Made by a program: the position numbers and the translations under genes
DNA from: Pseudofabraea citricarpa
Lineage: Eukaryota > Ascomycota > Leotiomycetes > Helotiales > Dermateaceae
Direction: 5' to 3'
Length of the DNA: 64,000 bases
Assembly: GCA_029641185.1 (NCBI GenBank)
Contig: JAPWGK010000022.1
Span: 186,001-250,000, forward strand
Shown here: piece by piece, positions 1 to 64,000 of the stretch
Layout: every line of letters starts with the position of its first letter
Position numbering within the stretch: position 1 is the stretch's first letter
The notes under the pieces: generated by a model
Told to the model about the DNA's origin: nothing
Database searches by the model: none
The model's input: the letters and a program-made list of their open reading frames with translations, nothing else

Positions 1-1176
1 GTGTTGTACTTTTCACGTCTGATTTCATCATATTTATCCAAAATATCAAGTTTGGCTTTCCCTTTGAAGATTCCCATCAAGCAATCGAATAATCCACCGA
101 CGTCGACGATACCTCCGCTTAAGCCCATCCCACCACTACCTCAAAATTAGCAAGATATCATGGAGGACACAGGTTTAACTTACAAAGGATTACAGAGATG
201 TGCAGCATCGGCAGCAAGCAAAAATCGACCAACACGGAATTTTGTTGCGCAACGCTGATGCACTTTGTAAGGTCCAATATTGGTAACACGGTACTCTGAA
301 GGGTCTGGACTACCCGGGAGAAGCTCTTTATATCTTTGCGGCTGACGCTTCACATATTCTTCACGTGTCAGTCCGGGTACATCACCGTAAGTAACACGCC
401 AGTGGCCATCGTTGGAAATTCTTGCGGCCATAAACCAATTATCAGGATGAATAATAAAGTTTGAGTCATTCCAGGCAAACTTTGCGAAATCATAGTAGAC
501 CTATAGGCATATTGTCAGAGATAATATACTCAAGATCCAAGAAAATATGTGCTTACATTGGTTGCTATAATCTGCTGGTCCCAAGTTGTGCCCGGAAACT
601 CCCAATCTCCAAACAGAGAACGACGGATCTGGCTATTCGCACCATCACAGCCAACGATGAAATCGGCACTAAATGTAGCTGATCCATTCTTGGTCTCAGC
701 AACAACTGTTGCTTTCTGTTCGTCTTGTTCCAGCGTCACGACTTTATGTCCATACCTAACAGTAGCCGATGGCTGTCGTCCAAGATGCTCGGCAAGGATT
801 TTCCCCAGGTGGTCTAATGGAAGACAGACCATCTTATCGATATATTTATCGCCAAGCGTAGCTGTTTTCAGTTCTGCGAGAACAGTGCCATCTTTTTTTC
901 TCCATGCTACACCATGCGGGACAAAACCTGCTGCTAGAACATCGTCAATGATACCAGCTCGGCGGAGCTCCGCCACTGCTGGAGGAAGGTAGTGGGTTGC
1001 TCTTGGTTGGGGATCCAATTGTTCGGCTGCTTCGAGAACTTGGACTCGGATTCCTTGCTTGGAAAGAAGCAACGCGAGTAGCAACCCCGAAGGGCCAGCA
1101 CCGACGACGATTACCTGATTTTATCAGTTCAAAATACTGTTGATTAATGGCATTTACTCACTGTTTGTGGTGCCAT
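1..1176 (-). CDS. FAD-dependent aromatic hydroxylase (PHBH/phenol-hydroxylase type), 3' part outside window
   Basis: NAD(P)H- and FAD-dependent aromatic ring hydroxylase of the FAD_binding_3 family. The first exon is only five codons (1176-1162). A 47-nt intron (1161-1115) joins it to the Rossmann motif VIVVGAGPSG. A DG motif (VGCDGANS) lies near residue 160 and the second FAD motif reads LLAADAAHLCNP, where A-A-D replaces the usual G-D. Further introns occur near 530-490 and 180-130, and the reading frame continues with GGMGLSGG past the window edge, so the C-terminus (and any thioredoxin-like phenol-hydroxylase domain) is unseen. The upstream spacer carries one CCCCAC element shared with the large catabolic cluster further right, so it may hydroxylate a phenolic intermediate of that route. 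The family is sure; the substrate is unknown. Confidence 0.9.
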
Positions 1177-1430
1177 GATAGAATGCTTGGCAAACTTGAT
1201 TGCTTTCTTAAGAGGATTGGCTTAAATCTGACACAAGATGAGAGAATTCTAAATTTTCATATCTCAAATATATGCACGAGAAGGTCTTCTTGCATTATTA
1301 GAATTTTTGAATGAAGCTTGGCATTCTGTAACTAGATGCGATGAGATTCCCGTACATCTCAAGGTAATGAGGGGTGCGGGGATGTCAGAATAAGCGAGCT
1401 AGTCCCCCTTCCTTCCCCTTTTTTATTGAA

Positions 1431-1436
1431 CCCCAC
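1431..1436. promoter_or_regulatory. CCCCAC element upstream of the FAD hydroxylase
   Basis: One CCCCAC hexamer (GTGGGG on the other strand) 255 nt upstream of the hydroxylase start, in the spacer between that gene and the 3' end of the P450 gene. It is the same hexamer found upstream of the genes in the 22-51 kb cluster. A related GCGGGG lies close by, near 1375. The proposed binding protein is the C2H2 regulator at 28691-31741; CreA is the alternative. Confidence 0.45.
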
Positions 1437-1731
1437 ATATTCTATTCAAGAACTTGAAATGACCTCACAAGTACGTATATACAAAATACAGCTAGCTAAC
1501 TTGAGCTGGTTAAATGTCCAAAGTAACATTCTCTGAAATATTATGTTTGCGATCAGACATGTGCGTTACTCGCTACACAAATCCATTTTCTGATGCCTCA
1601 AGGAGTAGTATTAAATATATCCCCGCACACATTCTAAAATTGAAACTGCGACTTTGATGCGATTTTGTTATTGAGGCCATAAGTTAATTTCAGTGCCTAT
1701 CTGTAGAACACAAACCTCAAAGCTACGCAGC

Positions 1732-3475
1732 CTACTTTTCCAGCACCATACCCATTGTGTTAACCTTAACAGAACCCAAGTGAAATCCTTCAATCTGAGC
1801 CTTCTTCCACTCATCATGAATCACCTTCACTGCAAGTTCATCCCTAGGGATAAAGCGAACTTTATATGGTTTCGGTAGTGTATTGGCCCCTTCTTCATTC
1901 GCATCGTCAGAAAGATCCATCTCCTGTTCGATCCCATTCTCATTCAACGGCGGCCGAATGTCAAAAGCCCATAAAATCTTAGCAAGAACAATGAAGAGAC
2001 TATTCTCAGCAAGATGCATGCCAGGACAGATTCTTCTTCCTGCGCCAAAGCTGAAATGGTCGCGCTCGTATGGATCAGGATGAGCCGTATACGCGCCAGC
2101 CTTCAGTGGATGGTTGAGGTACCGAGCTGGGTCGAACGTATCTGGATTCTCGTAGCGACGAGGATCAAACTGTAGTGCATATTGAGAGATAGATATGATG
2201 GTGCCTTTAGGGATAAATAAATCCTTGTACACTACATCTGCCGTTGTGCAGTGAGGTGTTCCGATGTTGGTTGGTGGTCTCATGCGAAGAATTTCTTTCC
2301 CCATGGCACGGATATACGGCAACGATTGTTCGTCGTCGAAAGTGGGTGTTCTTTCTGAACCAGCTATCGCGAGTAGTTCTTCTCTTGCTCGGTTCTGTAC
2401 CTCCAGAGATGCAGCCAAGAACTTGATGACGCTATTTAGTGCAGAGGAAGTCGTTTCTGATCCAGCTTCTATCATCGCTTCAAAGTCTAGATTAGCTCAA
2501 TTCTGCCATTTCAGTTCTTCGGACACTTACTTCCAGCCACATAAGCTGCCTGTACCTCGCTGATCCCCTGCGCTTGATAGTCCGTCTCAGAAAATTGCTT
2601 GACAAAGCACTCTGGCGCTCGTCCTTCGCTGATCTGTGCTTTCAGCGTATTCCAGTACTTCATCCAGATAGTTGTCTGCCTCTTTTGGTATCTCAACGCT
2701 CTAGCTCTCCACCATTGTAGAGAAACTGGGATAATGTCTGCAAGAGGCGGGATCAGATCGGCGATAAAAGCGCCCGGTGCTGCCGCCTCGGAAAACTCTT
2801 TCATGAGCCCATAGATCTCACGAATATCTTCACTTTGCTGGATGAGGATAATTAGCAAGCTTTATCAAAACTCAAGGGATAACCAACCCATGAAGGGATT
2901 CTTCTTCCATATGTCGAGGTCATCACCACACTAGCTGAATACCTCCGAATATGATTGTAGAAACTAGTTTCATCATCATTGTCCGTGAGAAGATCAAATA
3001 AAAGCTGCTTCGCTTCAAATTCTTGTGATGGCAGAAAAGTATTAGACATCTTTGGTGTGAGCAATTTGTGGACCACCGCGCGCAATTTTCTCCACTCAGC
3101 TGTATAACCCATCAGGAGGAAACGCATGCCACCAGATACCAGATCTGAGACGACAGGGCTGCGAGGTCTTCCTGACGTGATAGCCGATTGTTTATCGAAG
3201 ATCTCTTTTATTGCTTCGGGAGTATTAACGAAAACCCAATTTTCCCATCCTAGTCTTATCTTGAACATCTCTCCATATTCGAGAGCCCATTCTCGGAAAA
3301 GCCTTTGTGGTTGGGCACCTAACGAGAGTGTATTTCCAACAATTGGGAGACCTTTAGGACCTGGAACCTGTCGCAAATTTTTGGGGGTCTTAATGGTAGA
3401 ATTGAAAGTAAATGAAAATATCGCCAGGGCTAAGATTGCTCCAATGACAAGCAGAAGACTGGTATAGCTAGACAT
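1732..3475 (-). CDS. Cytochrome P450 monooxygenase
   Basis: Membrane-anchored microsomal P450 of the fungal E-class group I type. Residues 4-25 form an N-terminal hydrophobic anchor, followed by the proline hinge VPGPKGLPIVGN. There are three exons: the first ends ...RIPSW near 2888, the second starts QSEDIREI and ends ...YVAG near 2530, and the third restores NFEAMIEAGSETTSS, the I-helix oxygen-binding motif. The ExxR motif (KEILR) and the heme loop FSFGAGRRICPG with its cysteine ligand are intact, so the enzyme should be active. Its promoter has a CCCCAC element at 3673, which links it to the catabolic cluster; it may hydroxylate or O-demethylate an aromatic substrate. I cannot assign a CYP family with confidence. 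Confidence 0.95.
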
Positions 3476-3672
3476 GGTGGCAAAGCAAATTACACCTCAA
3501 CTTCAAAGTTCATGAATCTAGAATTAGAAACTTCAATTCTAGTACTTGATTGCCCTCGCTATATATTTAGGCGTGGAACCAATGAATATCTTCTGGAGTT
3601 ATTTCTGATTTTGGGTAGCAAATGATGTGGAGTAACAAGAATGCGGGGAATATACGACCTGCTCGCTGAATC

Positions 3673-3678
3673 CCCCAC
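3673..3678. promoter_or_regulatory. CCCCAC element in the P450 promoter
   Basis: CCCCAC within a five-C run 198 nt upstream of the P450 start codon, in the same distance range as the sites before the core cluster genes. A GCGGGG variant is about 30 nt away, near 3643. Confidence 0.5.
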
Positions 3679-5128
3679 CAAGAAACAGGGCCTGCAGGCA
3701 TGTTCTCATCAAGGGCAAAACGCAAATTGTATTATGTGGTAGGTTTCACAGCTACAACAGCTATTCCCTTTTCAAATACCTTCTCTAATAAACAATGTTC
3801 CAATCAACCAATCATTTTGTTGCCAATATTGTGTACCGCTGTTGCTCCTGTTGCTCCCTAATAACCTCTCACGGGGCCGGATATTTATACTCCCGAAGAT
3901 TTTCTAGTGTTATTTTTGTGTCGCTAATCTCAATCTTGTTGTAAATAGTAGATACTCTCTATAAAAATTGTAGAGCACAGAGCAACTAAAGTGAAGGTGT
4001 AGTATTGCGTCCAAGGATGACAGAAATAGAGAGGGAAATCGACAGAAACATGGTCTATCACGCTGGTTGCATGCTGACTCGTTCCGTCTACATATAGAAT
4101 ATGGGAGATGAACTATATAGAAAGATATATATCCTTCTTTATATAAGTGCAGAGAAAGGAATTCTTTTGCAAAGATTTGCTCCCGAAAACCTGACTATAA
4201 ACTTCGGATATCTTTTGAAACTTTGTACTCTGCTTTGAGAATTCGGAGTTAAGCTCAAATATATGGTGTAATACTACAACCATGGCCTTACTTTGGCCAA
4301 ATGTAGATTTTTCCTGAGCAGAGTTAGATGATACTAAGCCCAGAAATGCAGATCTAATACGATAAGCTCCAAACATAAACCTGAGGCATGAGAGTCTTCA
4401 TGGGAGAGGCTTAATTACTTGATAATCACAATGTGTGACATGAACATTTGATGCATCTTAAATAATTCTCAATCTGGTAGATCAATGGGCTGCTTGTTCT
4501 GACAAATATTACACTGGTGATTATTAAGCTATCTTTTCTGTTTTGTTAAGTTCAGTCCACTTTAAAATCAGATCTTTTAGATGGCTCCCGTGTCTTTTAG
4601 AAATACCTGAGTAAAACTCGCTTGGCAATAGTAAAAAAGACAACGCATAGTCTGGGTCTAAGAAGTATGAAAGAGCTCGAGTTGCTTTGAATCTTGATAT
4701 TTTGCTGTTATCCTGCGCAAAAGGGAGTTCGATGGTTCTTGGCCCAAACTTTGACCACGGATCGACGCTTTTATAAACTTGAGTAATGTTTGTGCCTACT
4801 TACAGCCTTGTTTCATAACAGCAGCCACTGGGAAGTAATATCTTCTGATACTTTCAGGATTGTAAGTACTTTTCAATACCCAGGTACCATATAACAGGCA
4901 TCATTTACCTTTTATGGGTTTTTACTTCTACAATTGGTTCACTCATATTGGTCGCGGAGAAACACAGTCTCAGGCTGCCTAGCTGGGCAGGATTCAAAGA
5001 TTCTCTTATGAAGGAGCTTTAGGAACTTTAATAGTCTCTAAGATAAGCAAAAGCGCTGTATTTGATGTGATATTCCATATTGAAACTTGAAAGACCACCT
5101 AGGTATAGTATGCTCTATATCCTCATCT
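3679..5128. other. AT-rich spacer without recognised genes
   Basis: About 1.4 kb of AT-rich DNA between the P450 promoter and the small gene at 5129. The longest open stretch (4113-4376, minus) has no family resemblance and no splice partners that I can see. I find no RNA gene or obvious mobile-element coding remnant here. Confidence 0.5.
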
Positions 5129-5477
5129 TTATGTTGACTTCACATTCTCTAGTGCCTTTTCCAAATCAGCACCGAAGACTTCCCAGCCGCATTTATCCCA
5201 GGTAGCACCACAATCAACATAAACATGCATCCAACTTCCAACACCAATTAGCATTTCATCCTGAGCAGCTTTCAAAATAGGATTTTCCTTCGGTTGTGGT
5301 CGTTGTGGTCGTTTGCTCGCTCCGGTGGTTGTTCTAGAGACATCATGACTTTGTGGTAAGTCTTTGCGAGCAATTTGTCTTCTAAAGAGTTAAATTTCAA
5401 ATTGGCATGTATAATCTGAGAATTAATTACCTCTGAGAACCGGAAGTCTCGTTGCGTGGGGTCGAGTTTCTTGCCAT
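5129..5477 (-). CDS. Small spliced hypothetical protein (about 100 aa)
   Basis: Not recognised. Exon 1 (5477-5431) encodes MARNSTPRNETSGSQ. A 49-nt intron (5430-5382, GTAATT...TTTAG) joins it to exon 2 (5381-5129). The first half is basic and rich in S, T, R and Q, and looks disordered. The second half is compact and hydrophobic, with the string WMHVYVDCG, two cysteines and a WDKCGWEVFG stretch, ending ...ENVKST. A reading frame kept open across a well-formed intron, with a folded-looking C-terminal part, argues for a real small gene in an otherwise empty tract. It could also be the last exons of a longer gene or a relic. Confidence 0.5.
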
Positions 5478-5620
5478 TTCAAGTGGAATATTTTGCTGTG
5501 GATTTGAGTAGAAGATTACGACTTTTAGAAAGTTTGGAAGGAGTAATGAATTTGGAGGAAGTGGCTTTAGGAGTGAGGACGCAGATAACTTATAAATGAT
5601 GTACCTTAGTTGCTAAGTTT

Positions 5621-5656
5621 TCTAGTCTTTCTAGTCTTTCTAGTCTTTCTAGTCTG
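5621..5656. repeat. Short tandem repeat, 9-bp unit ctagtcttt
   Basis: Three perfect copies of ctagtcttt plus a fourth partial copy ending in ctagtctg, about 145 nt upstream of the small gene at 5129-5477. A simple minisatellite with no sign of function. Confidence 0.85.
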
Positions 5657-7348
5657 TCACTTGACCAATATAGTTAGCGCCTACTAAAAGATTCACTACC
5701 GCTTTAAATGATGCTGGAGAGGTAGCCTTCTGCAACGTGAAATATTTCATTTTTCCTAATATTAAATTCGTGACTATCTATAATTTTCGCAAACTTTTAT
5801 AATTGGTCTTTATCTTCTTTTTTCTTTATTTTCTTTTGCCAAGAGCAGTTGTCCTAGATTATCCAACAATCCTATTTCCATAGACCTACTATTCTATTTG
5901 CCTTCAGGTGATCTGAAACCCTAAGTCTTTTTCCTAATGATAAATAAATATAATTTAGGTGCAGCGAGCTAGATTAGCTCAGACAGGAATTCTTGGTGTA
6001 TAGTGAACAGTCCGCTAAAACCAAAAGTGATTAAACACTTTTTAGGAAAACAGGAATTAATACGTAATTCTGTTTTTGACGAAAATCTTTCGAAGTCATA
6101 TGCTTGAAGAAAAAACATGTTGCAAACAATTTCTATTATTTTTATCCAGATGATATCTTCGCAACATGGTTCAAAAGAATCTTCTAGACATCAAATTGAA
6201 CTAGGGATTTTGCTTTTCGAGGCGGAACCAAAATATGTGGTTTATACGTCATTGTTCTACATTTTACTTGACTTCTAGATATTTAGCGCTATATTTTTAG
6301 CGTACCAAACACGTGTGGGACTTATGAATATACTACTATGATTAGGAAAACCGGCTGATCACTCTGTCAGGATGTCGCTTATTAATAGGAGGTGTCTAGC
6401 TATATAATTAGTAGTACAGTTAAAATCCCTGCCTCGGCAGAGTTCGATAATATGTACCTGTTTGTTACTTTAACGCCCAACACCTTGTCGAATTTGAGGC
6501 TCTCTTGATTGATTAATCTAGACAAATGAAAATCAGTTGCAGCTAAAACTCAGATGGTCTTTTACTTTCTTTTTGCTTATAATATACGAAATCGTGAAAT
6601 TGATATACTGACGCCAATAGAATTTCGTCGCCTAAGGCGTTACTGTGCGTGTCGCTTTAATTGAGATTCATAATGCGAACCCTTTGTAACAGAGTTTGGT
6701 CACGAGCCTTATCCTCAGTTCCTCATTTGCTGCACAACATGATTAAAGATTGATCCAGTCAAGTAGAATACGATAATAGGAACTGCGTGTCTGAGCTGGC
6801 TTTTCCAAGAATGGGTGATATAATTGGACAGAATCAGTGGCTCTATCATTCGCTGCCTCGCGTCTCACCAATATCACAACGCCTGCAGCTTGATAGATGT
6901 TGCTGGCATGTGCTTACCGGTTAAAACCAGAAACCTCAGCCTATTGGAGGGATATTTACCCGCTTCTGTCACTTTTTAGGAATTTTATGCGGCTCTTATG
7001 CACAGCACAAGCTTTTTGAGTCTCGGTGGTGGCCATGCATGGTTTTTAGGAAAACCGTGTAGCATTTCAGCTTGTCGCAGTATTCTGCTAGAGAACTACA
7101 GCCCCAGTATATATCAACAACAATTTCTTCCTCTGAACTTCAGTCTTCTGGACATCAGACGTGAAATCCTCGCTAGGTATTTCTTCCAATATTGTCTCAA
7201 CCAACGTTCTTTGGCGTTCCGATTTCTAGAAAACTTCTTTCATTTCTATATTTGAACAAGGCTACTGAGTCACCGCTGTCGGTCCTGACCTTGGCGGTTG
7301 GTTACATCTACCACGTGACTGATTTGACCCAAAGTCGAATGATTCGAC
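5657..7348. other. AT-rich spacer and upstream region of the ankyrin gene
   Basis: About 1.7 kb with many in-frame stops on both strands and high A+T. Open frames at 6998-7383 have no family resemblance and sit in the probable 5' leader of the ankyrin gene. A CACGTGAC box (bZIP/bHLH-like) lies at about 7312, some 35 nt upstream of its ATG. Nothing else is recognised. Confidence 0.4.
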
Positions 7349-10300
7349 ATGGAGAATATTCATCCAAGCTGTTGCTCCTCTGATGGTACAGGAGATTACG
7401 GCATACCGGGTCTGAAACAGCTGGACAGTGATTCTGAAAAAGATGGAACGATCTTGCCAGAAATCACAGACTTCGATTTTCTATTTGAAGAACAACCAGA
7501 CGAAAGCTCGACCTTGGGGGGATATGCAGCGAATTGTCCTTACAGAGTATATGCTGAGAGTTTTAACGAACTCTCGGCTATGCGTAATAGGTTTCGTTTG
7601 ATTGAGACATTTTCTGAGTATGAAACTCCCATCAGAAAAGTATAAATTATTGGGTTAATGATATATAGTGGGATGGTATACATTGGCGACTCGTTTGGAT
7701 CGCACTCATACATCGACGCCAATGAGGAGAGAGCATGTTCGCAATCCTGTTTCTGCCGCCAACACGATGAGCTGCCCAATGCTTTCGCTTTCGTAGTAGA
7801 AAAGTCTTCCACTCGCCTAGATGTCACAATCTACAGCGCTGCTTTGTACTCAGAGGTTGTTCGGATCATTGGACTAGAGAACCTGCAAGAACAGAGCGGA
7901 AAGCGGTCTAGCTGTATCAATGGATTCACCTTGCTTGGGTTTTATAGAGATCTTCAAGCCAGCTTAAACATACTCCAGAACAGGCTTATCACCGACATGA
8001 ATGCCACTTCTTCATTTTCAGACATGGTACTTCTTGTAGATGGACTCTTAATGGAGGGCGATATCTTCAAAAGTTTTGGGTTTGAAAATCTTTACGAAGA
8101 CGGTTATCTATCATTTGAACATTGGAAATCCTTCCAGCAAGACCAATTTCGGAAAGACATATCAGCCCTGGACGAGGGGTATTGTGCTATCGACTATGCA
8201 GAGGAACGAGTGGGTGCCACGGAGAGTCGAATCCCCACAGAATTGTTGGACCTACAGCTTGCAGAAATCGAGCTCACGGATGTTGATAGTGGGGAAGGTT
8301 CTATATTATTTGGACGACAAAATTGTTCCAGGGGTATTGAAACATTTGGAATGCTGGATGATCCACGAATTTCAACTCAGCAGGATCTTGCAAGTGACCA
8401 AACCCATATAGAACCAGGATCTTTCAAATCCGAAGGGATAAATCCTGTCGATTTACAAAATCAAGTTCCCTCTTACGTCTTTGCCGACTATTTAGATGGC
8501 CCATTGAGGGCATTTTCGTTCAGCCTATCAGCCTTACCCAGACCCTTGCGATCCACCCGGAAACACAGGCTAGATTTAGAACAGAGGCTAGATTCAGCAC
8601 TACTAATAGAAGCAAAAGCTGGTAATGATGAAGCTGTCATATCGCTTCTCAACCAAGGAGCAGGAAGAAATCAATACAACCCCTCATTCCTTACGCGGTA
8701 TCATAGTTACGAAATTCTACCTATGGCGCTATCTTTCGCGGCGGCTAACGGACATGAAAATACCGTGCGGCTACTCTTGACTCGAGGGGCCCATGCCAGT
8801 GATAGGGAGTTACTCGAAGCTTCTAAGGCTGGGCATATAAATGTGGTGCGTTTGCTTCTTCCCAGATTATCCCCATGGGATGTAGATGCAGCCTTGATCA
8901 GCGCCGCTAGTGCCGGCTATAAAATGACTGTGCGGGCAATTCTAGACCGTGAAGACTATCTGGCCAATGCTGCTATCGTCATGGCTTTGGATTCGGCTTT
9001 GAAGTTCGGGCACGAAGGTGTGATGGAGGCAATTCTAGACCGCGGAGTTACAGAAACTGGCAAACTCTTAGTACAGGCTGCAAAGGACGGGAACGAGGCA
9101 GTGGTTACGCTTCTTTTGGACAGAGAGAGTTCAGCTGGTAGGATTGGCAAACTAGATTCATCCAATTGGGAATGGCATAGGTATAAGATGATATCTGTCA
9201 TTGAAGCCGGAAAATCAGGGCAGAAGGAAATCGTCCGATTACTTTTGCAAAGAGGTGCAGCTGGAAACGATTTGGAATCCCTGATGCCGCCATTAGCCGA
9301 AAGAGATCGAACTTTTCTCCGACTACATGAGCAGTTTGCCAAAGAACACATATTGATGTCAGAAACACTTCAAAACTCTTCGGCCGAGTTTGGGGAGCTG
9401 GATATGTTTATCCACAACCGTCGAGAAACGTGGCAAGCTGGGATCCGAACCATGAGAAGGTTGTGTAATGGGAAACCACCTCGAGATCTCTTTAACGCTG
9501 CCGCTTTTCTCTGCATCTCGAAAGCCATGTCGGAAACTCTGGATTTGATAGACGGCACTGATCATGTGCATCAGTTTTTGGAAGACCTCGACAGATGGCA
9601 GATCCTCTTTATCTCAGAACCCAAAACACTTGAAGCTTATCGAGAGCTTGTACGCTCCACGTGGGGCATTACCTTGTCACAGAATACTCCCCGATTCTGG
9701 AAGGTCTCGGACTTTTCGACACTCTCCCACTTCCAAGCCTTATTATCCACGTTGATTCGCCAGACAAGTGTCGGCGTGGCTTGGAAAGACTCTTTTCGTG
9801 ACCAAAGTCTGGAAAGCAGCCAGCAGAGTTTTCGCCTCAGGAACAAGAAGTCTACAACATTCGCAGAGCAGCAGCTTGAAATTCTGCATCCTGATTCCTC
9901 GGGTGGAAGTAACGAACAGTCGCCAGAAATGATTGAACCAGGGCCCCCAAATATACCAACTATTACCAAGGACAACTGTCTGAAGGAAAAGATCGATAAA
10001 GATAAATCGGTCGCTCACTTAGACACGAACTTTGTGTTTCTAATGGCTGGAACAATATTTGCAATTGTGATCATATTCTTGCAATGTATGTCTCTACCTA
10101 ATCTTCATTCACAAGCCTCTCGCTAACGAATACATCCGCAAAACAGGGATACGAAATATATCTGCTAACCTCGATTTTCACCCTCTGACAGGCGATTTTT
10201 CTAGTAGCCCAAGCATTCGTGACCTTCAAGCGAGATGTCTGGTTTTGGCAACATACTTGAATTTGAAGCCACATTTTGCTTTTCCATCGCCATTTACGAT

Positions 10301-10722
10301 AGCACTATGTGCCGAAACGACCGGCCTATCTTTCAACAGTGATTCCTCCTTCTCCCAGCAAACGTCATCTGATACAACGACATCCAATTCCAGTCCTGAT
10401 GCAGAAGTTTCTTCAACAGGAACCTCAGTGGCCGAAATTCCAACCCCATCTGCAACACAGATATTGCATAAGCTCAAGTAATAACGACCAATTTCAAACT
10501 CGCAGACAACTCGTACTAACCATTTGTGCCAGGCGTCAATGTCCCATTTGCAAGAAGAAAGTCCTAGCATCCAATCTAAAGCGGCACATGAAAGATCACA
10601 GCGGGGAGAACAAGGTGCCGTGCCGTTTCTGTGGCAAGATACTTGGGAGAAAGGAGTATGCGCAGAGACACGAGAAGAAGTGCAATGGTAAAATGATGAG
10701 GCGACTTGGAGTAGAGAATTGA
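7349..10722 (+). CDS. Ankyrin-repeat protein with hydrophobic segment and probable C-terminal C2H2 zinc-finger exon
   Basis: Proposed four-exon gene of 1068 codons: 7349-7617, 7669-10085, 10147-10477, 10533-10722. Introns of 51, 61 and 55 nt have GT/AG ends and branch signals, the last a perfect TACTAAC, and the frame stays open across all of them. The N-terminal 270 residues are unrecognised. Residues of about 385-650 carry six or so ankyrin-like units (for example GHENTVRLLL, GHINVVRLLL, GNEAVVTLLL, GQKEIVRLLL). A hydrophobic helix (FVFLMAGTIFAIVIIF) follows near residue 880. The last exons give an S/T-rich linker and two C2H2-like fingers (CPICKKK...H, CRFCGKI...HEKKC). Without splicing at 10086 the protein ends at 10126 just after the helix. 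A membrane helix before zinc fingers is odd, so two genes remain possible, but exon 3 has no in-frame ATG of its own. Confidence 0.65.
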
Positions 10723-12183
10723 GAAAGGTGATATGAGACGACTTTGTGACCTTTTCTTCTTTTCAAAATAGCTGGCTTCAAGGTTAGCTAACTTGGGGTT
10801 TTTCTTTTGTTCTCTGGGGTGCTCGCTTAACGTCGTTTCCTCAACCCTTCGCCCCGTGTATTACTGCAAAGATGCTTATGTCAGATTTCTTTCTATTTAT
10901 TTATACACATAGTCAGTATGCCTTTTATTTAGAGGAATCAATTGGTTCCTTGTCCTCGTGACTCTACGTATCAATTTACTTGCAGGAATTATATTCAGTA
11001 ATCATTTTTCTTTCGATAGCTTCGTGTTCGTTTGCATTCCCTCGCTCCGTATTCCTATCTTAATTAATCTGTTAATTAATTCCTTACTTAGAATCCAGCT
11101 AATTTGCTATTTTCTTAGTTTCCTGTATCTGAATTCCTCGATCCTAATATAATTCCAGTTCCTTTACTTTGATGTATGTCTTATCCTCAAATAGTTCCTC
11201 TAATAGTTCCTTTAATTCTTCTAATCATTCCTCGTGTTCTTAAATATAAAGATCTTTTAGTTATGTAAGCACGTGCTCGGCTACCGATTATATGAAGGCC
11301 TCCCTCTTATAATCATTCTCATTGTTCCCTATATTTGCCTACCACTAGTATACCATTGCCGGGTATTGCCCACCAGCGTGCCACCACTATTCTACCATTA
11401 TTCCACCACGAGGTTAACGTTATATCTATCAAAGAAAAACTAATTATCATCAAAAGATATATTAGAGAGATAGAGAAAAAGAAGAACGAAGCCATCTAAT
11501 TAGAAGAACATACACGTGGGTATACAATCGGTGACTCCTTATACCAAAGCCTCCCTCTTATACTTTATGTTTTCTTCCTTAGATAAATCGAAGAAGCATT
11601 TACTATTATACCTACCTATTAATTCGCAGATTATAGTCAACCGCTACTGATACCCAAGCTTATACTTCTCAATCCTAATACAAGCCTGGTTAAGAGAGGT
11701 TTCAAGTTCCTAGTACTACAGAGCCTAGTGTAGTTCCAGCTCCCCTCGTTCCGATAAAAAGGAGTCTTGCTTTCGTTTAACAGGACTCTATTCATAAATG
11801 AAAATCAAGGCAAGGAAAGAAGATAGCGTAAGAAGAACTTCGAAGTCATAGGAATCATCTGGCGGAGAAAACTTCCAAGTCGGCAAGAACTCAACGTAGA
11901 ACTACCTAATGGAACAGTAGCGAGACATCAAGTTGTGAACTCGGGCGAAACATATATCTACACTAACATCAAAAACACAGGATTCAAACAAGCTCAGTAG
12001 GTCAAGATTAAAATTATACATTGAAGTGAAAAGGCAGTCAGGACGACCTATAAGTATATATAAAGCACAAGTCAAAAGGCGAAGTAAAAAAAAAAAAACT
12101 CCTCCCTACGGGGTATCGAAAGCGAAAACAAACAAAACAAAAGAAAATAAAACCGCGTCCTCTCATCATACACACATCACAAA
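10723..12183. other. AT-rich spacer, possibly a decayed mobile element
   Basis: About 1.45 kb of TpA-rich sequence with stops in all frames, few CpGs and short internal repeats. The texture resembles a transposable element eroded by repeat-induced point mutation, but I see no transposase, integrase or reverse-transcriptase fragment and no clear terminal repeats. I find no RNA gene. Confidence 0.35.
11266..11560. repeat. Imperfect direct repeat (about 40-50 nt, twice)
   Basis: Two related stretches start near 11270 and 11513. Each has an ACGTG core, an ATCGG/CCGAT-type segment, and ends in the shared string GCCTCCCTCTTATA. They could be degenerate LTR-like or subterminal repeats of a dead element; the evidence is limited to this similarity. 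Confidence 0.3.
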
Positions 12184-12935
12184 TCAATTCAACCAAGCCC
12201 AACTAGCGGTGGTGCGGCCAAGATCCTGACTAGCCAGCTTCTCGAACATGTCGATAGTGAGGTCGATATCCTCGGGCTTGCAGCCGGTGCATCTATCGAC
12301 AACGGTGACGTCGATGCTGGTCTGCTTGTTGGTCTTCTCGTTGAAGCGCGTGAGGCGGATCTTCCTGTTGCAGAGCGGGTTGGCGTTCGGGTTGGACCCG
12401 GTGCTCGCGGCGTCGAAGATGATGTGCGAGACGGCGCAGATGGCATCGCTGCTGGACGACGTGATGCCGCACGCGCCGAGGCCCGGGTCGTAGTACGTGA
12501 TGTCGCCCGTGAAGGTGTCGGTGTTTGAAGGGAGAGGGAGGTTTTTCGACGAGCTGCAAGGGAGGAAGTCAAGTTAGCAAGATCCCTATATATCTCATCT
12601 TCTCTATCTCTCTCTTAATCAGAAGAGAAAGGACAACACAGAACGTACGAAGAATTGCGCAGTCCCAGTCCCAGACCGAGCCCGAGTGCAAGGACGAGCA
12701 AGAACAAGAGGCCGAGCAGGCCGAAGAGGAAGACCTTGCGACTGCGTCCGAGATATGTGCGATTGGGAGGGAGGAAGCGATTGAAGCGTTCAGAGAGGGA
12801 AATCTTCGCTGGTGCTGTCGTTGCTGCTTCTGTCTTGTCGGCGTGCGTCGCGAAGAGATTGGACTTCCCGAAGAACCCTTTCTTGCCCGCGGGCGCGCCC
12901 TCCCACTCCGGGACCTGGTGCGTCGTGGTAGCCAT
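12184..12935 (-). CDS. Membrane-anchored double-psi beta-barrel (RlpA/expansin-like) protein
   Basis: 218-aa predicted type II membrane protein. Exon 1 (12935-12649) holds a cytosolic N-terminus of about 65 residues and one long hydrophobic helix (KVFLFGLLGLLFLLVLAL, then G/L alternation). A 95-nt intron (12648-12554) leads to exon 2, which has no ATG and encodes the folded domain: GDITYYDPGLGACGI, a pair of cysteines around AICAVSH, NPLCNRK, then VTVVDRCTGCKPEDIDLT and a final DLGRTTASWAW. This is the pattern of fungal RlpA-like/barwin-like double-psi beta-barrels, often found in secreted cell-wall-associated proteins; the D and C residues of the signature are present. The likely location is the plasma membrane with the barrel outside. 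The GC content is clearly higher than the flanking spacers. Confidence 0.85.
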
Positions 12936-13412
12936 GCTGTTGCGTGAGGTGAGCTTTGGATGATATTAGAGTATGCTATGATGGTGTATGTGTATGCGCG
13001 CGCATGGTGGGAACGATTGTATAGAGGTGAGTTGCGGCGGCGCACAGCGATGGATAGGATCAAGGGATTTTAATGACGCTGGAGGGAAATAATCAGGATG
13101 CGATCCCTGCGTGAGTCTAGCTCTCTCTCCACAATCCACTAAATTCCAGGGCCCCAGCGCTTAGAATCACGGTCCAGGGGGTGGCGTCGATGGCGCCCAC
13201 CTTTATCTTAATCTTTAAAATCAGTTCGTGATGGAGTTTGAGCCTCAACAGAGAGACTATGGAATTCTAACATCTCCATACAGGAGCTTGTCTATTTCTG
13301 CCAACTTCATTAACCAGGTATCATAAAACGCTGTCAAGTACTGTTCTGCATCACCACAGATACACAAACGTAAACACCAATCTATATTCAATCCCACTCG
13401 TTCATCATTATA

Positions 13413-16400
13413 CTATATCCTGCCGCCAGAGACCACCTCCCTTTGAAGCTCAATTTCTCCCGACTCAGCTGTCCTCCTCCTCTCCAATACCCACCTGGGG
13501 CCTTCAACCGGATCTTCTTCCTTGCGATAGCTAACCGACTCCGATGAACCGGAATGCTTGTGGTGCTTGAAATCTCCATCTTTAGACTTAGTTCTCTCCA
13601 TGGTGAGTGTCGGGCTGGCAGGCGCCGAACTGATTTCTGGCGTCGGGACAGCACTGGTCTCCTCGCTCACGAGAGTGAATGTACTGTTCTTTCTTCGATG
13701 CGTAGCTACAGGACTCATAGCCCATGGTGGCATCTGTCCGATTGGGCTGGACGTATCATCCGCGGGACTTCTTGGGCTGCCTGTGCTGCTGTGCAAACTT
13801 GCCTGACTACCACCCCAGGCCCTGTTTCTCAATTTCATCAAAGCATTGAAGCTCATATCACCCTCGAAATCTCTCTCGCCATTCATCATGCCTGCAAGTT
13901 GAGCTAATCCCGGGCTGTTCAGTGCTCCCGGAGGAATAGAACTATGAAGTGGTGACATGAAAGAATTGCGATTCGAATACTCGGATCTCTCAGTGATGGG
14001 TGTCAAATTTGGCTCTCGTAATGCTATCCGTCCACTCTGACTCCGATTCAAGGCATCAGCTCCTCGAGGACCAAAGTATCCGCCATTTGCGTATTGTGTT
14101 TCGCTTGCAGCCGGTGCGGAGTAAAAGCCAAATTCTTGCCCATAGAAGCCATCCATGTCGTTAGCAAGAGCTTCTGCATTCGCAGCCGCGATAATCGGAT
14201 CATCTTCAAGGGCATCGTCATAATCAAAATCGTCGTATGAAGGAGAAAATGGCTCATAACCAGAGAATTCGCTGGTATCTGCAACCAAACCTGGCTGGTT
14301 CTCTTCATTCTCTGGAGGAGACTCTCGGTCAAATTTGCCACTATCTGCTGCACTTTGAGCTGCAGCCGCTAGCGCAGATTGATAAGCAGCCAAAGTATCC
14401 TGAGTCAGACCGTTTGATGCTGCGATAATAGAAGACTTGGGGGCTAGGCTGATAGGTTCAATGGGTGATAGCTTCTCGTCGATGGGCTCTTTTTGTACAG
14501 GAAATTCCTTCAACACCGGAGGCGAGTACAGTGTCGGTAGAGTAGAGAAAGTTTTCAGTGGCCGCCCATATTCATCAGTATCAATGTTATCAAACACCGA
14601 TTCGTCAAAATCAGTTGCTTCTACATCCCCAAGTTGATCGATGATACCATCGTCGAAATAAAGATCATCATCGTCAAGATTCGTAGGCCGTGGGAACTCC
14701 TTGATCGGCGCCTCGAGCCCTAAGTTTATGTTCTGAAGACCCAGGCCCTGATCTTTGGGTGATGTGCAAGTGATCGAGTCCTGTGAAGTAGTTGACTGCT
14801 GTCCTGCAAGTAGAGGTGAATTGAGATTCATATAGGGCGATTCTTTCGTCATTGCAAACCCAATGACTTCACCATTGGCATCCCGTGGTGTACTGACCAT
14901 CGGACTGTACGGGCTTGCTGGACTCGTCAACCCGGAGAGTGTCTGCTGGTTGAATGTAAACCCGGCAATATTCTCATTGTCGTCCAAAGTTTCATCAATG
15001 TTGAAATGAGGTACTGGCTCTTCTAAATCATCAAGCTCAGTGTTGACACCGGGGATTGGTTCTTCGAAATCATCATCGTCGAGATCGGCATTGACACCAG
15101 GGATTCTCTCCTCTAGGCCATCGTCGTCGTCCATATTATCATAATCGTAATCATCTTCTTCGTAGTCTTCTCCCTCAGGGCTGGCATTCTGTTTCCGTAG
15201 TGCTTTCTCGCGATGTCTATCCTCTAATATTTTTTCTTGCTCCGCAGCACCCAGCATGTCAAAACTAAACCGTGATGATGTACTCTTCATGTGCTTAGGA
15301 AGTCCAAGAAGGGCCATCTCTCTTGCTGATACTTCAGACACATTCCGTGATCGACCTTTCTTAGACGGAGAGGATTTCGGTGGTGTTGATGATGGATCAA
15401 TCGATATTCGCTTATTTTCAACAGGTTCTTTTGGAAGGTCGGCCTGTATTGGTTCTGTTTTTGGTGGTACAGGGGGTCCAATGTCTGTGGCTGACCTTTT
15501 TGTGCTAACCTGCCTTGTATGCTGAGGTTTTTGGTCTGTGACTGGCTCCGCTCTTAGCTGCCCTTTGGCATAAGGTGGCTTTGGTAATGGAAGGTCTGAT
15601 ATGTCGCTGGCTTTTCGTACGTGAGGTCCGGCAGCTGGATATTGTTCTTCTTCAAAATTCTCTGTAAATACAGGCGTGTGGTTACCGCCACTCCAAGGAC
15701 TTCCGATGGTATCGTCGGGAACCAGTTCACCATTCTGTGTTCGTTGGTAATGCTTATAATCTGCTTTCTTCACATCGTTTGAGGAAACATTTCTCCTTGG
15801 CCGAGGCGCACTGAAATCGTGAACAACGGTCCCCCGGATTCGAGGATCGAAGCTTTCCGCCGTACTTCCTGCACCCTTCGGCACCGAGACCGGTGCTAGT
15901 TGTGTAACTGCCTGAGAAGTTCTCCGCCTTGCAAGTAGAGACATCGGGTTGAGTAAATTTAATCGTTTCCCCCGCGGCTGTACCGGCTCAAAAGTCGATA
16001 TCGTAGGTTGTACTGGAGGGGAAGTTGGTAATTTTGCAGCCGTTGCTCTTTTCCCAGATTGACCGATTTTATTCTGAGGGTCGGCCGTCGCTGTGATGTT
16101 TGCATCTAGAGATTTCTGCTTCAATGCAATGCCACCTGAAAACCCCAGCTGGTCGAAACTCGTGAACCCCTTGATGTCCTCTGGGGGCTGTCCGCTTTTA
16201 CTTAGTATTCTTTGGTGACTGTTATTCGTCGGATTCTCCCCCTGTCGTATAACTCCCTTCCCAGCTTCCCGCGGTCGAGATCTCGGATCGTGTTCGTGGG
16301 CTCTGGCCTTGTTCTCAAGATTGTACTCTGCAGATAAATCTCTCCCAACGAAAGACAGGCCAGTAATGGGCGGGAGCGTGGGTGGCGGTGATGACGCCGA

Positions 16401-16556
16401 GTTTCGTTCTTGGGGACTGCCATCTTTTATTCTCGGCGATTGCGTATGGTCGGAGGGAGGATGTAAGGGCGACTCTCCCCAGGAATGTGAACTCTCTGGG
16501 ACAGGAGAGGCAGGGTTCGATGGCGTACGCCTATGCGGTCGCAAGTAGGAGAACAT
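13413..16556 (-). CDS. Large disordered protein (1047 aa), function unknown
   Basis: Intronless 1047-codon frame. Most of it is low-complexity: P/S-rich N-terminus, poly-acidic D/E stretches near residues 475-530, two related acidic repeats (RIPGVNADLDD and PIPGVNTELDD), and S/T-P sites throughout. A more conserved-looking patch near residue 430 reads LGLPKHMKSTSSRFSFDMLG followed by a charged helix (EQEKILEDRHREKALRK); another lies near 930 (FNALMKLRNRAWGG). Such patches are typical of ascomycete-specific regulatory or scaffold proteins with phosphorylation sites. I recognise no enzyme domain and no membrane segment. The start is the first ATG of the frame. Confidence 0.85.
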   Translation of the reverse strand: MFSYLRPHRRTPSNPASPVPESSHSWGESPLHPPSDHTQSPRIKDGSPQERNSASSPPPTLPPITGLSFVGRDLSAEYNLENKARAHEHDPRSRPREAGKGVIRQGENPTNNSHQRILSKSGQPPEDIKGFTSFDQLGFSGGIALKQKSLDANITATADPQNKIGQSGKRATAAKLPTSPPVQPTISTFEPVQPRGKRLNLLNPMSLLARRRTSQAVTQLAPVSVPKGAGSTAESFDPRIRGTVVHDFSAPRPRRNVSSNDVKKADYKHYQRTQNGELVPDDTIGSPWSGGNHTPVFTENFEEEQYPAAGPHVRKASDISDLPLPKPPYAKGQLRAEPVTDQKPQHTRQVSTKRSATDIGPPVPPKTEPIQADLPKEPVENKRISIDPSSTPPKSSPSKKGRSRNVSEVSAREMALLGLPKHMKSTSSRFSFDMLGAAEQEKILEDRHREKALRKQNASPEGEDYEEDDYDYDNMDDDDGLEERIPGVNADLDDDDFEEPIPGVNTELDDLEEPVPHFNIDETLDDNENIAGFTFNQQTLSGLTSPASPYSPMVSTPRDANGEVIGFAMTKESPYMNLNSPLLAGQQSTTSQDSITCTSPKDQGLGLQNINLGLEAPIKEFPRPTNLDDDDLYFDDGIIDQLGDVEATDFDESVFDNIDTDEYGRPLKTFSTLPTLYSPPVLKEFPVQKEPIDEKLSPIEPISLAPKSSIIAASNGLTQDTLAAYQSALAAAAQSAADSGKFDRESPPENEENQPGLVADTSEFSGYEPFSPSYDDFDYDDALEDDPIIAAANAEALANDMDGFYGQEFGFYSAPAASETQYANGGYFGPRGADALNRSQSGRIALREPNLTPITERSEYSNRNSFMSPLHSSIPPGALNSPGLAQLAGMMNGERDFEGDMSFNALMKLRNRAWGGSQASLHSSTGSPRSPADDTSSPIGQMPPWAMSPVATHRRKNSTFTLVSEETSAVPTPEISSAPASPTLTMERTKSKDGDFKHHKHSGSSESVSYRKEEDPVEGPRWVLERRRTAESGEIELQREVVSGGRI

Positions 16557-17517
16557 GGCTCCGTGTGGTGGAGGGATTCGTCAGTGCCGGCTGAGGTGGA
16601 ATTGTAGTCTGGCTCAACAAAAGCGATGGCAACGTTCAATCGTCCTCGAGAGCGCATGCATCTCGATGTGGCTCACTGCGGCCCTTGATCGCAGGGGCAG
16701 ATGATGCTCTAAGATGTCGGGCTGCTGAGAATCACAACAGACAGTAGAAGCCGCGCCGTCAGCGACTGTTGGATGGTGGGTTCAGCCTCTTCGTATGGCA
16801 GCAGCGTCGTGATCAATTGGGTGACGTCTAATTCACGATAAGGCTGTCAGCATGGCGAAGCACGGCTGGCTTGGCGATGGGGGGGTCGTTCGGTCTGGAG
16901 ATGAGGAGAATATGTGTACAGGAAGAGTTTAGTGAAGTGTGAAGTCGTCTGATGTTTACAGGAGCTCGGGACGCTTTTTTCGACTGGGCTGGTGTCTGTG
17001 TGAGCTCGACGTCGGTGGGTGGTTGACTTCAATCTGAGATCTGCGGGCTGCGACGCGTCGGGACAAGGATGGCTAAAATTCCAAAAATATGTTGACACTA
17101 CTGTGCTCTCCCAGTATGGGAATAGCCACTTCGCCTTCACGTGGAACGGGAAGTATATCACAATAGCTTTGTCTACTCACGATGATTGGAAGACGCTGGA
17201 CTTGTTAGTAAACCACACATTCAACGGTGCAACTAACAAACATGTGATCTTTCCAGCCTCCAGCAACAATTACGTCAGTTGACGACGACGCTGGGTCTAC
17301 CAGCATCTAGAAGCACCCACTAGCCTCCGTACACAGTGGGGACGAGCATGAAAGTTCGCATTCCCAGCAACATGTCCAGGGATGACAGATTATGAAGAAG
17401 ACACATTATCAGGCTTGTTATAATTGTTACAAAGGAAGGCAAGACAAGATCTCGTACTAGGACTTTCAATTCTCTATATAGTGGACGTTGGCCGAGTACG
17501 TTGTTTCACAGCTCCGC
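16557..17517. other. Spacer between two minus-strand genes
   Basis: Promoter region of the 1047-aa protein gene and 3' flank of the MFS gene. One isolated GTGGGG lies at 17336-17341, more than 700 nt from the nearest start codon, so I do not count it with the cluster sites. Short open frames here have no support. Confidence 0.5.
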
Positions 17518-19353
17518 TTACGAGCTTCTCTTCCCAAATGGCTCGAAGGGGAGCAATGCTGCAATCACTGCCATTACGGCGTACAGAGCGGCACAAATAT
17601 AAATCGGGACGGGAGTAGTGCTGTCGGCCACGGTACCAATGACAGCTGACAGGATACCCATGGTTCGATTACAGGCCACCGCAACTCCGTTTCCAGTAGC
17701 TCGGTGGGCAGAGGGAAGAACCTCAGGCGTGTAGGCATAAAGAGTTCCGTAGTAGATATTCAAGAAAAACGCGATCGAACAGCTAAAAGCGATGTTCTGT
17801 GGCTGTGTCCTGACTTGAGTGTATGCGAAGAAGAATATCACTGGATGAGGTTGTTAGCAAGTATATCTTGGTTACCTCTGCTCAAAAGACCACCTACTCG
17901 TAATTAATGCACCCACGACCATAGTATATTTGCGTCCAAGCACTTTCCAATTGGCCATATGTCCTGCCAACATGGGACCTGGGATACTGCTCACGTTCAC
18001 CAGTGCATAGTTCCTCCAGGTCTCGAAAGTTGAGACATTCCCAAACTCTGCTCCACGAGTCGCCAGGTAGCTCGGTAGGAAGACGTAAAATAGCGGGTAA
18101 GCAAGACCAATACAGGTCCAAGAAAGCCATACTAGAAGAGTCGATGTAGCAATCTTTTTAGTCTCGAACAATCCTCTGAAGTGGATAGCCAATTCGGCAA
18201 TCGAGAGTTTGCTCTGGCCATGAGCGGAACGAATTACGCCACAGGCTGTAAGTTGCTCCACCGTGATGGAACAGGGTCTATTGTATCTTGCAGCCATACT
18301 TTGGAACCCTGCAACAACCTCTTCATCTCTACCTTCTCCGAGTAGGTACTTAGGCGTTTCCTTGAGTCGGATCACAGTGACACGTGCAATGCTCAACACA
18401 AAGACTAAAGCACCAGACGTATACATCAAGTACCTCCATCCCATGTTGTTATCCTTTGTGCAGGCAATTCCGGTGGTTGCAGGTGCACAATTCCACTTCG
18501 CGGGGGCTGTAATGTTTTAGTACTAATTCCAAGAGCATCAGGCGACAATAACATACACATAAATCCCCATGCAATAAATCCAGCGACTGATTGACCAAGA
18601 CCCCACCAAGAAGCAAGCCATGCTAAATTTTGTTAGCATGATTTAATCCCTCATCCCATGCACGTAACTTACTGAGAACCCATTGCTTGTCTGAGGGAAG
18701 ATATTCCAAGAAGACTGTCGTATCCAGAATCAGATTTCCACCGCCGCCAAATCCAGTCATGGCTAGGAAGAAGGCAAGTGAGATCCAATTTGGTGAAGCA
18801 CCAGCGGCAATTGCGAACACAGAGCAAATGAACAAAGTTACGTTGAACGCAAATTTACGACCAATGATATCTGCACTCAACCCCCAAAATATAGCTCCCA
18901 CAAGTAAACCCACATACTGAGAGATTGTGAGAGCTTGTTCGTATGCTGGTTCAAACTCCAAAGCGGCTGAGCCGGCGATGATAGATTGTAGAAGTAGGAG
19001 CAAAGAATCCACGGCATAGCTATAAAGTCAGCAGAGCTAAAGCAAGCGGACGATCTTCTCACCCAAACCCATTAAGCACGAAGAGTTTCCAATGATAGGG
19101 AGTCCATCCAATTTCATCAATGGCCTTTTCACGTTAGAAATGACAGGCAGTTGGAGGCTTAAGTAGAGCTCACATTGTTCACGAGAAACATTTTCGCGTT
19201 CAGTGCTGGATCGATATCTTGCTGCGCAAGGATATCTAACTCTCCAATGGCAGGCTGACTGATGGAAGCATTTTGTTCCGATGAGGCCACCTTCTCAGTA
19301 TCACTATAGTGCTGCTTCTCTGCAGCGGCCATATTACTTTCGTCGCTCGACAT
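17518..19353 (-). CDS. MFS transporter, sugar/SVOP-like family
   Basis: Twelve-helix major facilitator. I start at 19353 (MSSDESNMAAAEKQ) rather than the in-frame upstream Met. The cytosolic N-terminus of about 55 residues leads through IDEIGWTPYHWKLFVLNGFGYAVDSLLLL, typical of the SVOP/SV2-like branch that carries organic anions or sugars. The MFS signature loop between helices 2 and 3 reads LSADIIGRKFAF. At least five short introns were placed by frame and splice signals, near 19190-19130, 19065-19020, 18670-18625, 18550-18510 and 17890-17840. It ends ...EPFGKRSS. Its promoter has no GTGGGG element, so it is probably not part of the cluster regulon. The substrate is unknown. Confidence 0.9.
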
Positions 19354-20481
19354 GGTGAGAAAAGAGCTCAAAATTGAAAGCTTGCCTATACACAATGATG
19401 GTGGAGGGGCACAGAAAACGTTCCTCGTCGAGGCTTATCTACTGGACTGCACTCGATACCCTTGAAAAGAAGCACAATTGGTGTGGCGGTAGATCAGGGT
19501 ACCCTGAGTGGTTGCTTTTGAAAATACGACTTACTATAGGTCAGAAAGCTAATTATCTCCAGCGTGGATATGCTCCCTTGTCCGTTCACCTTGGCGTCCA
19601 AATGATATGGCCAACGATAGCCAGCGCCAATCTTACGGCCAAGGCGAGATATCGCAGTCCTCAGCAAGGAAAGTCTAGCTCCAGCCCCGACTACCCCGAC
19701 TAAGAGACGGTATCTTGTCCGCTGGAACTTTGATACCTATCAGCCAGGCAATTAGAGCTGAGGATCCGTAAGTGCCCATTCCTCGGTGCTTGGGGAGGCA
19801 CACATATCAACTTCCAAAATAGGGAGTGTTTGTGAATAAGCTGGCCTTGATACTCTGGATGCAAGTCAAACAGACAGGAGCAACTCTGGTATGTTTGCAA
19901 TACTGAACTTGCAATATCAACGTGATAATGTCTCTGTCTTCATCTCTTCATCCCTTCAAAGTTCGGACTCTCCGCAGATTTTGCGGGAGATAAGTCGGGC
20001 CCAGCATTGGCGATAACATTGACCTCAACGCCCTCGACTGGGCAGGCCTATGAGACGGAAACCGAAGGGCGAAGGAAACATAATGCCGAGGCGACGTTGG
20101 TTGTTCTTGATAACGATATGACGTGTGGGAAACACTGCCTTTTTTGGGACTTTGCTTTTGCTCTCGGGCGCTAGCTACAGTAGCTCTTCGCTTAATTCTG
20201 TTGTCATGAGGGAGCTTCAACATCGCAACGAGACAACACCACGCTGTACCGTCACCGCTTATCTCCATCCTCCACCCTCCGCCGTGCCTCCTGTCCTCCC
20301 CTGCTCTCTAATCCGTCTTATCATACTGGATGCGCTCAATACACATACTCCACGCCGCTGCAGAGAAGCCCCATCGAGCTGTACCCACCTCATCCTAGAC
20401 ATCCAGCGACATCAACCTTGATGCACAGCTTGCGCGGCGTACGTTGAAGCCACAAGGCCATCTCTGGGCCATGTTGTCACC
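19354..20481. other. Divergent intergenic region
   Basis: 1.1 kb between the divergent starts of the MFS transporter and the Dlt1 gene. The side near 20481 is C/T-rich, as is usual for fungal core promoters. I see no RNA gene, no credible ORF and no GTGGGG element. Confidence 0.5.
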
Positions 20482-21768
20482 ATGACTCTGCGATTCCTTC
20501 TGAACCTTCTCTATCAACTCTTCTATTATCTACTCTACTTAGTCTTAATAGCACTTCTATGCGTCACACCATCCGATGCGATTCGACAAGCCTGGAAGAA
20601 CCACCAGAAATACAACATAGCAGTCATCGGCGGTTGCTATTTCCTTACTGCCTGTATAGCTCTGGTCATATTCTCCTTCCGAATCTCTACGAATAGGTCA
20701 GTACTCAAAGGGATACCGAAGACATGGATCCCCATCGAGAAAGGCGAGGTCGACAAGAAGGTCAGGGCTATGATCGTGGCGAGCCTGAATCGAAGCGCAT
20801 CCATCGCATGGGATTCTCATCCTCGGGTGAATCCAGGGCCTGCGACAATCATTTCAGAGGCAGACACGAGGGATGCGGTGGCGAGAGCCCCAGGCCAGGA
20901 AGCAACTAAGAAGAAAGGGCGAGGGTTTTCACGGCGAACACAACCAGAAGAAACCGAGCAAACCATAACAATACCGTCACAGGATACTGCTTGGGGGGAG
21001 ATTGCACATAATGGATGGTCCTCTCCAGCTTCACCAGATTTACCAAACTTGCAATACATTATGGTTATCATGGAGCTTCCCCATCTCATAGAAGCAAAAG
21101 CAGTTTCGCTAGCACCACCTGATCCCACATCCACATCGAACCCACCTATCCCAGATATCCAAGCTGTTGAGTTGCTACAAAGACATGCATCAATGGGTCT
21201 GCGTGATTACTTGGGCCATCTTATTAGCATTGGCATAATTTCATCTACAGAATTGGTTACTAGTTTTCTTGCTGCATATGAACATGCACGGTTCTCTACA
21301 AACACTCTCTCGGAGCCCGAGTTTAGAGAGCTGATGAGGCAGTTTGCGGAAATTTTGCGTAGTATGATCTTAACGAGTCCTCTAATGGAAGAGAGCGACA
21401 TCGACGACGACGGATCCTCCTCTTTGACCCCCGCCACTCATCGAAGCCGCTCAATCGCTTCATCGAAGAGTACATCGAGTTCTAGTCGGAGCGAGGGAAC
21501 CATCCGGACTGCACACTCTCGAAGACCAGGTACGAATGGCACACGGCAGTCGGGTTTTGCTACTGCACCAGCAACACCCAGAAGTAAAAAGCGCACTTCA
21601 CGGTCCACAAGTACGGCCAGTTTTGCTCAAACTAGACGTCCATATTACGCAAGCAGTAGCTCTAGTTCAAGCTTACGTTCGACAAGTCAAGGGAGCGTAA
21701 TTAAATTGAGCCGGACGAATGAAGAGGGGTTGCCATACACTCTGACTTTGCCCGGATATGCTCGATGA
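20482..21768 (+). CDS. dlt1: Dlt1-family membrane protein
   Basis: Single-exon 428-aa protein. Two N-terminal membrane helices (residues 5-28 and 45-66) are followed by the family-typical string TNRSVLKGIPKTWIPIEKGEVD and a conserved KVRAMIVASLNRSASIAW. This matches fungal Dlt1 (defect at low temperature 1), a two-helix protein of poorly known function needed for growth at low temperature in yeast. A central region of about 100 residues (EFRELMRQFAEILRSM) is conserved-looking, and the C-terminal 120 residues are an S/T/R-rich tail. It is a housekeeping gene bordering the catabolic cluster on the left, convergent with the acyl-CoA synthetase gene. Confidence 0.85.
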   Translation: MTLRFLLNLLYQLFYYLLYLVLIALLCVTPSDAIRQAWKNHQKYNIAVIGGCYFLTACIALVIFSFRISTNRSVLKGIPKTWIPIEKGEVDKKVRAMIVASLNRSASIAWDSHPRVNPGPATIISEADTRDAVARAPGQEATKKKGRGFSRRTQPEETEQTITIPSQDTAWGEIAHNGWSSPASPDLPNLQYIMVIMELPHLIEAKAVSLAPPDPTSTSNPPIPDIQAVELLQRHASMGLRDYLGHLISIGIISSTELVTSFLAAYEHARFSTNTLSEPEFRELMRQFAEILRSMILTSPLMEESDIDDDGSSSLTPATHRSRSIASSKSTSSSSRSEGTIRTAHSRRPGTNGTRQSGFATAPATPRSKKRTSRSTSTASFAQTRRPYYASSSSSSSLRSTSQGSVIKLSRTNEEGLPYTLTLPGYAR

Positions 21769-22026
21769 ATGGTTGGATACCCGAATGGTTTAGCGATGGC
21801 GTCTTGGTTTGGTTGGGGTTTGGTATATACTACGGTAAACATATAATATTCAATGATAATGTTTTTATATCTCACTTGAAAAGCGGTCAGGAAGTCACAA
21901 GGAGTAATGTGTCAAACGTTACAGGGGTACACGCCTCGATCGATCTTTAGTCTCAGACACTTGATGGAACAAAGTTTATTACTTTCTATTTCTACACGAT
22001 CCAATTCTTTGTACACCAAGACTGCT

Positions 22027-24126
22027 TTATAATCTCGCTTTCACTGAAGTGATCTTCAGCCAGCTTTGAGTATCCAGTGGTTTGTAAGTCTCCCCATCTA
22101 ACCAATACAGCTTATCATTATCTACATTCTGCTCCGGATTCCATGACCTTTTCTTGAGAACTTCTTTCGAATGCTTGAAGGACGCATTGACATCGATTCT
22201 ATATTCGTGTCAGTGTGATCTAGAAAATCAGAAAGACAAACTTACTCCTTTGTAAGACGCACAAGACGAGGTAGGGCATAGTTGGGAAGGCCTCGTGCCT
22301 TGCAGAACTTGAAAAGCTCCGAGACGAATTTGCTTTCGGCTTCAGGGATATCCAATGCTAAAGTAACACCAGCAGCTCCCATTTGGCCGTCATATCTTCA
22401 TTTATCAGTTAAGCAAATCAATTTAGATTTTATAGCTGACTTACCCGTCAAGTTTCACACCGTACACGCTCACGTCACTCACGTTTTCCATCTCCGAGAT
22501 ATAAGCACGTACTTCTCCAGCACTGATATTTTCGCCTTTCCATCGAAAAGTATCACCAGTTCGGTCATGGAAGCGTACCCAGCCATTGGAGTCCTGAACC
22601 AATAGATCGCCCGACCTCTGAAAAAGGTCTCCTTTCTGAAATACATCCCGTGCAAGCTTTTTGTTTGTAGCTTGCGGGTCATTGAGATACTCAGAATAAA
22701 GCTCCATGGATCGAATACGTCCAATAGCTTCGCCAGGTTCATTCAGTGCTGCAGGAACGCAGAACCCGGTCTTTGGATCTCGGTAAAGGTCTTCCTTGGC
22801 GGAATCATATTTCACCAGGAACACATCGGCTTCCAAGGTTCGTCTTAACAGGCCACTGAATCCGACCTTTCCGACACTTTCAGGTCCGCTCTTGAAGTTG
22901 TCAAATTTTGCAATTCCCTCGGTGGATCGATATACTTCGCGGATTTCTGGTATGTTGAAGCGTTGCTGAAACTTCTCCCAGATGTCTTTCTGTAGGCCAT
23001 TGCCATTGGCCACGATACAAGAATGAGCTTTGTCATATGGAGAGACTTCTGCTGCAACCAGGTATCGGCATAGTTCACCAACATATTGCATTCTTGTCGC
23101 CCGGCTTTCTACCAGCTCCCTTGAAAATCTGGAGGCAGAGAACTTCTTAGCGATGCAAAATGTACCTGATGTTCCAACTGAGTAACAAAGACCGTTCAAA
23201 AGTGCAGTAGCATGAAACAGCGGAAGACACGAGTATGTTCTGAGAGGCAAATATCTCTTTGCGTTTTCTACATCGATCGACAATGGTGTCGATGTGTAGC
23301 AGAACAGGAAGTTCTTGATGGATACGGCTTTGGGTTTACCTGTCGTTCCTGAGGTGTAAACCAATGCTGCAATATCCTTTATGCTCCTCTTCGGTCGTGG
23401 CGGTGTTCCTGATAATGTGAGAAGCGAGGCTTGAGTTATCTCTTCAATCGACGGGTCTGCTGGTGTGTATGACCCAAGATTGAGCGACAATACTTTACTG
23501 CTAACATCTACAGCAAATTCGGCGAGATCTGGTGTTGCCAGAACTAGTGATGCACTAGCAATTGTAATACAATGTTTCAACGTATCGGCTAAGGAGATCA
23601 ATTAGCTCAAAAACGCTTCAAAATAACTCCCCATGAAATATATGCTTACTTCTTAACGAGGCGTTGATTAACGCAGGAATTGCCCCAAGGCGAGAAAGAG
23701 CATAGATGGAAAAGAACATCTCTGGCGAGTTTGTCATGTAGATTCCAACGAAATCACCCGCTCTTACACCTCTAGAGTAAAGGAAGCGAGCAAGACGATT
23801 TACCTCTAGGCTCCAATTAGTTTGTATCGAATTACATGACAAGAGGACATACCATCCTTAGCTTCGGCATAAGTCCATGTAATACCCTCAAACCAAAGAG
23901 CTTCGGCATTCTGATCTGCGAGTTCCAACATTCGATATATTGTCGCTTCATTGCCTAGTTGCTGAATTCTCGCCCCCAGCCTCTTGACAACAGCTCGATC
24001 TTGCATCAACTGCTTGATATCTGTGCTAAGAGCCCATCGTGAATTGAGGTATGTGCCAACTCCGATAGCAGCTGTCGTCGATAGAGCTGCCCCAGACAAC
24101 TTCTTCTTGTCCTTAACGATATCCAT
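22027..24126 (-). CDS. FATP/Fat1-type acyl-CoA synthetase with PTS1
   Basis: ATP-dependent CoA ligase of the adenylate-forming family, closest in pattern to FATP/very-long-chain acyl-CoA synthetases. Residues 15-35 are hydrophobic (possible membrane anchor). The AMP-binding motif YTSGTTGKPK, the YRSTEG motif and the FATP block RSGDLLVQD...GDTFRWKGENIS are intact, so it should be active. Five exons are joined by four short introns near 23850, 23625, 22440-22390 and 22250-22200. The last exon ends ...ITSVKARL, and ARL is an accepted type 1 peroxisomal signal. It shares a bidirectional promoter (two CCCCAC sites) with the thiolase gene, which implies activation and beta-oxidation of a carboxylic acid, perhaps an aromatic C3 acid. 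The exact acid is inferred, not shown. Confidence 0.93.
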
Positions 24127-24305
24127 GGCTGCAGAATTCTCAATGTAACCGTAAGTGAAGAACAGAATAAATATCTCAAAAGGAGGTAAATAGATAGCCC
24201 CAATCTGCTATAGCTCTCGCAAACTCTATCTCCTTGATCAAACCTACCAAACTTGACAGCCGTGTCAGCTCGGTCGGCCGCGGGGTATTCCCACCTATCT
24301 CGAGA

Positions 24306-24327
24306 CCCCACACAGCCATCGCCCCAC
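24306..24327. promoter_or_regulatory. Paired CCCCAC elements in the synthetase/thiolase bidirectional promoter
   Basis: Two CCCCAC hexamers at 24306-24311 and 24322-24327, 180-200 nt from the synthetase start and 210-235 nt from the thiolase start. They sit within the only 414 nt separating the two divergent genes; a GCGGGG variant is about 25 nt further left. Confidence 0.6.
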
Positions 24328-24540
24328 CTCGCTTGTACTAAACAAGCCGTTGTACGAAATACGCCGAGCTCACTTGCCGACAACTGCCGGTTGTTCACAA
24401 ATCCAACCCGCGGTGCCTCGGAGACTCATGATTAGAATGAAGGCTTTTGGAACTGCACTGTTGATTTCAAGACTTTTATACAGACCTAGACCGACTTTTC
24501 ATTTCGTACCTAACATAGATCTCAAGTAACTCTGTTGATA

Positions 24541-26048
24541 ATGTCTACCTCTCAAGCACGTTTGCAATCCCTTGCCGGGCAATTGACGCCAGCTACGAGT
24601 AAGAAAAATGCTGTGTTTAATAAGAACGACGATGATGTGGTAAGAATCTAAGATCACATGAGATATAGATCGAAGTGCTAACCACCAACAGGTCATCACT
24701 CTCGCCTTGAGAACACCACTTACAAAAGCGCGAAAGGGATATTTAAAAGACACCAAATTAGATGAACTATTGTTACCTGTCCTCACTGTAAATAAACCAG
24801 GTCCAAAAAAGTGTTCAAAAAGCTAACCAGAGCAGGCAATTAGAGAGAAGTCCAATTTAAATCCCGCTCTTGTTGAAGAGATTGTGTTGGGAAATGTCTT
24901 GCAGCCCAGTTCTACATTCGTTATCAGAACCGCTGCAATCGCAGCTGGGTTCCCCGCAACCACCGCAGCATCGACAGTCAGCAGATGGTGTTCGTCTGGC
25001 TTACTGGCTGTGCAGAGCATAGCAAACCAGATTTCCGCTGGAGGCATCGACATCGGAATTGCCATTGGTGCTGAGAGCATGAGCACTAACCCCGACACGG
25101 GCGCGCCGGAGTTGAGCGAGAAGATCCTCAGCAACAAGGTTGCGAATGAAGCGACCCAACTTATGGGATGGACGTCTGAGAACGTTGCGGGAGATTTCGG
25201 TATCACGCGAGAAGCTCAAGATGCATTTGCAGCTAGCTCTCAGCAGAAAGCCGAGAAGTCTCAAAAGGAAGGCTGGCCTGTCGATGAGATCATTCCTATT
25301 ACCACGCAATGGAAGAATCCAGCAACTGGTAAACTGGAGACTGTTGTAGCTGATAGAGATGATGGAGTGCGCTATGGCACAACCAAAGAAGCTTTAGGCA
25401 AGATTAAAGTTGCATTTCCTCAGTGGAAACCAAGCACGACAACGGGTGGTAATGCTTCTCAGATCACTGATGGTGCCGCGGGAATCTTGTTGATGCGTCG
25501 AAGTGTTGCCATTCGTCTTGGGCAACCAATCATTGCTAAGTTTGCTGCATCGACCGTAGCTGGTCTCGAGCCTCGAATCATGGGCATTGGTCCAACAATT
25601 GTGATCCCAAAGCTTCTCAAGCAGACTGGTCTTTCGTTGGAGGATGTTGATATTTTCGAAATCAACGAGGCTTTTGCTTCGATGGTGAGCCTCTCTTCAA
25701 AACCAATGATGGCTTTTGCTGACTGCTTAGGGTGTTTATTGCGTGCAAAAACTTGGCTTGGATCCGGCTAAAGTCAATCCACGTGGTGGAGCTATGTAAG
25801 TGATTCTGTGATATCGTTCACAACCACTACTGATTCCTGCGACAGAGCTTTTGGACATCCTCTGGGATGCACAGGAGCGAGACAAATTGTCACGGCATTA
25901 TCGGAATTGAAAAGACAAAAGAAGAAAGTTGCAATCACGTCAATGTGTGTTGGAACTGTAAGTCACATGCAATACTCAGTCATGAAGCTTCGCATACTAA
26001 CATTAGCAGGGCATGGGAATGGCAGGATTGATTATTTCTGAGCAGTAA
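24541..26048 (+). CDS. Peroxisomal thiolase (acetyl-CoA C-acyltransferase) with PTS2
   Basis: Thiolytic cleavage of 3-oxoacyl-CoA, the last step of beta-oxidation. The N-terminus MSTSQARLQSLAGQL contains RL-x5-QL, a textbook type 2 peroxisomal signal. The nucleophile cysteine sits in SRWCSSGLLAVQ (W replaces the usual Q before C), the catalytic histidine in GHPLGCTGAR and the second cysteine in CVGTGMGMAG, each brought together by splicing. Introns lie near 24640-24690, 24788-24835, 25685-25730, 25797-25845 and 25958-26010. Divergent partner of the acyl-CoA synthetase. It should cleave either a fatty acyl chain or, in the model proposed here, a 3-oxo-3-arylpropanoyl-CoA to aroyl-CoA plus acetyl-CoA. 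ATG choice is fixed by the PTS2. Confidence 0.95.
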
Positions 26049-26336
26049 ATTTGATACTATGTAGAAGAGAGGGGACATAAATTGTATTATTGAGCCAGAT
26101 AACCATTAATAATGCGGGTGGAGTGAATAGATTGAGAATAAAAATTGTTGTTTTATCAAGTTGCACTCTTGGCGTCCATAGACAAGAACATGCATAACAC
26201 GTACTGAAAAATAATGATGTATGTAACTTTGTCCCACCAGCAACTGGACAAGTACCATCCGAGGGGCCTCCGTACGAGAAAACTCTAAGGAAAGCGCCGA
26301 AATCTCCACTGGAGCTCCATCACAGCTCCATTTATG

Positions 26337-26358
26337 CCCCACCGGCTCGTGACCCCAC
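26337..26358. promoter_or_regulatory. Paired CCCCAC elements upstream of the salicylate-hydroxylase-type gene
   Basis: CCCCAC at 26337-26342 and again at 26353-26358, 16 nt apart from start to start (the same spacing as the pair at 24306/24322), 85-105 nt upstream of the ATG at 26443. Confidence 0.6.
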
Positions 26359-26442
26359 GCAGGCAGCTCTACACAACTTCACGTTTAAGATAAAAGCCGC
26401 CGAAAGTTTTAGCGACAGTAATAAACCATCATAACTTCGAAC

Positions 26443-27967
26443 ATGGCAGCACAAGCAAAACTCCCTCTAGAAATTATCATTATCGGGTATGAGAATGTCT
26501 ACTATCTCATATATTGTGAAGTGACTAACGAGAAAAAAGGGCCGGTATCGGCGGAGTTGCAGCAGCAGTTGCTCTCTGCAGACGTGGTCACAATGTTGTT
26601 CTCTTAGAAGCTGCTCCGCAAATCCTAGCTATTGGAGCTGGTATTCAGGTAGCTCCAAACATGCTCCGGCTTCTTGAAAGTACTTATTCCTTTTACGGTT
26701 GCTTTTCAAATCTGACAGGAAGTAGGGTGGGGTATGGGTGATGAATTGCAAGCCAAAGGAATCAGGCTCGAGGAAGTGCACATTCGAAGATGGCAAGACG
26801 GTTCGATCCTTGGAAAGACGCCAATGAATATGAATTACGGAGATCAGATCGTGATCCACCGCGCAGATTTACACGATGCCCTTCTCTCCAAAGCCAAGGA
26901 ATTCAAGAACTTTCAACTCAGGGTCAATGCAACCGTGATAGATGTTGATTTTGAAGATGCATCGGTGGTCCTACAAAGCGGAGAGAAAGTCTCTGGCGAT
27001 GTGATACTTGCAGCGGATGGGATCAAATCAATCGTTCGGAAAAAGGTCACGGGTGATATGGAAGATACTGCAGTGCCGACAGGAGATGCAGTTTACCGAC
27101 TCATGTTGACGCGGGAACAAATGATTCATGATCCGGATCTGAGACCTTTTATTGAGGAGAGAAAAGCGATTAGATGGCTTGGGCCTGGAGGACATACCGT
27201 CGCGTACCCAGTGCAGAACCATCAGCTTTACAATATCGCCATGGCACATCCGGATCGAGGTGGTGTGGATGAGTCTTGGACGACAGTTGGATCCAAGGAT
27301 AAATTACTGAAGGAGTATGAGAATTGGGATCCAAAGCTGTATAAGATGCTTTCCTTGGTTCCTACTCAGGAAGTGCTGGAGTGGAAGCTATGCACGCATG
27401 CACCCTTGTCAACTTGGATCAAAGGGAAATGTGCTTTACTTGGAGATGCATGCCATCCAATGTTGTAAGTGGACATGAGACGTTACAAATTCAGAACAAA
27501 CCCGAAAATAGTAAAAGGCGGAAACGATGCTAATGATTCTACAGACCTTATGTGGCACAAGGAGCAGCCCAAGCAGTTGAAGATGCATCAGCAATTGGAG
27601 TCATCCTCTCTCACGTAACCCATCGATCTGAAATCCCAAATGCTCTCAAGACATACGAGAGTGCACGTAAAGACAGAGGCGAGACTATACAAGCTTTAGG
27701 ACCGCTCAACCGCGAGGCGTTGCATCTTCCTGATGGACCAAAGCAGAGATCGCGAGACGCAGATTTCCAGAAATTATCAACTGCGGGGAATAATCCAGAT
27801 CGATGGGGTGATAGAAAGACGCAAGAATTCCTCTGGGCATGGGATGCAGAGTTGGAGACCGAGAAATTAATGAAAGGTAGGTAATCTCTGAACCCCATGT
27901 TTCCCGGAGCAGATCACTGATTATCCATCCCACGATAGGGAATGATCAATTTGTAGCTCGGCTCTGA
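26443..27967 (+). CDS. FAD monooxygenase, salicylate/4-hydroxybenzoate 1-hydroxylase type
   Basis: Flavin monooxygenase of the salicylate-hydroxylase branch, whose members often decarboxylate while hydroxylating (salicylate to catechol, 4-hydroxybenzoate to hydroxyquinol-pathway hydroquinone, 6-hydroxynicotinate to dihydroxypyridine). The first intron splits the dinucleotide motif IIIIGAGIGGVAAA; the DG motif is ILAADGIKS; the third exon end and fourth exon join to give GDACHPMLPYVAQGAAQAVEDA. The acceptor of intron 2 must be the AAG just after CAG near 26720 to keep frame. At the 3' end, reading through stops after MKGR at 27884; removing a 62-nt intron (27877-27938) gives KGNDQFVARL and stop at 27967, ending in the PTS1 tripeptide ARL. 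I annotate the spliced end. Its place next to ring-cleavage genes suits production of a hydroquinone. Confidence 0.9.
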
Positions 27968-28424
27968 AGCCTTATTGTTGCATAAAGCCATCTTGATAGA
28001 GCCTTTGAACTCTTGATTTTGTTTCTTTGTGAACCCATTCATCTCTTATCCTTGACCTTCCACATGGGTTCGGGTTCGGGTTCGATTTTAAGCGAGCGGT
28101 AATTTAGGCACTGTAGAACCGAACAGCTCATTTTGACTTCAGCCCTTTTCATATGTGTTGGAGATTTCCATGGGCAGCTTGAGTAAGTTTGAAACCCGGA
28201 GCTGGGTATTGGATTACCAGGTAATTTGGCTTTGGGTGCCCATGCATCATGGTTTAAATCGCTCTCGTCCCGCGAATCCCATGACCGCAATTAGCAAACC
28301 TCAAAGTTTAAATAGAAAAGGCTGCATGCTCGTGACATTCTGGAGTTAAAGATGACTCGCTGGACCCTTTAGGCATCATTATGCTCTCCGGAAGAAGACC
28401 GAAGCGCCTTGCCATTTGTGTAAT

Positions 28425-28578
28425 GCGGGGCTGGGGCCGTACTCCATTATCTCCACAAAACTCTTCATGCTGGCACGCGGCGTGCATATGCTCGGCAATT
28501 ACTAGTGAGCAATCTATGAAGCTCGCCAAGGCCCAGTGCTCAGGGGTGGCTGCACAGTTTCCGCTTGTTGGACCCCGC
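28425..28578. promoter_or_regulatory. GCGGGG variants upstream of the regulator gene
   Basis: GCGGGG at 28425-28430 and CCCCGC at 28573-28578, 118-266 nt upstream of the regulator's ATG. The GTGGGG form itself is absent from this promoter. Both variants fit the CreA consensus and differ from the cluster hexamer by one base, so autoregulation or glucose repression is possible but unproven. A short run of GGGTTC repeats lies further upstream at about 28066-28085. Confidence 0.3.
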
Positions 28579-28690
28579 CTTTTGTTGTATCGATCCGGTG
28601 CTTCCATTCTTCCACCGTCCATTGCTGTCATCGTCGAAACTATCACTATCCTCTTTTGTCAACGACCCCGATACTTCTGCTTCCTGGGAC

Positions 28691-31600
28691 ATGTCGCTCG
28701 CCATCGATCCTAGCTTTTCCACAATTGAAGAAGATCAGATAGTCTTGCAACTCGCCGTAGCTGACGAACCAAAAAGAAGTGGCCCACAGAAGAAGAAGTG
28801 TAAATATTGCGAAAGGCGCTTTGTGAAATCCGAACATCTTAAGCGTCATCAGCGAACTCGTAAGTCGTCGTTCCAGGAAGATAACAGGGCTAAGAATTCA
28901 AAGATACGGGGGAAAGACCATACTCATGTATATATTGTGAAAAATCGTATTCAAGAAGGTATGATCTTACTTCTAGCAGTCCAGGAGTAGTAATTGAGTG
29001 ATGATAGCGATGTGCTCACTCGCCATCTCAAACACCATACACAGGGTCCAAATGCAATACCATTGGAGACCTTGCAACAAAATGGTGATTCGGGACTACA
29101 GAGTGAAGTTCCAGTGAACACAGACTTGAATGCGGAACCATCAAAAAAGCAAATGTCAAGAAGAACTTCATCAGTAACATCACGAACTCCTCATCCAGCA
29201 ATTGAAATTCCTCGGACGCCTAATTTGGATGATCTTGCGACAATCTCAATGCAGCAAGATCACAGGAGAGCAAGTATGAATATTGTCCGGCCAAATATCG
29301 GTCTGGAAGAACACCTCAGTCCATCGCGACAGCGACGAAGGATAAGTGAAAGTCAAGCGCCAAGTATCCAGCGTTGCGATGAGATGGACATTACTCCATT
29401 TCCTGGAAATCAGATCCATTCCTGGGATGGAGATCATCAAGTATACGAAGACCAGTATCCACAGGATTGTTTACCACAGAGTGTGAGAACACCAGCGTCC
29501 GTGAGGGCGCCCAACTTTGAACATCAATACGCTTCTATACAACAATTGGCAACCCCACACCATCTTACAGAACAGCCATCCCAGGATCAAGAAATGGACG
29601 CATGGATATCTCAATTTTCTAACAATTTTCAACTTCCGTATAACAATGAAGTTTTCTTGGGAGACCAGAACGGAATGCAGCTTGATATCAACTATCGAGA
29701 ACCTTATGCTGCCCCAGAAAAAGAAAATCTAGAAGAGAATGAGGTTCCAAATGAGAGATTCCGAAGGGTAGAAAAATGCTGGCCCACAAGATGGATCAAA
29801 ATAAAGAAATTGATGCCTACACTCTGGGATGATGTCGCATCAGCTCAAACTCCAAATTTATTTTCGGTTCGACAATCAATTAGAAATTCATCTAAACAAA
29901 ATACTCGAAGAGGCTTAGACGATGATTGCAAGGCGAGATTAGAGACGGCATTTCAAGCCAGCCTGCTTGAGCAATCTCCAAGGCCTAGCAGCTTCAGCGA
30001 AATCAGTGCCACGTCACCAGCAGGAGGTATGTCCGAGAACGGAAGTACTAGCTCTGTATCACAAGCATCTGAATTCCCTTCTTCGGAAATTCTGGACATT
30101 AGTTTGGATCTTTACTTCCGACAATTCCATTCTCTTACGCCTTTTATACATGTTCCTACGTTTGACCCTCATCTGGTGCCCGATTCTCTGCTTTTTTCTA
30201 TGTGTCTCATCGGCCTCAATATCTTAGATACGAAGAGATCTCTTGCCTTTGTGCGGAGACTGTTTCCTGTGAGTTTTTAGACGGTTAGATTTTACTTGTA
30301 AACTGACATTCATTAGACGCTGTTGCATAAAATATCTAGCGAAGTTTCATCGATACGTTTTTCTAGAGGCTCTGTAGGAGATATGTTAGCTGCCTTTGCT
30401 GCAGCTTACCTAACTTTAAGCCTGGGAGAAATGCTTGGAGTAAGTATTGAAGAAATTTAAATTTGGTTTTTACTTACAATGAATTAGACGCAGTATGATC
30501 CGGGACAATGCCAATCGCTGTACATGACAACAATTCTTGTAAGTTAAATTGCAGCTTTTTTGATTTCACTAACACCTTTAGATGATGCAACAGCATGGAT
30601 TGTTTAAACAAAGTGACTCTCCAAGGTTTGATTTAAATACACTTGCTCAAGGTGAGCAACTTGAAAGTCAATGGAAAAGCTGGGCGAGAATTGAGTCTTC
30701 GAAAAGGTAAGTATCCAAGTTCTTAGAAATCCTAAAGCTAACTCTGTCAGACTCATTTCATGCATGATGATGGTGGACACTTGGTTCTCAGGGAGTTTAC
30801 ATGCAGCACCACTAATCTTCACGGATGACTTGAGGCTTCATTTGCCCTGTCCGAGTAATATATTCAATGCCAAGAGCCCGGAATGCTGGGCAGATATCGT
30901 CAGAATGGATCAATCAAGTTTACTCGCACTGTCGCATCATGATGCAAGCCTTCCGGATCTGCAGAGCCCCTCTGATCAATTCACCATGCATGCTATACTG
31001 TCAGCAGTTCGGCTGCGCATCTCCGACGCATATCACCGGTTGCAGTCAGAGGATTCTTCTGTACCTTGGAAGGTATACAATCTGGACAGCAATGCTCGAG
31101 TTTGTGTTCCTCTCGCTCTCCAGATATGCGAGAAGTACGACAATAACCTCCGGAGCACTAAAACAAATTGTCTAATGCTCTGGCACAATATTTCCATGAT
31201 GCTCACGAGCGACTTGCGCATTTTTGAGCTCGCAGCTGGCGCTGAGGGTGCAGATCGAGCTAGAAAAGCCTTGAAAGATATTACGGCGTGGTCAGCTACA
31301 CCGTCAGCAAGACGAGCGTGCGTACATGCAGCACAGACTCTCAAGGTTGCCACGAATCGACGAGTCTCGGATGGGATTATGTTTCACTTCTCAACAGTCC
31401 TTTTCAGTGCAGCATTAGTATTGGGACTCTACGTCTACAAGGTGGCAGAATGTACTGATAACTTTCCGCCTGTGGAGCTACTTGGGGAAGTGGACTGGAA
31501 GAGAGTTGGTGACGTGGGGCTTGTTGACGACGTGTCGAACGATAACGACCCGATCATCCGCTTTATCGAACATGGGGGGAAGTTCAAACTTGATGACGTG

Positions 31601-31741
31601 GTGTATGAGTTTGGGTACTCGTCAGCGCGTCGCATTTTGTTAGATTATGCGAGTGTTCTAGAGGAGGTAGCGAAGTGGAAAACGGGGCCGTACTCCCATA
31701 TTTTGAGGATCATGAGTGATGCTCTTGTGGATGTGGGATAG
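28691..31741 (+). CDS. C2H2 zinc-finger / fungal_trans pathway regulator
   Basis: Likely nuclear transcription factor of about 920 aa that controls the surrounding genes. Exons 1-3 (28691-28859, 28914-28958, 29008 on) assemble two classical fingers: CKYCERRF-VKSEHLKRHQRTH and CIYCEKSY-SRSDVLTRHLKHH, joined by the TGERPY linker. The third exon must start at 29008 because only that acceptor restores the 12-residue spacing of finger 2. The helices KSEHLKR and RSDVLTR are close to those of yeast Msn2/Msn4. A long Q/S/P-rich region follows, then a fungal_trans (PF04082-like) middle homology region from about residue 420 (LDLYFRQFHSLTPFIHVPTF) through several introns between 30268 and 30750 to the final exon. 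The start is the first ATG in frame before the fingers. Centrally placed in the cluster. Confidence 0.9.
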
Positions 31742-31946
31742 TTTCTTTTCTTGCATAGCGTTAGAGGAGGAACTTGAAGTGGATGAATTTCATGTATTAG
31801 GAACGCAACGTACTAGGTAATTTCACATCATTTTGTAAGAATAGCTATGGTATACAAAAAAAGAGCGACGGGAAGGAAATTGGCGTCCATAAATTGGAAT
31901 ACATCATGATCAAAACAATTTCGTAACCTCTTTCATGAAAACAAAA

Positions 31947-33699
31947 TTAAACAGATTCTACTTGGTGAAATGTCGGCATAGCAGCCTCGCCCTTTGAAAC
32001 CCCGTTGGTGCCTGCTCCGTTTTGTAGAAATAGACTCTTGAGTTTGGCGTCGTCGAGAAGTACTTCTCGCATCTCTCTCGCATCTTTCCGGTTCTTCTTG
32101 ACAATCTCTAATAATTTCTTAGACAAGGGATCGGCAGTGAAATGGTCAGGTAGTCTATCCCAGACTTTCGGATCCGTTCCATTGAGGTGAACGCATTTGC
32201 AGCCTTTGCGAGCATACTCGGTCCACAGGAGAGTCCTTGAGGTCTCGACCATAATAGTCATTTGATCTAATGTTTCGTCAGCGATCTATCGGATTTGAAT
32301 TCAGGTAAATGGGACTTACTCTCAAGAATTCTTCTGGGTTGGTTCTCTTGAATCTGCATCTCGGTGATATACCCATCATCAAACCCTCCATGTGGAGTAT
32401 GTCCACCCTCGAAACTGCCTCCTCCCGGTTGGAAATCATCCGAGCGACCGAGTCCGTTGCCATACAAGCAAGCAAGAAACTCAGAAGCGGAGTTTCGATG
32501 GAAATATGGAAGACGGAACGTATTAGAAGCAACGTCCCAGCGGGGACCAAACCACAAAAAGTCGAGAAGTGGAACGTTCGGATCATGAGATTTGGCAGTT
32601 AGAACAGTGTTGACCGATGGGTCGGTATGATCTATGCTGGTACTGTTCTGCGAAGCAAATTTGGTAAGGTCGTACTAATTTCATTAGTACAGTTCTTCAA
32701 TTGAAAGTGAATGACAAATACCTTGTATGGAAGGACATTTCCATGCCAGGCTAACACGTCGAATGGGCTGTGGTCCTGAGAAAGACCATAGTACTTCCCA
32801 TTAGTCTTGTACACGACCTGGAATGGCACATGCAAATCATCATCAATATGAGCGATGGGATATAAGAAGTCTCGAGGATTTGCAAGTCCATGGCCTCCCA
32901 GAGGTCCTAGATCAGGTAACTCGTAATGGCTTCCCCAGACTTCAGTGACATAACCCCTGGCAGCATCTGAGCCGGTACCCAGATTGATGGAGAATCTCAC
33001 TCCTCGTGGGATGACGATGATCTCGCCGGGCTGGACGTATAACATTCCCATTTCGGATTGCACGTCCAGAGTGCCGAGTTGTGGACAGAGAAGGAAATCA
33101 CCATCCGCGTTGCAGAAGGCTCGCTGATTCATGTCTTTGTTGAACATGTAGACATATAAAGCCATTCCCTGACGCAAGTTGGGATCTCCGCTTCCTCCCA
33201 GCGTGTGTAAGCCGTCAACAAAATCTGTCGGTATTTCTGGGAGTGGAAATGGGGTCCATTCAGCCTGTTCTGGAAGAATCTCTACTGCATTGTTGCTGGA
33301 GAGAAAACAATTTTGAATATTGGCCGTGGATTCTACAGATTTATACCCCTCTGTAAAATTTGTTAGTACAGAACAATCTTCGATGTAATGTATAAACTTA
33401 CTATGGGCAGCAGATGGTCGAGCTCGGTACATATAAGTACTAAAATTGACATGTCTTGGAGCTGCAAAAGCAGAGTAGGTGATACCTTCGGTGTAAAGCT
33501 TGAATCGATTCTCCTGAGGATTATTCTGAGCAATTGGAAGAGTTCCAGGAATTAATTCTGACTGATGACGGCCTCCCCAACCCGGTTGATATTCATATGG
33601 ATCATTGGCACGAGTTGGAGATTTGCTCTGCAGATCTGTATAATGGAAGACCTTCTGAATATCCTCGACAGGCACGCGTGGTTTGATCTTGGCCTCCAT
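31947..33699 (-). CDS. Homogentisate 1,2-dioxygenase family ring-cleaving dioxygenase (paralogue, probable hydroquinone-type substrate)
   Basis: Fe(II) cupin that cleaves para-diol aromatic rings. The iron-site segment YFHRNSASEF (His and Glu ligands) and TPHGG (second His) are intact, as is DFLWFGPRW. Introns: about 33403-33355 (branch TACTAAC), 32722-32677 and a 53-nt one near 32318-32266 whose acceptor must be CATTAG to keep frame. At about 530 aa it is longer than typical HGDs (about 440-460) because of a charged C-terminal tail after the last core helix (IVKKNRKDAREMREV...). Residues after TPHG (GFDDGY) differ from the usual PDADCF, in the area near the substrate. No maleylacetoacetate isomerase or fumarylacetoacetase gene is nearby; instead maleylacetate reductase is, which suggests a hydroquinone without the acetate arm. 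Confidence 0.92.
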
Positions 33700-34603
33700 G
33701 TTGAAGATAAATTAATTTGATCTAAACAAGTGATCAAAAAGAAGACGGAAAATTTGGTAAGTGGCTGAAGGGGTTGGCTTCTGTTGCACAACTTGAGATT
33801 GATCATTCGCCTCCGAACTTCTCCAGCTGCATTGATATTCCCTTCCTCCGCATCCTTGCATTATTCCCATGTGGGATTATTTCCAGCGTTCCGAAGTTTG
33901 GGGCTCAATATTGCTGTGGAACCTGGGGTATACCGGATGTGGAGGTCATTGGTGGTGCTGTGGTACCAAACTTAGCCAATATGTGGTGGGGCTGGGATTT
34001 AAGCATTTGTGATGTCTGTGGGGCTGCCGGGGACCTCGAATGTGGTGGATACCAGTATTGAACATGTGAGATTCATAAATCGCATGTTTTCTAACATTTT
34101 GATGGAGAAAGGCCCCTCTGTTATTCGGAAAGCTCCGCGTGTGGTGTCTATAGCTTTGTGGATGTATGTGTCACAAAATCGGAGAGAGCTTCAGCAGTGT
34201 CGCAATACAGATTTACATGTCACTAGCGACTCCAACTTATATTTTCCCCGAAATATACTATAGACTGTCGTATGGTTGCTGTCAGGATATACTATAGAAC
34301 TACTGTAACTACTAGAATACCTTTGCATATGAATTCTTGGGTCTGGGAGGAATTTAACGCGCCACCAATATTCAACGCATTACGCCAGCCAGCCGCTTGA
34401 GCACACTCCAATGATTAAAGGTCCTGCTCATCGCCATTGTACCTTTCACTCAGGTGCATACAGGTGTGGAGTTCTTTGGCGTTATGGGTTAATGCTTAAA
34501 AGAAAGAGTGTTTTTATATCCTGTTTTTAGTTCTTTCACGTTATGTTTATGAGTTGAGTGTGAAATACGCGACAATAATGTTCCGTGGGTTAATAGCTAA
34601 CTT
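33700..34603. other. Promoter of the dioxygenase gene
   Basis: 900-nt spacer between the dioxygenase start and the 3' end of the cycloisomerase gene, both on the minus strand. It holds the two GTGGGG elements at 33986 and 34018; no gene is recognised. A short open frame at 33774-34061 has no family resemblance. Confidence 0.5.
33986..34023. promoter_or_regulatory. Paired GTGGGG elements upstream of the dioxygenase
   Basis: GTGGGG at 33986-33991 and 34018-34023, each followed by CTG, on the same strand, 287 and 319 nt upstream of the start codon at 33699. Confidence 0.55.
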
Positions 34604-36134
34604 TTAATTAAGCGACAAGACATCTTCTACCATCTGCCTACAAGCACCAAGGTATTGTGTTGGATCACACAGTTTTCTTAACTTATCTTCTGGTAAGGAA
34701 TCAGTTACTTGCTTCTTCTGTACAAGACAATCAAATAGTGAAATATCCTTCTCGATGCACTCTTTACAACCCTCATAAACAACATCGTGAGCTGTTTGCC
34801 GACCCAGATGAGGAGCGAGACCCATCATAACTGCCTCTGCAATTATTAGTCCTTTGGTCGAATGTAAGTTTGCCAGCATTTGATCTTTGTAAACACAGAG
34901 TCCGGAGAGTGCAAAGTCAGCTTGACTTAATGCACCAACTGCAATAACAAAGCTCTCTGGTACTGCGACCCATTCTAAATGCCATGGTCCAGATGCCCGT
35001 TCAAAATCCGAAACCATTCCATCTAGAACCAGCCCAGCATTTGAACGTAGGATTTTCGAGGCTGCTAATATAACCTCGCTCGAAATCGGGTTTCGTTTCT
35101 GAGGCATTGTCGAGGATGCACCACGATGCATGACGAATGGTTCTGCTACTTCGGAGTATTCATTCGAGGACATGACGATCAAGTCCAGTGCCACTTTCCC
35201 TAAGCTTCCTCCAACCAGAGCTAAGAAGTTTGTGATTTCAGCAATGCCATCTCTTGCGACATGCCATGTAATTGATGGGTTTTCCAAGTCAAGCTCCCGT
35301 GCTAATGCCTTTCTCACTCTTAATCCCTCATCTCCGGACCCAAGAGATGCTAAAGTTCCAGCAGCACCTCCAAATTGAACAAGTAGAGCTCGAGATTTAA
35401 GCTGCTCCAATCTTTCGAGATGACGCTGAAATCCCGATAACCAGACGGCACATTTGTAGCCGAAGGTTACAGGAAGTGCATGCTGTAAATGTGTACTTCC
35501 AGCCATTGGTGTATTACTGTGCTCCTCTGCCAACTTAGACAGACTGGTGATGACTTGTTTGAGTAATCTTTCAACCACCTCTAACCCAGATTTCATCTGC
35601 AACATCATTGCGATATCCATGATATCTTGAGTTGTAGCTCCCCAGTGTAGGTATCGCCCTGCTTCCTCGCCACATGCTACCTGTAGCTGCCGAATTAGAG
35701 GCAGGATTGGATATCCCACGATTTCTGTTTCTTTCTGCAGCCTCTGAACGTCTAATTGTAGGTTACCAGCCGCGGAAGTGATGGCCTTTCCAACATGTTT
35801 GGGAATAACACCACATGTTGACTGGGCACGAGCAAGGGCGGTTTCTGCATCTATGCATCTATTTATGTATGCATTGTCGTCAAATATCTGTTAAGGTTAG
35901 AATTTATCATTTATTCGAAGGATGAGGAATTTTAGTTACCTTTCGAATTTCTTCTGTGCCAAATAGAGATCGAAAGATGCTGGAATCTATTGCGCTCACT
36001 GAACCCATCATTCTCGCCGAGGGGACCCTCAATTTCCTTGGACGGGGGAGAACTCTTCTACTAGAAAAGCTCAGAACCCTTGGCAAGCCAGACACAATTC
36101 GCTGCTCCATTTTTGCGGCAGAATGAAATGACAT
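34604..36134 (-). CDS. PcaB-type 3-carboxymuconate cycloisomerase / fumarase-superfamily lyase
   Basis: Member of the fumarase/aspartase/adenylosuccinate-lyase superfamily. The signature GASSTMPQKRNPISSE (consensus GSSxMPxKxN) is present, as are HWGATTQDIMD and AGSTHLQHALPVTFGYK, the pattern of 3-carboxy-cis,cis-muconate cycloisomerase (bacterial PcaB) and adenylosuccinate lyase. Two exons; the intron removes about 55 nt just before IFDDNAYINRCIDAETALARA. The first 45 residues are Arg/Ser-rich with almost no acids (LSFSSRRVLPRPRKLRVPSAR), like a mitochondrial presequence; Met 42-43 is an alternative start. About 490 aa, a normal length with the extension. Fungi normally use a beta-propeller enzyme for this step, so its presence is unusual. 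No protocatechuate dioxygenase is visible nearby, so the true reaction is open. Confidence 0.88.
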
Positions 36135-36242
36135 AGTGCCAAAATTCTTTTGAATAAAGAAAAGTAGATAAACACAACAAATGATTTTATGGTGTCGAAA
36201 GAAAAGCGGACTATCATGCGGATGAGTGGATGAATGGTGGAC

Positions 36243-36294
36243 GTGGGGAAAGCGTGGCAGTTGGGGAAAGCGTGGCAGTTGGGGAAAGCCCCAC
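36243..36294. promoter_or_regulatory. Tandem 18-bp repeat bounded by GTGGGG and CCCCAC
   Basis: The unit TTGGGGAAAGCGTGGCAG is present about 2.5 times. The first copy starts as GTGGGG (36243-36248) and the last ends in CCCCAC (36289-36294), so the array has a cluster-type element at each end in opposite orientation. It lies 109-160 nt upstream of the cycloisomerase start. Confidence 0.7.
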
Positions 36295-36552
36295 TTCAGT
36301 CACTCAGTGCACGCTCATCTAGTCACATCACCGAATTCAATGCTTCATAGCCACTTATTCAATACATATTGTTTGGTTTTATAAGTTGATTCCATTCGTT
36401 ATTCAGGCTATGAAATCTAAATGAACTTTGAGAGTGAGAAATTTCAAATTTTAGTTAGTGGTCAAGTCAGCTAGCCCGGGACCCACATCAAATATATTCT
36501 ACACTGTACGCTGCCTGTAACTGGTTTTATTTCAACTTGGTTGTAAATTCGT

Positions 36553-37903
36553 TCAATTTTCTCGAATGAATAAAGATGCTACACCGTGACCCGTACTTGG
36601 AGTTTGTTAGATAATTTCGGTGCGAGAATCGAAAGAAACATACCTTGCACACATACTAACCAATCCAACCTCCTTATCCAGTCTTTTCAAAGCAGAGAAT
36701 AATGTTGTAACCTGACGAGTACCTGTTGCGCCAGTTGGATGACCAAGGGCAATCGCTCCTCCATGTACATTAACTTTGCTGTAATCCAATTCCAATTCGT
36801 CACAACAATAAATCGTTTGACTTGCAAAGGCCTCATTCAACTCAAAAAGGTCGATATCCTTCTTCTCAATGCCAGTATACTCATACAAGGCAGGAATGGC
36901 CAGTGCAGGTCCAATACCCATCTCATCAGGTGCACATCCTCTAACTTGTGTTCCAATAAACCTTCCCAGCGGTTTCAACCCCCTTTCTTCGGCCCATGAC
37001 CGCCTGGCAAGAACCGTTGCCGATGAGCCATCAGAAATTTGAGAACTACCGAGTTAGCTAGATTTAAAAATTTGGCGAGTGTCTTACGAGTTTCCTGCTG
37101 TACCTTTCCCATCGGGCTTGAACGCTGGTTTGAGCTTGGCCAATTTCTCCAAAGTGACTGAAGCTCGAATACCGTCATCAAGCTCAACAACCAAGTCCCC
37201 AGCCTGCGAAAGGTAATCTGGCATTGTAATAGGAACGATTTCTTCTTTAAAATAACCTTTCTGCTGAGCTGCAGAAGCTCGCATCTGGCTTTCTAGTGCA
37301 AATTCGTCTTGTATCTCTCGCGTGACGCCGTATCGTTCAGCGACATTTTCAGAAGTAAATCCCATAGGCATCAAGCAATCGCGAGCATCCTTAACTGGAG
37401 AGTTTCTCAGAGTTGGTGAGACATTCTGTGGAACTCCTCGGGATTCATAATTCTTGGACATGCTTTCTACTCCTCCGGCAAGGGCGACAGAGATCTGACC
37501 CGCCATGATTGAGTGGGATAGATGAGTCAACCCCTGTAAGCTACTTGAACACTGTCTATTGACAGTATGAAATGTAGTAGTTGATGGGAAGCCGGCATGA
37601 TTGAGTGCCATCCGACCTGTTTTTGCAAATCCAAGCTCGGCAAGAACATTTCCGATCATAACATCTTCTACGTCTCCGGCCTTAATCTGAGCTCTTTCTA
37701 CAGCGGCTTTCATTACCTGAAAATGTTAGCAATATCTAAATGGTTTTATCCCCACTTACAGGCATCAGGATATCTTCTGGGTATGCGTCTTTGAGACCAC
37801 CCTTGAATGCCCTTGTGATAGGACTTCTGACCGCCGAAAGAAGAACAACATCGTTGGCAGTCTTCTGAAAAGCTGTTCGCGCAGTGCGATTAAGGAATGC
37901 CAT
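36553..37903 (-). CDS. Thiolase, probable 3-oxoadipyl-CoA thiolase
   Basis: Second thiolase of the cluster. The nucleophile is in VNRQCSSSLQGL, the His in GHPTGATGTR and the acid/base Cys in VSMCASTGHGVA, which is completed only after splicing the last intron (donor near 36644, acceptor near 36597), giving the C-terminus ASLFIREN. Other introns lie near 37760-37716 and 37087-37032. The N-terminus MAFLNRTARTAFQK is basic and amphipathic, consistent with mitochondrial import, and lacks PTS1 and PTS2. It is divergent from the maleylacetate reductase gene across 223 nt, so the most economical role is thiolysis of 3-oxoadipyl-CoA to succinyl-CoA and acetyl-CoA. A general acetoacetyl-CoA thiolase role cannot be excluded. 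Confidence 0.9.
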
Positions 37904-38023
37904 TTTATACTAGGTCGCTCAGTTGCAAATTAACTACGACTTTGATGGTTCAAGCATGTTCAAAATCATCAGTGGTTGGGGCTGAAGGAACGCAGAAGAA
38001 CCCACACCACGAATTAAACGAGA

Positions 38024-38046
38024 CCCCACCCCGTTATATGCCCCGC
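38024..38046. promoter_or_regulatory. CCCCAC and CCCCGC in the thiolase/maleylacetate reductase bidirectional promoter
   Basis: CCCCAC at 38024-38029 and the variant CCCCGC at 38041-38046, in a 223-nt divergent promoter; 121 nt from the thiolase start and 98 nt from the reductase start. Confidence 0.55.
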
Positions 38047-38126
38047 CATTCGTCATTTATTCTTGACCTTTTTTGTATGACGGATTGTGATTTCAAGAGA
38101 AAATTCAAGAGTTGAAATTCGAAATC

Positions 38127-39556
38127 ATGGCTCTTCCCGTATCTTTCGCAAACGGCAGCACCAATAGCTCTCTAAAAGGAACTTACCCGGCATCTCCGGT
38201 ACGGTTCATGATTTATGGCAGAGGTATGACTTCCAAAAGCTGGAGGAAATGATCTAATTCGGCACAGGAACTGCCAATCAATTACAGGAGACTATCAAGA
38301 AGATCGGTGCTTCAAGAGCGTTCATCATAACTGGCAATTCACTTGCAACGAAGACACGGGTCATTAAGGATATCGAACGAGCACTTGGAGATGCCCATGT
38401 GGGAACATTCAGTGGGATTGGGCAGCATACGTGCGCCGATGAATCTCAAATCTTGAAGCATGAGACTAATGTTGTGCAGTCCAATTGCAGATATTCGACA
38501 AGCCTCGAAATTAGTACAAGAGACAGGCGCAGATGTGCTGATTTCTGTTGGAGGCGGTTCTCCAATAGATGCAGCAAAGACAATCGCATATCAGATTCAT
38601 GAGACCACTTCAAAATGGATTCCTAGCGTTGCAGTCCCAACTACTCTGAGCGTTGCTGAAACAACAATGAACGCTGGCTACACCAACGACGAGGGCCACA
38701 AGGTTGCTGTCAGTCACGCAGAAGTGGTACCAAAAGGTAAAAATATATACGCCCAAAGTAGATTATTTCTAACGTTACAGTTGTTGTATACGATGGAGAT
38801 GTAGCTTTATACACTCCCATTAAACTCTGGACAAGCACTGGAGTAAGTTATGAAAGCTTGAAATGGTGCGCTACTAATAAATCATCAGCTAAGAGCTGTA
38901 GATCACGCAGTTGAATTGATGTACCATCCTTTGGCTTCGGAGGTCCCAACCAAAAGAATGGCACTCATTGCATTGAACGATCTTTTCAGGTTCCTGCCAC
39001 TGTCAAAGAAGATTCCAGACGATGCAGATATACGTCAAGCGTTATTACTGGCAGCATACAGTTCACTCTTCCCATTCCTCTACACTGGTGGTGTGGGTCT
39101 GAGCCACAGTATTGGTCATTCTATTGGATCAACTTACGGGATCCCACATGGAATTACCTCATGCATGAGCCTGTCGCCAGTAGTTCACCATAAAGCCGAT
39201 ACCGACCCTGAAGCTGCAGCTCAAGTAGCTCGTATCTTACCTTATATCGGAAAGACCAGTACTGGTGATGTCAAACAAGATGCTCACCTTGTAGCTGACG
39301 CAATTTCTGAATTGGTAAAGGGCTTGGGTCTTCAGAGCACACTGACTGAGGTGAGATTTACCGGAAATCTATTTAATTTAATGCTAATAAAACAGTACAA
39401 CGTTCCTCCTGGAGATGAACCAGCAATTGCGGCTCGAGCTTTGGGAAACAAGAAAGATCATCCCGATTGGAAAATTGGTAAGTTGGAACCAGCTGGTATG
39501 TTTGCTCGTAGACTAATTATTTTGAAGTGGAGAAAATTGCGCATGATTTGTATTGA
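38127..39556 (+). CDS. Maleylacetate reductase (iron-type alcohol dehydrogenase family)
   Basis: NAD(P)H-dependent reduction of maleylacetate to 3-oxoadipate. After splicing, the protein (about 390 aa) shows the Fe-ADH nucleotide-binding motif SVGGGSPIDAAK, then VAVPTTLSVAETTMNAGYTNDEGHK, the stretch that marks maleylacetate reductases rather than primary alcohol dehydrogenases, and the His-rich region GLSHSIGHSIGSTYGIPHG. Six exons with five to six short introns (for example 38225-38270, 38432-38480, 38735-38780, 38842-38887, 39352-39395, 39480-39530). The last two exons give ...WKIVEKIAHDLY. No targeting signal is evident. The gene is the strongest pointer to a maleylacetate-forming ring-cleavage route in this cluster. 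Confidence 0.92.
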
Positions 39557-39959
39557 TTTAAATGCCAAGTAGAACTTGATCTATATGAATATTACTCCTT
39601 AACCATCCTAAATTTTGCGATTTGTTCGTGCTAAAAAAGTCTTGACTCCTCGGAAATGCTCGCTTAAGTCCCTTGAATCCTGTACTTGTAAAGATTATTG
39701 CATACCAAAGGCCTGTACTTAAACATCCTCGAAAGGAAAAGAGATATAGTTCTAGCAAGGGATTTTAATGCCCCGCATTAGACTTGAAATAACGAGGTAA
39801 TCCGCTTGCAAGCTCAATTTTTTCCCGATGATACATGGATGAGCCCATCGAAACTCTCCGTAGGTGCCTCGGTAGATTTTGATACATACGTTTTCACCAA
39901 TGCATTCAAGTATTGACCTTCAGTATTAGGCGAATGTTTTAACAAAAGTCTACTAACAT

Positions 39960-41744
39960 CTAGCTAAAAGTGCCTAAATTTGGAGCAACTTTGAATGGAG
40001 CCTGTGTTTTACTCTTTACAATATCCACAGTCGTATCCTCAGCAATCTCAACCAGTGTCAGCCCTTCAGCAAAATCAATATCGAATACAGCAAGTTCAGT
40101 AATGATTCTTGATACGCATTGGCGGCCAGTCAAAGGAAAGGTGCATTCTACTATCGTTAGCATTGTTACTTGATGAATTTATGTCACATACGTTTAAGAA
40201 TCTTGGGATTTCCTTTTTTGTCGACGTGCTCCTGTAATGGGTTAGTAAAGGTCAATAAGAGGGAGATCATGCTTACCATGGTAATCACCACCTTCGTTCT
40301 TGTCGGATTTGCGACCAAATCCATAGCGCCTCCAATTCCCTTGACTTTGCCTGGAAGCATAAAGTTTGCGAGATCTACAACGAAATTAGCGCATATTTCG
40401 ATATAAATCAGAGTACTTACCGCCATATTCTCCAACTTGTAATGCCCCCAGCATGGTCAGATTTATGCGACCGCTTCTGATCATCCCAAAACTCTCATGG
40501 CTACCAAATAGAGATGCACCTGTATTTAATGTGACGGTCTCTTTACCAGGGTTGATCAAGTCTGGATCCTCTTCTCCTGGTCTAGGGTATCGCCCCATTC
40601 CCAGTATTCCATTTTCAGATTGCAACACGACTTCAACATCAGGTGACAGGTAGGCTGGAGTTGCCAGCGGTATCCCGATACCCAGGTTGACGTACATGCC
40701 ATCTTTGAGTTCTTGTGCAGCGCGTTTGATGATTCGGAGTCTTCGCTTATCTGAATCGCTTGCAATGGTATCTGAGGTCATTAGCATGAGACAAAGGGCG
40801 TGTTAGAACTGCATACCGGCATTCTTCTCTTTCTCAAATGTCAACTTCTCTATCCCCTTTTCTACTTTTGCCTCGATGACCTTCTTGACATAGATTCCTG
40901 GTATATGAATGTCCTCGGGCGGGATCTCACCAACTTCTACAATCTTATCTGCTTCGACGATGGTAAATGCTGCATTCTTGCCCATCGCCTCGTTGAAGTT
41001 ATTCTGGGCTTTTCGAAATTGACAGTTACCAAGACGATCTGCTCTGTAGACTCTGACGAATGCATAATCTCCCATGATTGATTCCTCCATCACATATTCC
41101 TTGTTGTTGAAAACTCGAGTCTCTTTAGGCTTGGACATGATTGCCACGGTTCCGTCTGGATTATGCTTAAGAGGTAAATCCCCGGTTTGCACTATTCTGT
41201 CAATTAATATCTGCCAAAAAGTCATCGAATAAGCTCTAACCAATTGTTCCATATGCAGCTGGGGTATAAAAGGCAGGAACTCCTGCAGCTCCTGCAGCAC
41301 ATTTCTCTGCCATTGTTCCTTGGGGTGTCAACTCGAGACACAACTCTCCAGAAAGATACATCCGTTCAAAGGTTTTGTTTTCCCCAACATACGAAGCTAT
41401 CATTTTGCTGATCTGTTTACTCTCAAGTAATTGGCCTTGGAAAATTAGAAATGGGTTTATTTCCTAGTTTCCGACTTACCTAGTCCTACTCCTGGCATTC
41501 CAGCGTTGTTAGACACCACGGTAAAGTCCTTGAGATCTGGGCGGTCTCGAAGGGCATTTATCAGAGTGTCTGGGACTCCCGAAAATCCAAATCCTCCCAC
41601 TAATAACGTTTTCCCGCTCTGCATGTCCTGAATTGCTTCTTTGGCAGACGAGGCTATTTTGTTTATGGCACTTCTATGCCGTGTGGTGGAGAATTGGCGG
41701 CAGTAAAGACCGCGTGAAAAAGAGACTGGAAACCGCATCATCAT
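39960..41744 (-). CDS. Succinyl-CoA:3-oxoacid CoA-transferase, fused A-B subunits (3-oxoadipate CoA-transferase)
   Basis: Transfers CoA from succinyl-CoA to a 3-oxoacid, here most likely 3-oxoadipate. The N-terminus [20 protein letters not shown] is a typical mitochondrial presequence; the first of three consecutive ATGs is used as start. The A part has [17 protein letters not shown] and [23 protein letters not shown]. The B part has [14 protein letters not shown] and the catalytic segment [12 protein letters not shown], whose Glu is the acyl carrier. The end reads [20 protein letters not shown]. Seven exons; introns near 41482-41435, 41248-41200, 40817-40772, 40427-40380, 40277-40233 and 40192-40148. 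The length and domain order are those of eukaryotic SCOT. Convergent with the maleylacetate reductase gene. Confidence 0.93.
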
Positions 41745-41849
41745 GGCTTGTACTAAGATCAAGAATAACTGGTATGCAAAAAAATCATACGATCAAAACG
41801 TATTTACTTCTCGCGACATGATAAAGTATGAAGTTTGAAGGAACAAAAA

Positions 41850-41866
41850 CCCCACATCAGCCCCGC
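41850..41866. promoter_or_regulatory. CCCCAC / CCCCGC pair upstream of the CoA-transferase
   Basis: CCCCAC at 41850-41855 and CCCCGC at 41861-41866, 106-122 nt upstream of the SCOT-type gene start. The other neighbour ends here (3' end of the aldehyde dehydrogenase gene), so the sites belong to the transferase promoter. Confidence 0.55.
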
Positions 41867-41956
41867 AAATCGGTGTAGCATCACGTGTGAAAGTTGCACA
41901 AATGCCAACGAATTAAGTAAACTCCATGTGGATGTACTGCATTTATGTATGGCTTA

Positions 41957-43517
41957 TCAAAGAGCCGCTTTAACAGCCGGCTTTGGTGCTACGTCCTCTT
42001 TATACATGTGAATGCTCTGAACGTTCATATATGTCAACATGCCATATCTCCCTCCTTCACCACCCACACCACTTTGCTTGAAACCTTGGAAATATGCTTG
42101 CGACAGAGGCTTCTCAAAACTGTTGATCCAGACAGTTCCAGATTCAATTTGCTTTGCAATCCTTTTTGCTCTGTCAAGATCCACCGACCAGACAGCCCCA
42201 CCAAGTCCAGTTTCTGTGTCATTTACCTTGCCGATTACTTCTTCCTCGGTACTCCAAGGCATTATCGGTACAATTGGCCCTAGAATCATTAGCCTAGGAA
42301 GCTTTAAATCAGATATAACTTACCAAATTGCTCCTCGGTCACAATTCTTGACGTATGAGGTGGGTTCTCTACAATCGCAGGCTGGATCGTGAAGCCTTTC
42401 TCTGACGACAAAGATGAGGATCCTCCCAAAGCGAACTTGTGGTTGTTGGCTAGGGAATCTTCCAACAATGACTTCACCACCTTATGTTGCATGTGGTTCT
42501 GCACAGGACCGAGGACAATCCCCTCCTCCGAGGTCGGGCCCACTTTCCACGATTTGACAATCCGAGTCATGGCCTCAAGGAATTGTTGATATATATCCTG
42601 GTGCACATAAAGTCTTTTGCTAGCAACGCAAAGCTGCCCAGAGTTGAAGAATGAACCCACAGCAACTTGACCAGCGACTGTCATGATATCGACATCAGGA
42701 CAGATTATCGAAGCGCTATTGCCGCCAAGCTCAAGAGTGACATGCTTGAGGGTCTTTGATGCCGACATCATAACGCGCCGTCCAGTTGCTGTAGAACCCG
42801 TGAAGCTGATCATAGCAATGTCGGGGTGCTCAGTGATCAAAGGTCCGAGCTTATCATCACCATTCAGTGCTTGAAGTACTCCTGGGGGCAAGAACTTCTG
42901 CGCCATCTCGACAAATTTTAAAACGGCATAAGGCGTGAAGGGAGAAGGCTTCACAATTATACAATTGCCCGTGACCAACGCAGAACTGATCTTTCCCATG
43001 GAAAGAATAAGCGGGAAATTCCATGGGGATATGGCACCCACGATTCCTCGTGGCACAAAACGTTGTGTCAAAAGAATGGTATCGTCATCTTGAATAACTT
43101 CCTCGAGGGGTTCTTCCTCGTCAGCTAAATAGTGGTTAGGACAGCATTTCTTAAGTGGTAGTGAGACTAACAGTGATATTTGAGAGATACCGCAGCATTA
43201 TTTACCTCCAAGGCTGCGGTATGTGCCGGCTTTCCAGCTTCTTGCATAATTATCTTTACCATCTCTGCCTGGTGGGAAAGAAGCTCTTCTCGAAGCTGTC
43301 CCAAGATCGTTTGCCTTTCTTTCCATGGTGTTTTCGACCATGATTTAAAGGCTGTTTGCGCTGCTTTGACGGCATCGTTTAGGTTATCAGGTGTCGCTAC
43401 AGGTACCTTCCAGAGGAGGGACTCGTCAGAAGGGTTGACTGCTTGAGTTTCAATCAAACTGTCGCGATTTTCGCCTGCAATAGTATTGTGGAACTCGGTG
43501 AAGCTGATTGACGACAT
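41957..43517 (-). CDS. NAD(P)-dependent aldehyde dehydrogenase
   Basis: Oxidises an aldehyde to the acid; in the proposed route 4-hydroxymuconic semialdehyde to maleylacetate. The domain is complete: ISPWNFPL (cofactor-binding start), FTGSTATGRRVM, catalytic Glu in ELGGNSASI, catalytic Cys in FFNSGQLCVASKR, EEQFGPIVPIMPW (joined by splicing) and the tail GGEGGRYGMLTYMNVQSIHM. The start is MSSISFTEFHN at 43517, preferred over the in-frame codon 24 nt upstream. Two short introns (near 43168-43125 and 42325-42275). It ends ...PAVKAAL, not a canonical PTS1. The closest pattern is the salicylaldehyde/vanillin/semialdehyde dehydrogenase group. It shares a divergent promoter with the class III CoA-transferase gene. 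Confidence 0.93.
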
Positions 43518-43702
43518 CGTGAAGGTAGGAGCCACACGCACGTGATCTACACTTGAATTACAGAAAGATGTTCTAGCTGAAGCTCTTGATGGTAGTTACT
43601 TGACAGAAAAGTAAAAAAGGCTCAAGCAATGAAGACCCCATCATTATCAATGCGGCGACATGTGTCCTTGCATTGCATTCCCGGTGCTACTGACAACTTT
43701 TG

Positions 43703-43766
43703 GTGGGGCAAAGCCGCGGTTAATCGTCGCATCAATAATACTGTGGCGACCAGTCAAGATGTGGGG
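43703..43766. promoter_or_regulatory. Paired GTGGGG elements in the aldehyde dehydrogenase / CoA-transferase promoter
   Basis: GTGGGG at 43703-43708 and 43761-43766, between divergent genes: 186 and 244 nt from the dehydrogenase start, 215 and 157 nt from the transferase start. Confidence 0.6.
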
Positions 43767-43922
43767 TTGGTTGGGGTGAAACGCCCATTTCTTGGATGTC
43801 CTTCCTTCGTCCGCTCTTCGTATTGATTACTCTACAGATCTACCGGCATGTGGGACAAATGATACCGTTGAAAAATCTCAGCCGCAACTGAGTTTCGTCC
43901 TTGATTATCACCAGTAGCAAAC

Positions 43923-45522
43923 ATGAATTTGCGAATACCTTCAAGATTTTTACGGAAACAGCTCCTCACAAGACGTTGTTACTCTGCTGCACCGACTCCC
44001 CCGGCTACCAAAACACTTCCTTTATCCGGTTTGAGAATTGTTGATCTTACACGAGTACTTGCTGGTGTGAGTTTGCAAGCCTTCAAATGCTATATAGACT
44101 GACTGGATAGCCATACTGCACGCAGATTTTAGGGGATCTAGGGTATGTTGTAATGTTTCAAAGGCGAGTCAAAGCTAATAAAGTTTTATTAGGGCCGAAG
44201 TTATCAAGGTTGAACATCCTACTCGAGGCGATGACACAAGATCATGGGGACCACCATACGCAAAATTCCTTGACGATAGAGGAGGCCCGGGAGAGAGTGC
44301 TTATTACTTATCAGTAAGCCAGCTCCAGCAGTTCGTCGTTTATCGGTAAGCCAATTTGTGATCCACTAACACCGACAGGTAAATCGGAACAAGAAATCCA
44401 TCGGAATTTCATTCAAAGAAGAGAAAGGTGTAGAACTCATCCGCCGATTAACTGCCAGTGCCGACATTTTGGTTGAGAATTATCTCCCAAATTCTCTGAA
44501 GAAATATGGCTTGGACTTTGCATCTTTGAGTACGGACAACCCGAAACTGATTTATGCGAGTATCACGGGGTATGGTCAAACTGGACCATACAGTGATAGA
44601 GCTGGATATGATGTGATGGTAGAAGCGTATGTAAATCAATTATTTTCTGAATATTTCTAACGATTATAGTGAAATGGGTTTAATGCACATCACCGGAACT
44701 CGTGATGGTCCACCTGTTAAAGTTGGTTGTGCTGTCACAGACTTGACCACTGGATTATATGCTGCAAATAGTATAATGGCAGCACTTCTTGGTAGAGCTA
44801 TGACAGGCACTGGCCAACACCTGGATGTTGCTTTGAGTGACTGTCAAGTGGCTACTCTTTCCAACATGGCAGAATCTGTGCTCGTTTCTGGAAAGAGGGA
44901 CACAGGAAGGTGGGGAACAGCTCATCGTGAGTATCCTTCATGTATTTGTCAACTCGGCTAAACAGTGTAGCATCCGTTGTGCCATACCGAGCCTTCAAAA
45001 CTGCCGATGGAGACTTTCTTGTCGGTGGTGGGAATGATCGGTTGTTTGGTATACTTTGTGAAGGATTAGGAAAGCCGGAATGGGCGCAGGATGAGCGATT
45101 TGTCACTAACGATAAGAGAGTTGCAAATCGGGATGTTTTGGAAACTTGGATTGAAGATATCACCCAAACGAAGACAACCCAGGAATGGCTGGATAGGTTC
45201 AATGGCACCGGATTACCATATGCGAAGGTGAATGATTTACTAGACACTGTAAATCATGAACATGGTAAGTAACGGATAAATCTTTCTATCTGACACTGCT
45301 GACACCATAGTCCTCGCTCGAAACATGATCAAAGAAGTTGACCATCCAGCATGTGGGCCACTAAAGCTGATAAACACCCCTGTCAAGTACTCATACTCAA
45401 CACCCGGTATTCGGTCACCCCCGCCAACGCTTGGTCAGCATACGGACATGATCTTAAGAGATATTTTGAACTTAGATGAATTGGAAATACAGTCGCTGAG
45501 AAATGATGGGGTTGTGGGGTAG
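43923..45522 (+). CDS. Class III (CaiB/SUGCT-type) CoA-transferase, mitochondrial
   Basis: Formyl-CoA-transferase/CaiB family, most like the mitochondrial succinyl-CoA:dicarboxylate (SUGCT) group. The N-terminus [20 protein letters not shown] is Arg-rich without acids, a clear mitochondrial presequence. Splicing requires a 32-nt micro-exon at 44111-44142 that supplies [10 protein letters not shown] and restores the family motif [25 protein letters not shown]. The catalytic Asp lies in [15 protein letters not shown], and [17 protein letters not shown] is intact. Further introns near 44310-44380, 44627-44670, 44925-44965 and 45265-45310. It could load CoA onto a dicarboxylate intermediate, or move CoA from an acyl-CoA product to a new substrate. 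The acceptor is unknown. Confidence 0.9.
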
Positions 45523-45758
45523 ATTAGAATGGATAGAATAAAAATGTTTCTCCGAAAATATTTCTTGGTGGACAAATCCCACATACCAGGGTCAAAAGGT
45601 TTGGCAAAACGTGGGTTTCTAACGACAAAACTTTGAATAACTGCCACCCCAGGCTGCGTTCAGCTTTCGGGAGATGAAGATACTTCAGCTGCCGAATAGC
45701 CACAAAATCATTTTAGGACACTTGCTCCGGATCACGGGGAAAGTTAAAGTATCTTAGT

Positions 45759-45941
45759 GTGGGGCTCCGCACTACTCATGAACACAAATTAGAGTCTATG
45801 GGGATGTCTCAGCCTCGACCGCCGAGTCCGGGGAGTCGCGTGGCTGGAGAAGGAACATGCACTGTGAGCAGGATGTAGAACTTTGAAGAAACTCTGTTTT
45901 CCGCTGAACATCGGTAGTTCTTAGACCATTTCAGTGTGGGG
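45759..45941. promoter_or_regulatory. Two GTGGGG elements upstream of the cluster transporter
   Basis: GTGGGG at 45759-45764 and 45936-45941, both in the context AGTGTGGGGCT, so they match over eleven bases. They are 269 and 92 nt upstream of the transporter ATG. Confidence 0.6.
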
Positions 45942-46032
45942 CTTGGATCGCTCTTTGGATTTGCATAAAGACAATGTGAGAAGTGTTCAGATTAATCGGA
46001 TGATTAGCCAGTTTTATTCATTCTATCTAATC

Positions 46033-47971
46033 ATGGCAGAAGCATCAGAGAAAATCACTCCGGAGTCCATTGGACAAAGTCATCTAGACAGTCCTATGTT
46101 CAATGACACCCCGAATGATGACCCTCATGTCACCGCTTTCGAAAACAATGAACCTTCCAAAGTTTCAAGGTCGACCCTGCTATCGGTCTTTGTAAGGATA
46201 TCCTCGATCTCAAAAAGACATCGCTAATGTGAACAGTTCCTCGGGTTAGCATTCACGGCTCCAGTCAGTTGTGGATTCATTTTGGTTTCTGGAATTCAAA
46301 CACAAATTGGTACTCGACTTGGGGATACGACAAATCTTGTATGGATTGCTGGTAGTTGGTCTGTTGCTTCATCGGTCTCCTTTTCTATGGCTGGAAGTTT
46401 AAGCGACATTTTTGGTCGACGTTGGGTTGTAATCTCAGGAAACATAATCACTATAATTGGAGCTGTGAGTTTAGTTGACAGCAGCAACGGACATAACTAA
46501 TTGCAGCAGATTATTGGTGCGACGGCCGACACAGTGAAAATAATAGTCGCCGGTTCTACTTTTATTGGCTTCGGTGCTGGAATTATCTTCGTCGCCTATG
46601 CAGGAATACCCGAAATGCTGCCAAATAAATACCGGTAAGTTCGATGCACTTTTATTTTTACAACGGGCAAGGCTAAACAGTGGCAGTGGTATTGGACTTG
46701 GATGGACGGAACTATGCATCACTATTCCATGGTCAACATTCTCCGTCCTCATCGGCAACCAACTTGTCGAAAAAGCTACATGGAGGTGGTGTTACTACGT
46801 CGCATTGATTTACGCCGTAATTTCGACCATCGGTATTGTAGCATTCTACTACCCACCATCTCGTCCTAGAAATGACTACGACAAGACACGCTGGCAAGAA
46901 TTCAAAGAGTTGGACTTCATTGGCAATTTCCTCTATGCTACGGGCCTCCCAGTAATGCTTATTGGGTTTACGTGGGCTGGAACGAGCGGTCATCCGTGGG
47001 ATGGTGCTTCAGTCATCGCTCCTATCATCATCGGTGTCGCTCTATTCGGTGCATGCTTTGCTTACGACTTCACAATTGCCAAGAACCCCCTTTTTCCGCT
47101 TCCACTGTTCGCTAAAATCCGTGAATTCACAATCCTTCTGGTTGTCGTCTTCGTCTCTGGAATGATCTTCACTGGAATGACTGCACTACTTCCTCAGGCT
47201 ACCCTCTGGATATTCACAAGCGATCCTACAGACATCGGCGTAATTGCCATTCCTAATGGTCTGGGCTCATTGATTGGAGGCTGGCTCATCCCGTCCTTCA
47301 TGCACAAGATAAAACATCTTCGTTGGCAAGTTATCATTGCTCTAATTGTTCAGACCCTGGCAAATGCCTTGTATGTCACCGTAATTCCAGACAGCAAAGC
47401 TGGTTGGATGGTGTTGCAATTTTTTGGACAAGGTTGCTTCACATACTTGACCACACTCTGCTACGTTATCAGTTCACTTCACGTTCCTCATAAGGACCTC
47501 GGTCTTGCATCTGGTCTAATCGGAACCTTCAGAAGTGGTGGAGGTAGTATTGGAAACGCGATTCTTTCGACTATCCTCACTGGAATAATCAATAACCGTC
47601 TTGGAAACAAGATTGTTGCAGCGGCTCTTAATCTCGGATTCAACCCTGAAGGATTGGAGGCCCTGGTACCAGCAGTGATTCAAAATGCGCTTGGAGTCCC
47701 GGGAGCTTTTGCGTCAGTTCCCGGCATTACTCCTGCTGTGGAGGAAGCTACGGCACACGCCCTCAAGGAAGCATATGCGTTTGCGTTCAAGAGGGTATTC
47801 TATGCAACGATTCCTTTTGGCGTCATTGCAACTGTTTGCGCGTGGTTTATTAAGGATCCGTCACAGTATCTCACGAACCATGTTTCTGTGCATATGGAGA
47901 AGGAGGTTTTGGGAGGAGCGAAAGAACAGCATGTGGAGAATGCCACATCGGAGGAAACAATCAACAGGTAG
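46033..47971 (+). CDS. MFS transporter of the Tri12/DHA2-like 14-helix family
   Basis: Plasma-membrane major facilitator, with pattern of the fungal Tri12 (trichothecene-efflux-type) family, which also includes uptake and efflux systems for other compounds. I start at MAEASEKITPES (46033), downstream of an in-frame ATG at 45934, because the GTGGGG element at 45936 would otherwise be coding. Helix-loop motif SLSDIFGRRWVVISG and WRWCYYVALIYAVIS are typical. Introns near 46190-46237, 46465-46507 and 46635-46680. The C-terminal tail is charged (HMEKEVLGGAKEQHVEN). In this context it likely imports the cluster's aromatic substrate or exports a toxic quinone intermediate; the sequence cannot tell which. 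Confidence 0.92.
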
Positions 47972-48485
47972 TCGGTACTGGTTGCAAAATTGAAGAATAA
48001 GCTGTCATGTTAATGCACAAGGATTTGTACTTTTTTCTTTCAGGTGTTCGGTCAAATGCAATATCTAGCATCTTCCAAATAGAAACCCAGCCATCATATC
48101 AAGAAATATAAATACAGTCGCTTGCTTGATTCAGACATAGTGACACGATCATCTTGCCCAATTTCAAAAAACCATGGTTTTCTATTTGCTGGGACTATAT
48201 TACGGAACTCCTATACCTCCATGCCTAGTTGAGCCAGTCTCAATAAGCGAGGGATACTTATGTCGTAGCATCCTCTCCATAATAACATCATTAAAGCATT
48301 ACCTTAACTAAATCAACTCATATCTCTTACGAGTATACTCATCTTGTGACACCAACACTATTGGAACAGTTTATAGTCATATTGAATTACTGGTGCTATT
48401 AATCCATTACCCTTGCATTTGTCTCTAATTTACAGGTCCGATGCAACGATTATAAGAGGAAGGAGTCTAAACTTTCTCATCTAAT
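47972..48485. other. Convergent spacer
   Basis: 514 nt between the 3' ends of the transporter and multifunctional-enzyme genes. AT-rich, presumably 3' UTRs and terminators; no gene and no GTGGGG element seen. Confidence 0.5.
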
Positions 48486-51426
48486 CTACAATAACTCCAC
48501 GGCTGCTGCAACAATAACCGGCTTGTTCGTCTCAACCACTGTAGTCTGGAATATGACCTTCTTTCCTTCCTTCCACATATCTGTTCTCAGTGTCTGACCT
48601 GGAATTACCACTCCAGAGAACCTGACCTTGATCTTGTTGTACCCACCATAGGTTTCAAAGATATGCTTGCCACTAATGCCCATAGTGCAAAGCCCGTGAA
48701 GAATTGGAGTTGGAAAGCCGCCAACTTTGCTGAAATCTGGATCAATATGAAGAGGGTTGAGGTCCCCATTCAAACGATACAGAGCAGCTTGATCGGTACG
48801 AGTCTGTTCAGTTACGGATGAATCGGGTTTTCTACCAGGCGGCTTGTTTGCGGCAGTTGCAGCTCCTCGGTCATTTGCTTTCTTATTACCACCAAATCCG
48901 CCAGATCCTCGGATAAAGACCGTTGTCTCATTGTAGAAAATCACTTTTCCGGAATTGTCGGTAGTCGTAAATGCCTGTACAACTATGGCTGCGTTTCCCT
49001 TGTCCACAACCTCAACAAGCTTGGTATTCGTTGTCAATGGACCGCGTGTTGGGATAGGAGCTCGGATTTCTAGATACTGCTCGCCGTGTAAGAGCATCTT
49101 GGGCGAAAAATTCTTCACGATATCTTCCATCTTGTAGGGTGCGGGGGCGTTGAAGAATGGAACAACACCAAATGTGGGAAGTGATTGGAATTCCTTGTGT
49201 CCTTCAAACACAAGCGGCAATGCTGTCGGCTTTACACCTACTGATAAGGCGTACAGACTAATATCCTTCTCGGAATACGGGAATACATATCCGGTTGATT
49301 GTGCAGACTTGGCCTGCTCAATTCGCTCAAGAACACTGCTATTCTGCATGTAATTAGCAAAAGGACTACTTGAATTGAGGGTACATACCTCTGTTGGGAG
49401 CAAGCCATATTTTCTCAGCGAATCGGCTGGACTTTGTGGATTGTCGCCATTAGCGAAATTGTTTACGTCTTGCCATTTTGAGTGGAGAGCTTCTGGAGTA
49501 AAGGCGTTTGAGGAATCGAACTTGATGCCAGCTGATCGTTGCCATCTGGTCTCTCCGAACCATCCACTACCAACTTCGTATAATCCACCAGTAGGATTTT
49601 TTGGAACAGAATCACTGCAAAGAGCCACCAAGAGAGGTGCGACTTGCTCGGGTTTTAATGCCTGCACGACTTCTTCGGGTAAAATTGTTCTAGTCATTGC
49701 TGTTCCAGCATTGGGGGCTATGGTGTTGACGTAGATGTTGTGCTGTAATCCTTCACGAGCAAGGGCGCGGGAAAGTCCGAGAATTCCTGCTTTCTGATAT
49801 TCTTAGTAATTTCGACAGAAAATTGGTGTAAATCCCTTACCGCTGATGCATAATTTGTTTGACCAAAGCTGCCATATATGCCACTGACACTGGTGGTATT
49901 GACAACGCGACCATACTTTTGTTTAATGAAGTATGGCCAGGCTGCTTTGATGGTTTGATATGTTCCATTTAGATGCACACCCAAGACCAAGTTCCACATA
50001 TCAGGCGTCATGTTCAGGAAAGCTTTGTCTCTTAGGATACCAGCATTATTGACAATGATATCGATTCGGCCGAAAGCTTTAATAGCTGCTTCGACGTTTT
50101 TCTTGCCCTCCTCTGCCGAAGATTTGACGCCCGCGGCTTTGCCACCAGCTGCTCTGATTTCACTGACAACGGTATCTGGATCTGCAATATCATTTACAAC
50201 AACAGATGCGCCATGTTTAGCGAATTGTAAGGCATAGGCTCTTCCAAGTCTGTCCGAGGTTAGCTGGAATCATCGAATATTATCTTAGAACCTACCCTGC
50301 GCCTGCACCCGTAATCAAAGCTACTCTTCCTGAAAGATCAACTTTATCGCCCAATTCGTTATCTGGCAACTGAAGCCCGGTTTTCAAAAGTTCCATGAAA
50401 TCAGCCGGGCCAGCAGGAAATTGAGATGACGAGAAATCGCCAACGCTGTCCCATTTCTTGAGCAAGGCGCCTGCCGTTAATGTATCATTCGCTTTTAACA
50501 GTAATCCACTTGATCGCTGCCATCTAAGCTTTGAGATGTTTCCCGCACCGACTTCAAAAATTCCACCATTCTCCGTTGATGATTCGTGAGCAAGTAATGC
50601 AACTACTGGGGTCACCAGCTTGGTTTGCTCTTGATTTGCAACTAGGTTTATTAGCAAGAAATAAAGAATTACCCGTGATTGGCATACCAAGTGGTGCGAT
50701 GACATTTGCCAGTATGTTATTCTTCAGACCTTCTCTTGCAAGAGTCTCCGTAAATCCTACCAAAGCAAGTTTTGATGCTGTCTGGTCAGCTTGTGCGTCT
50801 CCCTTGGTTTATTGAGTACATACCGGAGTAATTTGCTTGCCCAGCATTTCCGTAAAGGCCAGCTATTGAAGTAGTATTTATGATTCTTCCATATTTCTGT
50901 TTCCTGAAATGAGGCCAAGCAGCGTGGGAGCACTGCTTGTGTTAGCAAATCCTTGCAACTGGCAGATATCCTTACTTTATAGCTTCCCGTCAAGTTGACA
51001 TCCAAAACAGCCTTCCAGTCTTCATCTGACAAGTTTGCGAAATCTGCGTCTCGTAAAAGAGTGGCATTGTTGATCAGGATGTGGATAGCACCAAAAGCTT
51101 GCAAAGCAGTTGCGATGATTTTCTCCCCGTCTAGTACGCTGTCATAAGACGCTACGGCCTTTCCGCCGTTTAAGTTGATTTTGTCAACAATCTTGTCAAT
51201 TCCCTACATAATTAGAATCTAGCTCAGCTAAAATTGATTCAATCTCACCTGCTTGTTTCCTTGGGCGTTTGCGACAACACTGGCGCCTCTGGAAGCAAAA
51301 AAATATGCATATGATTCACCGAGTCTATGAACAGTTAGCGAAAGTTTGGTTGAACTTCTAGCGCTTTTACCCTCCAGCTGCACCTGTTATAACTACGGTC
51401 TTGCCATTGAATTGAAGTTCTGCCAT
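48486..51426 (-). CDS. Fox2-type multifunctional beta-oxidation protein (two dehydrogenase domains plus hydratase 2)
   Basis: Performs hydration of trans-2-enoyl-CoA and oxidation of the 3-hydroxyacyl-CoA. Two tandem SDR domains are seen, each with a TGxxxGxG-type motif (VITGAAGG from 51410; [15 protein letters not shown] from 50310) and a YxxxK-region (NYS-ASK and NYASA-K, both interrupted by introns). A MaoC/hot-dog hydratase-2 domain follows, with the signature [28 protein letters not shown] near 48780-48700. At least eight short introns; total about 870 aa, usual for fungal Fox2 without the animal SCP2 domain. It ends ...IVAAAVELL, without the usual PTS1 tripeptide. Together with the synthetase and PTS2 thiolase it completes a beta-oxidation set in the cluster. 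It is probably a cluster-specific paralogue. Confidence 0.93.
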
Positions 51427-51578
51427 TTTCAACTGAGAAATCAATAGCTTGATGTGGTGTGGTTAGGAATAATAGCAAATAGATGGAAAACAAAACGCGC
51501 GCGCGGTTATCTATAGGTATAACAACAAAAAGAAATTCGTTGCTGAGGAATAGCTTCGCCATCGCTAAAGCGTGTCTT

Positions 51579-51671
51579 GTGGGGTCGTGAAACTGCCGCG
51601 GCTCCGACCGAGGAACAGCACGTTTGGGGCCAAGGTGGGACAGAGTCCCCCATTCCAAGTGCGAAGTGGGG
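51579..51671. promoter_or_regulatory. Paired GTGGGG elements upstream of the Fox2-type gene
   Basis: GTGGGG at 51579-51584 and 51666-51671, 153 and 240 nt upstream of the start codon. These are the rightmost cluster-type sites and mark its probable right border. Confidence 0.6.
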
Positions 51672-51889
51672 TTTTGAATAGCTTTTGAGTAATCAGATAG
51701 GACAACTCAAGCCCAGGAAGTCAATTATCGATACGCGTGGATGCGCAATTTCTCGAAACTCGTCTTTTGACTTTGAGAGATGGTGACCCGGCAGTTGAGA
51801 ATGCTACTTGCCGCGGTTGAGACAACACTGGCCTCGGACCTTGGCGTCGAGAAATCACTGGATTATTGGCAGGCAATAGTACCATTCCA

Positions 51890-52890
51890 TTACCATCCAC
51901 CGTGCTTTACTTCTCGCGTGAACCAAGTGTCCATGTAGAACTCGCTCAGGTACTGTTGGTTATATGCCTTCTTGCAGAATAGATAAAGTTCGTCAGTCCC
52001 TGCGAAGAATTGGAGAGATTTGCAAAAGTCCCAGTGTTCTGGATACCACCCTGAATATTCCCAGTCAAGAATGGCAGTGATATGACCATCACGGACCAGT
52101 ATGTTGTGAAACCCAAGATCACCGTGACTAAATACGATACGGTGGTGTGTCCGATGCATGGCTGCATACATTTCCTGGTTGAGAAGAGGAGTATTTTCAC
52201 GCAGTTGCTCAAGCTGCCACTTGTTAAAATCCTCTTCGCAGGAAAATGGACCTCCTTTCACTGCCCCTAAGGACCGCCTGTCGACAGCAGGACCACCTGT
52301 AACTGAGCCTATAAGATTAGCTGGTGGCAGGTTTCCACGCATTTGGCAGAGATATTCGTGTAATTCAGAGCAAATAGACTCTCTCTCTGCGGGAGACAGA
52401 TTTGGCCAGGCGCTCTCCAACTTTTCGCCATCAAGAAAATCCATAACAATATACTGATATCCTTCCTTCTCGTAGACGTTCAGTATTTTGGGGACTGGAA
52501 TAGTAGTATAAGAGTGGATAAATCCAATATTATCGACCTCAGTCATCTCGAGATTTGGCGCGAGTTTAACCACGGTATTCGAGTTAACTTTGAGTACTTT
52601 CTTTTTAGAGTGCTTAGATGCGGAGAGAACTTCGGCTTGGCTGAGTTGGTCTTCGGTCATTTCTAGACCTCTTTGGGTCCATCCTTGGTTGTCTAGGTGA
52701 CGGACAACATTAGATCTTGTTGCTATAATACGTCAGTTATTATTAAGATACTAGTAGAGCGGCTGAACGAACCCTCCTCTTTGTTCAAGACTCTGGAGAG
52801 GGATCGAAAGCCAAGAGGCAAACGAGCGACCAGGAAAGCAGCTGCAAATCCAAGATAGAGCCCCCGACCAACAGATGATATTTGGAGCAT
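51890..52890 (-). CDS. Aminoglycoside-phosphotransferase-like (APH) kinase with N-terminal hydrophobic segment
   Basis: Small-molecule or protein kinase-like fold, very common and mostly uncharacterised in filamentous fungi. Exon 1 (52890-52773) encodes MLQISSVGRGLYLGFAAAF and a hydrophobic stretch, a possible membrane anchor. A 50-nt intron (52772-52723, branch CTGAC) joins it to exon 2. Residues upstream of the first exon-2 Met (TRSNVVRHLDNQGW) fit the family, which supports this two-exon model of 316 aa. The catalytic loop FSHGDLGFHNILV and the metal-binding segment ILDWEYSGWYP are intact. No GTGGGG element lies before it, so it is probably outside the regulon. Confidence 0.85.
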
Positions 52891-53413
52891 GTCTCAGGGA
52901 GGATTCCGGGGCTTGGATGTAAGTGGTAATTGAGATAGTGGGATATATGTATTGTGGAGTCCTCTGGCGGGTTTTCTTGAGAAGTGGTCTCTGGTGCAGA
53001 AGAAGGGATTACACTCGACGCGTGAGCCACGCGGTTGAGAGAATTCTCAAAGAAGAGCTGGCGTAATGTATTCTACGAAAGACATTTCTGCTCCATGGTT
53101 GAAACCGGAGGAGTTATGATGTGAATATTCTGGTTAGCAGCAGCTTACATAATAATCGTGAACCTATAACGTGACCTCCTAGTCTGCTGTGGCATATTAG
53201 TGGCGCTCGAATTACACGGATAATCTTTTCTTTTTGGTGTTCAAGTCGAGATATGGCAGCACGTCATCATTGGAGACGAGGAACGTTCTACCCTACAAAG
53301 ATGAAGTTATCGCGAAACGACAGCACCCTTCGGCCTTTTCAGAAGACCCTTCATTTTATATATGGCTTTCAGAGCACTGATCTTTTTGGTCATTATCGCC
53401 TGCTCAAAATGCA

Positions 53414-53671
53414 ATGCAAGACGTCCGGGAGATTTTTGAGAGACTGAAGCTTGATCGGGCAGAGAAGACAACACAGCTAGTAGAGAAGAAATGGGTCAAA
53501 AGACACTTGTGCCAGTCCTGTGAACTTCCGATTTCACCGGAAGGTATATGCAAGCTGTGTAAAACAGAGAACGGAACAGAGCTAGGGCTTAATATTAAGT
53601 CTTCTATTAGCAACATCAATCCGAAAGTTTGCAAAAATGCAACCGTAGAGAAGTTGTTTCCTAGAAAGTGA
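53414..53671 (+). CDS. Hypothetical small protein with two CxxC pairs
   Basis: 85-aa open frame, not recognised. A charged N-terminal helix (VREIFERLKLDRAEKTTQLV) is followed by a zinc-ribbon-like core CQSC-x8-CKLC and a basic tail. The last third is part of a sequence duplicated 1.2 kb further right. It could be a genuine short gene, the final exon of a longer one, or a relic; the AT-rich surroundings make a relic likely. Confidence 0.3.
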   Translation: MQDVREIFERLKLDRAEKTTQLVEKKWVKRHLCQSCELPISPEGICKLCKTENGTELGLNIKSSISNINPKVCKNATVEKLFPRK

Positions 53672-53684
53672 ATTTGCTTTACGT
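53590..53684 (+). repeat. Left copy of a degenerate direct repeat
   Basis: About 90 nt, from TTAATATTAAGTC through AATCCGAAAGTTTGC to GAATTTGCTTTACGT, matches 54820-54911. Most substitutions in the well-aligned part are transitions (A/G, C/T), with a few small insertions. Confidence 0.7.
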
Positions 53685-54819
53685 AGCCAATTTTCCAAAT
53701 GCTGTTATTCACATTGATTTTATCAGATCTTAGACTTGTTAACTGTTTTACATTCAAGTTGCGAGACTTCAAAACTTTTAACGAAATTAGCAAGTATCTT
53801 TACCCCTAAGATACCAATCGTTTTCCGATTAAACAATCCGATTGAAGTACAAATAATTCTAAACTATAGCTTAATTAAGCTATTTGAAAAGAGACACCCG
53901 ACCTTATATCTTTACAAAGAGTTATTATCGAGATCCAGACTTTGCAAGGCTTCTTTCTAATCATGCCATCTATATCGAGTAATTTTCAAGTCAGAATTTC
54001 TGCAATCTTGGGATTCGAAGTTCTTTCCCATAATGTAATCTACATTTAACCTGTTCTCGTCTCATCTCGGAGTCAAATATAATACTCTAAGGAAATATAA
54101 ACAAAGCAGAGCCAAAATTTTTAATCAAGTAAGCGACAGAAAATTGTGTTTGTTTTACGATGTTAAATTTTCCCCAAACTATAAAATGATTTTGATACCC
54201 TGAACTAGCTAGAGGTAATGAACTTAATCCTAGATTGATATCAAAAGTCTTTTCAGATTTATTCTTGACCTAAAAGCTTTTTTTCGGAGTCAGAATTAGT
54301 AGGCTGGTATCCAAAGAAAGGTTTTTTAAATAGAAGGAAATGAAACCACCGAAGAACCATGAAAATCCGACCCCTATTAATCAGGAACGAAATTAAACAG
54401 GAACATACCGGCTTAACCCGACGTATGTCGTCAAAAACTCGTTCTCGTGGTCTTTGATCAATTGACTTTAAGCACTGTCGGTAAGCATAACGTAAAAGCC
54501 GCATTTCACTGACATCGCCAAGACTTGATTTTTTCCACGCTGAGCCATTCACAACGGCCCGCGCGTTCCAAAGGCTATTACCCCATGATCTGTTAGCAGG
54601 TTGTTGCTTTTTTCTCCAGATCACGTCTTGACATTTCCCCACTAAAATGGGGAAACCTAAACTTGTTGTTGGGGTATTCAACCCCTTGGACACGGGTATT
54701 GCTGGCTCATGGATTTTGACCAATAATCCTCATGTACTATGACTAAATACTAGAAGCTTTTGCGGAGAAACCGGAGAGAAACTGGGGAACTTGCCGAAAT
54801 AAATCTGACCCCATTATTG

Positions 54820-54911
54820 TTAATATTATGTCGTCTTCAATCCGAAAGTTTGCGAAAATGCAATCGAAGAGGAGAAGAAGTTGGTTCCTGGAAAGTGAAT
54901 TTGTTTTACGT
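54820..54911 (+). repeat. Right copy of the degenerate direct repeat
   Basis: Partner of 53590-53684, in the same orientation about 1.2 kb away, with small insertions that would break the reading frame of the 53414-53671 ORF if it extended here. Confidence 0.7.
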
Positions 54912-56437
54912 TTCTCTTCTTGTTTGCATGGTTGCTATTTATCATGAATGTTAGAATTTGTAGTATTGCATTTCTCGACTGAATGGAGGCCTAAAGACAA
55001 CAGGAAAATCGACAGTACATAAATCATTGATTATTTATGAATCAACAATTTAACAAGAGGACTATACTGTCTGTGAAAACTTTATGTAGCTTGGAAATTA
55101 TACTGAGTTGAGATTGAACATTTGAGGAGTCCCCTAACTCCTATCATGTCCTAAATTGGCTAATGTGCATGTTAACCTTTTAGATAAGAATTCAAAACAG
55201 TATTTCTCAGTGTTCATAGAACTACCTGGGATAGCCCTAGTATTGTGGCGTTACGAAAACCTTTCAGTTGCCTATACGAGGGCATAAAATATCTCCTCTT
55301 TATTCCGAAACTCACAAGAATGGTAACTGCTGATCCAAAGGTACATCAACTTGAATCCAGGTAGGTTAGCGCATCCTTCGCATCATCGCACAACCTCGTA
55401 TCCTCTCCAACCCTGGGACACGTGTCACAATTAAATGTGCTAAAAAAAATATGTCACCGCGTGAGTGAAGCACAATAACATTGTGCATATGCACGTATAT
55501 CCCACGGAAGAACATTGTCTAGAATTGGTAAACTGAATGAGATCAGGTACATCTGCATAGATTAGTCTGCAATGACGAATTTCCTTTGCTGATATGCGCC
55601 TCCCTCGCCACCAATCACACTCCAACTAGGAAACAAGTGGGCTGATACTCAACGTGATATTGGTGAGAGGAGCGACGAAGGATCTCGGGGTTTCTAGACC
55701 AGCGAGTCAGCTTTTACACCGTACGGGTCCCTCGGCTCTCAGAATCATCATATCAGTTGCCGGTAACGGCAGCTTAGCAGCATACTTGTTAACACCGATT
55801 TGGAAGTGTCGAAGAAAAAAAGAAGAAAGGAAGAAGAAAAAAAAAAACAAGCTCCATCTCGCTTAACGGGTCGGCTCTGCCGGGATGCTTAGTTCTACTT
55901 CTGACGTGCATCTCTTCTCTGACTCGCTGCAAAATTCAGGTGGCGTACCGGCAATTGCGCCTTCCTGCACGGACGTTGAAGATCATCTTCCCCAGCGTCA
56001 GTTCAAGATGATGTTTCCAACCCCAAGTGTTCGTGAGCAAAGATTCCAAAACGAACCCTGATTCTATCCACTAAGCTGCAAGTGAGCTGCTTCCTTACGC
56101 ATTGCCCCAGATTCCAACAGGGCGAACATGCCGCGCACAAACTAACTTCACGACCGGTCTTCGGCTGAGCTCGCTAAAACATAATAATAAATGAGTAGCG
56201 AGGTGACATGACTCCACTCTTCTCTCTAGAACCCAGGCAAGAACCACCGACGACCGTCAGCGCGGGACCTCATTACGTCTTCGGATCCTCTATGACCAGG
56301 TTCGCCCTCACAGCAATTACTTGAAAAGAATGAATAATGCTAGCCGTATACAGCCTATTTATTTTCATCGTGTCCGCCCTTTCTGCTGCTTTCCTTGACT
56401 TGTGAGTACGCACACAAGCAACACATAATTCAACATC

Positions 56438-58020
56438 ATGAGTGCAGTACCACACACGGCCGAGAACCCTGCAGGAGAGTCTGAAAAGAGAAGCCATAAG
56501 CCAGATGAGATCTCAACTGCCAACGGCCACCGTCAACATGGCACTGATGTGGAATCGGTGCCTGACATGAAGGAGGCAGAGGTCCTTGATGCCTATGGAA
56601 ATGAAGAAGGTGCCGAGGTTCAATGTAAGCAGTTGTTCTCAAATCCATGTATACAAACTAATCTCTCGAATAGACAAGACCATGACCTGGTTGCAAGCAG
56701 CTTTTGTGATGATTGCTGAAAATATCTCCTTGGGTATTCTCTCTCTCCCAGCTGTCCTGGCAAAGGTCGGTTTGGTTGGTGGTATCATATCGATTGTTGG
56801 ACTCGGAATCTTTACAACATATTCTGGATATGTGCTGTGGCAATTCCGCATGCGATACCCTCAGGTAAATCTCTCTCTTGTCGAAATGACAACATTTTTG
56901 AACTGAGGACTAACAATCTGATAGATCACTAATTATGGAGACATTGGTGGAGTTCTTCTAGGCCCTATTGGTGAACACATCTTTGGTGCTGCATACATTA
57001 TTTATTGTGTGTTCTGTATGGCGTCTCACATCTTGACTTTCACCATTGCTATGAACGTTCTTACCCAGCATGCGACCTGCACCATTGTCTGGGGTATTGT
57101 TGGTTTGGTTGTCTTCAGTCTGCTGTCGATGAACAGAACTCTCAAGAACGTTTCCTTCTTGTCCGTCATCTGTAGGTTACTCCTCATACTATTCAAGGAA
57201 TCTTCAAGTTACTAATACCATGTTAGCATTCACCAGTATCCTTTCAGCTGTCATGATAACCATGATCGCACTGGCCATCTCTCCAAGGGCAGCAGCAGAA
57301 GCTATGCAAGCGACCGCTCATCCATCTTTCCCATCCGCCTTCAACAGTGTCTCCAATGTCGTCTTCGCGTATGGAGGTCATGTAGCCTGGATCTCGTTTA
57401 TCAGCGAGTTACGACACCCCGAGGAGTTCCCCAAATCACTTATCTTACTCCAAACTGTCGACATCAGTCTCTATGTCGTAGCAGCTATTGTTATTTACCG
57501 CTATGCCGGCCCGGATGTTGCCAGTCCAGCCCTTAGCAGCAACAGTGCTATTGTTCGAAAGGTTGCTTGGGGTATTGCCCTCCCTACTATTGTTATCGCT
57601 GGTGTTATTTTCGCACACGTAACTGTTAAATACGCCTACCTTCGCATGTTTTCTGGGACCAAGTATCTCCACTCTCGTGGTTTCGTTGCCACTGGTACTT
57701 GGGTAGCGCTCGCTATCGGTACCTGGACTGTTGCGTGGATTATTGCAGAGAGTATTCCAGTGTTCAGCGACTTATTGGGCTTTATCTCGGCATTGTTTGC
57801 TTCGTGGTTCTCATATGGTATTCCTGGCATTTGCTGGTTTTATCTGAACTGGGGTGCTTGTACTAGAGGTGCTAAGAACCTTTGGTTATCTGCTGCTAAT
57901 GGCATGTTGGTATTGTTGGGCTGCATTATCTGTTTCGTGGGCTTGTATGCGTCTGGTTATCAAATGCATCTCGATGCTGGAAATGGGGGTGCTTGGTCTT
58001 GTGCTGATAATCAGAAGTGA
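56438..58020 (+). CDS. Amino-acid transporter (AAAP/Mtr-like family)
   Basis: Plasma-membrane amino-acid permease of the AAAP family, like fungal Mtr neutral and aromatic amino-acid permeases. The N-terminal 65 residues are hydrophilic. The transporter core opens with MTWLQAAFVMIAENISLGIL, where helix 1 contains the family's ENISLGILSLPAVL motif. About eleven hydrophobic segments follow, including FNSVSNVVFAYGGHVAWISF, the helix-6-like signature. Four exons; introns near 56624-56673, 56864-56925 and 57172-57226. It ends ...WSCADNQK. It is unlinked to the cluster by promoter element. Confidence 0.92.
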
Positions 58021-58344
58021 GTGGTGGAAAGTATTTTAAACGAAAGTGAGAAAATCTCTTAGAGAAATGAATAATGTTTCATGTTTACGGATTGCATTGC
58101 AAAGATGAGGACCGAACTTGATAATGAACTTGGGAGGTTGTTAAAGACCAAGGCAGTACACGCTAGAATCGCCAATTTATAAGCATAGCACTTACTACTG
58201 AGCACTATAACGCTTTAGGCGACTAAATAAGTATTGTTTGATATCAAATCTTCATTTCTAACTCCAAAAGCGAAAGACTTGTACTAATATTTCAGCCCTG
58301 GTGTTCGAAGGCCTCGGTTTGCCCAATTCGGCCAACCAAAAGCG

Positions 58345-59292
58345 GTGAACATTGATTTTGCCGACGTAGCAAAAACGCGACGCGTCACGATCTGGTATCC
58401 AAACAAAACACAATGCCTCTATCGAAATATGCCCCCTAGAACACGGAGCACTGAGGTAAAGGCAGCAGCGGTAGATACCCAACACTTCTCAGGACCTATT
58501 GAATATATCCTTGGCACCATACAAGGTATACGAGTTATCAAGCCTGGTTCTTCATTACCGGGGCTCAGCTCCTCAGAATTAAGCATCCTTCGCAAGAAAC
58601 AAGCATCTTTGTCGAGAATCACTTTCCCTATTCTTGAGGCTCCCCACCTTAACGCACTCAATGCGACCTTGATCTTCGCACAGCATGAAGCAGGCACGGC
58701 AGTCTGTATCGACGAGAAAGGCTGGGTATTGACATGCGCGCACTGCTTTGGCGACACGGAAGATGAGCGCAACGAGAATAACCAAAAATGGTTGCTATTC
58801 AACTCTGGAATTGCAGTCCAGGTAGAGTGTCGAGTTTGGAATGCAGGATGCGACTTGGCACTCCTCAAAATTATTGCCATCGAATGCGACATACCTGCAG
58901 AACATATTCCTACCTTTGCACATGTCCCCATTGCAAGTACACCTCCACGGCCAAAGGCAGCAATCATGTGCATTGGACAGCCGGGAAAAGATGATTTGGA
59001 GTCTGCAACAAACCGTCGAACAAAATACAACCTCATTGAGGTATCAGAAGGAAATCTACAAGGAATGGTGAAAGGAGCGGATCCTCACGACAATTCCGAG
59101 ATTGGTACCTTGAAGCATAATGCATGGACATACTGGGGACATTCTGGGGCACCTCTTATCCACGAGGCAGATGGGAAGTTGGTTGGTCTTCATTCTTCAT
59201 GGGATGACCAGACTGCAATGAGGCATGGTGTCCCTCTCGTTGCAATTCAGCAGTTTCTTCGGGAGCAAAACGAATTTGAGATTTGTTCGTAA
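58345..59292 (+). CDS. Trypsin-like serine peptidase domain protein
   Basis: Single-exon frame of 315 codons, or 287 if translation starts at the second Met (58429, MPPRTRSTEV), which I consider equally likely. A chymotrypsin-like fold is indicated by the triad regions: His in VLTCAHCFGD, Asp in GCDLALLKI and Ser in YWGHSGAPLIH. All three residues are present, so activity is plausible. No signal peptide or PDZ domain is visible, so it appears cytosolic or nuclear, unlike secreted trypsins and unlike HtrA proteins with PDZ. Such intracellular trypsin-like proteins (PF13365 type) are scattered in fungi, often near self-recognition or stress genes. Confidence 0.8.
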   Translation: MNIDFADVAKTRRVTIWYPNKTQCLYRNMPPRTRSTEVKAAAVDTQHFSGPIEYILGTIQGIRVIKPGSSLPGLSSSELSILRKKQASLSRITFPILEAPHLNALNATLIFAQHEAGTAVCIDEKGWVLTCAHCFGDTEDERNENNQKWLLFNSGIAVQVECRVWNAGCDLALLKIIAIECDIPAEHIPTFAHVPIASTPPRPKAAIMCIGQPGKDDLESATNRRTKYNLIEVSEGNLQGMVKGADPHDNSEIGTLKHNAWTYWGHSGAPLIHEADGKLVGLHSSWDDQTAMRHGVPLVAIQQFLREQNEFEICS

Positions 59293-59544
59293 TGCTTGAA
59301 GTGGATTTGTCCAAGATTATGGCTGAGTTTCAATCATCCAAGAGGTGTACCGTTTTCAGAGATGTTACAAGTGTGCTTCTTGGGGAAGGTGAGAGCCTCG
59401 TCACAAGATTTGTCAACTTTCTTGCAGCTTTGATTAATCTCACGTACACATCAGATCCGCATTACAAGAAAGAACTCAACATCCCTTCAAGGCTATCTTG
59501 AACCTCAAGGTTCAGTATCCTACTTCTTGTCAGCCATTTCTCTC

Positions 59545-60045
59545 CTACTCGTTAACCTTGTCATGGCCGGGAAAACATACCACAATGATAGTATACTCGT
59601 CAATTTCTACCTTTCCCTCAGCCTCAAGCCTCTTGAAATGCATTCTAGCTGCCCAAGTGAAGGTTGTCTGTTCCCCAGACTTGTGAGTATTTTCACTCCT
59701 CCCATGTAGCATAACCTCATCTCTACTCTTGCCAAATGGGAAAACTCCAAGCACGGTGTGCTTTCGTGCTTCAAGAGCCTCCCATCCTTTCTCCACTTGT
59801 GCTTGGATCACTAATTCACAGATTCAGGATCAGTTTATGGATTTATTTATAGAAATATACGACATACCATCACGCCCTTGAATTCTTGTGGCTCCTTTCT
59901 TCAATTTGGCGTCTTCGGAGAAATGAGATGCCCAAAATGGGATGGTCTCTCTTTTATCAACTGCTGGGTAAAGTGTACTGATGTGTGCTTTGATTATTGG
60001 GTCGAGTGCTGCATCATCGCAGGGAACGTTGGTAGTTGCCACCAT
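59545..60045 (-). CDS. SnoaL-like / NTF2-fold small protein
   Basis: 147-aa predicted protein in two exons (60045-59868 and 59810-59545) with a 57-nt intron. Features of an NTF2/SnoaL-like barrel: an N-terminal helix around IIKAHISTLY, FWASHFSEDAKLKKG, and C-terminal strands TTFTWAARMHFKRLE...VEIDEYTIIVV. No catalytic assignment is possible; related fungal proteins act as cyclases, isomerases or binding proteins, and many have no known role. The start is the first true ATG (60045); the frame is open upstream but lacks another ATG close by. Confidence 0.7.
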
Positions 60046-60513
60046 ATTTGCAGCAAGAGAATATATCACAGGAATGATGAACAAGAAGGAGAATCTGAAT
60101 AAGGGTGGTTTTGAGCTTTATCCAAGATGAGAGATGAGCTGACATGTTCGGCCAATGTTGTCCGACGTAATAGCCCAATTGATAACAATATTCTGCAGTT
60201 ACGCTCATATCCGTCAGAATTGGGTGATCTGATTCGCCGCTTGCAATGAGGTGTCGGCAAAAGCCTTTAAAGAGGGGGACCATTGGACAGCTTGAACGAA
60301 CCGATCGGCAAATATTATCCTATCAATCCCACTGCTGTACTATCATGATCTGATAACAGTATCTCTGACGTACGGGTGCCGTATAGTGTAACGTTGATGG
60401 ATAGTAACACGAGTGAGTTACTTTTAATTCTCAATGCCCCGAAATCTTCAACTTGGAGTTCCTGATCAATTCCTCGTTGAAGGTTTATTAGAATCTCGAG
60501 GTTCACTTTCACC

Positions 60514-62336
60514 ATGTCGACTGGCAAAGAATCAGCCCCCGATGTTGTCGCTGAAGCTGCCATTGCCACAGAAGATTATCCGGAGAAGAATTTTAGTCAT
60601 GATGGTGATGTAGCAGCTGCTTATGCAAATAGGCTGGAAGGAGAGGATGCATATACTCCTAAAGAAGCGAAGAGGCTCCGCTGGAAACTGGATTTAAGAA
60701 TCATGCCCATCATCTGGTTTGCAGGGACTCTAGGAGCAATTGACAAAGTCACGACTGGTAGGAAGCCCTTGTTCTTCTTCGACCCGTACTAATTGTTTAG
60801 GCACTGCCGCTTTGCATGGTATGAGGGAGTCTACTGGGTTGACTGGTAATAAATATTCATGGGTTGGATCGTCATTCTACGTAAGTCAATGATGAAGATA
60901 GAATTGACTAATTTTACTGACCCTTTGAAGTTTGGATACCTCATCTGGTGTTTCCCCACTGCTAGTCTCCTGCAAAGGTTGCCCGTTGCTAAGACTATTG
61001 CTGGAGCAATGGCAATTTGGGGCTTCATTCTTATTGGGACAGGGTTCGCCAATAACTTTGCTACTCTCGTTGCTTTGCGGGTCTTGTTAGGAGCTCTGGA
61101 AGCCCCAGTGCTTCCAGGTAGTTTCTTGATTCTGAGCATGTGGTACACTCGAAGGTTTGCAGTCCCGTTCCCTGGACAAGCCGAGTAAGCTGACCAACAT
61201 AGGGAACAAACATTGCGAACCGGCTTGATGATTACAGGTCTTTCAGTGCTCTTTACGGGCCCCATTGGTTATGGGTAAGCTTTCAAGTTCACGATGCTTT
61301 GAAGATACTCATAAAGAATAGCATCGGCTTTATTGGCGGACCTAACATTTGGAGATATTTCTTTTGGATCACAGGCTCGATGACTGTCGCTTATGCTGTC
61401 GTGATCGCTGCCTTCCTTCCAGATAGTCCGGTTGCCGCGAAGTTTATTTCTGAGCGTCAAAAGGCCATTGTTATTGACAGGATACGAGCCGATCAAACGG
61501 GGGTTGAGAATAAGACATTCAAGAAAGAACAGATGCTTGAGGCATTCATAGACCCAAAGACATGGTTGGCCGTATTATTCCAGCTTTGGTGTAATATTCC
61601 CAATGGTGGACTTACCAATGTGAGCAAGAACAAATTAACTAAGACGCTCCATCTAATTTGCGTTAGTTCTCTCCGTTGATCATTAATGGTCTTGGCTTCA
61701 CTCCCCAACGATCAACTTTGATTACAATGCCTACTGGTATCATTCAAACTGCTTCAAGCTATCTTTGCAGTGGTATTATCTTCTATGCCGCGTCCAAATT
61801 CCCCAAATACCATACTCGTGGTTTTGTTATCATGGGTGGATTGCTAGTGGGAATGATTGGAGCAATCTTTCTCTACACACTACCACTCGACAACCTCAAT
61901 GGCCGGCTCGCTGCATTGTACATGTCCTATTTCTACATCGGCCCATATGGCCTCTCACTCGGATTAAACGCTGCAAATACCGCGTAAGTTAATCTGCTAT
62001 CTATCAAACTCAATAACTCTTCTAATCTCAGATAGTGGGCACACCAAGAAAGTCACGGTAAATGCCATGGTCTTCATCGCATACTGCGTGTCCAACATCA
62101 TCGGGCCCCAATTTTTCCTCGCCGAACAAGCACCACTGTATCCTCTTGGCATGGGAGCCATTCTTGGTTCTTACTGCCTCTCGTTCATAACCATGGGATT
62201 GTACATGTCTTTCTGTGCTTATGAGAATAGGAGACGGGATCGAGCAGATGCTACTGGAGGAGAGAAAGTCCATATCGATACAGATTTCAAGGATTTGACC
62301 GATCGGCAAAATATCCATTTTCGATATGTGTGGTGA
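60514..62336 (+). CDS. MFS transporter, Dal5/allantoate permease (ACS) family
   Basis: Anion:cation symporter family member, the group that takes up allantoate, nicotinate, biotin, pantothenate and other carboxylates. The N-terminal about 70 residues are hydrophilic; LRWKLDLRIMPIIWFAGTLGAIDKVTTGTAALHGM gives helix 1 after splicing. The family-typical FGYLIWCFPTASLLQRLPVAK and RVLLGALEAPVLPG lie in the first half; WRYFFWITGSMTVAYAV and the loop before helix 7 follow. Introns near 60757-60800, 60880-60930, 61156-61200, 61276-61320, 61619-61670 and 61984-62033. It ends ...NIHFRYVW. No GTGGGG promoter element. The substrate is unknown. Confidence 0.9.
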
Positions 62337-63009
62337 TCTGGGGCAAGGAATTCTATATATCTATATTCGGGGTAAAGAGAGTCGCCGAAGAGAATGTGTA
62401 GCATATCTTAATCTGCTAAGACACAAAGTACGCAATTCATGTTGAAAGCAAGGTACTCGAGTTTCTGCAATTCCACCTTCAAAAGCTGAGTGATACTTTT
62501 CCCTCTCGGCTTAACCCGGCCAAATATGCAACGGCGGATAAGCTTGCATAGTAGACAATGTCAAATAAGGCTCATTCCGTTAACCTGCAGATGCCCATGA
62601 AGAGTGGGTGTTAGCGGATATGTCCTATCGAGAAACTCTCAGTGCATAACGTACGATTCCTGTTCGGCAGATGAAACCGATAGAGATCAAAGATAACTCA
62701 GCCCCTGAACCAAAACATAACAAACTTCTGAAGTCGAAATTGCCATGGAAGCCACTCGTGACCAAGCCGCAAGTGTCGAGTCATGTGATGACGGTGTCCA
62801 ATATGGAAATCAGGGATTCGCATCGACGTCATCGGTCACCGACCCCGGAATGTCTAGAATTCGCCAAGCTCGACTACCGACTTGTGCGATTGTATCACCT
62901 CTTCTACTGTACACGTTCACAAACCATAGTTGACCAGTAGAGACATGACGGGAAATACAGTTCAATGACGAGACTCTGCAACTTTCTTTCTTTCATTCTC
63001 TAACACGCA
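62337..63009. other. Intergenic spacer
   Basis: About 670 nt between the transporter 3' end and the uniporter gene start. A short open frame at 62671-62940 has no family resemblance. No RNA gene seen. Confidence 0.5.
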
Positions 63010-64000
63010 ATGATGCGTCAATCTCCGCGAATATTGACGCAAGGCCTGTCCTCAGCCTCGACCTTGCTTTTCCAGAATGCTGCTCTCAAACCTACTCCTC
63101 GAAGGCCACAGTCTCTTCTAGCGGCCCTTCCTGTGATATCCACACGGCCATTCAATCTATCGTCGCCGAAATGGGAGGGAGATTCTTCTGGCAAAGCAAA
63201 GGAATTGAATGAGAAAGGCCAGGCTAAAGAGGAAGAACAGGTCAACAATCAACTAGATGATGCTATTGGGCAGGCGAAAGAATTACAGGCTAGAACACCA
63301 TGGCATAGAGAGGGAACTGACCAGCCTCCTGTGAAGAGGAACCGATCAGCTGGTGCTATGACCAAAGGTTCGCGACTTGTCTTCTTACTCGCGATTTTCC
63401 GCTTCACTTCGATAATTTGGCTAATTTGTTTACAGGGAAGCTCCTTACCACGCCGTCCAGATTACTCAAGCTCATCCTGCCTCTTACAACACTCGATAAG
63501 AATACAGATCGAAAAGACATTGAACCTCTCGCGCTGCTTGTTCATCCGCAACAACCACTTTCTTACCTCGAACGACTGATCCAGTCTGAATTACCTCCGA
63601 TCAAGAAAGAAGACGGGTCCGATAAGATTCCAAGTGTTTACTTCCGTGCCGAAGACTCTGCTCAAGATGGGATCGTGGAAGGCCGGGAGGCGGCTGAGAA
63701 GGAAGAGGCCGAGAAAGAAGACGAAGAGGAAGGGAGCGAGGAGCAAATGATAGACGGGAAAATAGTCAAGCTGGGGAAGATCAATACCAAGAAGGAAGGA
63801 GGGAAGAAAAAGGTTAGAGATGGACTACGTGGTGGCCCTGGGGAAGGTGGAGTAGAATCATACTCTGGAAAAGGACGCGAGGGTACTGCTACGGATTCAG
63901 CAGAGAAGAAATTCGTGCGGTGGTCTTCATCAACTGAGATCGGAGACTTTATTCGCGACGCAGCTCGAGGTGCCGAATTTGCAGTGGAGATTGAAGGTTC
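63010..64000 (+). CDS. mcu: Mitochondrial calcium uniporter (MCU), 5' part
   Basis: Pore-forming subunit of the inner-membrane calcium channel; only the N-terminal matrix region is in the window. The start [20 protein letters not shown] is a mitochondrial presequence. One intron (63367-63436; the flanks join as TKGKLLTT) leads to the N-terminal domain: [24 protein letters not shown], an acidic low-complexity insert ([15 protein letters not shown]), then [22 protein letters not shown]. These strings are characteristic of fungal MCU N-terminal domains. The two transmembrane helices with the DIME selectivity motif must lie beyond 64000. The gene is incomplete at the right edge. Confidence 0.88.

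What the first reader, a model, noticed from the sequence alone, without database searches (positions are those of the whole stretch)
22027..51426. A 13-gene cluster that could encode a complete side-chain-shortening plus hydroquinone ring-cleavage pathway
Seen: contiguous genes for acyl-CoA synthetase, Fox2-type hydratase/dehydrogenase, PTS2 thiolase, salicylate-hydroxylase-type monooxygenase, HGD-family dioxygenase, aldehyde dehydrogenase, maleylacetate reductase, 3-oxoacid CoA-transferase, second thiolase, transporter and regulator. Known: bacterial 4-hydroxyacetophenone and 4-nitrophenol routes use hydroquinone dioxygenase, 4-hydroxymuconic semialdehyde dehydrogenase and maleylacetate reductase; 4-hydroxybenzoate 1-hydroxylase of yeasts gives hydroquinone. 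Inference: the same logic is assembled here with an HGD paralogue as the ring opener, fed by beta-oxidation of a phenylpropanoid-type acid (such as p-coumarate or a relative) and ending in succinyl-CoA plus acetyl-CoA. Each gene family has a distinct place in the scheme except the PcaB-type enzyme, the class III transferase and the P450. I know of no description of such an intact ascomycete cluster but could not search.
Basis: partly seen in the sequence, partly recalled or inferred. Interest (0 to 1): 0.92.

Follow-up and report, generated by a model that had tools for sequence, protein, structure and literature searches.

The report
Fungal gene cluster for hydroquinone breakdown
Thirteen neighbouring, apparently co-regulated genes of a fungus look like a complete route for burning a plant phenylpropanoid acid through a hydroquinone ring, with a little-known branch of the homogentisate dioxygenase family as the ring opener; it is a new arrangement of mostly known steps and has not been tested in the laboratory.

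Summary
The 13 genes are there, at the stated coordinates (22027-51426); no P450 was found inside. For it: (1) the monooxygenase is closest to solved decarboxylating vanillate / 4-hydroxybenzoate 1-hydroxylases, not salicylate hydroxylases; (2) the dioxygenase (HGDL) lies in a well-supported clade apart from HmgA and from the MhdA-like (methoxyhydroquinone) clade, keeping the iron ligands but with Gly for Tyr350 in 59 of 61; (3) the synthetase/PTS2-thiolase pair duplicates a second divergent hcsA-katA-like pair; (4) the maleylacetate reductase is the only close one found in 44 Mb; (5) CCCCAC is enriched in 9 of 10 cluster promoters (16 versus 2.5 expected) and recurs, paired, before an MhdA-like gene and its neighbouring esterase on another contig. 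Against: the aldehyde dehydrogenase, the gene that argues for plain hydroquinone, shares HGDL's contig in only 3 of 17 strain-matched fungi; the Fox2 lacks a peroxisomal signal. A. niger already has the methoxyhydroquinone analogue, so: new variant of a known kind. Plain hydroquinone as substrate is likely, unproven.

The parts
22027..24126 (-). Acyl-CoA synthetase, FAT1/HcsA type, 631 aa, C-terminus ARL (PTS1-like)
   Evidence: model; Pfam AMP-binding; paralogue at C40, best segment 53% identical
24541..26048 (+). 3-ketoacyl-CoA thiolase, KatA-like, 419 aa, N-terminal PTS2-like RLQSLAGQL
   Evidence: model; Pfam; paralogue at C40, best segment 63%
24306..24327 (+). paired CCCCAC sites in the ACS/thiolase divergent promoter
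26337..26358 (+). paired CCCCAC sites in the monooxygenase promoter
26443..27967 (+). Group A flavin monooxygenase of the decarboxylating vanillate/4-hydroxybenzoate 1-hydroxylase type, 421 aa (ends ARL if the last intron is real, otherwise GR)
   Evidence: model; PDB comparison; NCBIfam; Pfam
28691..31741 (+). Regulator: two C2H2 fingers plus Fungal_trans domain, 920 aa
   Evidence: models; Pfam (one finger above the zf-C2H2 cut-off; the second read by eye)
31947..33699 (-). HGDL: HGD-family ring-cleavage dioxygenase of a separate clade, 533 aa
   Evidence: Pfam
34604..36134 (-). PcaB/adenylosuccinate-lyase-family lyase, 451 or 492 aa depending on start; basic, presequence-like N-terminus in the longer form
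   Evidence: Pfam
36553..37903 (-). Second thiolase, candidate 3-oxoadipyl-CoA thiolase, 405 aa
   Evidence: Pfam
38127..39556 (+). Maleylacetate reductase, 383 aa; only close copy found in the genome
39960..41744 (-). 3-oxoacid CoA-transferase (A and B halves fused), 503 aa, presequence-like N-terminus
   Evidence: Pfam; NCBIfam TIGR02428 and TIGR02429 above cut-off
41957..43517 (-). Aldehyde dehydrogenase, 489 aa; proposed 4-hydroxymuconic semialdehyde dehydrogenase (inferred)
   Evidence: Pfam
43923..45522 (+). Class III CoA-transferase, SUGCT-like, 435 aa, presequence-like N-terminus
   Evidence: Pfam
46033..47971 (+). MFS transporter (TRI12/MFS_1), 600 aa
   Evidence: Pfam
48486..51426 (-). 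Fox2-type multifunctional hydratase/dehydrogenase, 858 aa, ends VELL (no PTS1)
   Evidence: Pfam; paralogue with TKL end at C10

Best explanation
The interval is one co-regulated catabolic cluster of a fungus whose nearest listed relative is a helotialean. A hydroxyphenylpropenoic acid (p-coumarate is the simplest fit) is activated by ACS, shortened by FOX2 and the PTS2 thiolase to a hydroxybenzoate, oxidatively decarboxylated by the monooxygenase to a 1,4-hydroquinone, and cleaved by HGDL. For plain hydroquinone the product is 4-hydroxymuconic semialdehyde, which ALDH oxidises to maleylacetate; MAR reduces it to 3-oxoadipate; SCOT and the second thiolase give succinyl-CoA and acetyl-CoA. A cluster regulator acts through CCCCAC sites that also lie before a methoxyhydroquinone-type locus (MhdA-like gene plus esterase) on another contig, so this cluster would also supply the only MAR to that route. 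Shown by calls: gene content, families, clade placement, motif, paralogues. Inferred: every substrate and the order of steps, the regulator-motif link, targeting. PCAB and CAIB have no assigned step; my guess is a mitochondrial side step on an unsaturated dicarboxylate.
For: Monooxygenase: best solved relatives are a decarboxylative vanillate 1-hydroxylase (8x38, 336 bits), 8r2t (327) and an entry named 4-hydroxybenzoate decarboxylase (8gsm, 275); salicylate-named entries 147 or less. HGDL: HgmA_N and HgmA_C domains; of 61 aligned clade sequences His292, Glu341 and His371 stand in 61, His335 in 60 (one gap), with Gly for Tyr350 in 59, Arg for Lys353 in 61, Glu for His365 in 57; clade support 100/100. 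The own MhdA-like paralogue is elsewhere (C23), beside a carboxylesterase, in a 14-row clade (100/99) with three Aspergillus proteins whose tagged mass of 55.4-55.7 kDa fits the 55.5 kDa given for A. niger MhdA (PMC8336404 passages). Second divergent synthetase/thiolase pair at C40; hcsA and katA are neighbours in 37 of 50 Eurotiomycetes (PMC8140964 passages). MAR matches 9ph0 'MAR1' at 317 bits; the next genome hits are 30-37% identical by segment. CCCCAC 16 times versus 2.5 expected, in 9 of 10 promoters; 0 of 300 random sets as extreme. Paired sites: of 50 listed genome places outside two repeat arrays, 2 lie in this cluster and 3 at the C23 locus.
Against: The nearest solved monooxygenase is a vanillate, not a 4-hydroxybenzoate, enzyme, which favours methoxyhydroquinone. 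ALDH shares HGDL's contig in only 3 of 17 strain-matched fungi (by eye; the listed ALDH may not be the orthologue). ALDH reaches no NCBIfam equivalog cut-off among the 25 of 43 families shown, and its PDB neighbours are mixed, with a gamma-hydroxymuconic semialdehyde dehydrogenase first in 17th place. FOX2 lacks PTS1 while the other copy ends TKL. The second thiolase is far below the PcaF cut-off. No thioesterase among the 13 genes. PCAB and CAIB have no step. Counted with coding sequence, the cluster is not denser in CCCCAC than some other stretches. No expression or enzyme data.
Confidence: 0.5

Rival explanations
1. HGDL opens methoxyhydroquinone or dimethoxyhydroquinone (from ferulate/vanillate or sinapate/syringate) and is a further, specialised isoenzyme of the known guaiacyl/syringyl route; ALDH serves an aldehyde upstream (such as a hydroxybenzaldehyde) and not the ring-cleavage product.
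For: Closest solved monooxygenase is a vanillate 1-hydroxylase. The cluster shares its promoter motif with the MhdA-like/esterase locus. Gly for Tyr350 would if anything enlarge the pocket (inferred). ALDH is mostly not on HGDL's contig in other fungi.
Against: No esterase in the cluster, whereas the A. niger route uses OmeA (PMC8336404, passages); an MhdA-like gene with an esterase neighbour exists separately in this genome.
Confidence: 0.27
2. The pathway is for another ring: a substituted hydroquinone whose cleavage product needs the PcaB-like lyase and the class III CoA-transferase, so that HGDL-PCAB-CAIB is the core and the maleylacetate scheme is only part of it.
Against: Monooxygenase, MAR, SCOT and thiolase already give a closed route without PCAB or CAIB; I know of no reaction that fits.
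Confidence: 0.15
3. A detoxification or secondary-metabolite cluster that happens to hold catabolic families.
For: TRI12-type transporter; this genome has four HGD-family genes.
Against: No polyketide synthase, peptide synthetase or prenyltransferase among the 13 genes; a CoA-transferase and thiolase end points to central metabolism; shared motif with another catabolic-looking locus.
Confidence: 0.05

Closest known systems
Vanillate/methoxyhydroquinone pathway of Aspergillus niger (VhyA, MhdA, OmeA; PMC8336404, passages read)
   Same: Decarboxylating flavin hydroxylase gives a hydroquinone; an HGD-family paralogue opens it; a maleylacetate-reductase-type step (there a candidate only) and 3-oxoadipate follow.
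   Different: There mhdA neighbours omeA and an MFS gene; here HGDL is in another clade, no esterase, ALDH instead, and the side-chain module is in the same cluster.
Peroxisomal CoA-dependent hydroxycinnamate beta-oxidation of A. niger (HcsA, FoxA, KatA; PMC8140964, passages read)
   Same: FAT1-related synthetase beside a PTS2 thiolase, Fox2-type enzyme.
   Different: In A. niger hcsA and katA are neighbours but foxA is elsewhere (gene numbers in the passages) and FoxA has PTS1 (AKL); here FOX2 is in the cluster without PTS1. The paper reports the hcsA-katA neighbourhood for Eurotiomycetes only.
Bacterial hydroquinone route of 4-nitrophenol/4-hydroxyacetophenone degraders (recalled)
   Same: Hydroquinone ring cleavage, 4-hydroxymuconic semialdehyde dehydrogenase, maleylacetate reductase.
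   Different: Bacterial ring openers are of another family (recalled); here a single HGD-family protein.
Methoxy-/dimethoxyhydroquinone dioxygenase of Phanerochaete chrysosporium (title seen in the FAMeDB reference list; paper not held)
   Same: Fungal dioxygenase for substituted hydroquinones.
   Different: Basidiomycete; sequence relation to HGDL not tested.

Membership tests
Homogentisate 1,2-dioxygenase (HmgA, TIGR01015) | Score above the curated equivalog cut-off of 510.75 bits | tested here: not met
   HGDL 453.3 bits. Controls: C31 675.5 and MhdA-like C23 546.8 of the same genome pass, C9 459.3 fails; P0118 553.5 passes, so the model does not separate MhdA-like from HmgA.
Homogentisate dioxygenase family (fold level) | Iron ligands His335, Glu341, His371 (human numbering, recalled as ligands) | tested here: met
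   Present in HGDL; in the 61-sequence clade 60 (one gap), 61 and 61.
MhdA (methoxyhydroquinone 1,2-dioxygenase) | Falls in the MhdA clade; esterase neighbour | tested here: not met
   HGDL in a separate 25-row clade, 100/100; the C23 paralogue is the one that falls with MhdA-sized Aspergillus proteins. The MhdA sequence itself was not at hand, so the MhdA clade is named by size and esterase neighbour.
Decarboxylating 4-hydroxybenzoate/vanillate 1-hydroxylase | Closest to solved members, not to salicylate hydroxylases | tested here: met
   336, 327 and 275 bits against 147 or less for salicylate-named entries. Activity not testable here.
Salicylate 1-monooxygenase (TIGR03219) | Above cut-off 446.35 bits | tested here: not met
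   152.5 bits.
CoA-dependent hydroxycinnamate beta-oxidation module (HcsA/KatA/FoxA) | Neighbouring FAT1-type synthetase and PTS2 thiolase | tested here: met
   22027-26048, and a second such pair at C40. Orthology to HcsA/KatA themselves not tested.
CoA-dependent hydroxycinnamate beta-oxidation module (HcsA/KatA/FoxA) | FoxA with PTS1 | tested here: not met
   Cluster FOX2 ends VELL; C10 paralogue ends TKL.
PcaB 3-carboxymuconate cycloisomerase (TIGR02426) | Above cut-off 355.75 bits | tested here: not met
   351.2 bits, narrowly below; NF006554 458.7 of 595.
3-oxoacid CoA-transferase family | TIGR02428 and TIGR02429 above cut-off | tested here: met
   269.6 over 243.55 and 215 over 128.5.
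3-oxoadipyl-CoA thiolase PcaF (TIGR02430) | Above cut-off 597 bits | tested here: not met
   281.4 bits; PMC13094099 says PcaF lacks orthology to the characterised Ascomycota thiolases (passages).
Maleylacetate reductase (fungal) | Closest solved protein is a maleylacetate reductase | tested here: met
   9ph0, named MAR1 (taken as maleylacetate reductase from the name), 317 bits; entries named maleylacetate reductase about 106 bits.

The most novel reading that the evidence does not exclude
A ninth central ring-opening pathway of fungi: plain hydroquinone is cleaved directly by a further, widespread clade of HGD-family dioxygenases, working with an obligatory PcaB-like lyase (and a SUGCT-like CoA-transferase) that catalyses a step not yet described in aromatic catabolism; in this fungus the whole route from a phenylpropenoic acid to succinyl-CoA is one regulon joined to the methoxyhydroquinone locus.
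Probability: 0.3. Interest if true: 0.8.

Novelty: new variant of a known kind. Interest (0 to 1): 0.6.

Why it matters
A 2026 database paper counts eight central ring-opening intermediates in fungi and hydroquinone is not one of them (PMC13094099, passages). If HGDL opens hydroquinone, that list grows, and about 60 listed ascomycete and metagenome protein entries, most of the named ones called homogentisate dioxygenase or hypothetical, would need another name. The conserved HGDL-PCAB neighbourhood makes the role of a PcaB-like lyase in ascomycetes directly testable. A lignin-monomer route with its own regulator in one 29-kb block could be useful for engineering.

Tried and rejected
Salicylate hydroxylase reading of the monooxygenase: rejected. 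HGDL as the tyrosine-pathway homogentisate enzyme: unlikely, because the C31 copy passes the hmgA cut-off and HGDL fails it. Fumarate/acetoacetate type ending: no fumarylacetoacetase or isomerase among the 13 genes. Bacterial neighbourhoods of PCAB, to find its substrate: of 80 loci fetched, 49 hold a GntR-type and 48 a DctA-type relative of the L036 genes, 19 a FumC; that is 47 of 47 Pseudomonas/Erwinia/Pantoea loci for both GntR and DctA, and of the other 33 only two for GntR and one for DctA (hits anywhere in the fetched stretch; direct adjacency was read only in L036, L043 and L045). It suggests dicarboxylate chemistry there, no substrate. Other fungal genomes are not held, so synteny was read from contig lengths, locus tags and fused models in protein lists. 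The stretch around the PCAB paralogue at C12 gave no second gene model above my score limit. A fragment of one monooxygenase paralogue (C19) was read but not compared further. Literature: searches for a fungal hydroquinone dioxygenase cluster showed none in their listings (with 0 papers, 51, 55, 74, 77); of those listed I read passages only of PMC12366324, PMC8283699, PMC7842363, PMC12388069 and PMC8336404. Two key papers (PMC10832562, PMC10880611) are not held. Structure prediction was not run: it would show the fold but not the substrate.


Full report
What was checked. The window is G000:C15:186001-250000 of a 44-Mb genome in 43 contigs. The nearest listed relative of the dioxygenase is from Phlyctema vagabunda, 92% identical, a Leotiomycete of the Helotiales, Dermateaceae, so the host is probably a helotialean fungus; it was not identified further. 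I built spliced models with a small self-trained gene finder and corrected junctions by eye; the 13 final models have 57 introns, all GT..AG, of 42-80 bases, and one terminal stop each. Pfam agrees with the family of each. No P450 motif was found in the interval; a P450 lies at 1732-3475.

Side-chain module. The synthetase ends ARL and the thiolase has the N-terminal stretch RLQSLAGQL, laid out like the PTS2 of A. niger KatA, RLTSIANQL, in PMC8140964 (passages), where hcsA, foxA and katA are shown by deletion to serve hydroxycinnamate breakdown. The genome holds a second divergent pair at C40:937-942 kb, best segments 53% (synthetase) and 63% (thiolase) identical. The paper found hcsA and katA next to each other in 37 of 50 Eurotiomycetes and not in other clades; the two pairs here are an exception or a parallel case. 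The window FOX2 is a diverged copy: the copy at C10 is 48-69% identical by segment and ends TKL, the window copy ends VELL at the same stretch, and its first dehydrogenase domain is shorter (by eye). This speaks against simple peroxisomal targeting of FOX2; import with a partner would be a guess.

Ring module. The monooxygenase scores 336 bits against a decarboxylative vanillate 1-hydroxylase, 327 against 8r2t, 275 against an entry named 4-hydroxybenzoate decarboxylase and at most 147 against salicylate-named entries. Its best-scoring paralogues in the genome are 38-42% identical. HGDL was placed in a tree of 64 rows: 20 of the 61 clade members, the window protein and four looser relatives (P0065, P0069, P0071, P0079) form a 25-row clade with 100/100 support. 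The C23 paralogue falls in another clade of 14 rows (100/99), beside Aspergillus and Rasamsonia proteins of 487-494 aa (that inner join only 83/90). Their mass with an eight-residue tag is 55.4-56.3 kDa, and 55.5 kDa is given for MhdA-His; the A. niger member of the HGDL clade would be 61.7 kDa (PMC8336404 passages). C23 also has a carboxylesterase next door, as A. niger mhdA has omeA. The rows C31, C9, 9pz4 and P. putida sit on long branches and their places are unsure. In the 61-sequence clade position 350 is Gly in 59, 353 is Arg in 61 and 365 is Glu in 57 (human numbering: Tyr, Lys, His); C23 keeps Tyr350 but shares the other two changes. That these residues touch the homogentisate side chain is recalled, not shown. 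The solved protein 9pz4, named homogentisate 1,2-dioxygenase, also has Gly at 350; what it acts on I could not learn.

Lower module. MAR is the only close maleylacetate reductase found in the genome; the next hits are 30-37% identical by segment. SCOT passes both 3-oxoacid CoA-transferase cut-offs and has a 65% paralogue at C6. The second thiolase is far below the PcaF cut-off; its role in 3-oxoadipyl-CoA cleavage is inferred. PCAB, CAIB and SCOT have basic N-termini that look like mitochondrial presequences (by eye). PCAB and CAIB have 68% paralogues elsewhere. So several cluster genes have a duplicate elsewhere, around a single-copy MAR. The genome has intradiol dioxygenase hits elsewhere (14 matches by exon), none in the window.

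Regulation. In the 10 promoter regions of the cluster CCCCAC (either strand) occurs 16 times against 2.5 expected, in all but the regulator's own. None of 300 random sets of matched intergenic segments gave as strong a six-letter word present in at least 7 of 10 (observed z 8.34, maximum 7.1). Counting coding sequence too, the cluster is not denser in CCCCAC than some other 29-kb stretches, so the signal is in the promoters only. Paired sites 15-19 bases apart occur 109 times in the genome, against 86 for the reversed control, so the pair as such is not much enriched. Of the 100 places listed, 50 lie in two repeat arrays (C4, C41); of the other 50, two are in this cluster and three at C23, two before the MhdA-like gene and one before the esterase. 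The two loci cover about 35 kb of 44 Mb. That the cluster's C2H2 regulator binds the site is inference; its fingers resemble Mig1/CreA fingers, which bind GGGG-type sites (both recalled).

Conservation. Only protein lists could be used, since other fungal genomes are not held. A Didymosphaeria gene model joins HGDL to a CAIB-like protein, a Thermoascus model joins PCAB to a thiolase end, and a Paramyrothecium model joins an ALDH to a thiolase. For ALDH, 3 of 17 strain-matched fungi share the contig length (Phlyctema, Oculimacula with tags 5815 and 5822, Myriangium) and 14 do not (by eye; dropped for differing or unclear isolates: Clonostachys rosea, Fusarium lateritium, Verticillium dahliae, V. 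albo-atrum, Elasticomyces, Boeremia exigua, Paecilomyces variotii, Aureobasidium melanogenum). PCAB-like proteins also occur in fungi for which no HGDL relative is listed by name (such as Aspergillus terreus), though collapse at 90% identity hides members. All three lists are capped at 120 rows. So the firm core is HGDL plus PCAB; the ALDH link looks local.

Reading. The best reading is a hydroxycinnamate-to-3-oxoadipate regulon with a hydroquinone as the ring-opening intermediate. ALDH and the lack of an esterase favour plain hydroquinone; the monooxygenase's nearest solved relative and the shared motif with the MhdA-like locus favour a methoxylated ring, or both rings served by one cluster. 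I put plain hydroquinone only a little ahead. The PcaB-like lyase is the open question: bacterial relatives 56-58% identical in Pseudomonas, Erwinia and Pantoea occur with a GntR-type regulator and a DctA-type symporter in the same stretch (47 of 47; of all 80 loci 49 and 48), and it resembles U. maydis trans-aconitate decarboxylase (408 bits) and, more, a solved protein named only fumarate lyase (3c8t, 542 bits). Dicarboxylate chemistry is likely, the substrate unknown.

Known and new. In print: HGD-family methoxyhydroquinone dioxygenase in A. niger, hydroxycinnamate beta-oxidation, and eight fungal central intermediates without hydroquinone (PMC8336404, PMC8140964, PMC13094099; passages only). 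Hydroquinone is drawn towards hydroxyquinol in the passages seen of PMC12388069 and PMC12366324. I saw no description of this cluster or of the HGDL-PCAB pair in the listings; most subscription papers are outside that library, and most listed papers were not opened.

Noticed in passing
G000 C23:1273995-1278600 (locus L023): MhdA-like dioxygenase gene and a carboxylesterase with six CCCCAC sites in three same-strand pairs before them: looks like the methoxyhydroquinone locus of the same regulon.
   Followed up: partly
G000 C9:904500-913500 (locus L024): A fourth HGD paralogue beside a P450-like gene and a permease-like gene (by eye); His292 is Gln in it and it fails the hmgA cut-off.
   Followed up: partly
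G000 C40:937000-942200 (locus L127): Second divergent synthetase/thiolase pair, hcsA-katA-like, outside the Eurotiomycetes to which the paper read in passages confines it.
   Followed up: partly
window 51890-52890, minus strand: APH/choline-kinase-like phosphotransferase directly beside the cluster; no sign that it belongs.
   Followed up: no
window 1-3475: Another flavin monooxygenase-like gene (runs off the window start) and a P450 next to each other.
   Followed up: no
window 13413-16556, minus strand: Single-exon 1047-aa open frame rich in Ser, Pro and Asp, no family sought.
   Followed up: no
loci L035-L084: In 47 of 47 Pseudomonas/Erwinia/Pantoea loci a PcaB-like lyase 56-58% identical to the fungal one shares the fetched stretch with a GntR-type regulator and a DctA-type symporter; substrate unknown.
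   Followed up: partly
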